From Hymenobacter gelipurpurascens (lineage in GTDB: Bacteria > Bacteroidota > Bacteroidia > Cytophagales > Hymenobacteraceae): 64,000 nt of DNA. This document shows positions 1 to 64,000 of the stretch, piece after piece. The notes under the pieces are model-generated. The model ran no database searches and was not told the DNA's origin. It saw only the letters and a list, made by a program, of their open reading frames with translations. The translations under genes were made by a program, and so were the position numbers. Each line of letters starts with the position of its first letter. Positions within the stretch are counted from its first letter, which is position 1. Location of the stretch: positions 434,001-498,000 of the forward strand of contig NZ_FYEW01000001.1 of the NCBI RefSeq assembly GCF_900187375.1, in the 5' to 3' direction.

Positions 1-2312
1 GCTACGCCTATGGTCAGGAGTGGCTGACGCTCAAGCCGGTGGGCTACGCTACCGACTCGCTGCGGCTCGATGCCCAGGGCATGGATATCAAAGCGGTAGG
101 CCTACTAATGGGCCAGCAGACGCAGCCTCTGAAGTTCGAGTACAATCAGCAACAGCTGCTGGTGCACCTGGGCCGCCAAGTGCCGGCCGGAGAGGCCTAC
201 ACGGTCTATATTGAGTATACGGCCAAGCCCGAGGAGCTGCAGGTGAAGGGCAGCAAAATCATTTCCGATGGTAAAGGTCTGCACTTCATCAACCCCGATA
301 GCGCCGTGGCCGGCAAGCCCGTGCAGATCTGGACCCAGGGCGAGACGCAGGCCAACTCCGCCTGGTTTCCCACCATCGATAGTCCCAACCAGAAAACCAC
401 CTCCGAAATCAGCCTGACGGTGCCCGCCAAGTACGTCACGCTGAGCAACGGGGCTCTGGTAGGCCAGTCGGCGGCCGGGCCGGGCCTGCGCCGCGACACC
501 TGGAAGATGGACCAGCCGCACTCGCCCTACCTGTTCATGCTGGCCGTCGGCGACTTCCGCATCACGAAGGATACCTGGCGTGGCAAGGAGGTCAGTTATT
601 ACCTGGAGCCCAAGTATACGGAGCAGGCCCGCACCATTTTCGGCAAAACGCCCCGCATGCTGGAGTTTTTCTCCCAGCGCCTCGGGGTAGAATATCCGTG
701 GAATAAATACGCCCAGGTAGTAACCCGCGAGTACCCGACCGGCGCCATGGAAAACACCACCGCCTCGCTGTTCGGAGAGCAGGCCCAGGGTACCCCACGG
801 GAGCTGCTGGACTGGGAGTACAATGGCGTGGAGCGCGAAATAGCGCACGAGCTGTTTCACCACTGGTTCGGCGATTTGGTAACGGCTGAAAGCTGGAGCA
901 ACCTGACCGTGAACGAGTCGTTTGCCAACTTCAGCGAGGTGCTGTGGGCCGAGCACGAGTACGGCCCCGATGGCGGCGCGGCCCAGGCCGACCGCAGCCT
1001 ACGCAACTACCTGCGCAGCCCCGGCAACTACACGCTGCCACTCGTGCGCTTTCAGTACAACGACAAGGAAGACCTCTTCGATAACGTGAGCTACCAGAAG
1101 GGCGGCAGCATCCTGAACATGCTGCGCAGCTACCTCGGAGAAGACGTTTTCTTCGCGGGCCTCAAGAAATATTTAACCCAGAACGCCTTCGGCAACGGTG
1201 AGGCCCACCAGCTGCGGCTGGCGCTGGAAGAGGCCTCGGGCCAGGACCTGAACTGGTTTTTCAGCCAGTGGTACTATGGCGTAGGCCACCCCGTGGTAAG
1301 CATTGATTACGCCTACGATGCGGCCCGTAAGGAGCAGGCCGTGACCATTAAGCAAACCCAGCCGGGCCAGGTGTTCCAGCTCCCGATGGCTGTGGATGTG
1401 TACCAGAACGGCAAGCCCCAGCGCCACCAGGTTGTGATGCGCCAAGCCACCGAGACCTTCCGCTTCCCGGCCGCCAGCAAGCCGGATCTGGTGAATGTAG
1501 ACGCCGATAAAACACTGGTCTGGCAGAAGAAAGACAACAAGCCGCTGGCAGAATTCGCCTACCAGTACCGCCACGCCCCGCGTTACCAGGACAGGCGGGA
1601 GGCCCTGAATGCCGCCCAGACCCAGCTCACCGACCCGCTGGCGCAGAAAACGCTGGTAGCCGGCCTCACGGATGCCTCCCCCGAGCTGCGCAGAATGGCT
1701 GTTGAGCTGCTGGACCTGAAGAACCCAAAGCTGCGCAAAGCCGCCGCCCCCGCGCTGGCCAAGCTCGCGGCCTCCGACCCATCCGTGTTTGTGCAAGCGG
1801 CGGCACTTACGGCGCTGGGCACCCTAAAGGAGAAGCGTTATACCAAGCTGTTTGATAAGGCGCTGGAAAGCAAATCGTATCGGGTGCAGGGGGCCGCGCT
1901 GCAGGGCCTGCTGCCCTTGCAGCCCAAGCAGGCGTTGGCCCGCGCCACGGCTTTCGAAGCCGATAACAAAGGGGGCCTCACGGCGGCCTTGGTAGCTGTG
2001 TATGGCCAAACGGGTGGCCTAGAGCAATGGCCGCTGGTGCTGCAGAAGTTTGATGCGGCTGACCCAAACGGCCGTTTCGAGATGATGGCTGGCCTAGGTG
2101 AGATGCTAGGCCACCTCGACGATACCACGGCCCTCACGCAAGGCATCACACGCATCAAAAATATGGCTGTGGAGTTCAAGCCTTACGGAGTGGCGGGCGG
2201 CCTCACAAACCTATTGCGCCAGATTCAGCAGCAACACGCCACGCGCCCCAGCGCCGCGCAGGTTTCTACGCTGGTAGAGCAAGCCGCAGCCGAGATTCAG
2301 GCCGCAAAGTAG
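1..2312 (+). CDS. M1 family metallo-aminopeptidase, 5' end missing
   Basis: Zinc-dependent aminopeptidase that removes N-terminal residues from peptides. The gene enters from the left edge: the reading frame is open from base 3, so the GTG at 39 is not the true start. The GAMEN substrate-binding motif is at 741-755. The zinc motif HELFH is at 846-860, followed by the third ligand in NESFANF at the canonical HExxH-x18-E spacing. After the catalytic and all-beta parts, roughly the last 200 residues are Leu/Ala-rich helical repeats of HEAT/armadillo type, as in Bacteroidota M1 enzymes. The missing N-terminus would show whether there is a signal peptide. A hairpin terminator follows the stop. Family assignment is secure; the substrate is unknown. 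Confidence 0.93.
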   Translation, partial: YAYGQEWLTLKPVGYATDSLRLDAQGMDIKAVGLLMGQQTQPLKFEYNQQQLLVHLGRQVPAGEAYTVYIEYTAKPEELQVKGSKIISDGKGLHFINPDSAVAGKPVQIWTQGETQANSAWFPTIDSPNQKTTSEISLTVPAKYVTLSNGALVGQSAAGPGLRRDTWKMDQPHSPYLFMLAVGDFRITKDTWRGKEVSYYLEPKYTEQARTIFGKTPRMLEFFSQRLGVEYPWNKYAQVVTREYPTGAMENTTASLFGEQAQGTPRELLDWEYNGVEREIAHELFHHWFGDLVTAESWSNLTVNESFANFSEVLWAEHEYGPDGGAAQADRSLRNYLRSPGNYTLPLVRFQYNDKEDLFDNVSYQKGGSILNMLRSYLGEDVFFAGLKKYLTQNAFGNGEAHQLRLALEEASGQDLNWFFSQWYYGVGHPVVSIDYAYDAARKEQAVTIKQTQPGQVFQLPMAVDVYQNGKPQRHQVVMRQATETFRFPAASKPDLVNVDADKTLVWQKKDNKPLAEFAYQYRHAPRYQDRREALNAAQTQLTDPLAQKTLVAGLTDASPELRRMAVELLDLKNPKLRKAAAPALAKLAASDPSVFVQAAALTALGTLKEKRYTKLFDKALESKSYRVQGAALQGLLPLQPKQALARATAFEADNKGGLTAALVAVYGQTGGLEQWPLVLQKFDAADPNGRFEMMAGLGEMLGHLDDTTALTQGITRIKNMAVEFKPYGVAGGLTNLLRQIQQQHATRPSAAQVSTLVEQAAAEIQAAK

Positions 2313-2335
2313 CGAGCAGCAAGCCAAGGCTTGAG

Positions 2336-2368
2336 GAGCAAGTCCGGGTATGCAAACCGGACTTGCTC
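2336..2368 (+). terminator. Rho-independent terminator after the M1 peptidase
   Basis: A perfect 12-bp stem (GAGCAAGTCCGG with CCGGACTTGCTC) and a 9-base loop are followed by the T-rich TTCTTGTTCTT. It lies 24 bases after the peptidase stop codon. Confidence 0.75.
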
Positions 2369-2381
2369 TTCTTGTTCTTAT

Positions 2382-2441
2382 GCTAACGCTTCAACCCCAG
2401 ACAGATGGTTTGTTCCTCACTTCTGGGGTTGAAGCGTTAGC
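2382..2441 (-). terminator. 20-bp-arm inverted repeat overlapping the end of the serine hydrolase gene
   Basis: Two perfect 20-base arms at 2382-2401 and 2422-2441 flank a 20-base loop. The right arm is coding sequence for the last residues of the hydrolase gene, and its stop codon (2417-2419) lies in the loop. No T-run follows on the minus strand, so it is not a textbook intrinsic terminator. It may still protect or separate the two converging transcripts. Confidence 0.45.
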
Positions 2442-4258
2442 AGCTTCTCCTGCAGGTCTTTGTCCTCAGGGTTGAGGCGTAGGGCAGCTTGGTAGGAACT
2501 GATGGCTTTGGCTACCTGGCCCTGCCGCGCGTGTAAATCGCCCCAGCGGGCAAATACCACAGCCGACTGCGGAAACTGCTCCTGGGCCAGCGTTAGTAGG
2601 CCCTCGGCCGCGGCTAGCTTCGCCGGTCGGCTGTTCAGTAACTCGTAGGCCATGTAGGTAAGCTGATAATCATTTAAGTGCAAGGCACGATAGCCCGCTA
2701 CAGCTTCCGCAACGCGACCCAAGCGCAGGTATTCGCCGGGCAAAAGGTCGTCGTTGGCCAGGCGGGGCATTGCTTGTTCTGCGCCCAGCATCCGGAAGCC
2801 CGTAACAGCACCGGCCCCATCCCGCTCAAACACGCCTCGCAAGGCATAATCCGTGAAAGCTACCGTATCGGTCCCGACAGGGTACGTCAGGATTTCGCTG
2901 CCGTCATTAATCGTTTCCAGCAAGTGGTTTCCCTGTCGGCGGAAGGTCAGGACTTCATCGGGGCCACGGCGGTAGCGGCCGGCGTAGGCGGCTAGCGTTT
3001 GCGCCGGAACTTGGGCAGGGCGGATGGCCGCAGGGAGGAAATAGGGCCAGTTATACACCTCTGCCACGGCCCGCCGCAACTCCTTGCCCAGCTCGGCCGC
3101 CCCGTTGTTATTGTTCATCATGATGACAACCCCATTGCCGCCCGTTACGCTCCCCATGGCGTAGGCCAGAAACCCTGCGTTTACGCCCGTATGCTCAAAG
3201 TAGCGGCTGGTTTCATCAGTGCGGTCGGCGCGTTGCAGCAGGAAAGCCCCTAGGCCCATCTGCTCGCGGTAGGTGCCGCTTGATACATCTGCCTGCGGCG
3301 TGAGCATGGCTTTGGCCGAAGCCTGCGTAAGCACCTGCCCCCGGCCCCGATAGGCTTGTTGTATTTCTATCAGCAGGCTTGCTAAATCAGCTGGGGTAGA
3401 GTAGAGGCCGGCCGGGGCCTGCTGCGGATACACATACGGCACGCCTTTAAACCAGCTATTCTCAGAATAGGCCCAGGCGGCCCGGCGCTGGAGGGAGGCG
3501 GGTAGTGGCTGCGCGAAGGTAGTAGAGCGCATTTTTAGGGGCCGGAAAAGCCGCTGATCAGTTAGGGTGGCGAAATCCTGGCTCAGGGCGTCCATCAGGG
3601 CCAGCTGGGCCACCAGGTATCCGCCTCCGGAGTACTGAAAACCTGTGCCGGGCTCCTGATTTACCACTACGGGGCGGGTTTCGGCCTGCGGCTGCCCACT
3701 CAGAATATCCACCACGGAAGGCAAAGGTTTCGCGCTCGGCACAAACCCAAAATACGCCGACTGACTGGTGCCGCCCTGGTGGCTCAGCAGCAGGCGCAAC
3801 GTGACGGGGCGCTTGCGCGTGAAATCATTTTCAGGAAGCTTCCAAGATGTTAAGTAAGTATTGATGGGCGCATCAAGTGACAGCCGTCCTTGCTGTACCA
3901 GCTGCATGGCTGCCATAGCGGTAGCCAATTTGGAGATAGAGCCCGCTGAGAATAACGTAGATGGCGTGACCGGAATTTGAGCAGTCGTGTCGGCTAATCC
4001 GTATGCCTTTACCCAGTCGATTTTGTAGTTCCTAATGACTGCTATACTCAGGCCCGGTACGCGGTGGTAGCGCATGCGCTCTAGCAGGTTCCAGCCCTGC
4101 AGCCCCTCCACCGGTACGTAGGGCAGTAGGCTGTTTTCCACCTGTTGAATGCGCGAGGAGACCGAAGCAGAACTCGTCCGGGCAGGCACCTGAGCATGGG
4201 CAGGAGGTGGCAAATGGGTGCTCAGCAGGAGCAGGCAGAGGTAGAAGGGTAAGCGCAT
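2417..4258 (-). CDS. Beta-lactamase-family serine hydrolase with C-terminal TPR
   Basis: Exported penicillin-binding-protein-like serine hydrolase (class C beta-lactamase/esterase fold), 613 residues. It starts with a signal peptide ending near PPPAHAQ. The nucleophile motif S-x-x-K is SISK in FSAGSISKLATA near residue 107. A YSG tripeptide (about residue 210) stands where YxN is usual, and HTG (about residue 357) replaces the KTG triad. A small beta domain follows, then about 100 residues with one or two tetratricopeptide repeats near the end (RWGDLHARQGQV). Such proteins are usually peptidases or esterases rather than resistance enzymes. It converges on the M1 peptidase gene and lies downstream of the AraC-type regulator on the same strand, 28 bases away, so the two may be co-transcribed. 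The substrate cannot be told. Confidence 0.88.
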   Translation of the reverse strand: MRLPFYLCLLLLSTHLPPPAHAQVPARTSSASVSSRIQQVENSLLPYVPVEGLQGWNLLERMRYHRVPGLSIAVIRNYKIDWVKAYGLADTTAQIPVTPSTLFSAGSISKLATAMAAMQLVQQGRLSLDAPINTYLTSWKLPENDFTRKRPVTLRLLLSHQGGTSQSAYFGFVPSAKPLPSVVDILSGQPQAETRPVVVNQEPGTGFQYSGGGYLVAQLALMDALSQDFATLTDQRLFRPLKMRSTTFAQPLPASLQRRAAWAYSENSWFKGVPYVYPQQAPAGLYSTPADLASLLIEIQQAYRGRGQVLTQASAKAMLTPQADVSSGTYREQMGLGAFLLQRADRTDETSRYFEHTGVNAGFLAYAMGSVTGGNGVVIMMNNNNGAAELGKELRRAVAEVYNWPYFLPAAIRPAQVPAQTLAAYAGRYRRGPDEVLTFRRQGNHLLETINDGSEILTYPVGTDTVAFTDYALRGVFERDGAGAVTGFRMLGAEQAMPRLANDDLLPGEYLRLGRVAEAVAGYRALHLNDYQLTYMAYELLNSRPAKLAAAEGLLTLAQEQFPQSAVVFARWGDLHARQGQVAKAISSYQAALRLNPEDKDLQEKLLTLQPQK

Positions 4259-4286
4259 CGGTTAGGGGCTTAATGATGCGGCAAAC

Positions 4287-5405
4287 CTAAGTCTGGGCCG
4301 ATACCGAATCGTCCCGAAGGGTAGGATGGTACTTCTTTTGGTAGTCTTTGGGCGTACATCCCGTCTTTTCCTTAAACACCCGGTTGAAGGTGGTTTTCGA
4401 GTTAAAGCCCGCTTCTAGGGCCAGGGCCAGCACCGTAAGCCGCTGCACATCAGGGGTGAGCAGGCGCCGCTTTACTTCCTCCAGCCGGTAGCCATTCACG
4501 ACATCATGAAACGACTGGCCTAGGCCAGCGTTCAGTAGCTGCGATACCATGTTGGAGGTAAGGCCCAAGTGTTGAGCTAGGACATCGAGGGTTAGGTCTG
4601 GATTTCGGTACAGGTGGTCTTGCTCTAAGGCTGCTACCAGGCACCGCAGATGCTCAGGATCGGGGAGGGGCACCGACGCTGCGGAGGCTGATGAAACTGT
4701 AGCCGTCAGTAGCTCAGACGAGGTGAGGTGGGCTGTCAAGCTTCGGTTCTGGAGCCAGCCTATGAGTGCCAGCGCGTAGGCCAGTAGAGGCAGCACAAGG
4801 CCCGTGAGGTAAAACGTAGGAGCGCCCGGCGGCAGATAATATCGGTTGATAAATGGGTCGAGGGCAGCCAGCACATAAAACACGCCCAGGCCAGGTAGCG
4901 CCCAGCCCAGCCAGCGCGGGTGGCCACCGTGTGTACTCACAAGGCGCCACGCTAACCGGGCGTACACCAGCACCGAAAGCACAGCGCCGTAGTGTTCCAG
5001 GTAGCGAGTATAAGGCTTATGAACGGTCAGCCAGAACCAGGTTTTGGTATCGAACGATTGGGCGGCCACCACCACGTAGAAAAGTAGCTGCAGCGCCACT
5101 GGCACGAAGTGTGGCCACCGTAAGGGCGGACGATTACAGCGGGCTAGCAGGTAGTTAAGCAGCAGCGGCCCAAAGCTCCAGGAAAAGAACAGCGGAGTGA
5201 AGTATAGCCAGCGGTTGCGGAAATACACACCTGATCGGCTCAAAAAGTAGTCGGCTACCTGTAGCGTTAGGCCTAGCAGCAGGAGGGCCAGCCAGCGGTT
5301 AGCTGCCAGCCGAGGCTTAGCTATCAGCAAGTAAGCGCCGGTGGTGAGTCCCTGCACTAGGCAGAAGAGCTGAAAGGCAACGGCCAGATCAACGTGAACG
5401 AGCAT
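4287..5405 (-). CDS. Membrane-bound AraC-family transcriptional regulator
   Basis: A 372-residue regulator. About seven hydrophobic membrane segments occupy residues 5-230 and a cytoplasmic AraC/XylS DNA-binding domain fills the C-terminal 100 residues. The second helix-turn-helix shows the hallmark LALEAGFNSKTTFNRVFKEK followed by TGCTPKDYQKKY. This layout is common in Bacteroidota and suggests that a signal is sensed in or at the membrane. The gene is divergent from the GH63-like glucosidase and upstream of the serine hydrolase; either could be a target, but no operator was recognised. Confidence 0.9.
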   Translation of the reverse strand: MLVHVDLAVAFQLFCLVQGLTTGAYLLIAKPRLAANRWLALLLLGLTLQVADYFLSRSGVYFRNRWLYFTPLFFSWSFGPLLLNYLLARCNRPPLRWPHFVPVALQLLFYVVVAAQSFDTKTWFWLTVHKPYTRYLEHYGAVLSVLVYARLAWRLVSTHGGHPRWLGWALPGLGVFYVLAALDPFINRYYLPPGAPTFYLTGLVLPLLAYALALIGWLQNRSLTAHLTSSELLTATVSSASAASVPLPDPEHLRCLVAALEQDHLYRNPDLTLDVLAQHLGLTSNMVSQLLNAGLGQSFHDVVNGYRLEEVKRRLLTPDVQRLTVLALALEAGFNSKTTFNRVFKEKTGCTPKDYQKKYHPTLRDDSVSAQT

Positions 5406-5590
5406 CGGGTGGCAGCAAGGTAAGTAGTCCTAAGATAAGCATCTTACAGCCCCACTCGTACCTCCACCGTAGCAACCATCCTTCGCAAAAAGCAGTAGGG
5501 CAGAACTTCATTCAGCCAGATCGGGCCTTTCCTCCGCGGAACCCCGACCTTTGGCCATGTGCCGGACGCGCACCGCGCTAACCGACACCA

Positions 5591-5621
5591 TTTCTTGAGT
5601 ATGCGCAAACCTTTATATTCA
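5591..5621 (+). promoter_or_regulatory. Possible promoter of the GH63-like gene
   Basis: TTTCTTG at 5591-5597 and TATATTCA at 5614-5621 resemble a Bacteroidota -33/-7 pair (consensus TTTG and TAnnTTTG) but the 16-base gap is short. The box shares TATATTC with the two strong candidates in the xylan locus. It lies 25 bases before the start codon. Confidence 0.3.
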
Positions 5622-5646
5622 AGAAAGCCACGAGCTACAAATTGCA

Positions 5647-8271
5647 ATGACGCAGGAACAACTACGCTTAGCGGAATCAGCCGCTCCCACAACCCCCTGG
5701 AAGAAATTCGGGCCGTACCTCACCGAGCGCCAGTGGGGTACCGTGCGCGAAGATTATAGCCCTGAGGGCAACGCCTGGGAATATATTACCCACGATATGG
5801 CCCGCAGCAAGGCCTACCGCTGGGGAGAAGAAGGCCTGGGCGGAATCTGCGACGACCAGCAGCTCCTATGCTTTGCCGTAGGTCTCTGGAACGGGCAGGA
5901 CGAGATTCTGAAGGAGCGTTTGTTTGGCCTTACCAACGGGCAAGGCAACCACGGCGAGGACGTGAAGGAGCTGTACTACTACCTCGACAGTACGCCCACG
6001 CACTCCTACATGCGCATGCTCTACAAGTATCCGCAGCGGGCGTTTCCGTACCGGAAGCTGGTGCGGGAAAATGGCCGCCGCAACCGGCAGGAGCCCGAAT
6101 ACGAGCTGCTGGATACCGGCATTTTCAGCAAAAGCCGCTACTTCGATGTGTTCATCGAATATGCCAAAGCCGGCCCCGACGACATCCTAATAAAAGTAAC
6201 GGTTCACAACCGCGGCCCCAAGGCGGCGCCGGTGCAGGTGTTGCCGCAGCTCTGGTATCGGAACACCTGGAGCTGGGGCCATGATGATACCAAGCCCGTG
6301 CTGCGCGAAACCGCTCCCGGCACGGTGCAAGCCGACCACGCCACGCTAGGCCACTACCACTTCTACTGCGAGCAGGCGCCACCGCTGTTGTTCTGTGAAA
6401 ACGATACCAACGGTGCCCGCCTCTACAACCTGCCTGCCAAGGGCCTGCATTTCAAAGACGGCATCAATGACTACGTAGTAGAAGGCGATAAGCAGGCCAT
6501 TAATGCGAGACAGGAAGGCACCAAAATGGCCGCCCACTACCAGTTTACGCTGCAACCCAACGAGTCCCGCACCGTCCGGCTACGCCTGAGCAAAGCAGAA
6601 ATCGGGGCGGCTTTTTCGGATTTTGATCAGGTCTTTCAGGCTCGCCAGCAGGAGGCCGATGAGTTCTATGAATGCATTCAGGAAAACCTGCCCGACCCCG
6701 ATGTGCGCAACGTGCAGCGCCAGGCCTTTGCGGGGATGCTCTGGAGCAAACAGTATTACTACTACGATGTAAACCAGTGGCTGGAAGGCGACCCAGCCGT
6801 GCTTACGCCGCCCCCCGAGCGCCGCAAAGGCCGCAACCACCACTGGCGCCACCTGCACAACGCCGACATCATCTCGATGCCGGATAAGTGGGAATACCCG
6901 TGGTATGCCGCCTGGGACCTGGCCTTCCACTGCATTCCGCTGGCTATGGTAGATGCCGGCTTCGCCAAGCACCAACTCCGCCTGCTCACCCGCGACTGGT
7001 ACATGCACCCCAACGGCCAGCTGCCGGCCTATGAGTGGAACTTCTCGGATGTAAACCCCCCTGTGCACGCCTGGGCCACCTGGCGCGTGTATCAGATGGA
7101 TAAAAAACTGCAGAACGGGCAAGGCGATACGACCTTCCTGGAGGCCGTATTCCACAAGCTGGCGCTCAACTTCGCGTGGTGGGTAAACCGTAAGGATAAA
7201 AGCGAGCGGAACATCTTCGAGGGCGGCTTCCTGGGGCTTGATAACATTGGCGTGTTTGACCGCAGCTCCGCGCTGCCCACGGGTGGCTTCATTGAGCAGT
7301 CGGATGGCACGAGCTGGATGGCCATGTTTGCCCTGAACATGATGCGCATGGCGCTGGAGCTGGCCAAAACTAACCCGGTGTACCAGGACATGGCCAGCAA
7401 GTTCTTTGAGCACTTCCTCTACATCGCCGATGCCATGACCCGCGGCGGCGACGGCCTTTTTAACCTCTGGGACGAGGAAGATGGCTTCTATTACGATGTG
7501 CTGCACACGCCCGATGAGGAGCGCACCAAGCTGAAAGTGCGCTCGATTGTGGGCCTGATTCCGTTGTTTGCGGTAGAGGTGATTGAGCAGGATTTGCTGG
7601 ACACCATGCCCGAGTTTACGGCGCGCGCCCGCTGGCTGATTGACAACCGGCCCCACCTGGCCCAGCTGGTTTCGCGCTGGGAGGAGCCCGGGAAGGGCGC
7701 CCGGCATTTGCTGGGCCTGTTGCGGAGGTCGCGCCTCAAAAAGCTGCTCACCCGCATGCTCGACGAATCAGAATTTCTCTCCGACTACGGCATTCGGGCT
7801 ATGTCGCGCCACCACCTGGAGCATCCCTATGTGTTCAGCACCGAGGACGACGATTTTGTGGTGCAATATGTGCCCGGCGAGGCCGAAAGCAGCATGTTTG
7901 GGGGCAATTCCAACTGGCGCGGCCCCATCTGGTTTCCCATCAATTTCCTCATCATCGAGTCGTTGCAGCGCTATTACTTTTACTACGGCGAAAACTTTAC
8001 CGTGGAGTACCCAACGGGCTCGGGTACGCTGCTGAATCTAAATCAGGTAGCTACGGCACTGGCCGGCAGGCTCACTAAGCTGCTGCTCAAGGACGAAAAT
8101 GGTCGCCGACCCGCCTTCGGCGACAACGAGATGCTGCAGACCGATCCGCACTTCCGCGACAACCTGCTCTTCCATGAGTACTTCCACGGCGACAACGGCA
8201 ACGGCCTAGGCGCCAACCACCAAACCGGCTGGACCGGCCTGATTGTGCGCCTGCTCCAGTTGCGTGGGTAA
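5647..8271 (+). CDS. GH63/MGH1-like glucosidase
   Basis: An 874-residue protein of the mannosyl-oligosaccharide-glucosidase-like group (MGH1-like, related to GH63), with an (alpha/alpha)6 barrel. Bacterial members hydrolyse alpha-glucosidic bonds in small glucosides or oligosaccharides. Recognised stretches include [13 protein letters not shown] near the N-terminus, [20 protein letters not shown] in the middle, [20 protein letters not shown], and near the end [18 protein letters not shown] with the final NHQTGWTGL. No signal peptide is visible, so the enzyme probably acts in the cytoplasm. ATG 5647 begins the conserved region at a sensible distance. It stands alone, divergent from the AraC-type regulator. 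The family call is good; the natural substrate is not known. Confidence 0.85.
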
Positions 8272-8292
8272 GCCAGTCTGGTCGTAAAATAT

Positions 8293-8364
8293 GTCATTCC
8301 GACGAAGGAGGAATCCGGTGACTGGCCTAGAAGCTGATCCAGATTCCTCCTTCGTCGGAATGAC
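8293..8364. repeat. Palindromic intergenic repeat, family B
   Basis: Two perfect 23-base inverted arms (8293-8315 and 8342-8364; left arm begins GTCATTCCGACGAAGGAGG) around a 26-base loop containing GGCCTAG. It sits 21 bases after the glucosidase stop. No transposase is nearby, so it looks like a REP/MITE-type element. Only this copy is in the window. Confidence 0.85.
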
Positions 8365-8501
8365 ACGTTTTGACTGGCCTAGGCCACTGGCTCTGCCTGA
8401 ATAAGGTGTTCAGAATACTGGGGTTCTTCGCCGGCTCGGCAAAACAAAACCCGCAAAGCGCGCTTTAGGTAGCCAAACCTCCACGCCAGAATACTTCTTT
8501 C

Positions 8502-9206
8502 ATGAGCTACCCAAACGCCATCAGTCTTACTGCTTCTGACAACACCCAATTCAACGCGTACACGGCTTTCCCAACCACCGAGGGGCCGCACCCCGGCATC
8601 ATTTTGCTGCAGGAGGCATTCGGCGTAAATGGCCACATCCGCAACATAGCCGACCGACTGGCCCAGGCGGGTTATGTAGTAGTAACGCCCGAGATTTTCC
8701 ACCGCACCGCCGAGCCGGGCCTGGAAATCCCGTACTCGAATTTTGCCGGTGCTTTGCCGCACTACAACGCCATCACCAATGAAGGGCTGACGGCCGATGT
8801 GCAGGCCTGCTACAATTGGCTGCTAGGCCAGTCTGGTGTAACGGATAAAATTGGGAGCATCGGGTTTTGCCTGGGCGGGCGCGTATCGTTCCTCACCAAT
8901 GCCGTGCTGCCGCTTTCGGCGGGCGTATCGTACTACGGCGGTGGCACCCACACCCTCACCGACCGCGCCAAAGATCTGCACGCGCCCCACCTGTTCTTCT
9001 GGGGTGGCCTAGATGCGCACATCAGTAAAGAGCACATTGCTCAGGTAACGGACGCCGTAGATGCTGCCGGCAAGCCCTACATCAACACCGTTATATCCTA
9101 CGCCGACCACGGTTTCCACTGCGACGAGCGCCCGAGCTATCACCCCGAAGCCGCCGCCGAGGCGTGGGCCCTCACGCTGGCTTTCTTCCACGAAAAGCTG
9201 CGCTAG
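8502..9206 (+). CDS. Dienelactone hydrolase family protein
   Basis: A 234-residue alpha/beta hydrolase of the dienelactone hydrolase family. The expected residues are present: Glu38 in LLQEAFGVNG, the nucleophile Cys123 in GSIGFCLGGR, the acid Asp in GGLDAHI, and His in YADHGFHCDE. No signal peptide is seen, so it is cytoplasmic. The classical reaction opens dienelactones in chloroaromatic breakdown, but no other genes of that pathway are here, and many relatives are general esterases. It is a single gene closed by a strong terminator. Confidence 0.9.
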   Translation: MSYPNAISLTASDNTQFNAYTAFPTTEGPHPGIILLQEAFGVNGHIRNIADRLAQAGYVVVTPEIFHRTAEPGLEIPYSNFAGALPHYNAITNEGLTADVQACYNWLLGQSGVTDKIGSIGFCLGGRVSFLTNAVLPLSAGVSYYGGGTHTLTDRAKDLHAPHLFFWGGLDAHISKEHIAQVTDAVDAAGKPYINTVISYADHGFHCDERPSYHPEAAAEAWALTLAFFHEKLR

Positions 9207-9234
9207 GCCAGTAGAAGGCCTGTCTGATTTCTGG

Positions 9235-9270
9235 AAAAAGCGCCTGATGGAAACGGCAGGCGCTTTTTTT
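9235..9270 (+). terminator. Rho-independent terminator
   Basis: AAAAAGCGCCTG pairs with CAGGCGCTTTTT over a 10-base loop and ends in seven T. It lies 28 bases after the dienelactone hydrolase stop. Confidence 0.9.
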
Positions 9271-9387
9271 GTGCCCAAGCGTGTGGCAGGCAGCCGTATT
9301 GAGCAGCGTGAAAGCAAGAACTCGACTTTAACCTGTGCCGGATAGGCAAAGTATAGTGGCCTAGGCCAGTATGTAGGGCCCGCTCTC

Positions 9388-10412
9388 TTGATGAAAAAGC
9401 TATTTCAGCAGTTCCCGCCGGCCTACTTCGCGCTGGTGATGTCCACCGGAATCATTTCACTGGCCGCTGATGGACTGCAGCTTACTGCCGTTGCGGAGGG
9501 GTTATTTTATCTGAATCTGGTGCTTTATCCGCTGTTTCTGCTGCTGTTGTTGCTGCGGACCGTAACGGCATTTGAGGGGCTGCGCACCGAGCTGACTTCG
9601 CACAAGAAAGGGCCTCTTTTTCTGGCGTTTGTGCCAGCTACGTGCCTGCTCGGCAACCAGCTCGTGCAGCTACGGCAACAGACTGGCCTAGGCAATGCGC
9701 TGTGGGTGTTGGCGGCCGTTTCCTGGGTGGTGCTGCTCTACAGCTTTCTGTTTGGCGTGAGTGTGGGCGAGGAAAAGCCAGATCTGGAAAAGGGCTTTAA
9801 TAGCGGCTGGCTGTTGCTGGTGGTAGCCACGGAAGCGCTGGCCGTGCTCGGCGCCAAGCTGCTGCCAAGCTGGAACATAGCGCCCGAAATAAGCGCGTTT
9901 GGTTTGCTAAGCCTGTTTCTGCTTGGTGGCTTGCTCTACGTGGTGCTCATTACGCTGCTGGTCTATCGGCTTACCTTCAAGCCCTTGGGCGAGGAAGAGG
10001 TAGGCGCTGCCTACTGGATAAGTGTGGGTGCCAGCGCCATTGCGGTACTGGCCGGCGCCAGCATAGCTACTGGCCTAGAGCAACACCAAGGCTGCCCGAT
10101 TTGCTGCCCTTCGTAAAGGGAACCAGCCTGCTTTTCTGGGCTGTGAGCACATGGTGGGTCCCGTTGGTAGCGGGCTTGTGCCTCTGGAACCACCTGAAAA
10201 CCCGCCCAGCCTTCACCTACGCACCCACTTATTGGAGCATGGTGTTCCCGCTGGGCATGTACACCGCCGCAACCCTGCGGCTTTCCGAAGCGCTCAAACT
10301 GCCGCAGCTGCGGGTTATACCAGCCTACTTCATCTACATTGCCCTGCTCGCCTGGCTCCTGACGTTCGGCGGCATGCTCTACCATTTTGCCACGGCTTCC
10401 GCGAAGAAGTAG
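9388..10412 (+). pseudogene. TDT-family tellurite-resistance/C4-dicarboxylate transporter, frameshifted
   Basis: Two overlapping reading frames together encode one transporter of the TDT family (TehA/malic acid permease type). The first (9388-10116) carries the start and about six to seven membrane segments and ends in an unrelated short tail at TAA 10114. The second frame, open through about 10060-10412, continues the family sequence with [10 protein letters not shown], then [18 protein letters not shown] and [10 protein letters not shown]. The frame moves by one base between about 10060 and 10100, as expected from loss of one base. No slippery heptamer or homopolymer lies there, so programmed slippage is unlikely. 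The two possibilities are a real null mutation or a sequencing error. Confidence 0.85.
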
Positions 10413-10428
10413 AATGCTCTAGTATGGA

Positions 10429-10524
10429 CGTCATGCTGAGCGCAGCCGAAGCATCTCGCGTGCTGAGGTTGGGCTAGTAACTCAACGATTCGAGCGAGAT
10501 GCTTCGACTGCGCTCAGCATGACG
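10429..10524. repeat. Palindromic intergenic repeat, family A copy 1
   Basis: Inverted arms start CGTCATGCTGAGCGCAG and close CTGCGCTCAGCATGACG, extending inward through GAAGCATCTCGC to about 30 bp with few mismatches. The loop contains GTGCTGAGGTTGGG and TAGTAACTCAA, which are shared with the copy at 63105. Confidence 0.9.
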
Positions 10525-10549
10525 GCCTTTTAGGCACTGTCTACACAGC

Positions 10550-11005
10550 CTAGGCCACTACCAGCGCCTGCGGAGCGGCCTGCTTAATGCGGGCCAGTAG
10601 CCAGGCCACCTGGCGTTTGGTTTCGGCTTGGAACTCGCTGCAGGCTGCTTCCAGCTCTTTGTCGCGGAGGCCTAAGGCGGCGTTGCCGAGGATGTCCCAG
10701 CAAAGCTCCACCTCATTGGCCAGCAGCCACAAGTCGTGCAGGTCGCGGAGTAGGGCCAGGCTGCCGCTGCGGGGCTGGCTGAACAGCACCTTCTCCATTT
10801 CGTTGGGTTCGTCGCTTTTGTCGGCGGAATAGCGCACCAGAAACGGCTGCATTTTCCCGTGGTGGCGCACCGACCAGGCTGAGAGTTTCATGCACGTCTG
10901 TTCAATATCGGGCTCGTCTTTATGATGACGCGCCACTTTCTCAAGGGCCTCGGCCAGCTGCTTCTCGCTGTTCTCAACCAGACCCAGGTAGTTTCCTAGC
11001 TTCAT
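10550..11005 (-). CDS. Small helical protein linked to the molybdopterin oxidoreductase
   Basis: A 151-residue protein of unknown family, predicted almost all helical, soluble and without a signal peptide. Charged and hydrophobic residues alternate, and there are several His and Glu residues (VARHHKDEPDIEQ, SVRHHGKMQPF) plus Cys in CWDILG. It begins 12 bases after the oxidoreductase stop, so the two are almost surely one operon. Possible roles are a maturation chaperone of the NarJ/TorD kind or a helical-bundle accessory subunit; no signature settles this. Confidence 0.7.
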   Translation of the reverse strand: MKLGNYLGLVENSEKQLAEALEKVARHHKDEPDIEQTCMKLSAWSVRHHGKMQPFLVRYSADKSDEPNEMEKVLFSQPRSGSLALLRDLHDLWLLANEVELCWDILGNAALGLRDKELEAACSEFQAETKRQVAWLLARIKQAAPQALVVA

Positions 11006-11017
11006 GGTATGTAGGGG

Positions 11018-13309
11018 TTAGGGTTTGCGAATCCGGACGGCGGCGTATTTGAAGTGCGGCTGCTTGCTGATGGGGTCCCACTCCGTGATGGTCAGTTCAT
11101 TGGCTGCCCTGAGCCGGTCGTCTTTATCCCAGTAGCCGTAGTGAAAGGGCATAAACACCAGCCCTGGCTCTATGCCCCCAATGCGGGCCGGCTCCACTGC
11201 CTTGCCGCGTCGAGACTCTACTTCTACAAGTTCGCCTTCCGCAATACCATAGCGCGCGGCATCCTCCTCCGATAGCTGCACAAAGCCCTCCGGCGCAGCC
11301 TCATTTAAAGCCCGGGAGCGGCCCGTTTTGGTGCGCGTATGGAAGTGGTACACCACCCGGCCGGTGGTAAACCACAGCGGGTAGGCCTCGTCGGGCTGTT
11401 CATGGGGTGGCTCGTAATCCGTGGCTTTTATGAAGGCCTTGCCTTTGGGGTCGTTGGCCTTGTAGGCCTCTGCCTGAACCTCGGTGCCCGTTTCCAGGTC
11501 GTAGCCGTAGGTTTCGCAGTATTCGGGCTGGGTATTGAAGATGTGGTCGGGGTAGAGGTGCTCGGCGCCGTTGGGGTACTGCTCGTTGCAGGGCCACTGA
11601 ATGCCGGAGCCCTCGCTGAGCTTGGCGTAGCTCATGCCCGAGTAGTCGCAGGGGCGGCCTTTGCTGCACACTTTCCAGGCCTCGAAGGCTTCTTCCGGCG
11701 TGTTCCAGCTGATGAGCGGTTGCCCGTCCTTGTTGCGGAAATCCATGCGGCGGGCGTAGTCCAGAAAGATATCGAAGTCGGAGCGAGCCTCGCCGGGCGG
11801 CAGTATAGCCTGGTAGGAAATATGAACGGTACGGTCGGTGTTGGTGAAAGTGCCCGTTTTCTCACCCCAAATGGCCGTGGGCAGCACCACATCAGCGTAT
11901 TGCGCTGTTTCGGTCAGGGAGGCATCCTGCACAATGATGAACAGGTCTTCCTTCTCCAGAATCTTGCGTAGGCGGGGCAGGTCGGGCATCGATACGGCCG
12001 GGTTGGTTGCACTGATCCAGAGGAGCTTAATGGAGCCCTGCTCGCAATAGTGCCAGAGCTGCATGGCATGCGTGGGCGGGGACCAGTGCGGAATAATATC
12101 AGGGTCGACGTTCCAGATGCGGGCCAGTTCCTGAATGTGCTCCGGGTTGCTCCAGTTGCGGAAGCCCGGCAGGTCGCCATCGGCCCCGCACTCCCGGGTG
12201 TTTTGGGAGGTTGGCTGCCCGTTCATCTGCAGAATGGCGTTTCCCTTGGAGCCAATCAGCCCCCGAATCAGGTGGATGTTATTAATCTGCACCGCCGCTG
12301 CCGTAGCCTGCATCGACTGATACACACCCTGCAGTGCCGTAGAAACCAGCGTTTTACTGGTGCCTAAGATCAGGGCTGCGGCCAGCAATTTTTCGGCGGG
12401 CACTCCCGTAAGGGCTTCTACCCGCTCAGGAGTCCACTTTTCCACGGTTTTGCGCAGCTCCTGAAAGCCCAGCGTGTGCTGCTTGATAAACTCGTGGTCG
12501 AGGTGGTCGGCCTCAATGAGCAGGTTAAGCAGGCCATTGAGTACGGCCGTGTTGGTTCCGGCGCGGGGCGCCAGGTGCACCGTGGCCTTCTCGGCGGTGA
12601 AAGTCAGGCGCGGATCAATGACCACCAGCTGAGGCGGGTTGGGCCCTGCCAGCCGATCCAGAATGCGGGCCCAGAGTACCGTTTGCTGCGAGGCCATGTT
12701 GTGGCCTACGAGCAGCACCGCTTCCGTGGTGTCGAGGTCAGTGTAAGAGCCCGGCTGCCCATCAGTCCCGAAAGAAATTTTGAGGGCTGCGGCGGCTGTG
12801 GCGGTACACAGGCGCGTATTGCCATCCATGTGCGGCGTGCCCAGGCCCGCTTTGCCGAGCACCCCCAGGGTGTAGTATTCCTCAATAAAGAGCTGGCCTG
12901 ACGTATAGAAGCCCAGCGCCCCACTAGTATGCTCCCGAATCAGGTCTTTGGAGTGCTGCACAATCAGGCTCATAGCCTCATCCCAGCTGGCTTCCTGCAG
13001 CACCCCATCGCGCCGGATCAGAGGCTTGGTGAGACGGTCGGGGCTGTGGTTGGCTACCCAGCCATGAAGGCCTTTTGGCCCCAGGCGGCCTTTGTTTACG
13101 CGGTCGGCAGCGCGGCCCCGCACCCCTACAATCCGGCCTTCCTTCACCCCAATATCCATCCCGCAGCCATTGGAGCACAGCACGCACGCTGATTGGACCC
13201 ACCGTTCGGGCTCTTCCTCCGTGTGCTCATCCACGCGCGAAGGCCACTGGCCTACGTAGCCAGTGCGTGGCCCCCAGATATCGATGATGCTGTTGCGGGT
13301 TTCTTTCAT
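11018..13309 (-). CDS. Molybdopterin oxidoreductase (nitrate reductase/formate dehydrogenase type) with altered FeS site
   Basis: A 763-residue catalytic subunit of the DMSO reductase superfamily, closest in layout to assimilatory nitrate reductases. The N-terminal FeS region has Cys42, Cys45 and Cys49, but the fourth ligand, normally in GRLCPKG, is Gly77 (GRLGPKG). The molybdenum ligand is probably Cys168 in GNTRLCTATA. The C-terminal cofactor-binding domain is present (WFTTGRVVYHFHT onward). No twin-arginine signal is seen, so it is cytoplasmic. A TTG at 13342 would add 11 residues; the ATG at 13309 is preferred. No nitrite reductase, nitrate transporter or cofactor gene is nearby, so the substrate is open. 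Confidence 0.85.
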   Translation of the reverse strand: MKETRNSIIDIWGPRTGYVGQWPSRVDEHTEEEPERWVQSACVLCSNGCGMDIGVKEGRIVGVRGRAADRVNKGRLGPKGLHGWVANHSPDRLTKPLIRRDGVLQEASWDEAMSLIVQHSKDLIREHTSGALGFYTSGQLFIEEYYTLGVLGKAGLGTPHMDGNTRLCTATAAAALKISFGTDGQPGSYTDLDTTEAVLLVGHNMASQQTVLWARILDRLAGPNPPQLVVIDPRLTFTAEKATVHLAPRAGTNTAVLNGLLNLLIEADHLDHEFIKQHTLGFQELRKTVEKWTPERVEALTGVPAEKLLAAALILGTSKTLVSTALQGVYQSMQATAAAVQINNIHLIRGLIGSKGNAILQMNGQPTSQNTRECGADGDLPGFRNWSNPEHIQELARIWNVDPDIIPHWSPPTHAMQLWHYCEQGSIKLLWISATNPAVSMPDLPRLRKILEKEDLFIIVQDASLTETAQYADVVLPTAIWGEKTGTFTNTDRTVHISYQAILPPGEARSDFDIFLDYARRMDFRNKDGQPLISWNTPEEAFEAWKVCSKGRPCDYSGMSYAKLSEGSGIQWPCNEQYPNGAEHLYPDHIFNTQPEYCETYGYDLETGTEVQAEAYKANDPKGKAFIKATDYEPPHEQPDEAYPLWFTTGRVVYHFHTRTKTGRSRALNEAAPEGFVQLSEEDAARYGIAEGELVEVESRRGKAVEPARIGGIEPGLVFMPFHYGYWDKDDRLRAANELTITEWDPISKQPHFKYAAVRIRKP

Positions 13310-13764
13310 GAGAAATAGTTTTTGGATTGAAACGAGTTTCAAGCAGGGGTGAAGGAAATGAAGCCACGGCCATTTACTTCCTCAGAAACTGTAGGCCCCT
13401 AACGCTTCCGTTCGGGTAAACTCAAGCTGTACTACGTGTGTTCGCGGAAAAATGGTAAGTCAGATAATTACTATTTTAATTTTATTTTAATCTTAATAAG
13501 TGGCTTTAGGTACTGGAATGGATGATATGGTTCAGCTTTAGAGCAATCGGCCAGACGCGGCGTGTTGGTGAATGGCATTATGAATTGCCAGGGAAGTCAG
13601 TCCAATGCAACCACTCTTTGCTGCCAATGCAGGCCTTTGTGGCACCCGAAAAAGCCAAGGCGCATTGCTGGTGACGAATTGTATAAAACTCACAAAGGGG
13701 CGGACAACTCTGTCCGCCCCTTTGTGGCTTATCTGGGTAATGTGTTGTCTGGGTAATGTGTTGC
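13310..13764. other. Intergenic region between oxidoreductase and ankyrin gene
   Basis: 455 bases with no credible gene. An A+T-rich stretch at about 13455-13505 may hold the oxidoreductase promoter, but no clear -7/-33 pair was found. A terminator lies at 13691-13726. Confidence 0.5.
13691..13726 (-). terminator. Terminator of the ankyrin gene
   Basis: Perfect 16-bp stem, CACAAAGGGGCGGACA with TGTCCGCCCCTTTGTG, four-base loop, followed on the minus strand by AGTTTTAT. It lies 38 bases after the ankyrin stop. Confidence 0.8.
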
Positions 13765-14214
13765 TTACTTAGCTTTTGCCTGAATCAGTTTTACTACATC
13801 GGCGTTGCCGCCATCTTTGGCGTTGGCCAGTACATCTTTGCCGTCTTTGTCCTTGGCTTTGGGGTTGGCGCCATTGGCCAGCAGGAACTCCACTACATCC
13901 AGGCTACCGTTGGCGGCGGCGGCCATCAGGGCAGTGGCATTAAAGCTGTCGGCTTTGTCGACCTGGGCTTTGTGCTTGATCAGGGCCTTAACTACCTCAA
14001 GATGACCGTTGCCGGCGGCAATAATTAAGAAGGTTGTAGGAAAGCCGGGCACCATTTCCACTGGGGCGTTTGCATCGGCCCCGGCAGTCAGCAGCGTTTC
14101 CACGTCAGCAGGGTTGTTTTTGACTACCGCACCGAACACTTTCTGCGTGGGCGTCTGGGCAAGCGAAACCGTAGTGGTAAGAAATAAGGCAAAAGCGAGA
14201 AGAAGTTGTTTCAT
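13765..14214 (-). CDS. Exported ankyrin-repeat protein
   Basis: A 149-residue protein with a clear signal peptide (LLLAFALFLTTTVSLAQ) followed by three to four ankyrin repeats. These show VETLLTAGADANAP, LIIAAGNGHLEVVKALIKH, ALMAAAANGSLDVVEFLLAN and a last partial repeat ending VVKLIQAKAK. Ankyrin repeats bind other proteins, and small periplasmic ankyrin proteins are common in this phylum. The partner is unknown. It is a single gene with its own terminator. Confidence 0.88.
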   Translation of the reverse strand: MKQLLLAFALFLTTTVSLAQTPTQKVFGAVVKNNPADVETLLTAGADANAPVEMVPGFPTTFLIIAAGNGHLEVVKALIKHKAQVDKADSFNATALMAAAANGSLDVVEFLLANGANPKAKDKDGKDVLANAKDGGNADVVKLIQAKAK

Positions 14215-14397
14215 GCCGAGAAGTCCAATTGGGGGGAGGTATTAACCCCAAATATAGCCTATTGACGCCGCAAAATCCTAATTTCGGATACCTCAATACC
14301 TACGCTTACAGCCAGCCTTTAGGACACGTTTTCAGGGGTGCTTGCACCAAGTCAGGTGGGTGTGCCAGCCTTTGAAATTCCACCATCAGGGAGTGGC

Positions 14398-15447
14398 CTA
14401 GGCCACCTTTTCGGCTTCGGCCTGGCGGCCCATGTGCTGGGCCATCATGCTGGCCAGAATAATCTGGAGGGCGTGGTACAGCATGAGCGGCAACAGGAGC
14501 AGCCCCGTGGCGGCCATGCCCGGAAACAAGAGGCTTGCCATTACGCTGCCGTGCACCAACGATTTCTTGGAACCACAGAACAGCGCCACGGTGCGGTCGG
14601 CCCGCGAGAAACCCAGCATACGGCTCACGGCCCATACTACGCCAAAAATCAGGAAGTACAGCACCACCATACCCAAGCCCAGCAAAGCAATATCGCGGGG
14701 CTGATAGCTGCGGAAAATACCCTCCGCAAACGACTCACAGAACGCCGTGAACACGATGAGCAGAATCACCACCTGATCGGAGATACGCAGTGAGCCTTTG
14801 TGTTGCTCGGCAAAGCTCCCGAAACGGTGGTTGAGCAATACGCCTACCACAACCGGCAAAATCACCTGCCAGAGCAAGTCGAGGCCGAGGCGCCAGAGGT
14901 TGCCGCCCTCGGCGGAGGTATTCAGGAACAGGCTGGTCCAGAGGGGCGTGAGCACAATGCCCAGCAGGCTGCTGATGCTGGCGTTGAAAATGGCCGCGGG
15001 CAGGTTGCCGCGCGCAATACTCACCATCACGACCGAGGTTGATACAGTGCTGGGCAGCGTGCACAAAAAGAACACGCTAGGCCACATATCAAGCGCCTTT
15101 CCTACAAACAAGGGCCGCAACGCCAATGCCAGCAGCGGAAACACTACAAATGTGGTAAGCTGCACCACCACATGCAGGCGCCAGTTGCGTAGGCCGGCCC
15201 GCAGCTTATCGAGGCTCAGGCGCAGTCCATAGAAAAAGAAAATAAGGGCCACGCCCGCCGTCGTGATGACTTTCCACGGAATAGGGCTAGCCTTGCTGCC
15301 CACATCCGGAATCAGGTAGGCCAGGGCTACCACGCCTATCAGGCCCAGCAAGAACCAATCGAGAAGGCCGGCGCGGCGGAGCAGGGCCAGCAGGCGATTT
15401 TCGGAAGGAGACGGAGGCGGTAGCACGGGCGGAGCGGGTTGGAGCAT
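14398..15447 (-). CDS. Bile acid:sodium symporter-like transporter
   Basis: A 349-residue integral membrane protein of the SBF-like family (bile acid:Na+ symporter superfamily) with about ten membrane segments beginning at residue 28 (LDWFLLGLIGVVALAYLIP). Typical features include GVALIFFFYGLRL and, later, FCGSKKSLVHGSVMA with LLLLPLMLYHALQIILA at the end. Bacterial members move organic anions together with Na+; the substrate here is unknown. It follows the TPR gene by nine bases on the same strand, so they probably form one transcript. The N-terminal 20 residues are proline-rich and cytoplasmic. Confidence 0.9.
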   Translation of the reverse strand: MLQPAPPVLPPPSPSENRLLALLRRAGLLDWFLLGLIGVVALAYLIPDVGSKASPIPWKVITTAGVALIFFFYGLRLSLDKLRAGLRNWRLHVVVQLTTFVVFPLLALALRPLFVGKALDMWPSVFFLCTLPSTVSTSVVMVSIARGNLPAAIFNASISSLLGIVLTPLWTSLFLNTSAEGGNLWRLGLDLLWQVILPVVVGVLLNHRFGSFAEQHKGSLRISDQVVILLIVFTAFCESFAEGIFRSYQPRDIALLGLGMVVLYFLIFGVVWAVSRMLGFSRADRTVALFCGSKKSLVHGSVMASLLFPGMAATGLLLLPLMLYHALQIILASMMAQHMGRQAEAEKVA

Positions 15448-15456
15448 AGGCGGGCG

Positions 15457-16338
15457 TTATTCGCTGATGTTGAGATTGTATTCCTTGGCCGTAGATCGAA
15501 ACAGATCAAGCTGGTTTTGCTCCTTCATGGCGCTATACAGCACCGTAAGCAGGCGGTTGCTGTCGGAGAGATACGGCGATTCCTGCTCTACGTATAGCCG
15601 GTGCGCGCTGAATAGGTTCTGCATTGCCTGCGGAAAGTCTCGGCGGAGCAGGGCCATTTTGCCGGCTCCGAAGTAGCCCTCAGGATCGTAGGGATGAAAG
15701 AAGCGCAGTTTTTCGTAGTAGGTGCGGGCGTCGTCGTCTTTGTGCTGCAGCGTTTTCACGACGGCCATATTGAGCAGGGCCAAGTTGCCTTCTGGAAAAA
15801 CAGACAACGACTTCTCGTAGTAAGCTTCCGCTTTTTTCAGGTCTTTGGTTTGCCGGTAGCAGACGGCGGCATCGTCGAGGGCTTTCACGAATTGCGGATC
15901 CCGCTTGATGGCAGTCAGGAAATGGGGCAGGGCGGCAGCGTATTGCTTTTTCACGAGTAAATCGGAGCCGGCCTGGTAGGCCACTGCGGCCGAAGCAACG
16001 GAGGAAGTAGCGTAAAATTTGGTTTGTTTCTGCTGCACCACGGCATTGCGAACCGCCGGGCAAGACTGGCCTAGCAACTCCTGGGCCTGCCGCATAGAAC
16101 CCCGAATTCCTTCTACCGTGTTCATCACCTTAGCATCAGCCCCGCCGCCCTCCTTCACGACGCTGGCAAAGGCTTGCGGCAGGCATTTTTCGAGGCGCGT
16201 CAGAGCAGAATCGGGAACGGCGGGCTGGCCTATGCAGTCGCAGGCTTTATCTGCCAGCCGTTGGGGCAAGGTAGCTTGCTGGGCCATGGCCGGTACCGTT
16301 AGCAACAGGCCTAGCAGAGGAGTAAGTAGTTTCTTCAT
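15457..16338 (-). CDS. Exported TPR-repeat protein
   Basis: A 293-residue protein starting at ATG 16338, directly before a good signal peptide (KKLLTPLLGLLLTVPAMAQ); the longer frame to 16422 adds 28 unlikely residues. The first third has conserved cysteines (ACDCIGQP, EKCLPQ, GQSCPAV), which may form disulfides. From about residue 120 there are at least three tetratricopeptide repeats, including SDLLVKKQYAAALPHFLTAI and DLKKAEAYYEKSLSVFP. It is likely a periplasmic scaffold. It precedes the SBF-like transporter by nine bases. Confidence 0.85.
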   Translation of the reverse strand: MKKLLTPLLGLLLTVPAMAQQATLPQRLADKACDCIGQPAVPDSALTRLEKCLPQAFASVVKEGGGADAKVMNTVEGIRGSMRQAQELLGQSCPAVRNAVVQQKQTKFYATSSVASAAVAYQAGSDLLVKKQYAAALPHFLTAIKRDPQFVKALDDAAVCYRQTKDLKKAEAYYEKSLSVFPEGNLALLNMAVVKTLQHKDDDARTYYEKLRFFHPYDPEGYFGAGKMALLRRDFPQAMQNLFSAHRLYVEQESPYLSDSNRLLTVLYSAMKEQNQLDLFRSTAKEYNLNISE

Positions 16339-16441
16339 ATCAGACAGAGGACAAAGAATAAGAAACAGGAAGTGCACATGAATAAAAGCTCTGCAATATC
16401 TTGGTTGAGCCGCATAAGCCAACGGTGACAGCAGATAATAA

Positions 16442-16474
16442 AAAAGGCACCCACCTTCCTGGTGAGTGCCTTTT
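16442..16474 (-). terminator. Terminator of the DUF3861 gene
   Basis: AAAAGGCAC (16442-16450) pairs with GTGCCTTTT (16466-16474), with a partly paired inner loop. Seen from the minus strand it ends in a run of T. It lies 19 bases after the stop. Confidence 0.8.
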
Positions 16475-16493
16475 GGGTAGTAGAGTGGGAAGC

Positions 16494-16802
16494 TTATTCG
16501 GCAGTAGGCCGGGGCTGAGCCTTCAGCTTTTTCACGAAATCAGCAAACGCCTGGCCTAGCTCCGCAAACAGCGGATTGTCGCGGTTGGCCAGCAGCACAT
16601 TGCCCAGCAGCTTGGCCCCCAGTGCCAACTCAGCGGCCTGCTCGTGGGGCAGAAACTGAGCGTTTTGCACACGCTGCACAATGGCAGATACATCGTCGTG
16701 GTTGGTGAAATCGAGGGAAAGCGGCTCGTGCAAGGGCTGCTCCGGCATGCTGGCCGCCACATGCTCCAACGTAATTCTATAGCGATGCTGACGCTTGCTC
16801 AT
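16494..16802 (-). CDS. DUF3861 domain protein
   Basis: A 102-residue soluble protein matching the DUF3861 family along its whole length. It shows RYRITLEHV at the start, FTNHDDVSAIVQRVQ in the middle, then ALGAKLLGNVLLANRDNPLF and a final FVKKLKAQ. The biochemical role is unknown. It is the last gene of the siderophore receptor/PepSY cluster, 55 bases after the PepSY gene, and is followed by a terminator, so it may share iron control. Confidence 0.85.
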   Translation of the reverse strand: MSKRQHRYRITLEHVAASMPEQPLHEPLSLDFTNHDDVSAIVQRVQNAQFLPHEQAAELALGAKLLGNVLLANRDNPLFAELGQAFADFVKKLKAQPRPTAE

Positions 16803-16839
16803 AATGGAAAATAAAAGGAAGTGAGAGCGTGCGTGGAGC

Positions 16840-16864
16840 GCTAGGCCACCATAGGCGCTAGGCC
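16840..16864. repeat. Tandem pair of the CTAGGCC motif
   Basis: GCGCTAGGCCAC occurs twice within 25 bases, between the PepSY and DUF3861 genes; the second copy overlaps the PepSY stop. It is a local dense example of the heptamer that recurs throughout the window. Confidence 0.7.
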
Positions 16865-18150
16865 ACGGCTCCCACCAGCTTGCGCTGCTTCTTGTTGGCT
16901 TTGCGCAGGCGGTTCAGCCACATGATGGTGCCCGTGATAGGAAATGTGAAGCCCAGCACGCACACCACCAGCGCAATAATTTTAGATGGCCAGCCGAATA
17001 CCGCGCCGGTATGCACCGGCTTAAACATGCCGCGTACCCGCTGCCCCAGGTTGCGCTGCTCATAGGTCTGCTGACTTAACACCTTGCCGGTGTACTGGTC
17101 CAGAAACATCTCATCGGTGGCGTTTTCATACACAGCCCCACGGCGCAGCGTGGCCACCTTAAAGCTGGCGCTAGCATCTTTGGGAAGCTGAAGCGAGTAG
17201 TAGACTGCCTGAGGTACCTGGCGCAGCACCAGCTGCAGCACGGCATCAGGCGATAAGCCGGGGGCGGCAGGGGCAGCCTGTGGTAGCGCCGCCACTGCTC
17301 CCGTTGGTACAGCGGAAACAGGTGGCTCGGGGCGCTGCATGGGCGAGTTGGTGATGGCGAAAATGCCCTTGTTAAACCACTCAAACGACCACGCCAGGCC
17401 AGTGAAAGCAAATACAAACAGGAACAGCGCCGAATAGAACCCCAGCACAATGTGCAGATCGTGGTTTACGCGCTTCCAGCCGCCGCTCCACTTCACCTTC
17501 ACGCGTTGCTGCAGCGCCTTGCGGGTGGCCGGCCACCACAGCACCAGGCCAGTGCCAATGATCAACAGGAACATCACCGTGCTCACGCCCACCACCAGCT
17601 TGCCGATAGGGCCGCCTACCATGCCGCGGTGCAGGGCCATCATCGTGAAGAAGAACGTTTCGCGGTAGTTCAGCTCCCCAGTTACCGCACCGGTGTACGG
17701 GTTCACAAATACTTTCGGGCCGCCGGGGCCACCTTCGCCCTTACCACCTTTTCCGCCTTTGCCTTCGGAGCGGGCAGCGACTTCCTGGGCGGGGCCTGAA
17801 GCTTTGGTTTCCCTGTGGCCTGCTGAGCTGCCTTCGCTTTTCTGGCCATCCTTCTTGCCGCCCTCGGGGCTGCTACCGGCCAGGCTGAACTCCACAGTGC
17901 GGGTGGGGTCAGTATAGATCTTTACTCCCGAGATTTTGGCGCCCGGCTTGTAGTGCGTTACGGCGCTCGAAAGGAGCGTAAGCGGCAGAGCGGGGCGCTG
18001 CTCGGGCTTCACGAAGTAGCGCTCGGGGTGCCAGGCCTGCTCCAGTTCTTTCTCAAAAACCAGCACGGCCCCCGTCAGGCACACCACGGCAATAATCAGC
18101 CCCGAAACCAGGCTCAGGTACAAGTGAATGTTACGAAAGAAGATTTTCAT
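16858..18150 (-). CDS. PepSY-associated membrane protein, probable iron uptake
   Basis: A 430-residue inner-membrane protein of the PepSY_TM family. The first membrane helix is at residues 8-30 (LYLSLVSGLIIAVVCLTGAV), with others near 190, 235 and 395. Periplasmic PepSY regions hold the usual ALHRG and FKPVHTGAVFG. Such proteins accompany TonB siderophore receptors, and some reduce ferric siderophores at the inner membrane. It lies 107 bases downstream of the receptor gene. An oddity is a Gly/Lys/Ser-rich low-complexity insert (about residues 98-145, with GKGGKGGKGEGGPGGP) in the first periplasmic part. A hairpin separates it from the receptor, so it may also have its own promoter. Confidence 0.88.
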   Translation of the reverse strand: MKIFFRNIHLYLSLVSGLIIAVVCLTGAVLVFEKELEQAWHPERYFVKPEQRPALPLTLLSSAVTHYKPGAKISGVKIYTDPTRTVEFSLAGSSPEGGKKDGQKSEGSSAGHRETKASGPAQEVAARSEGKGGKGGKGEGGPGGPKVFVNPYTGAVTGELNYRETFFFTMMALHRGMVGGPIGKLVVGVSTVMFLLIIGTGLVLWWPATRKALQQRVKVKWSGGWKRVNHDLHIVLGFYSALFLFVFAFTGLAWSFEWFNKGIFAITNSPMQRPEPPVSAVPTGAVAALPQAAPAAPGLSPDAVLQLVLRQVPQAVYYSLQLPKDASASFKVATLRRGAVYENATDEMFLDQYTGKVLSQQTYEQRNLGQRVRGMFKPVHTGAVFGWPSKIIALVVCVLGFTFPITGTIMWLNRLRKANKKQRKLVGAVA

Positions 18151-18198
18151 GGAGCAGAGAAATCAGATATCAGAACTGAGTTGCAAGTTCGCCAGAAA

Positions 18199-18234
18199 CC
18201 CAAAAAGCATCCGTTGCAGCGGGTACTTTTTGGG
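18199..18234 (-). terminator. Hairpin between receptor and PepSY gene
   Basis: CCCAAAAAG pairs with CTTTTTGGG around an imperfect GC-rich middle and is followed on the minus strand by TTTCT. It lies 24 bases after the receptor stop and may attenuate transcription rather than end it. Confidence 0.55.
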
Positions 18235-18257
18235 CTTTCTTCACTCACACAAGTCAA

Positions 18258-20738
18258 TTAGAGACGGTAGCCTAGCGTAGCCGAGAACTGACGTGGGGCG
18301 ATGGGGTTCACGCTGTTGTCGTCGTGCACGTTGTAGCTCAGTTGGTTCAGCACGTTCGATAGCTTTACCCGCAACGAGAGTCGGTCGTAGGTGTAGCCCA
18401 CCGAGGCATCCAGCTGCGCGTAGTCGGGTAGGGAAATGAGGCGGTAGTTGGGGTTGGCCTCCGTGGTAGAGCGGCCGGCTTGCCGCTCCCCGATGTAGAG
18501 GGCCGTGGCGCCCAGGTTCAGGCCACGCAGGGCGCCGTTCTCAAAGGTGTAGAACACGCTGGCGTTAGCCGTGTGGTTGGGGTTGTAACGCAGCAGGCTG
18601 CCTACTTCGTAAATGTTGCTTTTGGTGTAGGTAGTGCGGTTGTAGCTGTAGCCCCCCAGCACCGACCAGCCCTGTACCGGCTTGCTCTGCAAATCCAGCT
18701 CAATACCCTGGCTGGTTACCTCCCCGGCCAGTTGCTGCGCGGTCGGGAATTGGAGATTGTAGTTGGCTTCATTCGGCAGGATGGTCTGGGCCAGATTGCC
18801 GTTCACAATGCGGTAGGCCGTCACGTTGGCCGACAACAGCCCATTGAACAGCTCATTCTTCACGCCTACTTCGTACTGATCGATAAGCGACGGTTTCAGA
18901 GCGTTGCCCGTGTTATCAATCCCCGTATTCGTGTTGAAGGAGTTGGCGTAGGAAGCGAAGATGGACATCGTCTTCAGTGGCTGGAACACGAGGCCTAGGC
19001 GGGGCGAGAAGGCGTCATCGTAGCGGGTGGTGCGCGTGTCCGTCTGCTTGGCATAAGCATACTGGAAGCTGCCCGTTTCCTGGTAGCTGTAGCGCACGCC
19101 GGCCAGCAGCTTCAGCTTCTCCGTAATCTCTATCAGGTCCTGCACATACACGCCCACCCGCCGAATAGGAGCATAGGTGCGGGTGTTACGCGTAAACTCG
19201 GGCTGGGTGCTTTTCTCGGTGTAGCGGCCGGGCTCAAATACGTTGATGGAATCGTATTTGGCAATGGGGTTGTAGGCCACTGTGCGGGTGTTGTACTTAT
19301 CGGCATCCATGCCTACCAGCACCGTATGGTTCAGGAAGCCCGTGCGCACTTTACCCGTCACATCTAGCTGGCCTAGGAAGTAGTCTTCCCGGTTATCAGT
19401 GGCCTGCAGACTGCGCACCAGGTTGCCGTACAAAGCTGGGCTGCCGGTCAGGAGCTTCCGGTTGTTGGCGCCGAATACATCTACCCGGTCGCGGATAGTG
19501 GTGGGGCGGGCGGCGGAGCGTAGCTCGCTATTGAAGCCCTGGTAGGCCGCTACGCCGCGCACCTGCCAGGTATCGTTGAGGTGGTGCGTGAGGGTGGCCG
19601 TAGCCGATTTCTGCTCCGTACCGATGTTGGCCCAGCTCGTGTTCAGGAAACGCGCCCGGTCTACGTTCTCAATGCGGTAGTTCACGGCTCCCACACCAAA
19701 ATCAGGAGTGCGGTTGTCCTTCAGGTAGTCGCCTTCCAGCAGGAAATCGGTCTTGCTGCCCACTTTGAAGAGCAAGGATGGGTTCACGTAAAACCGCTCA
19801 CCTTTCACTCCATCGCGGAAGCTGCGGCTGTTTTCGTAGGTAGTGTTTACCCGGAAAGCTACATGCTCGCTGTTGTTAATGGCGCCGTACACGTCCACCA
19901 TCGGCTTGTAGAAGTTGTAGCTGCCTACGCGCATAGCTACCGAGCCACCCTGCTCGAAACGGGGCTTTTTGGTCACTAGGTTCAGGACGCCGCCCGCCGC
20001 CACGTTGCCGTACAGGATGGCGTTGCTGCCTTTCAACACCTCAAAGCGCTCCAGAGAGCTGGTTTCGGGTAGAATGCTGTTGTTATAGCGCACCCCGTTT
20101 TTGAACGTATTGCTGCTTCCGAACGCAAAGCCCCGGCCGGAAATTTCCTCCTGATAGCCGCCGGTGTTGCCGCTCACATACACGCCACTCACGTTGGCCA
20201 GCACGTCGCTCACGCGCAGCACCTGCTGTTGCTCCAGGGTCTGGCGCTCCACTGTGAAAGTGCTTTGGGGCAAGTCTAGAGGAGCAATTGGTAGCTTCCC
20301 GATGGCTACCGGGCGCTCATTGAGACTACGGTTGCCCGTTACGGTTACTTCGTTGAGCTGCTGCGTGCTTTGCTCAAGTGAGAAGGCCGGCAGCGTCATG
20401 GTTTCGCCGCCGGTTACCGTTACGGTTACTTCCTGCGGGGTATATCCCATGCTGCTCACTACCAGCTGGTAGGAGCCAGCCGGCGCGGCCAGTCGGAAAT
20501 TGCCATCGGGGCCGGTAGTAGCGCCGTAGCTGGTGCCTTTCAGAGCAATTGTCACGCCTTCCACTGGCTCGCCGGCAGTGTCCAGTACCCGGCCGGCAAT
20601 GCGCCCGCGCTGCGCGGTATCGTCCTCGCCATGATGCTTCAGGCTGGTCGCTAGGCCACTATCGGGGGTGGTTGATGGCAAGGCAACAGCTGTCAAAGGC
20701 AAGGAAAGCAGAGCGAGGAAGGGCAGAGGTCGGGCCAT
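18258..20738 (-). CDS. TonB-dependent siderophore receptor
   Basis: An 826-residue outer-membrane receptor. ATG 20738 starts a signal peptide (ARPLPFLALLSLPLTAVALP); a longer frame to 20786 is unlikely. Residues about 45-130 form a carboxypeptidase-regulatory-like beta-sandwich (GRVLDTAGEPVEGVTIALKG). Next comes the plug (RVSDVLANVSGVYVSG, RGFAFGSS, then ERFEVLKGSNAILYG with GGVLNLVTKKP) and a 22-strand barrel ending in the terminal aromatic-type strand FSATLGYRL. The plug pattern and PROSITE-like end fit ferrichrome/pyoverdine-type receptors. A Fur-like palindrome lies 16 bases upstream and a PepSY protein follows, both supporting iron uptake. The actual siderophore cannot be inferred. Confidence 0.93.
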   Translation of the reverse strand: MARPLPFLALLSLPLTAVALPSTTPDSGLATSLKHHGEDDTAQRGRIAGRVLDTAGEPVEGVTIALKGTSYGATTGPDGNFRLAAPAGSYQLVVSSMGYTPQEVTVTVTGGETMTLPAFSLEQSTQQLNEVTVTGNRSLNERPVAIGKLPIAPLDLPQSTFTVERQTLEQQQVLRVSDVLANVSGVYVSGNTGGYQEEISGRGFAFGSSNTFKNGVRYNNSILPETSSLERFEVLKGSNAILYGNVAAGGVLNLVTKKPRFEQGGSVAMRVGSYNFYKPMVDVYGAINNSEHVAFRVNTTYENSRSFRDGVKGERFYVNPSLLFKVGSKTDFLLEGDYLKDNRTPDFGVGAVNYRIENVDRARFLNTSWANIGTEQKSATATLTHHLNDTWQVRGVAAYQGFNSELRSAARPTTIRDRVDVFGANNRKLLTGSPALYGNLVRSLQATDNREDYFLGQLDVTGKVRTGFLNHTVLVGMDADKYNTRTVAYNPIAKYDSINVFEPGRYTEKSTQPEFTRNTRTYAPIRRVGVYVQDLIEITEKLKLLAGVRYSYQETGSFQYAYAKQTDTRTTRYDDAFSPRLGLVFQPLKTMSIFASYANSFNTNTGIDNTGNALKPSLIDQYEVGVKNELFNGLLSANVTAYRIVNGNLAQTILPNEANYNLQFPTAQQLAGEVTSQGIELDLQSKPVQGWSVLGGYSYNRTTYTKSNIYEVGSLLRYNPNHTANASVFYTFENGALRGLNLGATALYIGERQAGRSTTEANPNYRLISLPDYAQLDASVGYTYDRLSLRVKLSNVLNQLSYNVHDDNSVNPIAPRQFSATLGYRL

Positions 20739-20753
20739 GAAAGTATGCTTGGC

Positions 20754-20776
20754 TTGTTTAGAATGATTTAAAACAA
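20754..20776 (-). promoter_or_regulatory. Fur-like palindrome before the siderophore receptor
   Basis: A 23-base imperfect palindrome, TTGTTTAGAATGATT then TAAAACAA, with 9 of 11 base pairs matching around the centre. It resembles the TTAGAAT/ATTCTAA-type Fur boxes of Bacteroidota and lies between the promoter region and the start codon, where binding would repress. Confidence 0.45.
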
Positions 20777-20905
20777 TGCAAAGCACGCACCTATTTAGAT
20801 AGATTCAAAATAGATGATTAGAAAAATTCTAGTTAAGGAAATTGTTGAGCTGATAATCAGAACAATATTTTCCTGAAAAAGCGGATCCTGACCTCCTAAA
20901 ACAAA

Positions 20906-20930
20906 GAATCCCGGCCAATAGCCGGGATTC
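20906..20930 (-). terminator. Terminator of the luciferase-like gene
   Basis: Perfect 10-bp stem GAATCCCGGC/GCCGGGATTC with a five-base loop, followed on the minus strand by TTTGTTTT. Confidence 0.88.
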
Positions 20931-20955
20931 AGGGAGTAGTCTGCCAAGGCCGCTG

Positions 20956-22008
20956 TTACAGCAGAGCCGATGAGTGGTGAGAGGCGGTTGATGCTTCTAG
21001 CTCAAACGCTTCTGCCAGTAGTTCATAGGACCGCAAACGGTCTTGGTAGTCATAGGTGATGGTCACGGCTACTACTTCATCTACTTGGTAATGAGCCGCC
21101 AGCTGAGTTGTCTGCTCTTTTACTTGCTCCGGCGTACCACTGATTATGCGGCGCCGATGATGCGCAAGACGGTGGCGCTGCTCGGGCGCCAAGGGGAAGT
21201 CCGCTACTGAGGCGTAGGGGCCTACGGGCGTACGGTTGCCAAGCTCCAGCTTCAGCATCTGCAGGGCCAGCGTATCGGCCAGCTCCTGGGCTTTAGCTTC
21301 GGTATCGGCGCATAGCACGAACACGGCGACGTTGGCCAGGGGCTCCGAAAGCTCCGCAGAGGGCTGAAACCGCTCCCGATACAGCTGCACCATTTTGGGG
21401 CCGCCTACCGGATTGATGAAGTGGGCAAACGAAAACGCCGCGCCCATATGCGCCGCGAAAAGCCCACTCTGCCCGCTGGAGCTGAGCAGCCACAGCTCGG
21501 GCACCGTATCCACAAACGGCGCAGCCTTTACCTTTTCATGAATAGTGTCGGGAACTTCTTCGTCGTGCAGGAAGGCTTTCAGGTCCATGAGTTGGGCACC
21601 AAAATCTTCGTCGCTGAAGGTGTTGTGCGGGTTGAGGGCGTAGGCCGTGAGGCGGTCGGTGCCGGGGGCGCGGCCAATGCCCAGATCAATGCGGCCCGGG
21701 TAAAGCGCTTCCAGCAGACGGAAGTTCTCAGCTACTTTCAGGGGCGAGTAGTGGGGCAGCATCACGCCACCGGAGCCAAGGCGTATGCGCGTAGTTTCGG
21801 CCCCGATGCGGGCCAGCAGCACTTCAGGAGCCGAGCCGGCGAGCGAGTTGGCATTGTGGTGTTCCGATACCCAGAATCGGGTGAAGCCCAGACGGTCAGT
21901 GAGGCGGGCCAGGTCTAGGGTGTGCTGCAGGGCCTCACGCGGTGTGCGTCCCAGCGGAATTGGCGACTGATCCAGCACACTCAGACGAATAGGTGAAGAA
22001 GGTTCCAT
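20956..22008 (-). CDS. Luciferase-like (LLM class) flavin-dependent oxidoreductase
   Basis: A 350-residue protein of the bacterial luciferase-like family, group with MsnO8/YhbW-type members. It opens with LSVLDQSPIPLGRTPREAL, then LGFTRFWVSEHHNANSLAGSAPEVL, the IRLGSGGVMLPHYSPLKVAENFRLL region and DLGIGRAPGTD, all characteristic. The TIM-barrel enzyme would use FMN reduced by a partner; the substrate is unknown. It follows the DHA2 exporter by 87 bases on the same strand, which suggests a shared transcript for handling or exporting some small molecule. The gene ends at a strong terminator. Confidence 0.9.
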   Translation of the reverse strand: MEPSSPIRLSVLDQSPIPLGRTPREALQHTLDLARLTDRLGFTRFWVSEHHNANSLAGSAPEVLLARIGAETTRIRLGSGGVMLPHYSPLKVAENFRLLEALYPGRIDLGIGRAPGTDRLTAYALNPHNTFSDEDFGAQLMDLKAFLHDEEVPDTIHEKVKAAPFVDTVPELWLLSSSGQSGLFAAHMGAAFSFAHFINPVGGPKMVQLYRERFQPSAELSEPLANVAVFVLCADTEAKAQELADTLALQMLKLELGNRTPVGPYASVADFPLAPEQRHRLAHHRRRIISGTPEQVKEQTTQLAAHYQVDEVVAVTITYDYQDRLRSYELLAEAFELEASTASHHSSALL

Positions 22009-22095
22009 AGCAGAAGAGGAGAATAGATGTACTAACCACTAGCCCACCCGCGAAGTTTGCGGGCTCTGCTGAGAGTGGCCTACCGGTGCCTAGGC

Positions 22096-23670
22096 CTATT
22101 CGGCTGGCGGTGCCGGGGCGCTACCGGGAGCATTGGTTTTGCGCAGCGGCAGCTCCGGCACCAGAAGCGTCATGAGCAATCCTCCCACCACCAGAAAAAT
22201 ATTGAACAGATACACCCGGGAAATGGCCGTGCTGAAGGCCTCGCGCATGGCCGGCGAAGTGGCATTGGCCGGCAATGCCGGGCCTTCGGAAACCACGGTT
22301 TTCTGGGCAGTAGGCGTTACGGGAGTCGCGCTGGCCGGGAGGCTGTGGGCTAAGGTAAAGGTGAGAATAGCACCCAAAACAGAAGCCGTGATGGCGCCCC
22401 CAATCTGCCGGAAAAACTGGCTGGCTGAGGTAGCCTGGCCCATCAGGTGGGGCTCGATGGCATTCTGAATAGCCAAGGTATAGAGCGGCATAGTAGGCCC
22501 CAGCCCAATACCACACAAAAACAGATACGTAAGTATCTGGCGGTAGCTCACGGTGGCCGGCATGGTGGCCAGCAACGACAGGCCCCCGAGCAGCACAATC
22601 AGCCCCCCGATCATCCAGTACTTATAATTCCCGAACCGCGACACCATCTGCCCGGCCAGCAACGAGCCCAGCACCACCCCCATTGAGAGCGGAATCAGGC
22701 TCACACCGGCCTTGGTAGCCGATACGCCGAGCACATTCACCATGAAGAGCGGCTCAAAAATGATGATGCCCAAAAACGCGCCGCCCAATAGGAACAAGGC
22801 CCCATTGGCCGTCCGGAACACGTTGTTGCGGAACAGTCCAAAATCCAGAATGGGGTTTTCGTGGCGAAGGCTGCGCACCACAAACAGCGCCAGCGAGACG
22901 GCCGCAACGGCCAACAGGCCTAGCGTGAGCGGGGAGGTCCAGGGGTAGTTGGTTTTGTTGAGCTGCAGGGCTACTACCAAAGGCCCTAGGCCCGTGAGCA
23001 GCAGGAGGGCCGAAAAGTAATCGAGTGGTTTAGGTTCGGTGCGCGGGCGCAGGGCCGGCATCTGGGTCAGGATAAACCAGAGCGCCAACAGGCCTAGCGG
23101 CAGGTTCACGTAGAACACCAGACGCCAGCCCGCCACTCCCGGAATCCAGTTGGTGCCCTGGTCGGTGAGGAAGCCGCCCAGGAAGGGACCCAGCACCGAG
23201 GAAGTGCCAAACACGGCGCCCGTAAAGCCCTGATAGCGGCCTCGCTCGGCGGGCGGAAACAAATCAGCGATGATGATGAAGGCCATGGCAAACAGCCCCG
23301 CTCCGCCAAACCCCTGAATAGCCCGAAACACCACGAGCTGCGTCATGCCGTCGCCGAGCAGCGGCAGGTCGCCGAACTCGCCGGCCAGCCCGCACAGCAT
23401 GGAGCCCACCAGGAAAATACACACGGCCACCACTTCAATTTTGCGGCGCGAATACGTATCGGCCAGCTTGCCATAAATAGGTACCAGCGCGGTGCTGGCC
23501 ACCAGATACGCCGTGGCCACCCACGTAAACCGATCCAGGCCGTTCAAATCGGCCACAATGCGGGGCAGGGCCGTGGATACGATGGTTTGGTCGAGGGAGC
23601 CCAGGAACATAGCTAGCAAGATGCCCGCAAACGTGAGCATCTTCTGGCGGTGGGTGAGATTTTCGGTCAT
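22096..23670 (-). CDS. MFS multidrug exporter, DHA2 (EmrB/QacA) type
   Basis: A 524-residue transporter with about 14 membrane segments. The N-terminal half has LDQTIVSTALPRIVADL, the classic DHA2 motif D1, followed by GKLADTYSRRK (motif A) and the motif C-like GFTGAVFGTSSVLGPFLGG. It is expected to expel drugs or metabolites using the proton gradient. The C-terminal tail is proline/alanine-rich. It is upstream of, and probably co-transcribed with, the luciferase-like oxidoreductase; no TetR or MarR regulator is adjacent. Confidence 0.92.
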   Translation of the reverse strand: MTENLTHRQKMLTFAGILLAMFLGSLDQTIVSTALPRIVADLNGLDRFTWVATAYLVASTALVPIYGKLADTYSRRKIEVVAVCIFLVGSMLCGLAGEFGDLPLLGDGMTQLVVFRAIQGFGGAGLFAMAFIIIADLFPPAERGRYQGFTGAVFGTSSVLGPFLGGFLTDQGTNWIPGVAGWRLVFYVNLPLGLLALWFILTQMPALRPRTEPKPLDYFSALLLLTGLGPLVVALQLNKTNYPWTSPLTLGLLAVAAVSLALFVVRSLRHENPILDFGLFRNNVFRTANGALFLLGGAFLGIIIFEPLFMVNVLGVSATKAGVSLIPLSMGVVLGSLLAGQMVSRFGNYKYWMIGGLIVLLGGLSLLATMPATVSYRQILTYLFLCGIGLGPTMPLYTLAIQNAIEPHLMGQATSASQFFRQIGGAITASVLGAILTFTLAHSLPASATPVTPTAQKTVVSEGPALPANATSPAMREAFSTAISRVYLFNIFLVVGGLLMTLLVPELPLRKTNAPGSAPAPPAE

Positions 23671-23825
23671 TATGGAGCGGGGTGTGGCAGACTGTACGGC
23701 CCTAGGCCACCCTGAGATGCTTGCACATGGGCCTTTCCTGTCCGGCTAGGCCAGTGCCGCAGGCAGTGGCGCGTTTTTTTGCGGAGCCCTACTGCTTCAC
23801 CGCGCCGCCATCCTACCTTCGCCGC

Positions 23826-24599
23826 GTGATTACCCTGACGCTCGCTCTCCTCTGTTTATTCGCCTTTCTGGCTGGCTTTATTGACTCCATTGTGGGCGGC
23901 GGCGGCCTGATTCAGCTGCCGGCCATGCTTATTCTCCTGAAGGGTGTGCCGGTGCCCACTGTATTTGGTACGGGCAAAGTGTCGTCGTTGGCGGGCACGG
24001 CCGCGGCGTTTCGGCATTACGCCGGGCGGGTGCCCATCCGATGGCGGGCCGTGGGCGTGGCGGCTGGGGTGGCGGGCGTGTTTTCGTTTCTGGGGGCGCG
24101 GGTGGTGAGCCACTTGCCCAAGGAACTGCTGCCGCCCCTGGTGCTGGGGCTGCTGGTGTGCATTGCCATCTACACCTTCTGGCGCAAAGATTTCGGCTCC
24201 ATTCATGCGCCCCGACTCTCGGCGCAGCGCGAACCGATTTACGGCGCTCTGGTCGGGATGATTATCGGGTTTTACGATGGGTTTTTCGGGCCGGGTACCG
24301 GCAGTTTCCTGCTGTTCGCTTTCGTAGGCCTGTTCGGCTTCGACTTCATTTCCTCCTCCGCCTCCGCGAAGCTGGTGAACGTGGCCACCAACCTCGCGGC
24401 CCTGGCCTACTTCGCCTATACCGGCCAGATTCTGTGGCACATTGCCCTGCCCATGGCCGCCAGCAACATTGCCGGCTCCACACTGGGTGCCCACTTGGCC
24501 GTGCGTCACGGCACCGGCTTCGTGAGGGTGCTGTTTCTGGTGGTGGTTTGTGCTTTCATTCTGAAGCTCTCCGCCGATATGATGGGCTGGCATCTGTAG
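23826..24599 (+). CDS. TauE/SafE family anion permease
   Basis: A 258-residue membrane protein with about eight segments, of the sulfite exporter TauE/SafE family. It shows the N-terminal half-repeat GFIDSIVGGGGLIQLPAMLI with FGTGKVSSLAGTAAA and the second half-repeat GFYDGFFGPGTGSFLLFAFV with SASAKLVNVATNLAAL. GTG 23826 is chosen because the membrane sequence starts at once; an ATG-type start at 23721 would add 35 residues without membrane character. It may move sulfite, sulfonates or other organosulfur anions; context gives no hint. Confidence 0.88.
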   Translation: MITLTLALLCLFAFLAGFIDSIVGGGGLIQLPAMLILLKGVPVPTVFGTGKVSSLAGTAAAFRHYAGRVPIRWRAVGVAAGVAGVFSFLGARVVSHLPKELLPPLVLGLLVCIAIYTFWRKDFGSIHAPRLSAQREPIYGALVGMIIGFYDGFFGPGTGSFLLFAFVGLFGFDFISSSASAKLVNVATNLAALAYFAYTGQILWHIALPMAASNIAGSTLGAHLAVRHGTGFVRVLFLVVVCAFILKLSADMMGWHL

Positions 24600-24630
24600 G
24601 CCACACAAAATGCGCTCGAACGCAAAAAAA

Positions 24631-24658
24631 AAGCCTCGCTCAATTCAGAGCGAGGCTT
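24631..24658. terminator. Bidirectional terminator
   Basis: Perfect 11-bp stem AAGCCTCGCTC/GAGCGAGGCTT with a six-base loop, flanked by A-run on the left and T-run on the right. It serves the converging permease and Spy-like genes. Confidence 0.92.
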
Positions 24659-24680
24659 TTTTAATCACTGGTCGAAAGCG

Positions 24681-25157
24681 TTATTCCTGGCCGCCTGGTA
24701 GGCCAGGTACGGGCGTGCCTTGGGCGGCTGGTGCATTTGGAACGCCCATCTTCTCTTCGCGCTTGCGCTGATATTTATCAAACTGAGCGGGAGTGAGGGC
24801 TTCCTTGAGCATCGCTAACCGCGACTGGCCGATGTCTTCCACCACCGAAGCCATTTTGCGCACATCCTGGCGGTAGGTCTGGCGGGCCGATTCTACCCCG
24901 CGCACGCTGATCAGGTTTATCTGACGCACCTTCTCCAATTGCTGCGGATTGAGGCCCAGCGCCTTTTGCATATTGGTCGTGAGAGCCTCGGCGCGGGCTT
25001 GCACCTGCTCCGGATTAGGCGCTACGGCCTTGGGAGCCGCCGGCTTCGCGACAGTCGGTTTGGGCGGGGTGGTGCGGGCCGGCACCTTAGTGGTTTGGGC
25101 CAACAGCGCAGCTGGCGCCGCAAGAAACAGGAGGGAAGCTAAAACGTAGGTTTTCAT
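24681..25157 (-). CDS. Small exported Spy/CpxP-like protein
   Basis: A 158-residue protein starting at ATG 25157 with a signal peptide (YVLASLLFLAAPAALLAQ). A Pro/Ala/Lys-rich linker follows (residues 22-50). A helical segment comes next, with ALGLNPQQLEKVRQINL, then MLKEALTPAQFDKYQRKREE, a layout like the LTxxQ helices of Spy/CpxP periplasmic chaperones. The C-terminus is Gly/Pro-rich. Function beyond this resemblance is unknown. An in-frame extension to 25253 is not likely to be translated. Confidence 0.75.
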   Translation of the reverse strand: MKTYVLASLLFLAAPAALLAQTTKVPARTTPPKPTVAKPAAPKAVAPNPEQVQARAEALTTNMQKALGLNPQQLEKVRQINLISVRGVESARQTYRQDVRKMASVVEDIGQSRLAMLKEALTPAQFDKYQRKREEKMGVPNAPAAQGTPVPGLPGGQE

Positions 25158-25379
25158 GCGTAGAAACGGAAGTACAAACAGCAACTGGGCCCGCAGAAAC
25201 GGCCGGCTCGCTTTGTGCCTGTAAAGATGATGCCAGAAACGCAATTTGCCCACTAGAACGTGCCCTCGCTCGCAGATATTCTTCGCCTAGGCCACTGTAG
25301 TAGGCCGTTAGTGTAACCTTTCGGGCCGGGTTTGCTTACTGATAGGCAATCTTGTCTACCCCACTATTTCCCTTGACTT

Positions 25380-26414
25380 ATGAAATCCCAAACCCGAAAT
25401 ACCCTGCTGGCCGCCGTGGCCGGCGCCGGTGCCCTGCTGGCCGCCACGCTCTACTCCAACCGCCGGGGCGACTATAGCCTGCAAGGGCGCGTGGTCCTAA
25501 TTACGGGTGGCTCGCGGGGCCTAGGCCTGCTGCTGGCCCGCCAGGCTGTGGCAGAGGGCGCCAAAGTAGCCATCTGTGCCCGCGATGCCGAGGAACTGGA
25601 ACGGGCGCGACAGGAGCTGGCGCAGGATGGTGGGCAGGTGCTGGCCTTGGTGCGCAACCTCACCGATGCCCAGGAAGTGCAGTCGTTGGTGGAGGAGGTG
25701 CAGCAACAATGGGGCTATATCGATGTGCTGATCAACAATGCAGGCATTATTACGGCGGGCCCCCTTGACCACATCGACCTGCGCGATTTTGAGGATTCCA
25801 TGGATACGCATTTCTGGGCGCCGCTCCACGCCATGCGCGCCGTGCTGCCTGATATGCGCAACCGCCGCGAAGGGCGCATCGTGAATATTGCCTCCGTGGG
25901 CGGGAAAGTGGCGGTGCCGCACCTAGCGCCGTATTGCGCCAGCAAATTTGCCCTGGTAGGCCTCTCCGAAGCATTCCGGGCCGAGCTGCAACAGCATGGC
26001 ATTCTGGTCACTACAGTTTGCCCCGGCCTCATGCGCACGGGCAGCGCCCGCAACGCCATTGTGAAGGGCCAACACCAAAAGGAATACGCATCCTTTATTC
26101 TGGCCGACTCGCTACCGGGTATTTCTATGAATGCGGAGTCGGCGGCGCGCCAAATCTGGAACGCCTGCCGTCGCGGCGAGGCAGAAGTGATTCTAAGTGT
26201 GCCGGCCAAGCTGCTTTCCGGCTTCCATGGCCTGTTTCCGGGCACTACGGCCGATGTGCTGGGCTGGGTAAACCGCACGCTGCCCCGCGCCACCGGCGAG
26301 GAAGGCGACCAGCGCCGCTTCGGCTACGAAAGTGAGTCGGAGGTATCACGCTCCTGGCTGACCGGTCTCACCCGCAAAGCCGAGCAGGAAAACAACGAGC
26401 GGCAAAACAGGTAG
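25380..26414 (+). CDS. Short-chain dehydrogenase/reductase
   Basis: A 344-residue SDR. A hydrophobic N-terminus (residues 8-26, LLAAVAGAGALLAATLYS) may anchor it to the membrane. The nucleotide-binding TGGSRGLGLLLAR is near residue 40, NNAG near 118, and the catalytic S with Y-x3-K in YCASKFALVGLSEAF near 185. The extra C-terminal 80 residues include a basic, polar tail. SDRs of this length with an N-terminal anchor often act on lipids or steroids, but the substrate is unknown. It is a single gene followed by a palindromic repeat. Confidence 0.9.
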   Translation: MKSQTRNTLLAAVAGAGALLAATLYSNRRGDYSLQGRVVLITGGSRGLGLLLARQAVAEGAKVAICARDAEELERARQELAQDGGQVLALVRNLTDAQEVQSLVEEVQQQWGYIDVLINNAGIITAGPLDHIDLRDFEDSMDTHFWAPLHAMRAVLPDMRNRREGRIVNIASVGGKVAVPHLAPYCASKFALVGLSEAFRAELQQHGILVTTVCPGLMRTGSARNAIVKGQHQKEYASFILADSLPGISMNAESAARQIWNACRRGEAEVILSVPAKLLSGFHGLFPGTTADVLGWVNRTLPRATGEEGDQRRFGYESESEVSRSWLTGLTRKAEQENNERQNR

Positions 26415-26476
26415 ACCCTTCAACTATTGAGGCTGTTCAGAGAATATCTGGAGATAAGTACAGTCTCTTTCCAAAA

Positions 26477-26570
26477 CGTCATGCTGAGCGTAGTCGAAGC
26501 ATCTCTACCGCTTCATTAGGCCCGTTGATTAGCCAGAGGTAGAGATGCTTCGGCTACGCTCAGCATGACG
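26477..26570. repeat. Palindromic intergenic repeat, family A copy 2
   Basis: Arms begin CGTCATGCTGAGCGTAG and end CTACGCTCAGCATGACG. Matching TCGAAGCATCTCTACC and GGTAGAGATGCTTCGG extend the stem, and the loop differs from copies 1 and 4. Confidence 0.9.
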
Positions 26571-26595
26571 TTCAGGGGCGTGTTATTCATAAAGC

Positions 26596-28521
26596 TTACG
26601 GCAGCACCTGCAGCCAGCCTTTGTAGCGGCGGCCATCAGTGAAGGTGATGAGGTAGTAGTACACGCCGGCGCTGCCTGAGCCGTTCCAGCGGAAGGTGCG
26701 GGCCGGGGAATGAAATACCTCATTGCCCCAGCGGGAGAAGATCTTGATGCCCCCAAAGCGCCCATCGCACAGGTCGGGCGGGAGCTGAGTTAACTCAAAA
26801 GCGTCGTTTTTGCCGTCGCCATTCGGTGTGATGATGTTGGGGGGGAGAAAGTTCGTGGTATCGGGGGCCGGCACCACCATAAATTGCACCGTTCGGGTCT
26901 GAGGTTTGGGCGTGCATCGCACCGTTTCCTGTAACTGGAAGGTCACCGTCAGGTTATCCTGCAGTTGGGCCGCCTCGCAGGAAGCCAGCCAGGTGAACGT
27001 GCCATTGGCGCGCCCCGTGCCGTTCTGGGCTGTAAAGCGCATACCCGCCGCGGCCAGATCAAACCGCTGGCCTACAGCCGTCATCGTCAATGGGTTTCCA
27101 TCGGCATCGGTGCCGGTCAGGTCGGCGGTATAGGTTGCCCCAACAGGAATCCGCACAATAATAGGGGTGGTAGCTGGAGTGGCTTCAGATGGAAAAGTGG
27201 AGGTGAGGACGGGCGGCGTGTTGGCCGGCGGTATGGCCGTAAAAGCCACCCGTATCGTGTCCTTTTTAGGCAGACTACAGCCGTTATCCGCCACAATCAC
27301 ATCCAGTAGATAAACCTTGCCCTGCGTGTCCTGGCACTCCGGAAAGCATAGCGTGGCCGATAGCGTATCGGGGGCGCCGGGCGCATGTACCGTGCCGGTA
27401 GTGGTGGTGGTAAACGTAGGAGCCAGGCCCGAGAAGTTAACCGGTAGCGTGGTGAGCGTAAGGCGGGAGCCGGCATCAGGGTCAGTGAAGCGCATGGTTA
27501 TGCACCGGTTGCCGCCCGGTATCAGGCGCAGCGTATCGAGCTTGGGCTGATAGGCACGGCCTCCCACCTGGTTGAACACCTGCAAACTGGGTTTCGTATT
27601 GCGAGGGCAGTCTAGCGTGTACAACTGAAAGTCGCGGCGCGTTTCGCCTATTTTTACTTTGTTCCGATACTCAGTGCAGCGCACGCCAAACACGAACAGG
27701 CCTAGCTGCGAAGGCCTCACCATCAGGCGGCCGGTGCGCGCATCAATGGTAAGGGTGGGGGCGCCCGGAATCTGGTTGGTTGTACTGAGGCCCGGCTTCC
27801 AGTTGATGAGTCGGTAAGGAGCCGGCGATGCCTGGAACGGTGCAGGATCAAAGTCGGAAGCGGAGCCGTTCAGGGGCGTTACCAGGTCGTAGGCCAGGGA
27901 GTCGCCATCCGCGTCCTGGCCGCTGAAGTCGTAGTAGAACATTTCGCCCTTGCAGGCATAGTCGCCCAGAGGCGGAAAAATGCGCGGGGTAGAATCGATG
28001 AAGCGCTGCCGGTTGCGCACTACGGCCGGGAACTCCAGGTAGAAGGTTTGCGCGGCCGCTCCCGGGCTAACTATGTTGCTGATGCCATTATTGCGGCAGC
28101 AGCGCTCAATGGCGGCATAGTAGCCGGCAGTGCTGGTATAGAGGTCGGCATCCAGAATAATTTCGCGGCTGTACACCAGCTTGCGGGTGCTCAGAGAAGC
28201 GCTAGTGCAGGCCGGGTTGGTGTACTGTACAAACGTGTTGCCAACCAGTGGCAACGACACGTTCTGCATCCGCCGATTGTTCACCTTGTCGAAGATGCTG
28301 GCCGTCAGCTGCTGATCCAGGGCGCCCGGATTGCCATTGATGGCGTCGAAGTACAGATTTAAGGTTAAGGTGTAGGTGCTGCCGCTACGATATTGCAGCT
28401 CCATCTCGCCCCCTACAATATGGGTAGCGAAAGCTGCAGGCATCCCCCAGCACAAACCTGCCAGTACAAGTACCAGATGTAGCCCAGCACGCCGTAGAAA
28501 TAGAGGTATATACGTATCCAT
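26596..28521 (-). CDS. T9SS type B sorted surface protein (gliding-motility-associated C-terminus)
   Basis: A 641-residue exported protein. The signal peptide (residues about 13-31, LHLVLVLAGLCWGMPAAFA) is followed by several hundred residues of beta-rich, Ig/cadherin-like sequence with SGQDADGDSLAYDLV and a second GTDADGNPLT. The last 75 residues are the CHU_C/type B sorting domain: FLPPNIITPNGDGKNDAF, IKIFSRWGNEVF, WNGSGSAGVYYYLITFTDGR, and final KGWLQVLP. Such tails direct export by the type IX system and retention at the surface. Role likely adhesion or structure. No T9SS machinery is in the window. Confidence 0.93.
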   Translation of the reverse strand: MDTYIPLFLRRAGLHLVLVLAGLCWGMPAAFATHIVGGEMELQYRSGSTYTLTLNLYFDAINGNPGALDQQLTASIFDKVNNRRMQNVSLPLVGNTFVQYTNPACTSASLSTRKLVYSREIILDADLYTSTAGYYAAIERCCRNNGISNIVSPGAAAQTFYLEFPAVVRNRQRFIDSTPRIFPPLGDYACKGEMFYYDFSGQDADGDSLAYDLVTPLNGSASDFDPAPFQASPAPYRLINWKPGLSTTNQIPGAPTLTIDARTGRLMVRPSQLGLFVFGVRCTEYRNKVKIGETRRDFQLYTLDCPRNTKPSLQVFNQVGGRAYQPKLDTLRLIPGGNRCITMRFTDPDAGSRLTLTTLPVNFSGLAPTFTTTTTGTVHAPGAPDTLSATLCFPECQDTQGKVYLLDVIVADNGCSLPKKDTIRVAFTAIPPANTPPVLTSTFPSEATPATTPIIVRIPVGATYTADLTGTDADGNPLTMTAVGQRFDLAAAGMRFTAQNGTGRANGTFTWLASCEAAQLQDNLTVTFQLQETVRCTPKPQTRTVQFMVVPAPDTTNFLPPNIITPNGDGKNDAFELTQLPPDLCDGRFGGIKIFSRWGNEVFHSPARTFRWNGSGSAGVYYYLITFTDGRRYKGWLQVLP

Positions 28522-28967
28522 AAGCGCGACGCCACCGAAGGCACTAAGTAAAAGTTCTGTAGGCCACCTCCCAGCTAATCAGGTAATTGCCCGCGAAGTG
28601 GCAGAATATACAGAGGCTATAGCACACAGGCAAGTTTCTGCCGGTTTAGCGCATCATCAGGCTCACGATGAAGAATAGGCCGGGGCGCCCTCAGCAACGT
28701 TCAGCTTTCCCTATTCCTGCTGAAATAAGTGTAGGCTTAAGATGAAGAATAGGCCTAGCCGCCTCAAGTGGCAAGTGTATGATTGGGCTTGCCACCAGAG
28801 GCAGGCGGCATCACGAAAGTGAGTTATCACTTATATAGTATAAACTCATGATACACAGGCTGCGGCAGCGAAGGGGATGGCCACTACTCTGGCTTTAAGA
28901 AAACTTCCCTAGGTGGCCTAGAGTCGGGAGAACCCACAGTGGCTCTCCCAGCCAGAAATCATATCAG
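28522..28967. other. Intergenic region with a 15-base direct repeat
   Basis: 446 bases without a credible gene. GATGAAGAATAGGCC occurs at 28667-28681 and again at 28741-28755. The region holds the promoter of the type B surface protein and the end of the LacI-type gene. No terminator hairpin was recognised. Confidence 0.4.
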
Positions 28968-30146
28968 CTATATCTCCAGCTTGAAGAAGTTGCCTTTGCC
29001 CAGCAACGACGACTGCCGAATAACCAGGTCGCCGGTGATGACGAAGGTGCGGGGCTGGAAATTCTCCTTCTGACCCACTTGCTCCAGGAACAACCGGGCA
29101 GCCTGCTGCCCGATGCGGTAGGGGTGGAGGTTCACGGTGGTTAGGCCGGGCTCAATCATGGAGGCCATAAACTCGTCGCCGAAGCCTACTACGGCTATAT
29201 CGTCGGGCACACGGATGCCGCGCTTCTTAAGTGCCACCAGCAAATCGAAGGCGTTGGTGTAGTTGATGGCAAAAATAGCATCGGGCGGCTCCGGCAGGGC
29301 CAGCCACGCATCTAGGGCCGCTACTGCCGCCTCCGGCCGGAAGTTAATGTGCGTTTCGTACTCGGGCCGGAGTGGCAGATGGTGCCGTTTCATGGCGTTC
29401 TGGTAGCCTGCCAACCGGTTGCGGCTGATCAGCAACGACTCGGGGCCAGCCAGAATAGCAATGCGTTGGGCACCCTGCTCTATCAGGTGTTCCGTGAGGT
29501 TAAAGGCCCCGTTCCAGTCGTCTAGAATCACCTTGGCGCTGTCCACCTCGTTGCTCACCCGATCAAAATGAATGACAGGCACGCCGCGGCAGGCGTCTGG
29601 CTTTACATGGTCGAAGTTCTCGGTTTCGCGGGAGTGGCAAATCAGCAGGCCATCTACGCGGCTGGCAATAAGCGCCTGTACATTGCTGACTTCTATATCA
29701 TAGGATTCCTTGGATTGGCAGATCATTACGCGGTAGCCGGCCTCGCCCACCACCTGCTGAATACCACTGACAGCCGTAGCGAAAAAAGGCCGCTCAATGT
29801 CTGGAATGACCACCCCAATGGTTTTTGTTTCGCTGCTCTTCAGGCTCTGTGCCAGTAGGTTAGGCTGATAATCGAGCTGACGCGCTACGTCTAGAATGGC
29901 CTGGCGCGTGTTGGCGTTGATATCAGAATGCCCGTTGAGTGCCCGCGAAACGGTAGAGGGTGCCACGCCCAGCACTTTGGCCACGTCGCTGATGGTAGTT
30001 TGGCGCCGCTTGGTTTCCGGAATCTGCAGGGTCTTATCATCGGTGAAATGATAATTGCAGGCTTTGCACAGGTAGCGTTGCCGCCCCCGGATGAACCCGG
30101 CTCGCATTACGGCATCGGCCGAATAGCACTTTGTGCACTTCATCAT
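28968..30146 (-). CDS. LacI-family regulator with N-terminal zinc ribbon
   Basis: A 392-residue regulator. Residues 1-34 form a zinc ribbon, C4-x2-C7 and C27-x2-C30 with GRQRYLCKACNYHF, of the kind seen in InsA/transposase-associated ribbons. A LacI helix-turn-helix follows (about 50-72, ISDVAKVLGVAPSTVSRALNG with hinge LLAQSLKSSETKTIGVVIPD). Then comes the periplasmic-binding-like sensor domain (DGLLICHSRE, AIFAINYTNAFDLL, VVGFGDEFMASMIEPGLTTV). It is divergent from uxuA and next to one of the two matching palindromes, so it is the best candidate to bind both and to sense a xylan-derived sugar or uronate. The ribbon makes it longer than normal LacI proteins (about 340). Confidence 0.9.
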   Translation of the reverse strand: MMKCTKCYSADAVMRAGFIRGRQRYLCKACNYHFTDDKTLQIPETKRRQTTISDVAKVLGVAPSTVSRALNGHSDINANTRQAILDVARQLDYQPNLLAQSLKSSETKTIGVVIPDIERPFFATAVSGIQQVVGEAGYRVMICQSKESYDIEVSNVQALIASRVDGLLICHSRETENFDHVKPDACRGVPVIHFDRVSNEVDSAKVILDDWNGAFNLTEHLIEQGAQRIAILAGPESLLISRNRLAGYQNAMKRHHLPLRPEYETHINFRPEAAVAALDAWLALPEPPDAIFAINYTNAFDLLVALKKRGIRVPDDIAVVGFGDEFMASMIEPGLTTVNLHPYRIGQQAARLFLEQVGQKENFQPRTFVITGDLVIRQSSLLGKGNFFKLEI

Positions 30147-30269
30147 ATCGAAATAGAATTATTCCAGAGGCGAAACAAGAAACCTGCAAAGCCAAGGCAT
30201 GGGCTCTGTTTTATTATTTGAAGGTAATCTACAAAAAAAATATTTTAGGATGAGGTTTGGAAATTACCT

Positions 30270-30299
30270 ATCGGAACCGTTTTCGGTAACGTTTTCGGT
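30270..30299 (+). promoter_or_regulatory. LacI-type operator, glucuronate arm
   Basis: A 30-base site containing ATCGGAACCGTTTTCGGTAA and then CGTTTTCGGT, an imperfect palindrome. It matches the site at 59938-59967 at 25 of 30 positions. It lies in the divergent region between the LacI-type gene and uxuA. A TATTTGAAGGTAATCTAC block at 30215-30232 upstream is likewise shared with the other site. Confidence 0.75.
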
Positions 30300-30364
30300 A
30301 TTTTTATTTAGAAATCAGCGCGTTAGGAGGGTTTTTGAAATGCATGTGGATTCAATTCTTGCTC

Positions 30365-30372
30365 TATATTCG
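30365..30372 (+). promoter_or_regulatory. -7 promoter box of the uxuA operon
   Basis: TATATTCG, preceded by TTGCTC, differs from the Bacteroidota TAnnTTTG box at one position. It starts 65 bases after the operator end, exactly as in the xylB region. No clear -33 box at normal spacing was seen. Confidence 0.5.
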
Positions 30373-30477
30373 AAAGCGAGTTCTCACTCACCCCTACTAG
30401 ACCACAGGCAGTGGCCTACCACACCGGAAGGAAGAGGAGGCACGTAATGATTGGATTTTTCTAACAAAAATACTGGC

Positions 30478-31725
30478 ATGCAGCATACCATGCGTTGGTT
30501 CGGGCCTCAAGACCCGGTTTCTTTAATGACTCTGCGGCAAGCCGGGTGCACCGGCGTCGTTACGGCGCTGCACCAGTTGCCCGTAGGCCAGGTGTGGCCC
30601 GTGGAAGAAATCCGAGCTCGACAGCAACTGATTGAAGCCGGTAACGACCAGTATTCGCCGTTGCAGTGGGCGGTAGTAGAAAGCCTGCCAGTGCACGAGG
30701 CTATCAAGAAAGGGCTGCCCGCACGCACTCAGTATATAGAGGCCTATAAGGAGTCGTTACGCAATCTGGCGGCCTGCGGCATCCGCACGGTGTGCTACAA
30801 CTTCATGCCCATGCTGGATTGGTCGCGCACCAGTCTTAACTACGAGATGCCTGACGGTTCGCGGGCTCTGCGCTTTGTGTGGCAGGACTTCGCTGTGTTC
30901 GACTTATACATTCTCAAGCGCCCCGGCGCCGAAAACGATTACGAGCCCGAAGTTGCCGCCGCCGCCCAGGAGCAGCTGGCCGCTATGTCGCCCGAAGACG
31001 TAGCCACGCTGACCAACACGGTGCTGTTAGGCCTGCCCGGCTCTGAGGAAGCCTTTGAGCTGGCGGGCTTCCAAAGCTTACTAGATGAATACGCCAACAT
31101 CTCGCCCGATACGCTGCGCGAAAACCTGTACTTCTTCCTGCGGGAGGTGGGCCCGGTGGCTGAGGAAGTAGGCATCGGCCTCTGCATTCACCCCGATGAC
31201 CCACCGTTTCCGCTGCTTGGCCTGCCCCGCGTGGTGAGCACCGAAGCGGACCTGCTAGGCCTGATACAGGCCTACGACTCGCCCGCCAATGGCATCACCT
31301 TCTGCACTGGCTCCCTGGGCGTGCGGCCCGATAACGATCTGCCCGGTATCGTGCGGCGCCTGGGGCACCGCATTCATTTCGTGCACCTGCGCGCCACCAA
31401 GCGCGAGGACAACCCCCGCAACTTCCATGAGGCTGACCACCTCACCGGCGACGTGGACATGTACGCCGTGGTGCGTGAGTTGGTGCGCGAGGAAATCCGC
31501 CGCAGTCAGGAGAACAGCATCAGTTTCCAGCTGCCCATGCGCCCCGACCACGGCCACCAGATGCTCGACGACCTCGAAAAACGCACCTACCCCGGCTACT
31601 CGGCCATCGGGCGACTGCGGGGCTTGGCCGAGTTGCGCGGCTTGGAACTGGGTATCCGCCGCAGCCTTGAGGAGCAGGCTTCCGCTGATCTGACGACCTC
31701 CACTGCTCACCATTTCGCTCAATAA
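30478..31725 (+). CDS. uxuA: Mannonate dehydratase
   Basis: Converts D-mannonate to 2-keto-3-deoxygluconate in glucuronate catabolism. 415 residues from ATG 30478 (MQHTMRWFGP), the usual family beginning; a TTG at 30451 with AGGAGG before it would add nine residues. Recognised: RQAGCTGVVTALHQLP, ACGIRTVCYNFMPMLDWSRT, GLCIHPDDPPFPLLGLPRVV, FCTGSLGVR and FVHLRATKREDNPRNFHE, with metal-binding His/Cys/Asp residues, and the final MRPDHGHQM. It is first in the xylan operon and feeds the glucuronate released by the GH67 enzymes. Confidence 0.95.
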   Translation: MQHTMRWFGPQDPVSLMTLRQAGCTGVVTALHQLPVGQVWPVEEIRARQQLIEAGNDQYSPLQWAVVESLPVHEAIKKGLPARTQYIEAYKESLRNLAACGIRTVCYNFMPMLDWSRTSLNYEMPDGSRALRFVWQDFAVFDLYILKRPGAENDYEPEVAAAAQEQLAAMSPEDVATLTNTVLLGLPGSEEAFELAGFQSLLDEYANISPDTLRENLYFFLREVGPVAEEVGIGLCIHPDDPPFPLLGLPRVVSTEADLLGLIQAYDSPANGITFCTGSLGVRPDNDLPGIVRRLGHRIHFVHLRATKREDNPRNFHEADHLTGDVDMYAVVRELVREEIRRSQENSISFQLPMRPDHGHQMLDDLEKRTYPGYSAIGRLRGLAELRGLELGIRRSLEEQASADLTTSTAHHFAQ

Positions 31726-31740
31726 GTTCTTCTGCTTCGC

Positions 31741-33846
31741 ATGTCTTTCCGCTCGCTATTCTTCTTCGTACTGTTCTGCACCCTGGCGCATCGCGGCCTT
31801 GCTGATGATGGCTACCGGCTGTGGCTGAAGTACGACCAGGTGCGCGATGCCGGGCAGCGGAAAGCGTATCAGAAACAGGCTAATTTCATTGCTGTGCCTA
31901 GTGGTTCGCCTGTACTCCAGGCCGCCGGGCGGGAGCTGCAGAACGGCCTACAGGGCCTGCTAGGCCAGTCGGTGCCGATGGTGGGAGAGGGGAAAGGCAG
32001 TAAAGGAGGCATTGTGCTGTCGGTAGCAGCCAACCCCGAGCTAGGCCAGGAAGGCTACCGCGTGAGCACGCAAGGCGGCAATGTAGTTGTGATGGGCGCT
32101 ACAGATAAAGGTGTGCTGTACGGCGCATTTGCACTGCTGCGCCACCTGCAAACCGGACAGTCCATTTCAGCTGTCAATCTCAACAGCAAGCCGCGAATTG
32201 AGTACCGCTTTCTCAACCACTGGGACAACCCCAATGGTACCGTGGAGCGTGGCTACGCGGGCTCCTCTATCTGGAAGTGGCAGGAACTGCCCGAAGTGAT
32301 TGATCCGCGCTACCAGGATTATGCCCGCGCCAATGCCTCTATCGGTATTAATGGCGTGGTATTCAACAACGTAAACGCCAGTGCCCGCTTTCTGACAGCT
32401 GAATATCTGCAGAAGGTAGCGGCCCTAGCCAACGTGATGCGACCTTATGGGATTAGGGTGTATATGTCGGTGCTGTGGGCGGCACCCAAGGTGATTGGAG
32501 GGCTGCAAACCTCTGATCCCTTGGACCCCCAGGTGCGCCGCTGGTGGACCGCTAAAACCGACGAGATATACAAAGTCATTCCAGACTTCGGCGGCTTTCT
32601 GGTGAAGGCCAACTCCGAAGGCGAGCCCGGCCCCCAGGACTACGGCCGCAACCACGCCGACGGCGCCAATATGTTGGCCGAAGCCCTAGGCCAGCACGAT
32701 GGTATTGTGATATGGCGCGCCTTCGTGTACAAAGCCAACTCCAACGGCGACCGGTTCAAGGAGGCCTTCCAGGAGTTTCAGCCCCTAGATGGCAAGTTTG
32801 CCAAGAAGGTGCTAGTGCAGGTGAAAAACGGCCCCATCGACTTTCAGGCCCGCGAGCCATTTCACCCGCTGTTCGGGGCCATGCCCAAAACGCCATTGGT
32901 GCTAGAAGTGCAGCTCACGCAGGAGTACCTTGGGTTTGCTACGCACCTCGTGTACCTGGCGCCGCTTATAAAAGAGTGCCTGGAGGCTGACACCTACGCA
33001 AAAGGTCCCGGTTCAACAGTGGCTAAAGTAGTAGATGGCACAATCGATAATCATGCTATCAGCGGCATTGCAGGCGTGGCCAACATCGGCTCCGACCGCA
33101 ACTGGACCGGCCACCCCGTAAGCCAGGCCAACTGGTACTCCTACGGCCGTCTGGCTTGGGACCATACGCTCACCTCGCAGGCGCTGGCCGAAGAGTGGAC
33201 GAAAATGACGCTGACTCAGGAGCCAAAAGCAGTAAGCACTATCACAGACCTGCTCACAAAATCGCGCGACATTTATGTGCGCTATACCACGCCGCTAGGC
33301 CTGCACCACATCATGGGCCAGAGCATCCACTACGGCCCCGAGCCCTGGCTGGAAAAAAGCGCCCGTCCCGACTGGACCTCCATCTACTACCACAAAGCCG
33401 ACGCCGTAGGTCTGGGCTTTAACCGAACCGCTACTGGTAGCAACGCGCTAGGCCTGTATGCGCCGCAAGTACAGAAGCAGTGGGGTGACCCCGCCACTTG
33501 CCCGCCCAATTACCTCCTGTGGTTCCACCACGTGCCTTGGACCCAAACGCTCAGCACCGGCCAAACCCTCTGGAACGAACTGACGACCCGCTACTACACC
33601 GGCGCCGACTCGGTGCTCTGGATGCAGCAGCAATGGGCCCAGGTGCAGCCCGCCCTAGATGCTGAGCTGCACGCCGATGTAGCCTCCCGCCTACGCATTC
33701 AGTACCGCGAGGCCCTGTGGTGGCGCGATGCCTGTGTGCTCTACTTCCAGCAGTACGCCAAGCAGCCGCTGCCGCCCACGCTCACGCCGCCCTCACGCCC
33801 GCTGGCTGAAATCAAACAGCTGGTCGATATCTACCAGCTCCGCTAA
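31741..33846 (+). CDS. GH67 alpha-glucuronidase, first copy
   Basis: Releases (4-O-methyl)glucuronic acid from the non-reducing end of xylo-oligosaccharides. 701 residues, signal peptide at residues 1-21 (LFFFVLFCTLAHRGLA). The three known GH67 residues are found by alignment to the family: acid Glu293 in NSEGEPGPQD, Asp367 in GPIDFQ, and Glu395 in TQEYLG, close to 292/365/393 of the Cellvibrio enzyme. Starts 15 bases after uxuA. The exported protein probably works in the periplasm after SusC import. A second GH67 gene at 54122 has the same residues. Confidence 0.95.
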   Translation: MSFRSLFFFVLFCTLAHRGLADDGYRLWLKYDQVRDAGQRKAYQKQANFIAVPSGSPVLQAAGRELQNGLQGLLGQSVPMVGEGKGSKGGIVLSVAANPELGQEGYRVSTQGGNVVVMGATDKGVLYGAFALLRHLQTGQSISAVNLNSKPRIEYRFLNHWDNPNGTVERGYAGSSIWKWQELPEVIDPRYQDYARANASIGINGVVFNNVNASARFLTAEYLQKVAALANVMRPYGIRVYMSVLWAAPKVIGGLQTSDPLDPQVRRWWTAKTDEIYKVIPDFGGFLVKANSEGEPGPQDYGRNHADGANMLAEALGQHDGIVIWRAFVYKANSNGDRFKEAFQEFQPLDGKFAKKVLVQVKNGPIDFQAREPFHPLFGAMPKTPLVLEVQLTQEYLGFATHLVYLAPLIKECLEADTYAKGPGSTVAKVVDGTIDNHAISGIAGVANIGSDRNWTGHPVSQANWYSYGRLAWDHTLTSQALAEEWTKMTLTQEPKAVSTITDLLTKSRDIYVRYTTPLGLHHIMGQSIHYGPEPWLEKSARPDWTSIYYHKADAVGLGFNRTATGSNALGLYAPQVQKQWGDPATCPPNYLLWFHHVPWTQTLSTGQTLWNELTTRYYTGADSVLWMQQQWAQVQPALDAELHADVASRLRIQYREALWWRDACVLYFQQYAKQPLPPTLTPPSRPLAEIKQLVDIYQLR

Positions 33847-33882
33847 TCCCTGTCAACGCTGTTGACGACAATCTCTTTTCGA

Positions 33883-34689
33883 ATGGAAAACCTGAACCCC
33901 GTTCTCTCTACTCTTACGCACGCCAGCGGCCAGCCAAACCCGTTTTCGCTGGAAGGTCGCCTAGCCCTTATTACCGGCGGCGGCACCGGCATCGGCCTGG
34001 AAATAGCGCGTTGCATGGCAGTGGCTGGCGCAACCGTCATTATTACGGGCCGCCGCGAGAGTGTGCTGCAGGAGGCAGTGGCAGAACTCGGCCCCTCGGC
34101 CCATTACCTCACCAACGATGTCTGCGACCTGGCTTCACTTGATGGCCTGGTAGATCATATTGAAGCTACCTATGGCGAACTGGATATTGTGGTGAACAAC
34201 GCCGGCATAAACATGAAAAAGCCTGCGCTGGAAGTAACCGATGAAGATTTCAGCCGCATCATTCACACCAACCTCAACTCAGTGTTTGCACTCACCCGGG
34301 CCTGTGCCAAACGCATGGTGCCCCGCAAGCGCGGTGTAATTCTGATGATTTCCTCCATGGCCGCCTACTACGGCATTGACCGGGTAGTGGCCTACGCGGC
34401 TTCCAAATCGGCAGTGGAGGGCATGGTGAAGGTGCTGGCCTCCGAATTCTCCAAAGACAATGTGCGCGTGAATGCCATTGCTCCCGGCTTCATCGAAACA
34501 GAGATGAGCCGCACCGCCATGAACTCCGACCCCGACCGCCGCGACCGGGCCATGCGCCGCACGCCCATGGGCAAGTTCGGCCAGCCCGAGGATATTGGCC
34601 ACGCCGCCGTGTTCCTCGCTTCTGATGCGGCGCGCTACATCACCGGGGCTTCCCTACCCGTGGATGGCGGCAACTCCATCGGCTTCTAA
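33883..34689 (+). CDS. SDR oxidoreductase, probable fructuronate reductase
   Basis: A 268-residue classical SDR: TGGGTGIGLEIARCM (NAD(P) binding, about residue 28), NNAGINMKKPALEVTDEDF, catalytic Ser in MISSMAAYYG, and Tyr/Lys in YAASKSAVEGMVKVLASEF; C-terminus ITGASLPVDGGNSIGF. Cytoplasmic. ATG 33883 is chosen over TTG 33862. It lies between the GH67 and susC genes. The glucuronate path needs D-fructuronate reductase between uronate isomerase and UxuA. No UxuB-type gene is here, and SDR-type enzymes do this step in other Bacteroidota, so that role is inferred. Gluconate 5-dehydrogenase- or KduD-like activity is the alternative. Confidence 0.8.
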   Translation: MENLNPVLSTLTHASGQPNPFSLEGRLALITGGGTGIGLEIARCMAVAGATVIITGRRESVLQEAVAELGPSAHYLTNDVCDLASLDGLVDHIEATYGELDIVVNNAGINMKKPALEVTDEDFSRIIHTNLNSVFALTRACAKRMVPRKRGVILMISSMAAYYGIDRVVAYAASKSAVEGMVKVLASEFSKDNVRVNAIAPGFIETEMSRTAMNSDPDRRDRAMRRTPMGKFGQPEDIGHAAVFLASDAARYITGASLPVDGGNSIGF

Positions 34690-34764
34690 TACTTCTCGCT
34701 TTACACATCCACTTCCCACACCGGATACTTGCAGTTAATCCCACACTTAAACATCCCACATTCC

Positions 34765-37700
34765 ATGCACTTCCCTTTACGCAAGACGGCTTTGGGCCTA
34801 AGCTGGCCGCTACTGGCCGCAACCGGGCTCTCCATGGCTGGCGGTCTGCTGGCCCCCTCTGCGGTGCAGGCCCAGGCCACCGCACAATCAGTTTCCGGCC
34901 GCGTTGTTGGCACGGATGGTGCCGGGCTGCCCGGCGTAAACGTGGTCGTGAAAGGCTCTACCACGGGTACTGTAACAAATGACGAAGGTCAGTTTACAGT
35001 GGCGGCTCCGGCTGGCTCTACCCTGGTGTTCTCATTCATAGGGTTTACTCCAAAGGAAGTTGCCGTTGGCAACCAGTCAACGCTTAATGTAACGTTGGGT
35101 GAAGATGCCAAGGCCTTGGATGAGGTAGTGGTAGTAGGCTACGGTGTACAGCGAGCAGAAGCGGTGACTGGTTCAGTTGCTTCTATCGGGGGGGAGGCCT
35201 TGCGTGAAGTACCGTCTGCTAACATCTCACAGGCCTTGCAAGGCCGTTTGCCAGGCGTGCAGTTTTCGCAATCATCCTCCCAGCCAGGCGCCAGCACGCA
35301 AATCCGGATACGCGGCACCCGTTCACTTTCTGCCAGTAATGATCCATTGGTAGTTTTGGACGGTATTCCTTTCCCCGGATCAATTGGTGATATTAACCCC
35401 AACGACATTCAGAGTGTAGACATACTGAAAGATGCGTCTGCAACAGCTATTTACGGGTCGCGTGGAGCGAATGGAGTTGTCCTGATAACCACTAAAAAGG
35501 GTAAAGCAGGTCAAAAACCGCAAATAACGTATGATGGGTTTGTTGGCGCAAAAACACTTTTCGCCAAATACCCCATGATGGACGGGCCTGAATTTGTTGC
35601 GCTACGCAAAGCGGCGGGTATATATACCAATGCTTTAGATGAAGCCGATGATGTGAATACCGATTGGCAGGACTTGTTGTACAGAACCGGTATCCAATCA
35701 AACCACAACTTAGGTGTTTCCGGCGGTACTGAAAACGGGCGTTATAATTTCAACGCGGGTTACTATCAGGAAGAAGGCGTAATTCCTACCCAGCAGTACA
35801 CCCGTTATTCTATTCGCGGTACCCTTGACCAAGGAGTTGGTAAGTATATCCGATTAGGGTTTACCACAAACAACACCTACAGCTTGTCCGAGGGGTCTAA
35901 TGTAGGCATATATGGTATCCTGAATTCATCACCAATTGCTAATCCTTACAATCCGGATGGTACTCTGAAAAGGACCATCAGAATGCCCTTGGATGAGCAG
36001 TGGGTGTATACCAGAAAGATTGTAGAAGACTTGAGCGACCGGTGGTTAAGTGAAACCAAAGCGCTGGCCACGTACAACACCATATTCGCGGAAGCTAAAA
36101 TTCCTGGTGTTGAGGGCTTAAAGTATCGAGTTAACCTGGGCGTAAACTATCGGCAGAGCCAAGGTGGTTCTTACACAGGGCAGGGTATTACCGCTGTTAA
36201 CCCCACTACACCATCAACGGCATCTGTTAGCAATCAGGTTACTACAGACTGGACAGTTGAAAACATATTGTCCTATGATCGCACGTTTGCTGAGAAGCAT
36301 AACATAAATGCTATAGCCCTATACTCTGCCTCCCAAAACAATTTCAACCAGTCTCGGATTGCAGCCCGGGATATCCCTTCAGACGCCTTCCAGTACTATA
36401 ACCTGGGTTTGGCCGCAGGCGAAATCACCGTATCTCCTGGTGACCAACAGTACCGGAAATATGGTCTGCTGTCCTACATGGGACGCGTAATGTACTCCTA
36501 TGATGACCGGTATTTGTTATCCGCTACTGTTCGCTCAGATGGTGCCTCAGTACTGGCCGAAGGACATAAGTGGAATACGTACCCTGCTGTGTCGGTAGGC
36601 TGGAATATAGCCAAAGAGTCCTTTATGCAGGATATCACGGCTATAAACATGCTGAAACTGCGAGCTGGCTATGGTATAACGTCAAACCAGTCTATTGCCC
36701 CATATGCTACGCTAGGCCGCTTAACTACCCGGCCTTACAACTTCGGCCCTACCAATTACCAGACGGGTCTATTCGTAAGCCAATTGCCAAACCCTCTCTT
36801 GGGTTGGGAGTACTCCAAAACTTATAACTACGGGTTGGACTTCGCTGTCCTGAAAAACCGTCTTTCTGGTACTATTGAGTATTACGTCACCAACACCGAG
36901 GATATTCTGCTTGGTTTGCCATTGCCTCCTACTTCTGGCGTGGATAGCTATACTGCCAATATTGGAGCTACTCAAAACAAAGGGGTAGAGCTTTCCTTAA
37001 ATGGAGTGATATTGGAAAATGTCAACGGCTGGACTTGGGAGGCTGGGTTCAACCTATATGCTAACCGTAACAAGATTACGTCACTGGCCGGTGAACAGCA
37101 GAGAGATGAAGGAAACTGGTGGTTTGTTGGCAAGCCTATCAACGTAATATATGATTACGAAAAAATAGGCTTGTGGCAAGAAGAAGACCCCTACAGGAAT
37201 ATTTTTGAGCCAGGTGGAAATGCGGGTATGATCAAGGTGAAATACACCGGCGATTATAATGCAGATGGTACCCCTACCAGAGCCATTGGCCCACAAGACC
37301 GTCAGATTCTGGACGTAAACCCGAACTTTCTTGGCGGTTTCAATACCCGGGTGGCCTATAAAGGATTTGATTTAAGTGCCGTTGGTGCCTTCCAAAACGG
37401 CGGTATCGTTAACAGCACCCTGTATGGCTCATCGGGCTATCTTAACCTGATGAACGGTCGTCGGGGTAATGTGAAAGTAGATTACTGGACTCCCGAGAAT
37501 ACGGACGCCAAGTACCCCAAACCAGGTGGTCTCACGAGCGGCGACAACCCAAAGTATGGCAGCACGCTGGGGTATTTTGATGCCTCTTACCTGAAGGTGC
37601 GTACCATTTCGCTGGGCTATAACTTTGAGAGCAACGCGTGGCTGAAAAACGCCGGAGTTAGCCGACTACGGCTGTACGCGACAGCCCAGAACCCCTTTGT

Positions 37701-37863
37701 ATTCTTTTCTCCTTACAAAAAAGAGTCGGGAATGGACCCCGAAACCAACTCGTACGCCGACCAGAACGTGGCAGTCGCTAATGGTCCGGCCCGTCTGTTG
37801 ACAATAGGCACTAATGCACCTGCAACCCGGACCTACCTATTGGGTCTGAACCTTACCTTCTAA
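34765..37863 (+). CDS. SusC/RagA-type TonB-linked outer-membrane transporter
   Basis: A 1,032-residue outer-membrane importer for xylan oligosaccharides. ATG 34765 begins the signal peptide (residues about 8-38, ending APSAVQAQ). Residues 40-120 are the carboxypeptidase-D-regulatory-like domain (SGRVVGTDGAGLPGVNVVVK). The plug has EVVVVGYGVQRAEAVTGSVA, GRLPGVQFSQSSSQPGAST, VLDGIPFPG and DASATAIYGSRGANGVVLIT. The barrel ends TYLLGLNLTF. It is followed after 11 bases by its SusD partner. Base use is unlike its neighbours: this gene and susD have visibly lower G+C and more A/T-ending codons than the genes on both sides. Confidence 0.95.
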   Translation: MHFPLRKTALGLSWPLLAATGLSMAGGLLAPSAVQAQATAQSVSGRVVGTDGAGLPGVNVVVKGSTTGTVTNDEGQFTVAAPAGSTLVFSFIGFTPKEVAVGNQSTLNVTLGEDAKALDEVVVVGYGVQRAEAVTGSVASIGGEALREVPSANISQALQGRLPGVQFSQSSSQPGASTQIRIRGTRSLSASNDPLVVLDGIPFPGSIGDINPNDIQSVDILKDASATAIYGSRGANGVVLITTKKGKAGQKPQITYDGFVGAKTLFAKYPMMDGPEFVALRKAAGIYTNALDEADDVNTDWQDLLYRTGIQSNHNLGVSGGTENGRYNFNAGYYQEEGVIPTQQYTRYSIRGTLDQGVGKYIRLGFTTNNTYSLSEGSNVGIYGILNSSPIANPYNPDGTLKRTIRMPLDEQWVYTRKIVEDLSDRWLSETKALATYNTIFAEAKIPGVEGLKYRVNLGVNYRQSQGGSYTGQGITAVNPTTPSTASVSNQVTTDWTVENILSYDRTFAEKHNINAIALYSASQNNFNQSRIAARDIPSDAFQYYNLGLAAGEITVSPGDQQYRKYGLLSYMGRVMYSYDDRYLLSATVRSDGASVLAEGHKWNTYPAVSVGWNIAKESFMQDITAINMLKLRAGYGITSNQSIAPYATLGRLTTRPYNFGPTNYQTGLFVSQLPNPLLGWEYSKTYNYGLDFAVLKNRLSGTIEYYVTNTEDILLGLPLPPTSGVDSYTANIGATQNKGVELSLNGVILENVNGWTWEAGFNLYANRNKITSLAGEQQRDEGNWWFVGKPINVIYDYEKIGLWQEEDPYRNIFEPGGNAGMIKVKYTGDYNADGTPTRAIGPQDRQILDVNPNFLGGFNTRVAYKGFDLSAVGAFQNGGIVNSTLYGSSGYLNLMNGRRGNVKVDYWTPENTDAKYPKPGGLTSGDNPKYGSTLGYFDASYLKVRTISLGYNFESNAWLKNAGVSRLRLYATAQNPFVFFSPYKKESGMDPETNSYADQNVAVANGPARLLTIGTNAPATRTYLLGLNLTF

Positions 37864-37874
37864 GAAAGAGAACA

Positions 37875-39827
37875 ATGAAAACCTTTAACATAAAATTCTG
37901 TATTGGGGCGGCCATAATCTCTATGTCCGCAGTTGGGTGCTCGGATATCTTGGATGAAGATCCTAGGAGTATCTATACGCCTGGTTTCTTTCAGACAGAA
38001 AGAGGCGTAAATGGAGGATTGACCTCCATGTACTCTCACTTGCGCTATATCTTCGGTGACGCTTACTTCTATAACACCACCCTCACGGGAACAGACGAAG
38101 TAACCTACGGTAGAGATGCTGACGAGAACTTCCTAGCCATGGACTTCTCAGGCAGAGCGGCTCTTAATTCCAATAACAGCCGGGCCGATAGATTGTGGAC
38201 AGCTGCTTTTCCTAATATCAACACAGCTAGTGGTGTTATCAAGAATGCTACTGCAGTAGGAACCATTTCCCCAGCCCTTGTTGCCGAAGCAAGATTTTTC
38301 CGCGCCTTCGATTACTTCATGCTGGTCCAAACCTTTGGCGGGGTACCACTAGATTTGGGTGCGGGAGAACTGGAGTTCAATACCAATGCTATTAGAACCT
38401 CGGTCCGTAATACGGTACCTGAAGTTTATACCAAAGCGGTTTTTCCTGATCTGCTGCAAGCCATTACTGATTTGCCAGCGACTCCACGGGTAATAGGGGG
38501 CGCAACTAAAACGCTTGCCCGCCTTTATCTGGCGAAAGCCTACCTAACCTATGCCTGGTGGCTTGAAAACCCCAACAATATTCCAACCTATCCAGCAGCT
38601 CAGCGAGTAGATCCTGCAGGTAAGAACGCCCAGTATTATTATCAGCAGGCGTATGATGTAGCCATCGCCGGTATTGAGAACCCAGGGCCCTTCCGTTTGC
38701 AGCCAACGTACTATGATGTACACTTGGCAACAAATGACCGCAATGCCGAGATGATGCTGTACGCTGACCATACGGAGAGCAGCGAGCTTTATAATGGAGG
38801 TAGTCTTACCTTTGGTAGTGGTGGTGCCCCTGACAACTTTGCCGGTTGGATGATGACCTGGAACTATACCAACATCAGAAGCGCCACTAATCCGAATGGA
38901 ACGGGTGCTGTATCTTCTGTGCAGCGGGAAGCAGTTCAGCAGTTAGGCCGCCCCTGGAACCGTATGGCCCCTACCATTAATGCCCTTGAGAACACCTTTG
39001 CTGACAAGACAAATGACTCTCGCTACGATGGTACCTTCACCACAGTTTATCGTGGTAACTGGCCTAAAGGAGGAGTAGCTGCAGCAACCTTGTATAATGC
39101 CAACAATCTACCGGTGACCCCAGGTCAGCCAATCCTGACTTTCTTGAACGAAGAACCGACTACGGCTATTACGTATCCTAGCGGAGCAGGGACAAGTAAC
39201 ATTGGAGCCGGAACGCAGCCCGGCAGAGCAGATTACGTGGTTTCGCTGCGTGGTGTTAGCCGCATTGTTTATCCCGGCCTTTGGAAGCTTGGCCCTTACC
39301 GTACCGACAATGGTACTGGCCTAGGACAGCCTAACGCCGGCAGCACCCGTCCGTTTAACATTGCCAAATTCTCCGAACTGTACTTTGTAGCGGCAGAAGC
39401 AGTTGTAAAAGGAGCAACTCCTAAAGCTGGTCAAGGTGCCAGAGAATTAATTAACGTTATTCGCGCTCGGGCTGGTAAGTGGCGGTTTGACAATAACGGA
39501 AACGTGGCCAAACCGCAGGATAACAGTACTGCTATGGTTGAGGCTACTCCGGCTACTATAGACATCAACTACATTCTGGCAGAACGTTCGCGCGAATACT
39601 ATGGTGAAGGCTACCGCTGGTATGATTTGGTTCGTACCCAGAAATGGACAGAGCTGGCTTCTACCTACCGTATCGGGGGAACCAACTACGGAGATCATAC
39701 GCCTCTAACAGTTACGCGCACCATTCAGCCGTATCACTACCTGCGTCCTATTCCGCAGGTTCAACTTGACCGTCTGGATGTGTCCGCAGATGTAAAAGCT
39801 TCTTATCAAAACCCAGGCTATAACTAG
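37875..39827 (+). CDS. SusD/RagB-type glycan-binding lipoprotein
   Basis: A 650-residue surface lipoprotein that lids the SusC channel and binds glycan. The lipobox is SAVGC with Cys22, followed by SDILDEDPRS. Helical TPR-like elements appear in ALVAEARFFRAFDYFMLVQ with GGVPL and TLARLYLAKAYLTYAW. The C-terminal RagB domain has AEAVVKGATPKAGQGARELI, INVIRARAG and ILAERSREYYGEGYRWYDLV. No SusE/F-type surface protein follows. Like susC it is lower in G+C than its neighbours. A strong hairpin lies directly downstream. Confidence 0.95.
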   Translation: MKTFNIKFCIGAAIISMSAVGCSDILDEDPRSIYTPGFFQTERGVNGGLTSMYSHLRYIFGDAYFYNTTLTGTDEVTYGRDADENFLAMDFSGRAALNSNNSRADRLWTAAFPNINTASGVIKNATAVGTISPALVAEARFFRAFDYFMLVQTFGGVPLDLGAGELEFNTNAIRTSVRNTVPEVYTKAVFPDLLQAITDLPATPRVIGGATKTLARLYLAKAYLTYAWWLENPNNIPTYPAAQRVDPAGKNAQYYYQQAYDVAIAGIENPGPFRLQPTYYDVHLATNDRNAEMMLYADHTESSELYNGGSLTFGSGGAPDNFAGWMMTWNYTNIRSATNPNGTGAVSSVQREAVQQLGRPWNRMAPTINALENTFADKTNDSRYDGTFTTVYRGNWPKGGVAAATLYNANNLPVTPGQPILTFLNEEPTTAITYPSGAGTSNIGAGTQPGRADYVVSLRGVSRIVYPGLWKLGPYRTDNGTGLGQPNAGSTRPFNIAKFSELYFVAAEAVVKGATPKAGQGARELINVIRARAGKWRFDNNGNVAKPQDNSTAMVEATPATIDINYILAERSREYYGEGYRWYDLVRTQKWTELASTYRIGGTNYGDHTPLTVTRTIQPYHYLRPIPQVQLDRLDVSADVKASYQNPGYN

Positions 39828-40174
39828 CCTAATGAAAAAAGGAGTAAAAAGATCGGCTGCTCATGTTGAGCAACCGATCTTTTTACTCCTTTTTCTTTAT
39901 TGCAGTATCCACCTAAATGGTCATGTTAACGCTGCTAGGTTACGGCTTTGCAAGCCATTTGAGCATGTGAATAAATGCCTGCTCTCCTTTGTAGTGCCAA
40001 AACTATGAACCTCTTCTAGTAGCATAGGGAGCTACAGCTCAAATGTAGCTAAGAGGCATCATCCCCCGACTTTCACTAGCTGTTGTCTGCTTCGCAAAGG
40101 TCTAGATGTGGGTAGTACGCTGCTGGATTAACTTGGGCATTAGCTCAGGTATCCGTGAATCTTCACCAAACAGT
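39828..40174. other. Intergenic region after susD
   Basis: 347 bases. The first 67 carry the susD terminator. The rest holds no gene. No copy of the 30-base operator was found. A promoter for the GH43-GH97-GH8 group may lie here but none is convincing. Confidence 0.45.
39835..39894 (+). terminator. Terminator after susD
   Basis: A near-perfect 21-bp stem of AAAAAAGGAGTAAAAAGATCGG paired with CCGATCTTTTTACTCC and a T-run. The loop contains a smaller hairpin GCTCATGTTGAGC. It lies eight bases after the stop and likely limits read-through from susCD into the enzyme genes. Confidence 0.9.
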
Positions 40175-41860
40175 ATGAAACGAACGAAACTAAAAGCACT
40201 ACTCGTTGCCACCATGGCTTTGTCGCTGCAAAGCCATGGCCTATTTGCACAATCGATTGAGTTAGTTAATCCCATTCTAACAGGTTTCTATCCGGACCCA
40301 AGTATTACCAAAGTCGGCAAGGATTACTATCTGGTTAATTCTACGTTCTCTTACTTCCCTGGTATTCCGGTGATGCATAGCAAAGACCTGAAAAACTGGA
40401 AGCAGATTGGCAACGTCATTGACCGTCCCTCGCAAATGACGTTTATGGGCGACCGGATGACGCGTGGATTATTTGCACCAGCCATTGAGTACCACAACGG
40501 CAACTACTACGTCACCTGCACTCAGATTGACCACAAAGGCAACTTTGTAGTAACGGCCAAAAACCCCGCCGGCCCTTGGAGCGACCCAACTTTTCTGCCG
40601 GAGGTGCGGGGTATCGACCCCTCCCTGTATTTCGAGGGCGACAAGGCCTACGTGATCTATAACAGCGACCCGCCCGAGAATAAGCCTCTCTACGACGGGC
40701 ACCGGTCCATCAAGATAATCGAGCTGAATCCGCAGACGCTGCAAACCGTAGGCGAGGCCAAGATTGTGGTGAATGGCGGCGTAGACCTGAGCAAAAAGCC
40801 TGTCTGGATTGAAGGGCCGCACCTGATGAAGCGCGGCGACTGGTATTACCTGTACGCGGCAGAAGGAGGGACCTCCGTCAACCACACCGAGGTGGTATTC
40901 CGCAGCAAGGCGGCGCTAGGCCCCTTTGTGCCTTACGATAAGAACCCCATTCTCTCGCAGCGTGAGCTGCCTAAGGACCGCAAAGACCCCATCACCTCGG
41001 CGGGGCACGCGCAGTTTGTGGAGGGCCCCGATGGCAAGACCTACGCCATTTTCTTGGCCGTGCGGCCTTATGAAGGCAATTTCTACAACACGGGCCGCGA
41101 GACGTTTATCGTGCCGGTGGTGTGGAAAGACGAGTGGCCTGTAATGGACCCTGGGCCAAATGGCGTGCAGTATAGCTATAAAGCCAACTTCCCCGAAGTG
41201 AAGCAACCTGGCGCCCGCCCCCAGAGTGGCAACTTCAGCTACACGCTCACCTTCGAGAAGCAACTCGACCCCGCGCTACTGTTTATGCGCACGGTTGATA
41301 GCACCAATTTCTCGCTGAGTAAGGCCAAGGGCCTCACCCTGAAACTGAAGCCCGAAACAGTGGCCGAAACTGGCAACCCAGCCTTCATCGGCAAGCGGCA
41401 ACAGCACATGTATGGCAGCACCGAAACCGAGCTGACCTTTGCGGCCAAGGCGGCCAACGAAACGGCAGGCCTAGTGGCGTTCCAAGACGAAAAGCACTTC
41501 TATTATCTCTGCAAATCGGTCGAGAATGGCAAGCCCGTCGTGCAACTGCTCAAGAGCACGACCGACACCAAGAACACCGAGCTACTGGCCAAAGCACCGC
41601 TGAAAGCAGCGGCCGGCAAGGTGCAGCTGCGCATCAACGCTGACGGCGACACTTACAGCTTCCGGTTTTCGGAGGATGGCAAAAACTACACGCTGCTGAA
41701 AGATAAAGTGGACGCGCGCTTCCTGAGCACGCAGGTGGCGGGCGGCTTCATCGGCTGCTTGTACGGCATGTATGGCACCTCCGCCGGCCAGCCGACCACC
41801 AACACGGCCTCCTTCAAGTGGCTGAAATACGAAGGGCACGACCCCGTGTACAAGAAATAA
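40175..41860 (+). CDS. GH43 beta-xylosidase/arabinofuranosidase with C-terminal xylosidase domain
   Basis: 561 residues from ATG 40175 with signal peptide (ALLVATMALSLQSHGLFAQ). Five-bladed propeller with the three GH43 acids: base Asp in GFYPDPSITK, Asp in RGIDPSLYF, and acid Glu in IEGPHLMKRGDWYYLY. The second half, from about residue 350, is the beta-sandwich xylosidase C-terminal domain (ARPQSGNFSYTLTF, later DAEFLSTQ-like VDARFLSTQVAGGFIG). It should remove xylose or arabinose from oligosaccharides in the periplasm. It is the first of four GH43 genes; the next gene starts 26 bases after its stop. Confidence 0.92.
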   Translation: MKRTKLKALLVATMALSLQSHGLFAQSIELVNPILTGFYPDPSITKVGKDYYLVNSTFSYFPGIPVMHSKDLKNWKQIGNVIDRPSQMTFMGDRMTRGLFAPAIEYHNGNYYVTCTQIDHKGNFVVTAKNPAGPWSDPTFLPEVRGIDPSLYFEGDKAYVIYNSDPPENKPLYDGHRSIKIIELNPQTLQTVGEAKIVVNGGVDLSKKPVWIEGPHLMKRGDWYYLYAAEGGTSVNHTEVVFRSKAALGPFVPYDKNPILSQRELPKDRKDPITSAGHAQFVEGPDGKTYAIFLAVRPYEGNFYNTGRETFIVPVVWKDEWPVMDPGPNGVQYSYKANFPEVKQPGARPQSGNFSYTLTFEKQLDPALLFMRTVDSTNFSLSKAKGLTLKLKPETVAETGNPAFIGKRQQHMYGSTETELTFAAKAANETAGLVAFQDEKHFYYLCKSVENGKPVVQLLKSTTDTKNTELLAKAPLKAAAGKVQLRINADGDTYSFRFSEDGKNYTLLKDKVDARFLSTQVAGGFIGCLYGMYGTSAGQPTTNTASFKWLKYEGHDPVYKK

Positions 41861-41886
41861 TCTGCCGTCTGCTACGCTTGCTTTCT

Positions 41887-43815
41887 ATGCGCTTTTACTT
41901 GTTTTTGAGTCTATTGGCCCTTCCATTCGCGGCAGCACAGGCCGCTAGGCCTATCCAGATCACTAGTCCCGACGGTGCCGTGCTGGTGACGGTAGATGTA
42001 ACGCCTCAGGGGCAGCCTACTTACGCCGTGCGCTACCGCCAGGCCGAGCTGTTACGCCCCTCGCACCTAGGCCTCCGCCTCGCCAGCGCCGACCTCACGC
42101 AAGGCCTCAAACTGACGAAAGCCGACAAGCAAACTATCGTAGCTGACGACTACCAGCTCGCCACCGACAAGCGCGCCAACTGCCACTACCGGGCCAACCG
42201 GCGCGTGTTGCACTTTACCGGAGCAGCTGGGGCGCCGCAGCTCAGCGTGGTATTTCAGGTATCGAACGATGGGGTGGCGTTTCAGTATTTGGTGGAAGGC
42301 ACGAGCCAGGAGGTGCAACGCATCACGGCCGAGAGCACCACGTTTCATTTGCCCGCCGGCGCCAAAGGGTGGCTGCACCCGCACGCCAAGGCTCAGACTG
42401 GCTTCGCCAACACGCAGCCCTCATATGAGGAAAACTACCAGCGTGGCATTGCAGCCGGCACGCCTTCTACTATTGGGCAGGGGTGGTCGTTTCCGGCCTT
42501 GTTTCAAACCGCTGGTCATTGGGTGTTGCTGACGGAGGCCGGTATGGGCCGCAATTACGCTGGCACCCACCTGGCCCACGAGTCGCCCGATGCCGAGTAC
42601 GCCGTGGCCTTCCCGCAGCTGCCCGAAAAAACGACACCCGACGCGGCCTTGCTGCCCGAAAGCCGCCTGCCGTGGCGCACGCCTTGGCGCGTGGTAGTAG
42701 TGGGTAATTCGTTGGCACCTATTGTGGAATCGACGCTGACGACGGACCTGAGCGCGCCCGCCCAAACGGCCGCGTTGCCTTATGCACCTGGCAATTCGTC
42801 GTGGTCGTGGGTGCTGATGGGGGACCAGAACACCACCTACGATGTACAGCGCCGCTTCATCGACTACGCCGCCAACATGGGGTGGCGCTACTGCCTAGTG
42901 GACGCCCTCTGGGACAAGCAAATCGGCTACGACAAAACCCAGGAGCTGGCCCAGTATGCCCGCTCCAAGAACGTAGGCCTATTGGTGTGGTACAACTCGA
43001 ACGGTCACTGGAACGAGGCCCCGCAAACGCCCACCAACGTGCTGTTTGAGCCCGAAAGTAGGCGCCGGGAGTTTGCCCGCATTAAGCAAATGGGCGTAGC
43101 TGGCGTGAAAATCGACTTCTTCGGCGGCGACGGACAGTCGTTCATGAACTACTATCAGGACTTGCTCGTCGATGCTGCTCAGGCGGGTCTGCTGGTCAAC
43201 TTTCACGGCGCCACTATCCCGAGGGGTTGGAACCGCACCTATCCCAACCTGATGACGATGGAAGCGGTGAAAGGATTTGAGTTCCTGACCTTCGACCAGC
43301 GTAACACCGACCAGGAGGCCACGCACTGCGCCACGCTGCCCTTCACCCGCAACGCCGTGGGGCCGATGGACTTCACGCCCATGGCCTTCTCCGAAATCCG
43401 GGGCAAACAGCGCCGCACGTCCAATGCGTTTGAGCTGGCGTTGTCGGTGCTGTTTCAGTCCGGCATTCAGCACTACGCCGAGGTGCCGGAGGGCATGGCC
43501 GCGCAACCAGCCTACGTGCAGGACTTCGTGAAGAAACTACCCCCGCGCTGGGCCGACGTGAAGCTGCTCGATGGCTTCCCCGGCGAGTACGCGGTGCTGG
43601 CCCGCCAAGCGCCCGGCGGCGGGTGGTACGTGGCCGGCATCAACGCTACTGACGCGCCCAAAACCATTCAAGTTGATCTGGGAAAGCTAGGCCTCAAAAG
43701 TGGTACGCTCATTACTGATGGGGACACCAACCGCAGCTTCAGCACACAGGCTGTGGCGGGCAACACCGTCAGCGTAACGCTGCCCGCACGGGGCGGCTTC
43801 GTGGTGCAACCCTAG
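41887..43815 (+). CDS. GH97 glycosidase
   Basis: 642 residues from ATG 41887, with signal peptide (YLFLSLLALPFAAAQA). N-terminal beta-sandwich, then a TIM barrel with WRYCLVDALWD, VGLLVWYNSNGHWNEAP, GVAGVKIDFFGGDGQ and LMTMEAVKGFEF, then a C-terminal beta domain. Asp410 in VKIDF stands where retaining GH97 enzymes (alpha-galactosidase type) have their nucleophile, so a retaining alpha-galactosidase-like action is more likely than SusB-type inverting glucosidase action. It may remove galactose from arabinoxylan side chains. It is packed tightly between GH43 and GH8. Confidence 0.9.
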   Translation: MRFYLFLSLLALPFAAAQAARPIQITSPDGAVLVTVDVTPQGQPTYAVRYRQAELLRPSHLGLRLASADLTQGLKLTKADKQTIVADDYQLATDKRANCHYRANRRVLHFTGAAGAPQLSVVFQVSNDGVAFQYLVEGTSQEVQRITAESTTFHLPAGAKGWLHPHAKAQTGFANTQPSYEENYQRGIAAGTPSTIGQGWSFPALFQTAGHWVLLTEAGMGRNYAGTHLAHESPDAEYAVAFPQLPEKTTPDAALLPESRLPWRTPWRVVVVGNSLAPIVESTLTTDLSAPAQTAALPYAPGNSSWSWVLMGDQNTTYDVQRRFIDYAANMGWRYCLVDALWDKQIGYDKTQELAQYARSKNVGLLVWYNSNGHWNEAPQTPTNVLFEPESRRREFARIKQMGVAGVKIDFFGGDGQSFMNYYQDLLVDAAQAGLLVNFHGATIPRGWNRTYPNLMTMEAVKGFEFLTFDQRNTDQEATHCATLPFTRNAVGPMDFTPMAFSEIRGKQRRTSNAFELALSVLFQSGIQHYAEVPEGMAAQPAYVQDFVKKLPPRWADVKLLDGFPGEYAVLARQAPGGGWYVAGINATDAPKTIQVDLGKLGLKSGTLITDGDTNRSFSTQAVAGNTVSVTLPARGGFVVQP

Positions 43816-43901
43816 CTCCTCGTTCGCCAATGCTTCCTACCCATCTACCAAACGGGCAGCCCAAGCGAAGCTCCACACCGCCGCCCATTTGCCTAGACTC
43901 T

Positions 43902-45209
43902 ATGAAAACAAGTTCCTCTTTTCTTCACCGCAGCCGGGCTGGGTTGCTAGCGCTAGGCCTGTTGTACGCTGGCCTAGGCCTAGGTAGCGCGGCCGCTCAG
44001 CGCGCCCCAAAGCCGGCTCCCGCCATGCGGAAAGGGGCTTTTTACACGGGCAAGTACCCTAGCCTGCTGCGGGAGGCCGGCTACAATCAGGCCGCCATCG
44101 ACCAGAAAGTAACCCAGGCCTACCACGATGTATTCGAGGGGCCCAACAAGGTGTACTTCGAAGTGGGTGATTCAATGGCCTACGTGTCGGACGTGAAAAA
44201 CCACGATGCCCGGACCGAAGGCATGTCGTATGGGATGATGGTAGCCGTACAGCTCGACAAAAAGCAGGTGTTTGACCGCCTTTGGCGCTGGTCGAAGAAG
44301 TATTTGCAACACCAAAGCGGCCCGCTGGAAGGCTATTTTGCCTGGAGCATCAACACCGCCACGATGAAGCGCAACTCGGAGGGCCCTGCCTCCGATGGAG
44401 AGCTGTACTTCGTTACGAGCCTGCTGTTTGCCTCCAACCGCTGGGGCAATGCTACCGGCATCAATTACTACCAAGAGGCTCGCCGCATTCTGGATGCTTC
44501 CTGGAAAAAAGACGGCACCGGTGGCGTGTACAACCTGATCAACACCCAGCAAAAGCAGATATCCTTTGTGCCGGTGGGGGATATGTATACCTGGACCGAC
44601 CCCTCGTACCATGTGCCGGCTTTTATGGAGGTATGGGCCGCCTACGCTAAAGACGGACACGAGCAGTTTTACCGGGCCTGCGCCGATACGTCGCGGGCGT
44701 TTCTGCACCGAGCATGTGCCGCGCCCACCGGCCTCAACTACGACTACACCGAGTTCAGCGGCAAGCCCCACGCGACCAAGTGGGCACCGCCCGCCTTCCG
44801 CTACGATTCGTGGCGGGTGCCTATGAACATTGCCATGGACTATGTGTGGTTTGGCAAGGACAAGGCCTGGCAGGAGCAATACGCGCGTCGCTTTCAGGGA
44901 TTCCTGCGTGGCAAGGGGCTGAACACGTTCGAAGACCAGTTCAATGTGGACGGCTCACGGCCCGACTTCATCTTGCCCGCCGGCGACGTCAAGAAGTTGC
45001 GGCACTCCCTAGGCCTAGTGGCTACCAGCGCGTCGGCCTCGCTCATGCACCAAGACCGGGACTTAGCCTTCGTGCATGCGATCTGGAACGCCAAGCTAGC
45101 GCCTTATGAGGATGGCTATTTCGACCCCTATTACGACGGCCTCTTATACCTGTTTAGCCTAATGCATTTGAGCGGCAAGTATCAGGCTATCAAGCCTGCA
45201 CAGCACTAA
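43902..45209 (+). CDS. GH8 exo-oligoxylanase-like enzyme
   Basis: 435 residues from ATG 43902; signal peptide residues about 1-33 (GLLALGLLYAGLGLGSAAAQ lies within it and holds several CTAGGCC motifs). (Alpha/alpha)6 GH8 barrel with acid Glu106 in RTEGMSYGMMVAVQ, Asp165 in ASDGELYFVTSLLFAS, and SWRVPMNIAMDYVWF. Closest in layout to reducing-end xylose-releasing oligoxylanases (Rex) rather than to cellulases. Together with the GH10 enzyme it would cut the xylan backbone and then shorten the products. The next GH43 gene begins 41 bases downstream. Confidence 0.9.
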   Translation: MKTSSSFLHRSRAGLLALGLLYAGLGLGSAAAQRAPKPAPAMRKGAFYTGKYPSLLREAGYNQAAIDQKVTQAYHDVFEGPNKVYFEVGDSMAYVSDVKNHDARTEGMSYGMMVAVQLDKKQVFDRLWRWSKKYLQHQSGPLEGYFAWSINTATMKRNSEGPASDGELYFVTSLLFASNRWGNATGINYYQEARRILDASWKKDGTGGVYNLINTQQKQISFVPVGDMYTWTDPSYHVPAFMEVWAAYAKDGHEQFYRACADTSRAFLHRACAAPTGLNYDYTEFSGKPHATKWAPPAFRYDSWRVPMNIAMDYVWFGKDKAWQEQYARRFQGFLRGKGLNTFEDQFNVDGSRPDFILPAGDVKKLRHSLGLVATSASASLMHQDRDLAFVHAIWNAKLAPYEDGYFDPYYDGLLYLFSLMHLSGKYQAIKPAQH

Positions 45210-45250
45210 TTCTACGCTTGCTCAATACTCCCTCGCCCATACCTTGCCCG

Positions 45251-46831
45251 ATGAAGCACAGTATTTTACTCGCCGGCCTTCTTCTAGCATCTGCCATTGC
45301 TTCGCCGCTTCGTGCGCAGGTGAAGCAGGCGCAAAACCCCATCATTTACGCCGACGTGCCGGACCTCTCGATGATACGGGCGGGGCAGACATACTACATG
45401 AGCAGCACCACCATGCACATGAGCCCCGGCGTGCCCATCATGAAGTCGAAGGACTTGGTGAACTGGCAGCTGGTGGGCTATGCCTCCGATACGCTGGGTG
45501 GCCAGGACGAGCTGACCCTGAATAACGGCAAAAGCACCTACGGCCGGGGCTCCTGGGCGAGCAGCCTACGGTTCAATAAGGGCACGTACTACCTTTCGAC
45601 TTTCGCCCAGACCACCGGCAAAACCTACGTGTATTCCACCCAGAATATCGAGAAAGGCCCCTGGAAAGTGTCGTCATTCAAACCCAGCTACCACGACCAT
45701 TCCCTGTTTTTTGACGACGATGGGCGCGTGTATCTGGTGTACGGTGCCGGCAAGCTGCGCCTGATAGAACTCACGGCCGACGCTTCTGGCGTAAAGCCCG
45801 GCGCTACGGAGCAGGTGCTCATTGAAAACGCCAGTGCCCCGGCCGGCCCCAACCTAGGCCTGCCCGCCGAAGGCTCGCAGCTGTTCAAAATCAAGGGCAA
45901 GTATTACCTCTTCAACATCACCTGGCCTAAAGGCGGCATGCGTACCGTGGTGGTGCACCGGGCCGATAAGCTAACGGGCCCCTACGAAGGTCGGGTGGCG
46001 CTGCAAGACCTGGGCGTGGCGCAAGGCGGCCTCATTGATACGCCCGATGGCCGCTGGTTTTCCTATTTGTTCCGCGATTATGGCGCCGTAGGCCGCATTC
46101 CGTACCTGGTACCCGTGACCTGGGCCGATGGGTGGCCCGTGCTAGGCAGTCCGGCCGGTAAGGTGCCACAAACGCTGCCTCTGCCTCCCAGCAAGGGCCT
46201 GATTCCGAGCTTGCTTGCCTCAGATGACTTTAGCCGGCGCAAGGGCGAGCCGGCGCTGCCGCTGGTATGGCAGTGGAATCACAACCCCGAAAACTCCCTC
46301 TGGTCGCTGACGGACCGCCCCGGCTACCTGCGCCTCAAAACCGGCCGCGCCGACACCACCTTCCTGCTGGCTCGCAATACCCTCACCCAGCGCACCATCG
46401 GGCCAACCTGCGCTGGCTCTACGGCCCTGGATGTGTCGCACCTGAAGGATGGGGATTTTGCTGGCCTAGCCCTGTTGCAAAAGCGGTATGGCCTAGTGGG
46501 CGTAGATAGTCGCAACGGCGTGAAATCCATTGTGATGGTAAGCGCCGAAACGGAAAAGCCCGTGGAGCTGCAGCGCCTGCCCTTGGCCCAGAATACCGTC
46601 TATTTCAAGGCGGAGTGTGATTTTACGGAGCGCAAGGACGTGGCCACTTTCTACTACAGCCTCGATGGCAAAGCGTGGAAAGCCATTGGCACTCCACTCA
46701 AGATGGCCTACACGCTGCCCCACTTCATGGGCTACCGGTTCGGGTTGTTCAACTATGCCACCAAGAGCGGCGGGGGCTACGCCGATTTCGATTATCTCCG
46801 GGTGGCCGACACTCTTTCTGGGGCTAAATAA
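45251..46831 (+). CDS. GH43 glycosidase with C-terminal xylosidase domain
   Basis: 526 residues from ATG 45251, signal peptide (ILLAGLLLASAIASPLRAQ). GH43 acids: base Asp in NPIIYADVPDLSM, Asp in HDHSLFFDDDGRVYLVYG, and Glu in AEGSQLFKIKGKYYLF. From about residue 320 it has the beta-sandwich xylosidase-type domain (DDFSRRKGEPALPLVWQWNH, RVADTL end). The substrate is probably xylo- or arabino-oligosaccharide; the exact group cannot be set. It differs clearly from the other GH43 proteins here, so it is not a recent duplicate. Confidence 0.9.
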   Translation: MKHSILLAGLLLASAIASPLRAQVKQAQNPIIYADVPDLSMIRAGQTYYMSSTTMHMSPGVPIMKSKDLVNWQLVGYASDTLGGQDELTLNNGKSTYGRGSWASSLRFNKGTYYLSTFAQTTGKTYVYSTQNIEKGPWKVSSFKPSYHDHSLFFDDDGRVYLVYGAGKLRLIELTADASGVKPGATEQVLIENASAPAGPNLGLPAEGSQLFKIKGKYYLFNITWPKGGMRTVVVHRADKLTGPYEGRVALQDLGVAQGGLIDTPDGRWFSYLFRDYGAVGRIPYLVPVTWADGWPVLGSPAGKVPQTLPLPPSKGLIPSLLASDDFSRRKGEPALPLVWQWNHNPENSLWSLTDRPGYLRLKTGRADTTFLLARNTLTQRTIGPTCAGSTALDVSHLKDGDFAGLALLQKRYGLVGVDSRNGVKSIVMVSAETEKPVELQRLPLAQNTVYFKAECDFTERKDVATFYYSLDGKAWKAIGTPLKMAYTLPHFMGYRFGLFNYATKSGGGYADFDYLRVADTLSGAK

Positions 46832-46897
46832 GTGCGTGCCTGATCAAGCATGATGCCCTTTTGCCTCCTCAAACCTATTCGAAATTCCTACCCACTC

Positions 46898-48244
46898 ATG
46901 CTCAAACAAAGACTATCCTATATCCTAGTGGTGCTGGGCTGCCTGATGGGCGGCGCGGCCGAGGCGCAAAACCCGTTTATTACCAATCAGTTCACTGCCG
47001 ACCCAACGGCGCGCGCGTTCAACGGGCGGGTGTACGTGTATCCGTCGCATGACATACCTGCCGCTCCGGGGCGGGGGCGGGCGGGCTGGTTTGTGATGGA
47101 GGACTACCACGTGTTTTCCTCCGCCAACCTCACCGATTGGACCGACCACGGCGTCATCGTCACGCAAAACAAGGTACCCTGGGTGAAGCCCGACAGCTAT
47201 AGCATGTGGGCGCCCGACTGCATTGAGCGCAACGGCAAGTACTACTTCTATTTCCCCACCACCCCGAAGGACACCACCAACGGGAAAGGCTTCACAATTG
47301 GGGTGGCCGTAGCCGATAGGCCCACCGGCCCCTTCGTGCCGCAGCCGCTGCCCATCAAGGGCGTGCACGGCATCGACCCCAACGTGCTGATTGACAAAGA
47401 CGGGCAGGCCTACCTCTACTGGTCGCAGGACAATATTTACGGGGCCAAGCTGAAGGAAAACATGCTGGAGCTGGCCGCTGAGCCCGTTACGCTGGGTGAG
47501 CTGCCCACCAAGGGCCTAAAAGAAGGACCGTATGTTTTTGAGCGCAAAGGCACGTATTACCTCACGTATCCGCACGTAGCCAACAAGACGGAGCGCCTGG
47601 AATACGCCACCAGCAAGAGCCCCCTGGGCCCATTCACCGTGAAGGGTGTGCTCATGGACGAGTCGCCGACGGGTTGCTGGACCAACCACCACTCCCTGCT
47701 GGAGCTTAACAACCAGTGGTACCTGTTCTACCACCACAACGACCTGTCGCCCAACTTCGACAAAAACCGGTCGGTTCGCATTGATAGCTTGTTTTTTGAG
47801 CCCGACGGTTCCATCCGAAAAGTGGTGCCCACCCTGCGCGGCGTAGGCCTGTCCAGCGCCAAACAGAAGATACAGCTGGACCGCTATAGCCGCCTAAGCG
47901 CGAGTGGCACGTCCATCGCCTTCCTGGATACCGCCAACAAGTTTCAGGGCTGGAAAACGGTATTCGCCAACAAGCAAGGGTGGGTGCAATACAACGGCGT
48001 GGCGTTCGGCAAGCAACCTCTCAAAACGGTCACGCTCCGGGCAACTGCGGCGGCCGGTGCCACGGTGCTTATTCGGCTGGATGGCGCCACTGGGCCAGTG
48101 CTAGGCCAGGTATCGGTGCCGAAGGGAGGGAAGTGGCAGGAGGTGAAAGCCCCGCTGTCGGCCTTCCGGCCCGGCACCCACTCGCTGTTCGTTGCCTCCA
48201 AAACAGATTCGCCCGTGGAGATTGATTGGGTGAGGTTTGAGTGA
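46898..48244 (+). CDS. GH43 glycosidase with CBM6-like domain
   Basis: 448 residues from ATG 46898, with signal peptide (YILVVLGCLMGGAAEAQ). GH43 acids: Asp in QFTADPTARAFNGRVYVY, Asp in GIDPNVLIDKDGQAYLYW, and Glu in KEGPYVFERKGTYYL. The C-terminal 130 residues resemble a carbohydrate-binding CBM6 module and end PVEIDWVRFE. This architecture is common in arabinofuranosidases and xylosidases acting on arabinoxylan. The frame starting at 46850 adds 16 residues before the signal peptide and is less likely. Confidence 0.9.
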   Translation: MLKQRLSYILVVLGCLMGGAAEAQNPFITNQFTADPTARAFNGRVYVYPSHDIPAAPGRGRAGWFVMEDYHVFSSANLTDWTDHGVIVTQNKVPWVKPDSYSMWAPDCIERNGKYYFYFPTTPKDTTNGKGFTIGVAVADRPTGPFVPQPLPIKGVHGIDPNVLIDKDGQAYLYWSQDNIYGAKLKENMLELAAEPVTLGELPTKGLKEGPYVFERKGTYYLTYPHVANKTERLEYATSKSPLGPFTVKGVLMDESPTGCWTNHHSLLELNNQWYLFYHHNDLSPNFDKNRSVRIDSLFFEPDGSIRKVVPTLRGVGLSSAKQKIQLDRYSRLSASGTSIAFLDTANKFQGWKTVFANKQGWVQYNGVAFGKQPLKTVTLRATAAAGATVLIRLDGATGPVLGQVSVPKGGKWQEVKAPLSAFRPGTHSLFVASKTDSPVEIDWVRFE

Positions 48245-48320
48245 TACACGAAGAATGGCTTAAGCTGGCAATTCGCACGATTTTCCCACCGGCCACCTGG
48301 CCTAGCAGGCCAACTCCTGA

Positions 48321-50252
<1,932 letters not shown>

Positions 50253-50296
50253 GCCACTGTTGATTAATGATGAATAAAAGGCCGTCCTGTTTGAAC

Positions 50297-50441
50297 GGTC
50301 ATGCTGAGCATGTGGCGCATCAAGCCAGGGTGCGCAGCCTCAGTCGAAGCATCTCTACCTCTGACTAATTACTGGCCTAGGTCTCTAGCAACGAAGCAGT
50401 AGAGATGTTTCGACTGCGCGGACGCCAGATCAAGCATGACG
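50297..50441. repeat. Palindromic intergenic repeat, family A copy 3 (enlarged)
   Basis: The outer arms GGTCATGCT and AGCATGACG and the inner AGTCGAAGCATCTCTACC and GTAGAGATGTTTCGACT match the family. The left arm contains about 30 extra bases, including GTGGCGCATCAAGCC, and the right arm has GCGGACGCCAGATCAAGC instead of the usual CGCTC. It is therefore a variant of the family. Confidence 0.8.
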
Positions 50442-50485
50442 TTCCTATAAATCCCTGAATATCTAAACGCCCATTTCTCCCACCG

Positions 50486-52975
50486 ATGAGGAACCTTCAC
50501 TGGCCAGTCCAGGCCTGTTTGCTGCTGCTTTGCTGGGTAACTGGCCTAGGGGGTGTGGCGGCTAAGCCGAAGCCTACCCCCCTGCGGCTGTGGTATGATA
50601 AGCCGGCCGCTAATTGGAATGAGGCCTTGCCGCTCGGCAATGGTCGCCTGGGGGCTATGGTGTTTGGTGCGCCGCAGCGCGAACGGCTCCAGCTGAATGA
50701 GGAAACCATCTGGGCCGGCGGCCCCAACAACAACGTGAAGGCCGATGCGCTGCCCGTGGTGCGGCAGCTCCGGGAGCAGCTCCTGGCAGGGCAGCTAGTA
50801 GAAGCGCAGGCCCTGGCGCAAGCCAAAATGCAGCCCGCCGGCAACAGCGGCATGCCCTACCAGATGGCCTCAAACGTGTACCTCGACTTTCCGGGCCACG
50901 ACAACGCCACCCACTACCAGCGCGACCTGGACATCAGTCGGGCCGTGGCCTCGGTGAGCTACGAGGTGGGCGGCGTGATGTACCGCCGCGACATGTTCAG
51001 CTCCCTGCCCGACCAGGTAGTGGTGGTGCAGCTCACGGCCAGCAAGCCGGGCCAGATCAGCTGCCAGCTGAGCGAGGAAAGCCTGATGCAGTACACCTGC
51101 CACGTCGAAAAAGACCAGCTGGTGCTGGATGGGCGCGGCAGTGAGCACGAAGGCCAGGAAGGCAAAATTCGCTTTCAGACGCGCATACAGACAGTGGCCG
51201 ATGGCGGCACCGTGCAAACCACCGACGCGGGCATCAGAATTGAGCGCGCCAACAGCGCCACGCTGTATATTTCCATCGGCACCAATTTCAACAACTACCA
51301 CGACGTAAGCGGCGACCCAAACGCGCGGGCCACGGCCTACCTCGCCGCTGCTGTGCGTAAGCCCTACAAGCAGGCCCTGGCCGACCACGTAGTGGCCTAT
51401 CAGCGCTACTTCAACCGCGTGACGCTGAACCTAGGCGTGACGCCCGCCGCGCAGCTGCCTACCCCCGAACGAATTGCTGGCTTTGCGCAGGGCCACGACC
51501 CGGCGCTTGCGGCCTTGTATTTTCAGTACGGCCGTTACCTGCTTATCAGCTCGTCGCAGCCGGGTGGGCAGCCGGCCAACCTGCAAGGAATCTGGAACGA
51601 CCAGCTCAGGGGCCCCTGGGACAGCAAGTACACGGTGAACATCAACACCGAAATGAACTACTGGCCGGCTGAGGTCACCAACCTGACGGAGCTGCACGAG
51701 CCCCTGTTCAGCATGATAAAGGACCTGAGTGTGACCGGGCAGCAAAGTGCCCGACAGATGTACGGCGCCCGCGGCTGGGCCCTGCACCACAACACCGATA
51801 TCTGGCGCATCACGGGGCAAGTCGACCCGCCGCAGTACGGCCTCTGGCCCATGGGCGGCGTCTGGCTCTCGCAGCACCTCTGGGACCATTACCAGTTCAC
51901 TGGCGACCTGGCTTTTCTGCGCGAATATTACCCCGTGCTTAAGGGCGCGGCAACTTACTTAGTCGATGCTTTGCAGGAAGAGCCCACCCGCCACTGGCTG
52001 GTAGTAGCGCCCTCGGTATCGCCTGAAAACAACTACCAACTTCAGGGCAAGCAGATTGCGTTGGTGGCCGGCACTACCATGGACAACCAGCTGGTGTTCG
52101 ACCTGTTCTCCAAAACTATCCGGGCCGCCGAGCTGCTCCAGCTTGATCAACCCTTTGCTGATAGCCTGCGCCGACTGCGTGAGCGGCTGCCCCCCATGCA
52201 AATTGGCCAGTATGGGCAGGTGCAGGAGTGGCTGCAGGACGTAGACAACCCCCAGGATCAGCACCGCCACATTTCCCACCTCTATGGGCTATATCCCAGC
52301 GGGCAGATTTCGCCCTACCGCACGCCCGCGCTGTTCGAGGCCGCCCGCACCACCCTCACCCAGCGCGGCGACGCATCTACGGGCTGGTCGATGGGGTGGA
52401 AGGTAAACTTCTGGGCGCGCATGCAAGATGGCAACCATGCCTACAAATTACTTACGGAGCAGTTGCGGCTGCGCTCCGGCGCGGGCGGCAACTCGGGCGA
52501 GGGGGGAGGTACCTACCCCAACCTGCTCGATGCGCACCCTCCGTTCCAAATTGACGGCAACTTCGGCTGCACCGCCGGTCTGGCCGAGCTGTTCGTGCAG
52601 AGCCACGACGGCACGCTCGACCTGCTGCCCGCCCTGCCCGACGCCTGGCCCAGGGGCGAAGTAACTGGCCTAGTGGCTCGCGGCGGCTACGTGGTAGACC
52701 TGGCCTGGGACAAGGGCCAGATTACCCGCGTGCGCATCACCTCGAAGCTAGGGGGCAACTGCCGCGTGCGGGTGCATAGCCCCGTAGCCACTTCGGGCGG
52801 GCTAAAACTGCGGGAAGCGCAGGGCGAAAACCCCAACCCATTCTACCAGACGCTGCCGGTTAAGCCTCCGCTGATTTCTAGTAAAGCCACGCCTGGGCAG
52901 CCCACGCTGGTGCCGTCTTTCGTGTATGATTTTCCCACCGAAGCAGGCAAGTCCTATTCCCTAAAAGCCCGCTAA
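50486..52975 (+). CDS. GH95 alpha-L-fucosidase/galactosidase
   Basis: 829 residues, signal peptide (residues about 8-27). N-terminal GH95 beta domain with WYDKPAANWNEALPLGNGRL, GAMVFGAPQRERLQLNEETI and WAGGPNNN. The (alpha/alpha)6 barrel carries NINTEMNYWPAE at about 385 (Asn-rich catalytic site), TDIWRITG, and the acid in QIDGNFGCTAGLAEL. GH95 enzymes remove terminal alpha-1,2-L-fucose or L-galactose. In a xylan locus, L-galactose on glucuronoarabinoxylan side chains is the more likely target. It follows a palindromic repeat and precedes another GH43 by 51 bases. Confidence 0.93.
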   Translation: MRNLHWPVQACLLLLCWVTGLGGVAAKPKPTPLRLWYDKPAANWNEALPLGNGRLGAMVFGAPQRERLQLNEETIWAGGPNNNVKADALPVVRQLREQLLAGQLVEAQALAQAKMQPAGNSGMPYQMASNVYLDFPGHDNATHYQRDLDISRAVASVSYEVGGVMYRRDMFSSLPDQVVVVQLTASKPGQISCQLSEESLMQYTCHVEKDQLVLDGRGSEHEGQEGKIRFQTRIQTVADGGTVQTTDAGIRIERANSATLYISIGTNFNNYHDVSGDPNARATAYLAAAVRKPYKQALADHVVAYQRYFNRVTLNLGVTPAAQLPTPERIAGFAQGHDPALAALYFQYGRYLLISSSQPGGQPANLQGIWNDQLRGPWDSKYTVNINTEMNYWPAEVTNLTELHEPLFSMIKDLSVTGQQSARQMYGARGWALHHNTDIWRITGQVDPPQYGLWPMGGVWLSQHLWDHYQFTGDLAFLREYYPVLKGAATYLVDALQEEPTRHWLVVAPSVSPENNYQLQGKQIALVAGTTMDNQLVFDLFSKTIRAAELLQLDQPFADSLRRLRERLPPMQIGQYGQVQEWLQDVDNPQDQHRHISHLYGLYPSGQISPYRTPALFEAARTTLTQRGDASTGWSMGWKVNFWARMQDGNHAYKLLTEQLRLRSGAGGNSGEGGGTYPNLLDAHPPFQIDGNFGCTAGLAELFVQSHDGTLDLLPALPDAWPRGEVTGLVARGGYVVDLAWDKGQITRVRITSKLGGNCRVRVHSPVATSGGLKLREAQGENPNPFYQTLPVKPPLISSKATPGQPTLVPSFVYDFPTEAGKSYSLKAR

Positions 52976-53026
52976 CCCTCAGAGTCTTATCGGCTCGTCT
53001 CTCCCTGGTCCTTCCATCCCAGTCCT

Positions 53027-53983
53027 ATGAAAAAATCCTTGCTCGCCGCTCTGCTGACTATCGGTGTTTACCTGCCTTCGCAGGCGCAGAATCCGATTAT
53101 CAAAGACGTATTTACGGCCGATCCGGCGCCGCTGGTGTACCGCGACACGCTGTTTTTGTATACCAGCCACGACACGGCCTCGGTGCAGGAAACTAACTAC
53201 AAAATGCCCGACTGGCGCATCTACTCCACCACCGACATGGTGCACTGGAAGGACTACGGTAAGCGTCTCTCGCCCCGGACCTTTGCTTGGGCCACCGGCG
53301 ACGCCTACGCGGCGCAGTGCGTGTACCACAACGGCAAGTTCTACTGGTTTGTATCCACGTTCCATAAGAAGGACGACAACAGCCAAGGCGGTGCGGCCAT
53401 TGGTGTGGCCGTATCGGATAGGCCTACGGGGCCGTTTAAGGATGCTATTGGCAAGGCGCTCATCGTAAATGAGATGACCAAAGACAAGCCCCACGCCTGG
53501 GACGACATCGACCCTACGGTTTTCGTCGACGACGACAAGCAGGTGTACATGTACTGGGGCAACTTAAGCTGCCGGTGGGTGAAGCTCAAGGATAACATGA
53601 CCGAGCTGGCTGGCCCCATCAACGTGATTACGCCCAAAAACTACATCGAAGGCCCCTGGGTGTACAAACGCAAAAAGCTGTATTACCTCGTGTACGCCAG
53701 TGCCGGCACCAAGCCCGAAATGATTGAGTACTGCACGGCTCCCAGCGCCACCGGCCCCTGGACCTACCGCGGCATCATCCAGGAAAATGTGCCCAACAGC
53801 TTTACCACCCACCCCGGCATCATCGACTACAAGGGTAAGAGCTACTTCCTCTACCACAATGGTTCCTTGCCGACCGGTGGCAGCTACCGCCGCTCCATTT
53901 GCGTGGATGAGCTGCACTATAACAAGGATGGCTCCATCCAGAAAATAGTGCAGACAACTGCGGGAGTTGCGTCGGTGAAGTAA
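53027..53983 (+). CDS. GH43 single-domain glycosidase
   Basis: 318 residues, the shortest of the four GH43 proteins, with signal peptide (SLLAALLTIGVYLPSQAQ) and only the propeller. GH43 acids: Asp in VFTADPAPLVY, Asp in DDIDPTVFVDDDKQVYMYWG, and Glu in IEGPWVYKRKKLYYLVY. The pattern TSHDTASVQETNYKMPDWRI near the start is typical of arabinofuranosidase-like subgroup members. Probably acts in the periplasm on arabinose side groups of oligosaccharides. A 138-base gap with two CTAGGCC-type motifs follows. Confidence 0.92.
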   Translation: MKKSLLAALLTIGVYLPSQAQNPIIKDVFTADPAPLVYRDTLFLYTSHDTASVQETNYKMPDWRIYSTTDMVHWKDYGKRLSPRTFAWATGDAYAAQCVYHNGKFYWFVSTFHKKDDNSQGGAAIGVAVSDRPTGPFKDAIGKALIVNEMTKDKPHAWDDIDPTVFVDDDKQVYMYWGNLSCRWVKLKDNMTELAGPINVITPKNYIEGPWVYKRKKLYYLVYASAGTKPEMIEYCTAPSATGPWTYRGIIQENVPNSFTTHPGIIDYKGKSYFLYHNGSLPTGGSYRRSICVDELHYNKDGSIQKIVQTTAGVASVK

Positions 53984-54121
53984 CGCGTGGAGCGTACGTG
54001 CTAGGCCAGTTCCGTGGCTAACGGCCGTGAGAGCAGCCAGTGGCCTAGACCCGCCGGATTCAGCTGCGGAGGTAAAATCGGCCTGCAGAGCTGGTAGAAA
54101 TTAAACGACGAAAGCATCCAG

Positions 54122-56188
54122 ATGAAACGAATTATTTTCAGTGTTCTACTACTGAGCGCGAGCCTTTTGGCCAAGGCCGAGGATGGCCACCAGCTATGGT
54201 TACGCTCACATCAGGCTGCGCCGGTTAAGGTGGTGACGACTGCCAAAAACTCGGCAGTTTTGGCAACGGCCCGGCAGGAATTGCAGCAAGGCTGGCAAGG
54301 CAATCCAGGCGCTACCGTAACGCTGACGCTTAGAAAGGATAAAGCCATTAAATACGACGGTTACCGCATCAGTCCCACTGGCGTGCAGGCCAGTACGGAG
54401 GCAGGGCTGCTATACGGTGTGTTTGAGCTGTTGCGGCGCCAGCAAACGGGCCAAACTGCGCAAGCTGACCTTTCCAACCCGTCGTACGAGTACCGCCTGC
54501 TCAACCACTGGGATAACCCCGATGGCTCCGTGGAGCGCGGCTACGCGGGGCAGTCCATCTTCTGGCGCAAAGACAGCTCGTTCGTAACCACCAACCGCGA
54601 CAAAGTCCGGTGGCGGGAGTACGCCCGCGCCAACGCTTCGGTGGGTATCAACGGCGCTGTTATCAATAATGTGAATGCCTCGCCGAAAATCTTGTCGGCG
54701 GAGTATCTGGCCCGCGTGAAAGCCGTGGCTGATGAGCTGCGGCCGTATGGTGTGAAAACCTACTTGGCAGTGAAGTTTTCGTCGCCAGCCTTGTTGGGTG
54801 GCCTAAAGACCTCCGACCCGCTGGACCCCGCCGTGGTGAAATGGTGGCAAAGCAAGGCCAAGGAGATTTACCGGCAGATTCCGGATTTCGGCGGCTTCTT
54901 GGTGAAAGCCAGCAGTGAAGGGCAGCCCGGCCCGCAGGACTACGGCCGCACCCACGCCGATGGCGCCAACATGCTAGCCGATGCCCTCAAGCCCTACCAC
55001 GGCCTGGTGATGTGGCGGGCCTTCGTGTACAGCCCCACGGATAAGGACCGCGCCAAACAGGCCTACAATGAGTTTGTGCCGCTCGATGGCAAATTTCGCG
55101 ACAACGTGATTGTGCAGGTGAAAAATGGGCCCGTCGATTTTCAGCCCCGTGAGCCATTCAGCCCGCTGTTCGGGGCCATGAAAAAGACCTCCGTGATGCC
55201 GGAGTTTCAGATAACGCAGGAGTACCTGGGCCACTCCACCGACCTCGCTTTCCTCTCGACCATGTGGGAAGAGTGCCTGCAAAGCGACACCTACCAGGCC
55301 GGCCCTGGCAGCACGGTGGCCCGCTGCACCGATGGCAGCGTGTACCCGCAAAAGCACACGGCCATGGCCGGCGTTGCCAACACTGGCCTAGACCGGAACT
55401 GGACGGGCCATGATTTCGCCCAGGCCAACTGGTACGCCTTTGGTCGGCTGGCCTGGAATAACCAGATGAAAAGCGCCCAGATTGCCGATGAGTGGCTGAA
55501 ACTGACGTTTGCCGGAGCTACTGGCTCAGCGGCCAGCGCCACCACAGACTCTAACTGGAATACCAACTTTCTAGCGCCGGTAAAGCAGATGATGCTGGAT
55601 AGCCGGGAGGCCGTCTTGAACTATTCCATGCCCCTAGGCCTGCACCACATTATGTCGGCTACGCGCGGGCATTATGGCCCCGGCCCGTGGTGGGCGCCAC
55701 CCAAAATGCGCGCCGACTGGACACCCGGCTACTACCACCAGGCCAGTGAGAACGGGGTGGGCTTCGACCGCACTAAAGCGGGGAGTGATGCGGTGAGCCA
55801 GTACCACGAGCCGCTGGCCTCGCAGCTAAATAACCCCAATACCTGCCCCGATGAGTACCTGCTATGGTTCAATCACTTGCCTTGGGATTTCAAAATGAAA
55901 TCGGGCAATACGTTGTGGAATGAGCTGTGCGCGCACTACGATAAAGGGGTGCAGCAGGCGCGGCAGTTTCAGCGTATCTGGGACCAGACCCAGCCCTACG
56001 TAGACGCCGAGCGGTTTGCAGCGGTACAGAACAAGCTCCGGAGCCAGAGTGGCAACGCCGTGCAGTGGAAAGATGCCTGTTTGCTGTATTTCCAACAGTT
56101 CAGCCATATGCCCATTCCTGCCACCGTCGAGCCCCCCATGCACACGCTTGAGGCAGTTATTGCCGATGATATGCGGCCCCAACGGTAA
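54122..56188 (+). CDS. GH67 alpha-glucuronidase, second copy
   Basis: 688 residues, signal peptide (IIFSVLLLSASLLAKA). Catalytic residues by family match: Glu266 in SSEGQPGPQD, Asp339 in GPVDFQPREPFSPLFGA, and Glu367 in TQEYLGHSTD. It is a paralogue of the GH67 at 31741, sharing YRLLNHWDNPDGSVERGYAG-type and GLHHIMS-type motifs throughout, but with an N-terminal part about 27 residues shorter before the active site. Two GH67 enzymes in one locus suggests two decoration patterns or two compartments. 271 bases without any recognised feature follow it. Confidence 0.95.
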   Translation: MKRIIFSVLLLSASLLAKAEDGHQLWLRSHQAAPVKVVTTAKNSAVLATARQELQQGWQGNPGATVTLTLRKDKAIKYDGYRISPTGVQASTEAGLLYGVFELLRRQQTGQTAQADLSNPSYEYRLLNHWDNPDGSVERGYAGQSIFWRKDSSFVTTNRDKVRWREYARANASVGINGAVINNVNASPKILSAEYLARVKAVADELRPYGVKTYLAVKFSSPALLGGLKTSDPLDPAVVKWWQSKAKEIYRQIPDFGGFLVKASSEGQPGPQDYGRTHADGANMLADALKPYHGLVMWRAFVYSPTDKDRAKQAYNEFVPLDGKFRDNVIVQVKNGPVDFQPREPFSPLFGAMKKTSVMPEFQITQEYLGHSTDLAFLSTMWEECLQSDTYQAGPGSTVARCTDGSVYPQKHTAMAGVANTGLDRNWTGHDFAQANWYAFGRLAWNNQMKSAQIADEWLKLTFAGATGSAASATTDSNWNTNFLAPVKQMMLDSREAVLNYSMPLGLHHIMSATRGHYGPGPWWAPPKMRADWTPGYYHQASENGVGFDRTKAGSDAVSQYHEPLASQLNNPNTCPDEYLLWFNHLPWDFKMKSGNTLWNELCAHYDKGVQQARQFQRIWDQTQPYVDAERFAAVQNKLRSQSGNAVQWKDACLLYFQQFSHMPIPATVEPPMHTLEAVIADDMRPQR

Positions 56189-56459
56189 CCTGGCGTCCTT
56201 GGGCCGGCAAGCAGGGTAGGAGCAGACTCACACGTCTCAGGTTAGCTGCAATACAAAAGCGACCCATACTCGAGCACATCCTGGCCTAGTAGTACCACCT
56301 TGAAGCGTACTCCGTCCCGCGACCCAGCACAACGCTAGTAGCCCGATAGCAGATTGTAGGGCATGATGCTTGAAAGAAGCACTGCTAGGCCAGTTGCATC
56401 TCCTTCCTAAACGAGTCCCACTCACAACATCAAACTTTAGTAGTACAACCTGTAGTCAT

Positions 56460-58448
56460 ATGACTCATTCTCCTCTCACTGGCTCTATCTCATCTTGGTC
56501 CTCAGCCTTGGGCCGCCGCAGCCTAGTGCTGGCTGCACTCAGCAGCTTTCTACTCACTCCCGCCCACACTCACGCACAAGTACGCCTGCCGAAGCTGGTG
56601 AGCGACGGCATGGTGTTGCAGCGCGACACGAAAGTGAACATCTGGGGCTGGGCCAAGCCCGGCGAGAAAATCGCCCTGAAGTTCAACGGCAAAAGCTACC
56701 AGACGGCCGCCGGTACCGACGGCAAATGGCAAATCGGCTTGCCTTCCCTGAAAGCCGGCGGTCCGTACCAGTTGGATATTACGGCCAGCAACCACATCAC
56801 CCTGAAGGATGTGTATGTGGGCGACGTGTGGCTCTGCTCGGGGCAGTCGAACATGGAGACGCCCATGAGCCGGGTGCGCGACAAGTACCCGCAGGAAGTA
56901 GCCCAGGCCAACAACCCCCGCATCCGGCAGTTCACGGTGCCCCTGACCTACGCCTTCACGGGGCCCAAGGCCGATCTGACGGGCGGCAACTGGGTACCTG
57001 CCGATGCACAGAATATCCTGCAGTTTTCGGCCGTAGCCTACTTCTTCGCCAAGGAAATCAGCGCCAAGTACCAGGTGCCGGTAGGCATTATCAAGGATGC
57101 CGTGGGTGGCTCGCCCGCGGAGGCCTGGCTGAGCGCCGATGCCCTGAAGAAGTTTCCTGCCTACGAGGAGCAAGGCGCCAAATACCGCGACAGTGCCCTG
57201 GTGGCCGGAATCAGGCAGCGCGAAGGTGCTGCCGTGGCCGGTTGGTATAAGCGCCTGCACCAAACCGACCAGGGCGAACAGCCGGGCCAACCGAAGTGGT
57301 CGGCCGCTACATACGATGCCACCGGCTGGGCCAGCATGAACGTGCCGGGCTACTGGGCTAACCAAACCCCGCTAGGCCAGGTGAATGGCGTTGTATGGTT
57401 TCGGAAGGAGATAGACGTGCCCACCAACATGGTAGGCCAGTCGGGCCGCCTGGAGCTGGGCACCTTGATTGACGCTGACTCTACCTACATCAACGGCCAA
57501 CTGGTGGGCACTACCGGCTACCAGTATCCGCCCCGCAAGTACGATTTCAAGCCCGGCGTGCTGAAGGCCGGCAAAAACGTGATAGTGGTGCGTCTCATCA
57601 GCAACGGGGGCCGCGGGGGCTTTACTATGGATAAAACCTACCAGCTTAAGGCAGGCGGGCAAACCATTGACTTGCGCGGCCCTTGGCAGTATAAGCTGGG
57701 CGCTACTATGTCGCCTACACCGGGTACCACCACCTTCCAGTACCAGCCCGGCGGACTGTATAATGGCATGATTGCGCCCGTGCTGCCCTACGCCGTAAAA
57801 GGCGTGCTCTGGTACCAGGGCGAGTCGAACGCCGGCCACCCGGAGGATTACCAGGCCCTGCTTTCCTCCCTGATTACCGACTGGCGGCAGCAGCTGCAGC
57901 GCCCCAATCTGCCATTCGTATACGCGCAGTTGCCCAACTTTATGGCCGTAAGGAAGGAGCCCAGCGAGAGTGGATGGGCCGCCCTGCGTGATGCGCAGCG
58001 CCGCACGCTGACTGTCCCCAATACGGGTATGGCAGTGCTCCTCGATGTGGGCGAGTGGAACGATATTCATCCCTTGGATAAGCAGACGGTAGGCCACCGC
58101 CTCGCGCTGGCAGCACAATCAGTGGCCTACGGAGAGAAAAAGATCGTGGCGATGGGGCCCCTGTACCAGTCGATGCAGGTGAATGGTAACAAAGTCACCC
58201 TTTCTTTTACCAACACCGGTAGCGGGCTGGTAGCGAAGGGCGGCGACAAGTTGCAGTACTTCGCCATTGCTGGCGCCGACAAGAAGTACGTGTGGGCCAA
58301 CGCCAAAATTGAAGGCAACAAGGTGGTCGTCTGGAGCGACCAGGTGCCGCAGCCCGTATCCGTGCGCTACGCCTGGGCCGACAACCCAGAGGGCACTAAG
58401 CTCTACAACAAGGAAGGATTACCAGCCTCCACCTTCCAAACCAACTAA
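56460..58448 (+). CDS. SGNH sialate/xylan O-acetylesterase
   Basis: 662 residues from ATG 56460; signal peptide (SLVLAALSSFLLTPAHTHAQ). SGNH-hydrolase with the nucleophile Ser130 in CSGQSNMETP, the Gly/Asn oxyanion elements (GGSPAEAWLS, WYQGESNAGH), and Asp535-x-x-His in NDIHPLD. An inserted beta-sandwich (about 270-390, VWFRKEIDVP, NGQLVGTTGYQYPPRKYDF) resembles the GH2 sugar-binding fold of sialate O-acetylesterases. In this setting acetyl-xylan deacetylation is the natural role. The frame from 56370 adds 30 residues and is not preferred. Confidence 0.92.
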   Translation: MTHSPLTGSISSWSSALGRRSLVLAALSSFLLTPAHTHAQVRLPKLVSDGMVLQRDTKVNIWGWAKPGEKIALKFNGKSYQTAAGTDGKWQIGLPSLKAGGPYQLDITASNHITLKDVYVGDVWLCSGQSNMETPMSRVRDKYPQEVAQANNPRIRQFTVPLTYAFTGPKADLTGGNWVPADAQNILQFSAVAYFFAKEISAKYQVPVGIIKDAVGGSPAEAWLSADALKKFPAYEEQGAKYRDSALVAGIRQREGAAVAGWYKRLHQTDQGEQPGQPKWSAATYDATGWASMNVPGYWANQTPLGQVNGVVWFRKEIDVPTNMVGQSGRLELGTLIDADSTYINGQLVGTTGYQYPPRKYDFKPGVLKAGKNVIVVRLISNGGRGGFTMDKTYQLKAGGQTIDLRGPWQYKLGATMSPTPGTTTFQYQPGGLYNGMIAPVLPYAVKGVLWYQGESNAGHPEDYQALLSSLITDWRQQLQRPNLPFVYAQLPNFMAVRKEPSESGWAALRDAQRRTLTVPNTGMAVLLDVGEWNDIHPLDKQTVGHRLALAAQSVAYGEKKIVAMGPLYQSMQVNGNKVTLSFTNTGSGLVAKGGDKLQYFAIAGADKKYVWANAKIEGNKVVVWSDQVPQPVSVRYAWADNPEGTKLYNKEGLPASTFQTN

Positions 58449-58529
58449 GCTAGGCCAGTCTCATCTCCTTCATGCGTCCTTTTAGGGTGAAGAAGGAAAG
58501 AACCCACGCCCTTTGTAATCCCTAGATCT

Positions 58530-59669
58530 ATGAAAACAAGAAACATTCTGCTTACTAGTGCCTTGGCTGGGGTTGCTCTGGGGTTTGTGCAAAAGGCGCA
58601 GCCCACGTTGAAAGACACGTTTAAGAAGGATTTCTACGTGGGCGCGGCACTTAACTACCGCCAAACCAACGGCCAAGATGCCAAAGCCACGGCCCTCATT
58701 AAGCAGCAATTCAACACGATAAGTCCCGAGAACCTACTCAAGTGGGGGCCGGTGCACCCACAACCCACTACCTATAACTTCAAGCCCGCCGATGAGTACG
58801 TAGCCTTCGGGCAGCAGAACAAGATGTTCATCATTGGGCATACGCTCATGTGGCACCAACAAACGCCGAAGTGGGTGTTTGAGGATGAAGCCGGCAAACC
58901 GGTAAGCCGGGAGGTGCTGCTGAAGCGTCTGGAAGAACACATCAATACTGTAGTAGGGCGCTACAAAGGAAAGATTGGCGGTTGGGATGTGCTAAACGAA
59001 GCCATTGATGACCAGCAAGGGGACCTACGCAAAACCAAGTGGCTGGAAATTCTCGGCGAAGACTTTGCTGCCCAAGCCTTCGAGTATGCCCACAAAGCCG
59101 ACCCCAAAGCCGAACTCTACTACAACGACTACAGCCTATACCGCCCGGAAAAGCGGGAGGGGGTGATTAAGCTGGTGAAAGGCATACAGGCAAAAGGCAT
59201 CAAGGTAACGGCTATCGGGATGCAGGGACATTATGGGCTGAGACGGCCCAGTATTGAGCAGATTGAAGCAAGCATTGTGGCCTTTTCAAAACTGGGGGTG
59301 CATGTAAACTTTACCGAGTTGGATATTGATGTGCTGCCCAACCCCAGCCGCCGGCAGGGTGCTGATATCTCCGAAAACTACGCCGCCGCCACACAATACA
59401 ACCCGTACCAAGCAGGCCTGCCCGACTCGGTGCAGCTGCAACTATCCAAACGGTATGCTGACCTGTTCGCCCTGTTTCATAAACACCGCGACGTCATTGA
59501 CCGCATCACGCTATGGGGCGTTACAGATGCAGATTCCTGGCTGAATGACTGGCCTATTAGAGGGCGCACCAGCTACCCACTGCTGTTCGACCGTAACTAT
59601 GCGTCTAAGCCGGCCTTCCGGACGGTGGTGCAAGTAGCCCAGAAGAACAAGTGGTTGCGTCTGAAATAA
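58530..59669 (+). CDS. GH10 endo-1,4-beta-xylanase
   Basis: 379 residues; short signal-like N-terminus (NILLTSALAGVALGFVQ) without an evident cleavage motif or lipobox. GH10 TIM barrel: NTISPENLLKWGPVHPQP, GHTLMWHQQTPKWVF, acid/base Glu157 in WDVLNEAID, YYNDYSLYRPEKREG, and nucleophile Glu263 in FTELDIDVLP; RITLWGVTDADSWLNDWP near the end. It cuts the xylan backbone and is the only clear endo-xylanase here. No carbohydrate-binding module. It is last in the long operon; the next 506 bases are a control region. Confidence 0.95.
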   Translation: MKTRNILLTSALAGVALGFVQKAQPTLKDTFKKDFYVGAALNYRQTNGQDAKATALIKQQFNTISPENLLKWGPVHPQPTTYNFKPADEYVAFGQQNKMFIIGHTLMWHQQTPKWVFEDEAGKPVSREVLLKRLEEHINTVVGRYKGKIGGWDVLNEAIDDQQGDLRKTKWLEILGEDFAAQAFEYAHKADPKAELYYNDYSLYRPEKREGVIKLVKGIQAKGIKVTAIGMQGHYGLRRPSIEQIEASIVAFSKLGVHVNFTELDIDVLPNPSRRQGADISENYAAATQYNPYQAGLPDSVQLQLSKRYADLFALFHKHRDVIDRITLWGVTDADSWLNDWPIRGRTSYPLLFDRNYASKPAFRTVVQVAQKNKWLRLK

Positions 59670-59937
59670 GGCCGAACACGACTTCATGGGTCAGTTCTAA
59701 CGTAAGCCTTTGGGTATTCTCGCTTCAGCTCGCTAGGCCAGTAAGGCTTTGTGTACGCAGTGTCAGAGCACCCAATCAGCTGCAGACGGGAGAAATACAC
59801 TGGCCTAGAGGAACAAGTTGGGTTAAATAAATAGTATTATTAGATATGAAACGCGAGTCGCCATGAAGGAGGTTCGCGTTTTATGCGTTTGACTATTTGA
59901 AGATATTCTACGAAAATAAAATTGAGCTATGCTACCT

Positions 59938-59967
59938 ATCGAAACCGTTTCCGATAACGGTTTCGAT
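59938..59967 (+). promoter_or_regulatory. LacI-type operator, xylose arm
   Basis: A perfect 12-base inverted repeat: ATCGAAACCGTT, six bases, AACGGTTTCGAT. LacI-family sites are typically such palindromes. It matches the site at 30270 at 25 of 30 positions, and both are followed by a TTTTATTTAGA stretch. Confidence 0.8.
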
Positions 59968-60032
59968 AGTTTTATTTAGATTTTAGCGTTTTAAAGCCTT
60001 TTTTATCCGGCGTTCCGTAAAGTTTGTTGCTG

Positions 60033-60040
60033 TATATTCG
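60033..60040 (+). promoter_or_regulatory. -7 promoter box of xylB-xylA
   Basis: TATATTCG preceded by TTGCTG, the same box as at 30365, again 65 bases after its operator. It lies 136 bases before the xylB start codon. Confidence 0.5.
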
Positions 60041-60175
60041 GTTATCAAATGAGGCGCAAGCAGGGGGTGAGTGGTTACACACCACATGCATGGTTTGCTT
60101 ATGCTTTGTATGGTAAATATGAATTTACCATTAATTCGGCTTGCAGGCCACTTCTTCTGCTTCTCAGCTCCACCC

Positions 60176-61699
60176 ATGAAATACCTACTCGGGTTTGATA
60201 TCGGCAGTTCCTCCGTTAAGGTGGCGTTGCTCAACGCAGAAACCGGCAAATGCTTGGCCAGCGTGACGTCGCCCAAAAAGGAGATGGAAATTACCGTGGC
60301 GGCTCCCGATTGGGCAGAACAGCGCCCCGAGCGGTGGTGGCAAGAAGCCATCAATGCTACCCAGGAGCTCAAGCATAACTACGGCTTTGATGCTTCTCAG
60401 GTAGCCGGCATCGGTATCACCTATCAAATGCACGGCCTCGTGCTGCTCGATAAGCAAGGCAAAGTGCTGCGTCCCGCCATTATCTGGTGCGACAGTCGCG
60501 CCGTGGAGCTGGGCAACCAGGCCTTTGCCGAGCTAGGAGAGGAGCACTGCCTCAGCAATTACCTGAACTCGCCCGGCAACTTTACTGCTTCCAAGCTGAA
60601 GTGGGTGAAGGAAAACGAGCCGTCTATCTACGCCCAAATCCACAAGATTCAGCTGCCCGGCGACTTCATCGCCTACCAGATGACGGGCCAGATGCAAACC
60701 ACGGTCTCGGGCCTGTCGGAAGGCGTGTTCTGGAACTTCCGGGAGCAAGCCGTTGCGCAGGATCTTCTGGACTATTATGGCATCGGCCACGACCTGCTGC
60801 CCGAAATAGTAGAAACCTTCTCGGAGCAGGGCCGCCTGACGCCAGAAGCGGCCCAGGAGCTAGGCCTGCATGCCGGTACACCCATCAGCTACCGCGCCGG
60901 CGACCAGCCCAATAATGCCTTCTCGCTGAACGTACTGCATGCCGGCGAAATAGCCGCCACGGCCGGGACCAGCGGCGTGGTGTACGGCATCAGCGAAACG
61001 CCCACGGCCGACCCACGCTCCCGCGTGAATGCCTTTGTGCACGTAAACAGCACACCAGAGCAGCCTAAGAACGGCGTACTGATGTGCATGAATGGCACTG
61101 GCATTCTGAATAGCTGGCTGCGCAAAGTAGTAGGCGAAATCCCCTACGACGAAATGAACGAGCTGGCCGCCCAGGCGCCAGTAGGAGCGGAGGGCCTCGT
61201 GTTCCTGCCCTTCGGCAACGGGGCTGAGCGTATTCTGGAAAACCGGCCTACCAACGCCGAATTGCGCGGACTGAACTTCAACGTGCACAGCCGCAGCCAC
61301 GTGTTGCGCGCCGCGCAGGAAGGTATCGTCTTCGCCCTCAATTACGGCATCGACATTATGCGCCAAGCAGGTGTGCAGGTGCGCAAGGTGCGGGCCGGCA
61401 ACGCCAACATGTTCCTGAGCCCCGTGTTCCGAGAGGCGTTTGTGAACTGCGCTGGGGTAGAGCTGGAGCTCTATAACACCGATGCGGCCCAGGGCGCGGC
61501 CCGTGGGGCTGGCGTAGGAGCCGGTGTGTATGCCAGCACCGACGACGCCTTCATAGGCCTAGAGCGCATCCTGACCCAGATGCCTACGCCCGAGCTGCAG
61601 GAGCAGTACCAGGTGGCCTACGCCCGCTGGCAAGAAAATTTGAATTCGATTCTACCACAACAAATCACCCAACAGCATGTCCACCAACACGCTTTCTAA
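60176..61699 (+). CDS. xylB: Xylulokinase
   Basis: Phosphorylates D-xylulose to xylulose 5-phosphate. 507 residues from ATG 60176 ([18 protein letters not shown]), which begins the FGGY N-terminal ATPase fold. Also seen: [63 protein letters not shown], and [15 protein letters not shown]. The C-terminal end has [16 protein letters not shown], and [16 protein letters not shown]. It overlaps the xylA start by 23 bases. Promoter and operator lie upstream. Confidence 0.95.
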
Positions 61700-63008
61700 A
61701 ACGGAGTTCTTCACCGGCATCGATACCATTAAGTTTGAGGGCCGCGAGTCGGATAACCCGCTGGCCTTTAAGTGGTACGACGAGAATCGCATGGTAGCGG
61801 GCAAAACCATGAAGGAGCACCTGCGCTTTGCGGTGTCCTACTGGCATACCTTCACCGGCACCGGCGGCGACCCGTTCGGGCCCGGCACCAAGCAGTTTGC
61901 CTGGGATGCCCACCACGAAATTGTGGGCCGCGCCAAGGATAAGATGGACGCTGCCTTCGAGTTCTTCACCAAGCTCGGTACACCCTATTATTGCTTTCAT
62001 GATATTGATCTGGTAGACGAAGGCTCCTCTTTGCAGGAGTATGAGCGCAACCTCCAGACGATAGTGGCCTACGCCAAGGAGCACCAGCTGGCCAGCGGCG
62101 TGAAGCTGCTGTGGGGCACGGCCAACGTATTCTCGAACCCGCGCTACATGAACGGCGCCAGCACCAACCCCGATTTTCAGGTAGTAGCGCACGCCGGCAC
62201 GCAGGTCCTGAACGCCATTGACGCGACTATTGCGCTCGGCGGCGAGAACTACGTGTTCTGGGGTGGTCGCGAGGGCTACATGACTCTGCTCAATACCGAC
62301 ATGAAGCGTGAGCAGGCGCATATGGGTCGTTTCCTAACCATGGCCCGCGACTACGCTCGCAAGCAGGGCTTCACCGGCAAGTTCTTCATTGAGCCCAAGC
62401 CCGCTGAGCCCACCAAGCACCAGTACGACTTCGATGCTGCCACGGTAATCGGTTTCCTGAAGGAGCACGGCCTGGAGAACGACTTCATGCTGAACCTAGA
62501 GGTAAACCACGCCACGCTGGCCGGCCACACCTTCCAGCACGAGCTGCAGGTAGCTGCCGATGCTGGCATGCTGGGCTCGATGGACGCCAACCGCGGCGAC
62601 TACCAGAACGGCTGGGATACCGACCAGTTCCCCAACAACCTGAACGAGCTGACCGAGTCAATGCTCATCATTCTGGAGCACGGCGGCTTCAAGCACGGCG
62701 GCATCAACTTCGACGCCAAAACCCGCCGCAATTCGACGGATCTGGAGGACATCTTCATCGCCCACATCAGCGGCATGGACACCTTCGCTCGCGCCCTGGT
62801 AGTAGCCAACGACATCCTGGAGAAGTCGCCCTACCGCAAGTTCCGCACGGAGCGCTACGCCTCGTTCGATTCGGGGGAGGGACAGGCCTACGAGAAGGGC
62901 CAGCTGACGCTGGAAGACCTGCGCACCATTGCCCATAAATCGGGTGAGCCAACGCCCCGCAGCGGCAAGCAGGAGTGGCTGGAAAGCATCATCAATCAGT
63001 ACATCTAA
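61677..63008 (+). CDS. xylA: Xylose isomerase
   Basis: Converts D-xylose to D-xylulose. 443 residues, class II length (about 440). The metal and catalytic residues are in [84 protein letters not shown] and [18 protein letters not shown] 61677 lies inside the last codons of xylB in another frame, so translation is probably coupled. A palindromic repeat begins about 100 bases after the stop. Confidence 0.97.
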
Positions 63009-63104
63009 GCAATAAAAAACGAAACCGGCCGGCTACTCAGGGGAAAGGGAATTGGGGGGCTGGCCGGGGCCGTTTTATGCGTCTGTAATCGAGTCGGGTA
63101 AGAA

Positions 63105-63200
63105 CGTCATGCTGAGCGCAGTCGAAGCATCTCGCGTGCTGAGGTTGGGTTAGTAACTCAATGATGCGAGCGAGATGCTTCGACTGCGCTCAGCATGACG
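63105..63200. repeat. Palindromic intergenic repeat, family A copy 4
   Basis: Arms CGTCATGCTGAGCGCAG and CTGCGCTCAGCATGACG. The interior, including GTGCTGAGGTTGGG and TAGTAACTCAA, is almost identical to the copy at 10429. Confidence 0.92.
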
Positions 63201-63242
63201 TTCTTTTTACGCCTAAACAGTTTCAGTCCATCAAATCCACCC

Positions 63243-64000
63243 ATGACCTTCTTCTCCGTTCCATTTCCTCGCGCCACCAAAAAAACTGCCTTGCGCCATG
63301 CTGCCCTAACCATAGGCCTAGGCCTGGGACTGGCTTACGGGGCCGCAGCCCAAACCGTGCAAATGACCGTGCAGCCCGGCGACCCGAAAGTGCAGGTCAG
63401 CAAGCACATCTACGGGCATTTTGCCGAGCACCTGGGGCGGTGCATCTACGATGGATTTTGGGTGGATGAGAAGCTGAATGTGCCCAAACAGGGCCGCATT
63501 CGGATGGACATTGTGGAGGCGTTGCGCAAGATTAAGGTGCCCAATCTGCGCTGGCCCGGCGGCTGTTTTGCCGATACTTACCACTGGCACGATGGCGTAG
63601 GGCCCACGGCCCAGCGCCCCAAAATGCTCAACATGTGGTGGGGCAATAATCTAGAGGACAACTCCTTCGGGACGCATGAGTTTCTGGAGCTGTGCAAGCT
63701 GCTCGGTACCGAACCTTACCTGGCGGCCAACGTGGGCAGCGGCACGGTGCAGGAAATGGCCGGCTGGATGGAGTATCTCAACTCCAACAGCGACACGCCT
63801 CTGGTAATGGAGCGCCGCAAAAACGGCCACCCGGAGCCGTATGGCGTTTCGTGGTGGGGCATTGGCAACGAAAGTTGGGGCTGCGGCGGCAACATGACGG
63901 CCGACTACTACACCGACGTGTACAAGCGCTACGCTACTTTCGCGCACAACTACCCCAGCTCGCCGCCGCTCAAAAAAATCGTGAGCGGTGCCAACGGCGA
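63243..64000 (+). CDS. GH51 alpha-L-arabinofuranosidase, 3' end beyond the window
   Basis: The frame from ATG 63243 is open to the window edge (252 residues seen; the family is about 500-660). Signal peptide ends near GAAAQTVQ. GH51 marks: HIYGHFAEHLGRCIYDGFWV, IVEALRKIKVPNLRWPGGCF, DTYHWHDGVG, FGTHEFLELCKLLGTEPYL, and the acid/base Glu210 in WWGIGNESWGCGG. The nucleophile lies past the edge. It removes arabinose from arabinoxylan and sits after xylA behind a repeat, so its promoter is not clear. Confidence 0.93.
   Translation, partial: MTFFSVPFPRATKKTALRHAALTIGLGLGLAYGAAAQTVQMTVQPGDPKVQVSKHIYGHFAEHLGRCIYDGFWVDEKLNVPKQGRIRMDIVEALRKIKVPNLRWPGGCFADTYHWHDGVGPTAQRPKMLNMWWGNNLEDNSFGTHEFLELCKLLGTEPYLAANVGSGTVQEMAGWMEYLNSNSDTPLVMERRKNGHPEPYGVSWWGIGNESWGCGGNMTADYYTDVYKRYATFAHNYPSSPPLKKIVSGANG

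Follow-up and report, generated by a model that had tools for sequence, protein, structure and literature searches.

A composite LacI-type operator at a fixed distance from two promoters appears to join glucuronate and xylose genes of Hymenobacter

Two similar operator-promoter modules in Hymenobacter gelipurpurascens appear to place the genes for glucuronate and xylose catabolism under a single regulator. In the reading that we favour, with a probability of about 0.6, a LacI-family protein carrying a zinc ribbon binds the composite operators of both modules and, with a sugar ligand, most likely activates uxuA and xylB from a fixed distance. The case is built on the architecture of the operators, their spacing from the promoter elements, and the conservation of both among related bacteria.

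The two modules and the genes around them

The window analysed is a stretch of 64,000 nucleotides (contig NZ_FYEW01000001.1), and the features that matter here are as follows.

28968..30146, minus strand: LacI-family regulator gene, 392 aa (Pfam LacI and Peripla_BP_3; NCBIfam IS1_IS1595_Zn)
29859..29996, minus strand: LacI helix-turn-helix, residues 51-96 (PF00356)
30036..30137, minus strand: zinc ribbon, residues 4-37, with C4, C7, C27 and C30 (NCBIfam domain match)
30219..30226, minus strand: probable lacI promoter -7 box TACCTTCA, part of the upstream block common to both modules (by eye, at offset 43 from the site)
30270..30299, no strand: predicted composite operator 1, with 18-bp units 30270-30287 (distal) and 30282-30299 (promoter-proximal)
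30365..30372, plus strand: predicted uxuA promoter -7 element, TATATTCG (sequence and comparison)
30451..31725 (ORF as listed), plus strand: uxuA, mannonate dehydratase (Pfam, 412.6 bits; TIGR00695, 531.4 bits, cut-off 199.55)
31741..59669, plus strand: glucuronoxylan utilisation genes between the modules (Pfam)
59898..59905, minus strand: -7-like box TATCTTCA, reverse-facing, within the common block ahead of operator 2 (by eye)
59938..59967, no strand: predicted composite operator 2, with overlapping units 59938-59955 and 59950-59967
60033..60040, plus strand: predicted xylB promoter -7 element, TATATTCG (sequence and comparison)
60177..61699, plus strand: xylB, xylulokinase-like FGGY kinase (FGGY Pfam; start by eye)
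61677..63008, plus strand: xylA, xylose isomerase (TIGR02630, 672.5 bits, cut-off 533.25)

Between the modules lie genes for GH67, SDR, SusC/SusD-like, GH43, GH97, GH8, esterase, GH95, a second GH67, SASA esterase and GH10 proteins. The likely start of uxuA, judged by eye, is the ATG at 30478 or 30490. XylB is the best model for the kinase, but the score of 319.5 bits (longer ORF, 60071-61699) falls below the cut-off of 380.25. The Pfam LacI match bears out the claim of an earlier note on this DNA that a LacI-type gene diverges from the first site; no divergent gene was recognised at the reverse -7-like box at 59898..59905.

A letter-by-letter comparison of the two 30-mers gave 25/30 identities, the same figure as in the earlier note. 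The second site had also been described as a perfect 12+12 palindrome, which is correct as far as it goes, but the arms are longer: perfect 14-bp arms flank a 6-bp middle, with 13/15 pairs palindromic overall (10/15 in the first site). Both sites are directly followed by TTTATTTAGA, the T-rich stretch noted before, and TATATTCG starts exactly 65 bases past each, at 30365 and 60033; these two plus-strand copies are the only ones in the window, with none on the minus strand. The common upstream block is shared at 16/18 positions by eye (TATTTGAAGGTAATCTAC at 30215-30232, TATTTGAAGATATTCTAC at 59894-59911), but is not in register, since it lies 37 bases before the first site and 26 before the second. 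It was considered as a third operator and rejected: reversed, it probably represents the -7-like box TACCTTCA of the lacI promoter.

No other copy of the site was found in this genome. The earlier note had proposed scanning the complete genome for the palindrome, and a merged pattern of the sites (up to 3 mismatches) matched the 5.06-Mb genome only here, while the reversed control pattern matched nowhere in it. The resemblance exceeds chance, as the 32-mer of the second site, also with up to 3 mismatches, found no match in 100 shuffles. Across 149 genomes, the merged pattern was present in 25 (this one included), all of the same genus, and the reversed control in none.

Two overlapping operators rather than one palindrome

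The earlier note took the site for one LacI palindrome, a reading that gives way to a better one: the comparisons point to two overlapping 18-bp LacI operators set 12 bp apart. Each half of the 30-mer is a ATCGnnAnCGnTnnCGAT-like unit, an even operator with a central CG, and C, G, C and G stand at positions 9, 10, 21 and 22, each in 83-87 of the 88 unique sites compared. The double operator is found at all 53 readable Hymenobacter lacI-adjacent sites and at 42/53 further ribbon-LacI loci (95 loci). Another nine of the further loci carry only one 18-bp unit (six called by rule and three by eye), bringing those with a double or single operator to 51/53; no site was found upstream of the ribbon-LacI gene at L221 and L247. 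The single-operator variants fit the promoter-proximal register, with a box 61-68 bases after the operator in 8/9, and 66 bases after it at L128.

The positions of the AAnCGnTT cores (9.5 and 21.5) and the nine loci with a lone 18-bp unit both argue against one LacI dimer sitting at the middle of the 30-bp dyad. What speaks for such a dimer is that covariation, among the 88 unique sites, was found only between the two outer half-sites, that is, across the 30-bp dyad; the inner positions vary little and are too invariant to test much. The set used for composition and covariation leaves out L221, L247 and the nine single-operator loci.

Promoter elements and a fixed spacing

The TATATTCG box fits an ordinary Bacteroidota -7 promoter element, agreeing at 5/6 specified bases with TAnnTTTG, the sigma-ABfr consensus as quoted in PMC7366714. 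In relatives, TAnnTT[TC]G lies 94/95 from the site start in 65/74 sites; the lacI-adjacent regions have this strict pattern in 50/53 cases, and the other three read TAnnTT by eye. Among diverged representatives, counted without L221, L247 and the nine single-operator loci, the operator-to-box distance is 64/65 bp in 25/25, 10/10 and, in another family, 12/24, with TAnnTT absent at that distance in the remaining 12/24; the best competing two-position window in the same three sets holds 3, 1 and 5. The spacers themselves have diverged. Median identity is 0.38-0.51 among sites whose strict box is at 95 (41 of the 53 and 14 of the 21 sequences), and between lacI-side and xylB-side spacers it is 0.375 over the middle 40 positions.

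The usual gap between -33 and -7 elements is 18-22 bp. At that gap a -33 TTTG precedes the box in only 5/53 and 0/21 sites, and in the window TTTG occurs at gaps of 27 and 6 only. This scarcity fits activator-dependent promoters, without being proof of them; in F. johnsoniae a -33 element could not be identified (PMC7366714).

On the lacI side, TAnnTT[TC] facing that gene prefers an offset of 42/43 from the site (29/53 loci). Minor box peaks were also seen among the further ribbon-LacI loci with a site (L221 and L247 left out), at 53 away from lacI (8/51) and at 35 towards lacI (15/51).

The regulator and its zinc ribbon

The regulator has the domain order of LacI/GalR proteins, a LacI helix-turn-helix (PF00356, 50.1 bits, cut-off 27) followed by a periplasmic-binding-protein-like domain (PF13377 Peripla_BP_3, 115.6 bits, cut-off 26.5). 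Ahead of these lies an IS1/IS1595-type ribbon, overlooked in the earlier note, which passes the NF050000 cut-off of 28 with 31.9 bits for the whole protein and 36.8 for residues 1-49, and stays below the Pfam Zn_ribbon_InsA gathering score of 26.1 (18.7 and 23.1 bits, respectively). Of the four predicted metal-binding cysteines, Cys27 and Cys30 are present in 120/120 homologues and Cys4 and Cys7 in 112/120, with gaps in the other 8. Orthologues at 54 Hymenobacter-type loci are 72-95% identical, and the N-terminal ribbon is conserved in homologues outside Hymenobacter too. No description of a zinc ribbon-LacI fusion was found in the open-access literature, most subscription papers being outside that scope, and the fusion is a candidate for a new regulator architecture.

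The ribbon as exclusive cause of the double operator was not upheld. It is not exclusively linked to that arrangement, because ribbon-less doubles exist and some ribbon proteins have single operators. A 12-bp double was seen by eye in 3/26 distinct ribbon-less upstream regions (L157, L163 and L278, by heuristic scan), "ribbon-less" being judged from match extent, and for 20 of these genes on that alone. The 26 regions comprise nine loci minus L164, plus 20 from among the matches listed, with two in common; the heuristic scan gave no candidate operator in 14 of those 20. The locus comparisons leave out L069, with lacI at a contig edge, and L083-L090, Clostridia relatives of 26-27% identity.

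The regulon in related genomes

In Hymenobacter relatives the site accompanies both arms. The 53 readable lacI-adjacent regions all contain it, and among the regions upstream of the best 30 xylB matches, 21 have the 30-bp site and one a single 18-bp operator. In the eight site-less regions, xylB is preceded by an open stretch of 442-498 codons, with 9-174 bp between the two (five at 9-44 bp, one at 115 bp, two at 174 bp); where such a stretch was found in regions with the site, the gap is at least 152 bp. The lacI gene itself adjoins either arm, being divergent from uxuA in 49/53 loci and from xylB-xylA in 4/53. The idea that one regulon ties the glucuronate and xylose arms together thus gains from comparison, and both sites probably belong to one sugar-sensing regulator bearing the zinc ribbon. 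A link to xylan is not general for this class of regulator, since the divergent genes are different at four distant ribbon-LacI loci.

Activation and its alternatives

In the favoured mechanism, the divergent protein encoded at 28968-30146 would control both modules. It would occupy the 30-bp composite as two PurR-like 18-bp ATCGnnAnCGnTnnCGAT operators, offset by 12 bp with the inner half-site in common, and act on the uxuA and xylB promoters from a fixed 65 bp between operator edge and Bacteroidota -7 box, a distance that would leave about 85 bp between the proximal operator centre and the start of the transcript. Once a sugar ligand was present (presumably xylose, glucuronate or an oligomer), class-I-like activation, possibly through contact with RNA polymerase, would raise the glucuronate, xylan-degrading and xylose genes together. 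As far as sequence can speak to it, the 64/65-bp spacing is the fixed upstream distance expected of class-I-like control. That it is kept exactly through diverged spacers favours position-dependent activation over promoter blocking, in line with the earlier suggestion of upstream control.

Most LacI-family proteins are repressors, and they usually act on sugar genes, so the same regulon and sites might serve a repressor that holds polymerase from upstream or bridges the operators, 29.7 kb apart, until sugar releases it. We consider this unlikely, though it is the most serious rival. Autoregulated LacI systems likewise have their operator flanked by divergent promoters, and a repressor holding polymerase by contact might make use of a strict distance as well. 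Against it, 65 bp separate the operator edge from the -7 box, no further LacI-like copy was seen overlapping the uxuA or xylB promoter, and promoter blocking needs no exact 64/65 bp. It is improbable that another LacI paralogue reads the sites and that the ribbon-LacI gene adjoins one by chance: five matches to the regulator in its own genome at E <= 1e-60 indicate that other LacI-type proteins exist, but in every readable Hymenobacter locus the ribbon-LacI gene has the 30-bp site upstream, a double or single operator accompanies nearly all further ribbon-LacI genes (3/9 singles by eye), and lacI adjoins either arm. More improbable still is a duplicated promoter region with no common regulator. 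The xylB upstream region does retain a reverse -7-like box resembling the lacI-side one, as if it had once faced lacI, and in four relatives lacI is divergent from xylB; yet such an origin does not account for retention, because site and spacing have outlasted the divergence of the spacers (median 0.375).

A bolder form of the activation reading is speculative, and we would sooner bet against it: a distinct LacI class would have arisen from a transposase-type ribbon and a LacI headpiece, the protein being an activator whose ribbon lets two dimers share a half-site or docks on RNA polymerase, in a complex whose distance from the -7 box must be exact. If true, the ribbon class would naturally account for the puzzling overlaps of LacI operators discussed below.

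Comparison with known systems

The control best known from Bacteroidota polysaccharide loci is that by SusR/HTCS and ECF-sigma factors. A LacI-type regulator joining the catabolism of backbone and side-chain sugars, with activator-like geometry, would be a different wiring, and the 65-bp rule offers a direct route to the regulator's targets in relatives. CcpA activates from distant upstream sites and CRP at class I promoters; like them, the predicted regulator would sit some way upstream of its promoters and always on one face of the helix, but the sigma factor system and promoter consensus are different, and activation here is a prediction.

As in LacI/GalR local sugar regulators, there is a LacI helix-turn-helix with a sugar-binding domain, the 18-bp units have a central CG with AA/TT flanks (PurR-like), and the regulator gene adjoins its predicted targets; unlike them, this system has an N-terminal zinc ribbon, a conserved double unit and a fixed 64/65 bp to the -7 box. 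The ribbon resembles the N-terminal zinc-binding domain of IS1/IS1595 transposases (InsA-type, CxxC...GxxRGxQRYxCKxC) to the point of passing the NCBIfam cut-off, but it is fused to a LacI-family regulator with no transposase, and the Pfam InsA model stays below its cut-off.

In the survey of Ravcheev et al. 2014 (PMC4052901), the operators of 1251/1303 regulators are even palindromes, 16-22 nt long, and for 1173 the centre is CG. It also reports operators overlapping about 13 bp apart upstream of 110 operons, for instance those of GntR at E. coli gntKU, and calls such sites difficult to reconcile with structural data. The Hymenobacter composite likewise has a pair of sites whose base-contact zones overlap, here conserved among orthologues; unlike the sites described there, it has a 12-bp offset, is kept throughout a regulator group in which single-operator variants occur naturally, and shows covariation only between outer half-sites. 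With the composite at 95 loci and natural single variants, the 2014 puzzle becomes directly testable.

The closest counterparts by pathway and phylum are the Bacteroides regulators described in PMC3878776, UxuR (LacI family, glucuronate) and XylR (NrtR family, xylose). The sugar pathways are those at issue here, but in that account each arm has a separate regulator of a different family, whereas in Hymenobacter one LacI-type regulon appears to span both.

A probable shared LacI-type regulon for the glucuronate and xylose arms

The window contains a glucuronoxylan utilisation locus, with the following features:

28968-30146 (-), LacI-type gene
30270-30299, 30-bp site before uxuA
30365-30372 (+), -7 box
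+ strand, between the LacI-type gene and xylB-xylA: uxuA, GH67, SDR, SusC/SusD-like, several GH43, GH97, GH8, GH95, second GH67, esterases, GH10
59938-59967, 30-bp site before xylB
60033-60040 (+), -7 box
+ strand, xylB-xylA, end of the locus

Two GH67 alpha-glucuronidase genes are present (31741-33846 and 54122-56188), and a 23-base overlap of xylB and xylA (61677-61699) suggests that their translation may be coupled.

An earlier note, made from the sequence alone, described two matching modules, which lie before uxuA and xylB, and it was right: the two sites are identical at 25 of 30 positions, a T-rich stretch follows each, and TATATTCG lies exactly 65 bases past each, with no third TATATTCG on either strand of the window. 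The note also proposed a scan of the complete genome, in which a merged pattern (up to 3 mismatches) hits these two places and nothing else in 5.06 Mb, whereas a reversed control pattern finds none. Of 149 genomes, this one among them, the merged pattern matches 25, every one from the same genus; in 13 of these it hits twice, at places 14-31 kb from each other. The control matches none of the 149. Allowing up to 2 mismatches, a broader pattern hits 67 of 101 genomes of the genus, against 4 for the control. Among the matches listed, most adjoin a lacI gene or xylB by coordinates, a few come from genomes outside the lacI match set and so have no placement, and at least eight places lie away from both (in genomes G012, G024 (twice), G029, G032, G033, G072 and G085).

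The site is the predicted operator of the LacI-type regulator. This protein has 54 close relatives (72-95% identity), all labelled Hymenobacter or Hymenobacteraceae, which marks the genome as of the Hymenobacter type. Of 62 regulator loci gathered, 54 were of the Hymenobacter type, and 53 of these were readable, one (L069) having no upstream sequence. In all 53 the 30-bp site is present, at a distance of 104-135 bases from the start of lacI. The gene across the site is uxuA in 49, followed in most by GH67 and SDR, and xylB-xylA in the other four (L039, L040, L045 and L081). The strongest argument for a single predicted regulon is that the regulator can be found next to each of the two arms, in both cases together with this operator. 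Comparison supports well the note's proposal that the two arms are joined.

Among the best 30 xylB matches, 21 have the site upstream, and in several of them it is a full palindrome (15/15). One Hymenobacter locus near a contig edge (L128) has a single 18-bp operator, as if one 12-bp repeat unit had been lost. The site is absent in 8 of the 30, where a same-strand open stretch of 442-498 codons precedes xylB; the gap between them is 9-44 bp in five loci, 115 bp in one and 174 bp in two. Transcription of an operon further upstream could therefore run on into xylB at these loci; this is less certain for the 115- and 174-bp gaps, since gaps of 152-198 bp also occur at three loci that do have the site. 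In one genome (G149:C2:4514057-4515588) the xylB matches are split into two overlapping pieces, which suggests a frameshift or an assembly error.

Distance to the -7 element and mode of action

The box TATATTCG agrees at 5 of 6 bases with TAnnTTTG, the Bacteroidota -7 consensus as stated in PMC7366714. The motif TAnnTT[TC]G begins 94 or 95 bases from the site start (64/65 past its end) in 50 of 53 lacI-side and 15 of 21 xylB-side sequences; the remaining nine have a TAnnTT variant there by eye, and a script finds TAnnTT at 94 or 95 in 74 of 74. The spacers are diverse, with median pairwise identities (41 and 14 sequences) of 0.43 on the lacI side and 0.51 on the xylB side, and, over their middle 40 positions, of 0.38 and 0.42 within sets and 0.375 between them. 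Among representatives below 60% spacer identity, TAnnTT stands at 64/65 in 25 of 25, 10 of 10 and, in another family (f11, which a homologue labelled Runella suggests is Spirosomataceae), 12 of 24; any other two-position window holds at most 3, 1 and 5, respectively. When the f11 loci with single operators are counted too, the looser TAnnTT[TCA] is commonest at 65 (20 of 51, against a mean of 0.8 per position). An offset of 42/43 is also preferred on the lacI side, in 29 of 53 loci; it corresponds to TACCTTCA, within what the note called a shared upstream block, and differs from 64/65 by about two helical turns.

From these fixed distances we infer that the regulator acts position-dependently on both promoters. 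The note took the 65-base spacing to suggest activation or upstream control. The spacing is confirmed; as for mechanism, activation is probable and likelier than promoter blocking, because 65 bp separate the operator edge from the -7 box, no further LacI-like operator copy was found over the box, and a -33 TTTG is rare (5 of 53 lacI-side, 0 of 21 xylB-side). We place the proximal operator centre near -85, assuming the usual distance between -7 box and transcript start.

Upstream of the xylB operator lies a reverse -7-like box, TATCTTCA (59894-59911), and no gene facing away was recognised there. It is perhaps a relic of a divergent lacI-xylB arrangement, as in L039, L040, L045 and L081.

The zinc ribbon of the regulator

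The most interesting part is the regulator's unusual architecture, a zinc ribbon joined to a LacI protein. A match to the model for the zinc-binding N-terminal domain of IS1/IS1595 transposases covers residues 4-36 and scores above cut-off; against the Pfam InsA model the protein scores below cut-off. In the 120 homologues listed, drawn from 283 matches to residues 1-100, each of the four cysteines is kept in 112 to 120. Of 390 genomes from the order, 80 have ribbon and LacI helix-turn-helix (HTH) together; 14 of 395 genomes of the phylum match, and the match takes in the ribbon in only 6. In the PDB, 49 sequences match at E 1e-20, all with a best stretch that begins at residue 45 or later. 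Open-access literature searches turned up no title or abstract on such a fusion, a silence that is weak evidence of novelty. Two ribbon-LacI proteins filed under the plant Tanacetum cinerariifolium (P0032, P0097) are probably bacterial contamination of that assembly.

Glucuronate genes recur beside distant ribbon-LacI genes, though not always, as the divergent genes at four loci indicate:

L265, SusC-like, FAD oxidoreductase further on
L266, Gfo/Idh/MocA genes, then uxuA
L267, uxuA and an SDR-like gene (both by eye), then MFS
L268, FAD oxidoreductase, MFS, SASA esterase

The double operator

The operator is, by its base pattern, double, made up of two overlapping 18-bp units. CG recurs every 6 bp across 88 unique sites (3-4, 9-10, 15-16, 21-22, 27-28), and the unit ATCGnnAnCGnTnnCGAT, which we take to be PurR-like, is centred at 9.5 and 21.5, 12 bp apart. 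Another 53 ribbon-LacI loci (51 in f11) divide into 42 that show the double site by rule, nine with a lone 18-bp unit (six called by rule, three by eye) and two with neither. A -7-like box lies 61-68 bases past the single unit in 8 of the 9, in some with two candidates, and 66 past it in L128; in the distal register the box would fall near 77, so it is the promoter-proximal unit that remains. A locus from outside the order (L264) keeps the double site with 1 mismatch and has no box at 64/65. Some f11 genomes (L228, L230, L254) carry a variant double operator of GGGAAnGTTCCC-like units, a possible change of specificity.

Outer half-sites covary across the 30-bp dyad (5-26 and 6-25, z 5.8 each; 2-29, z 3.3; 8-23, z 2.9), with scores inflated by sequence relatedness, for which the outer-inner pairs serve as internal control. 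Those pairs, inside each 18-bp unit, do not covary (z -1.5 to 1.5), a test of low power because inner positions vary little, and neither do the direct 12-bp repeats (largest z 1.9).

The ribbon's role might be to stabilise dimers where sites overlap, to provide further base contacts or to contact polymerase. As sole cause of the double operator it is not upheld, 3 of 26 regions of presumed ribbon-less genes being double by eye.

Ravcheev et al. (2014; PMC4052901) described LacI-family sites in front of 110 operons that overlap at about 13 bp, and found them difficult to square with structures. The kind of overlap is the same here and well conserved, but the offset is 12 bp rather than about 13.
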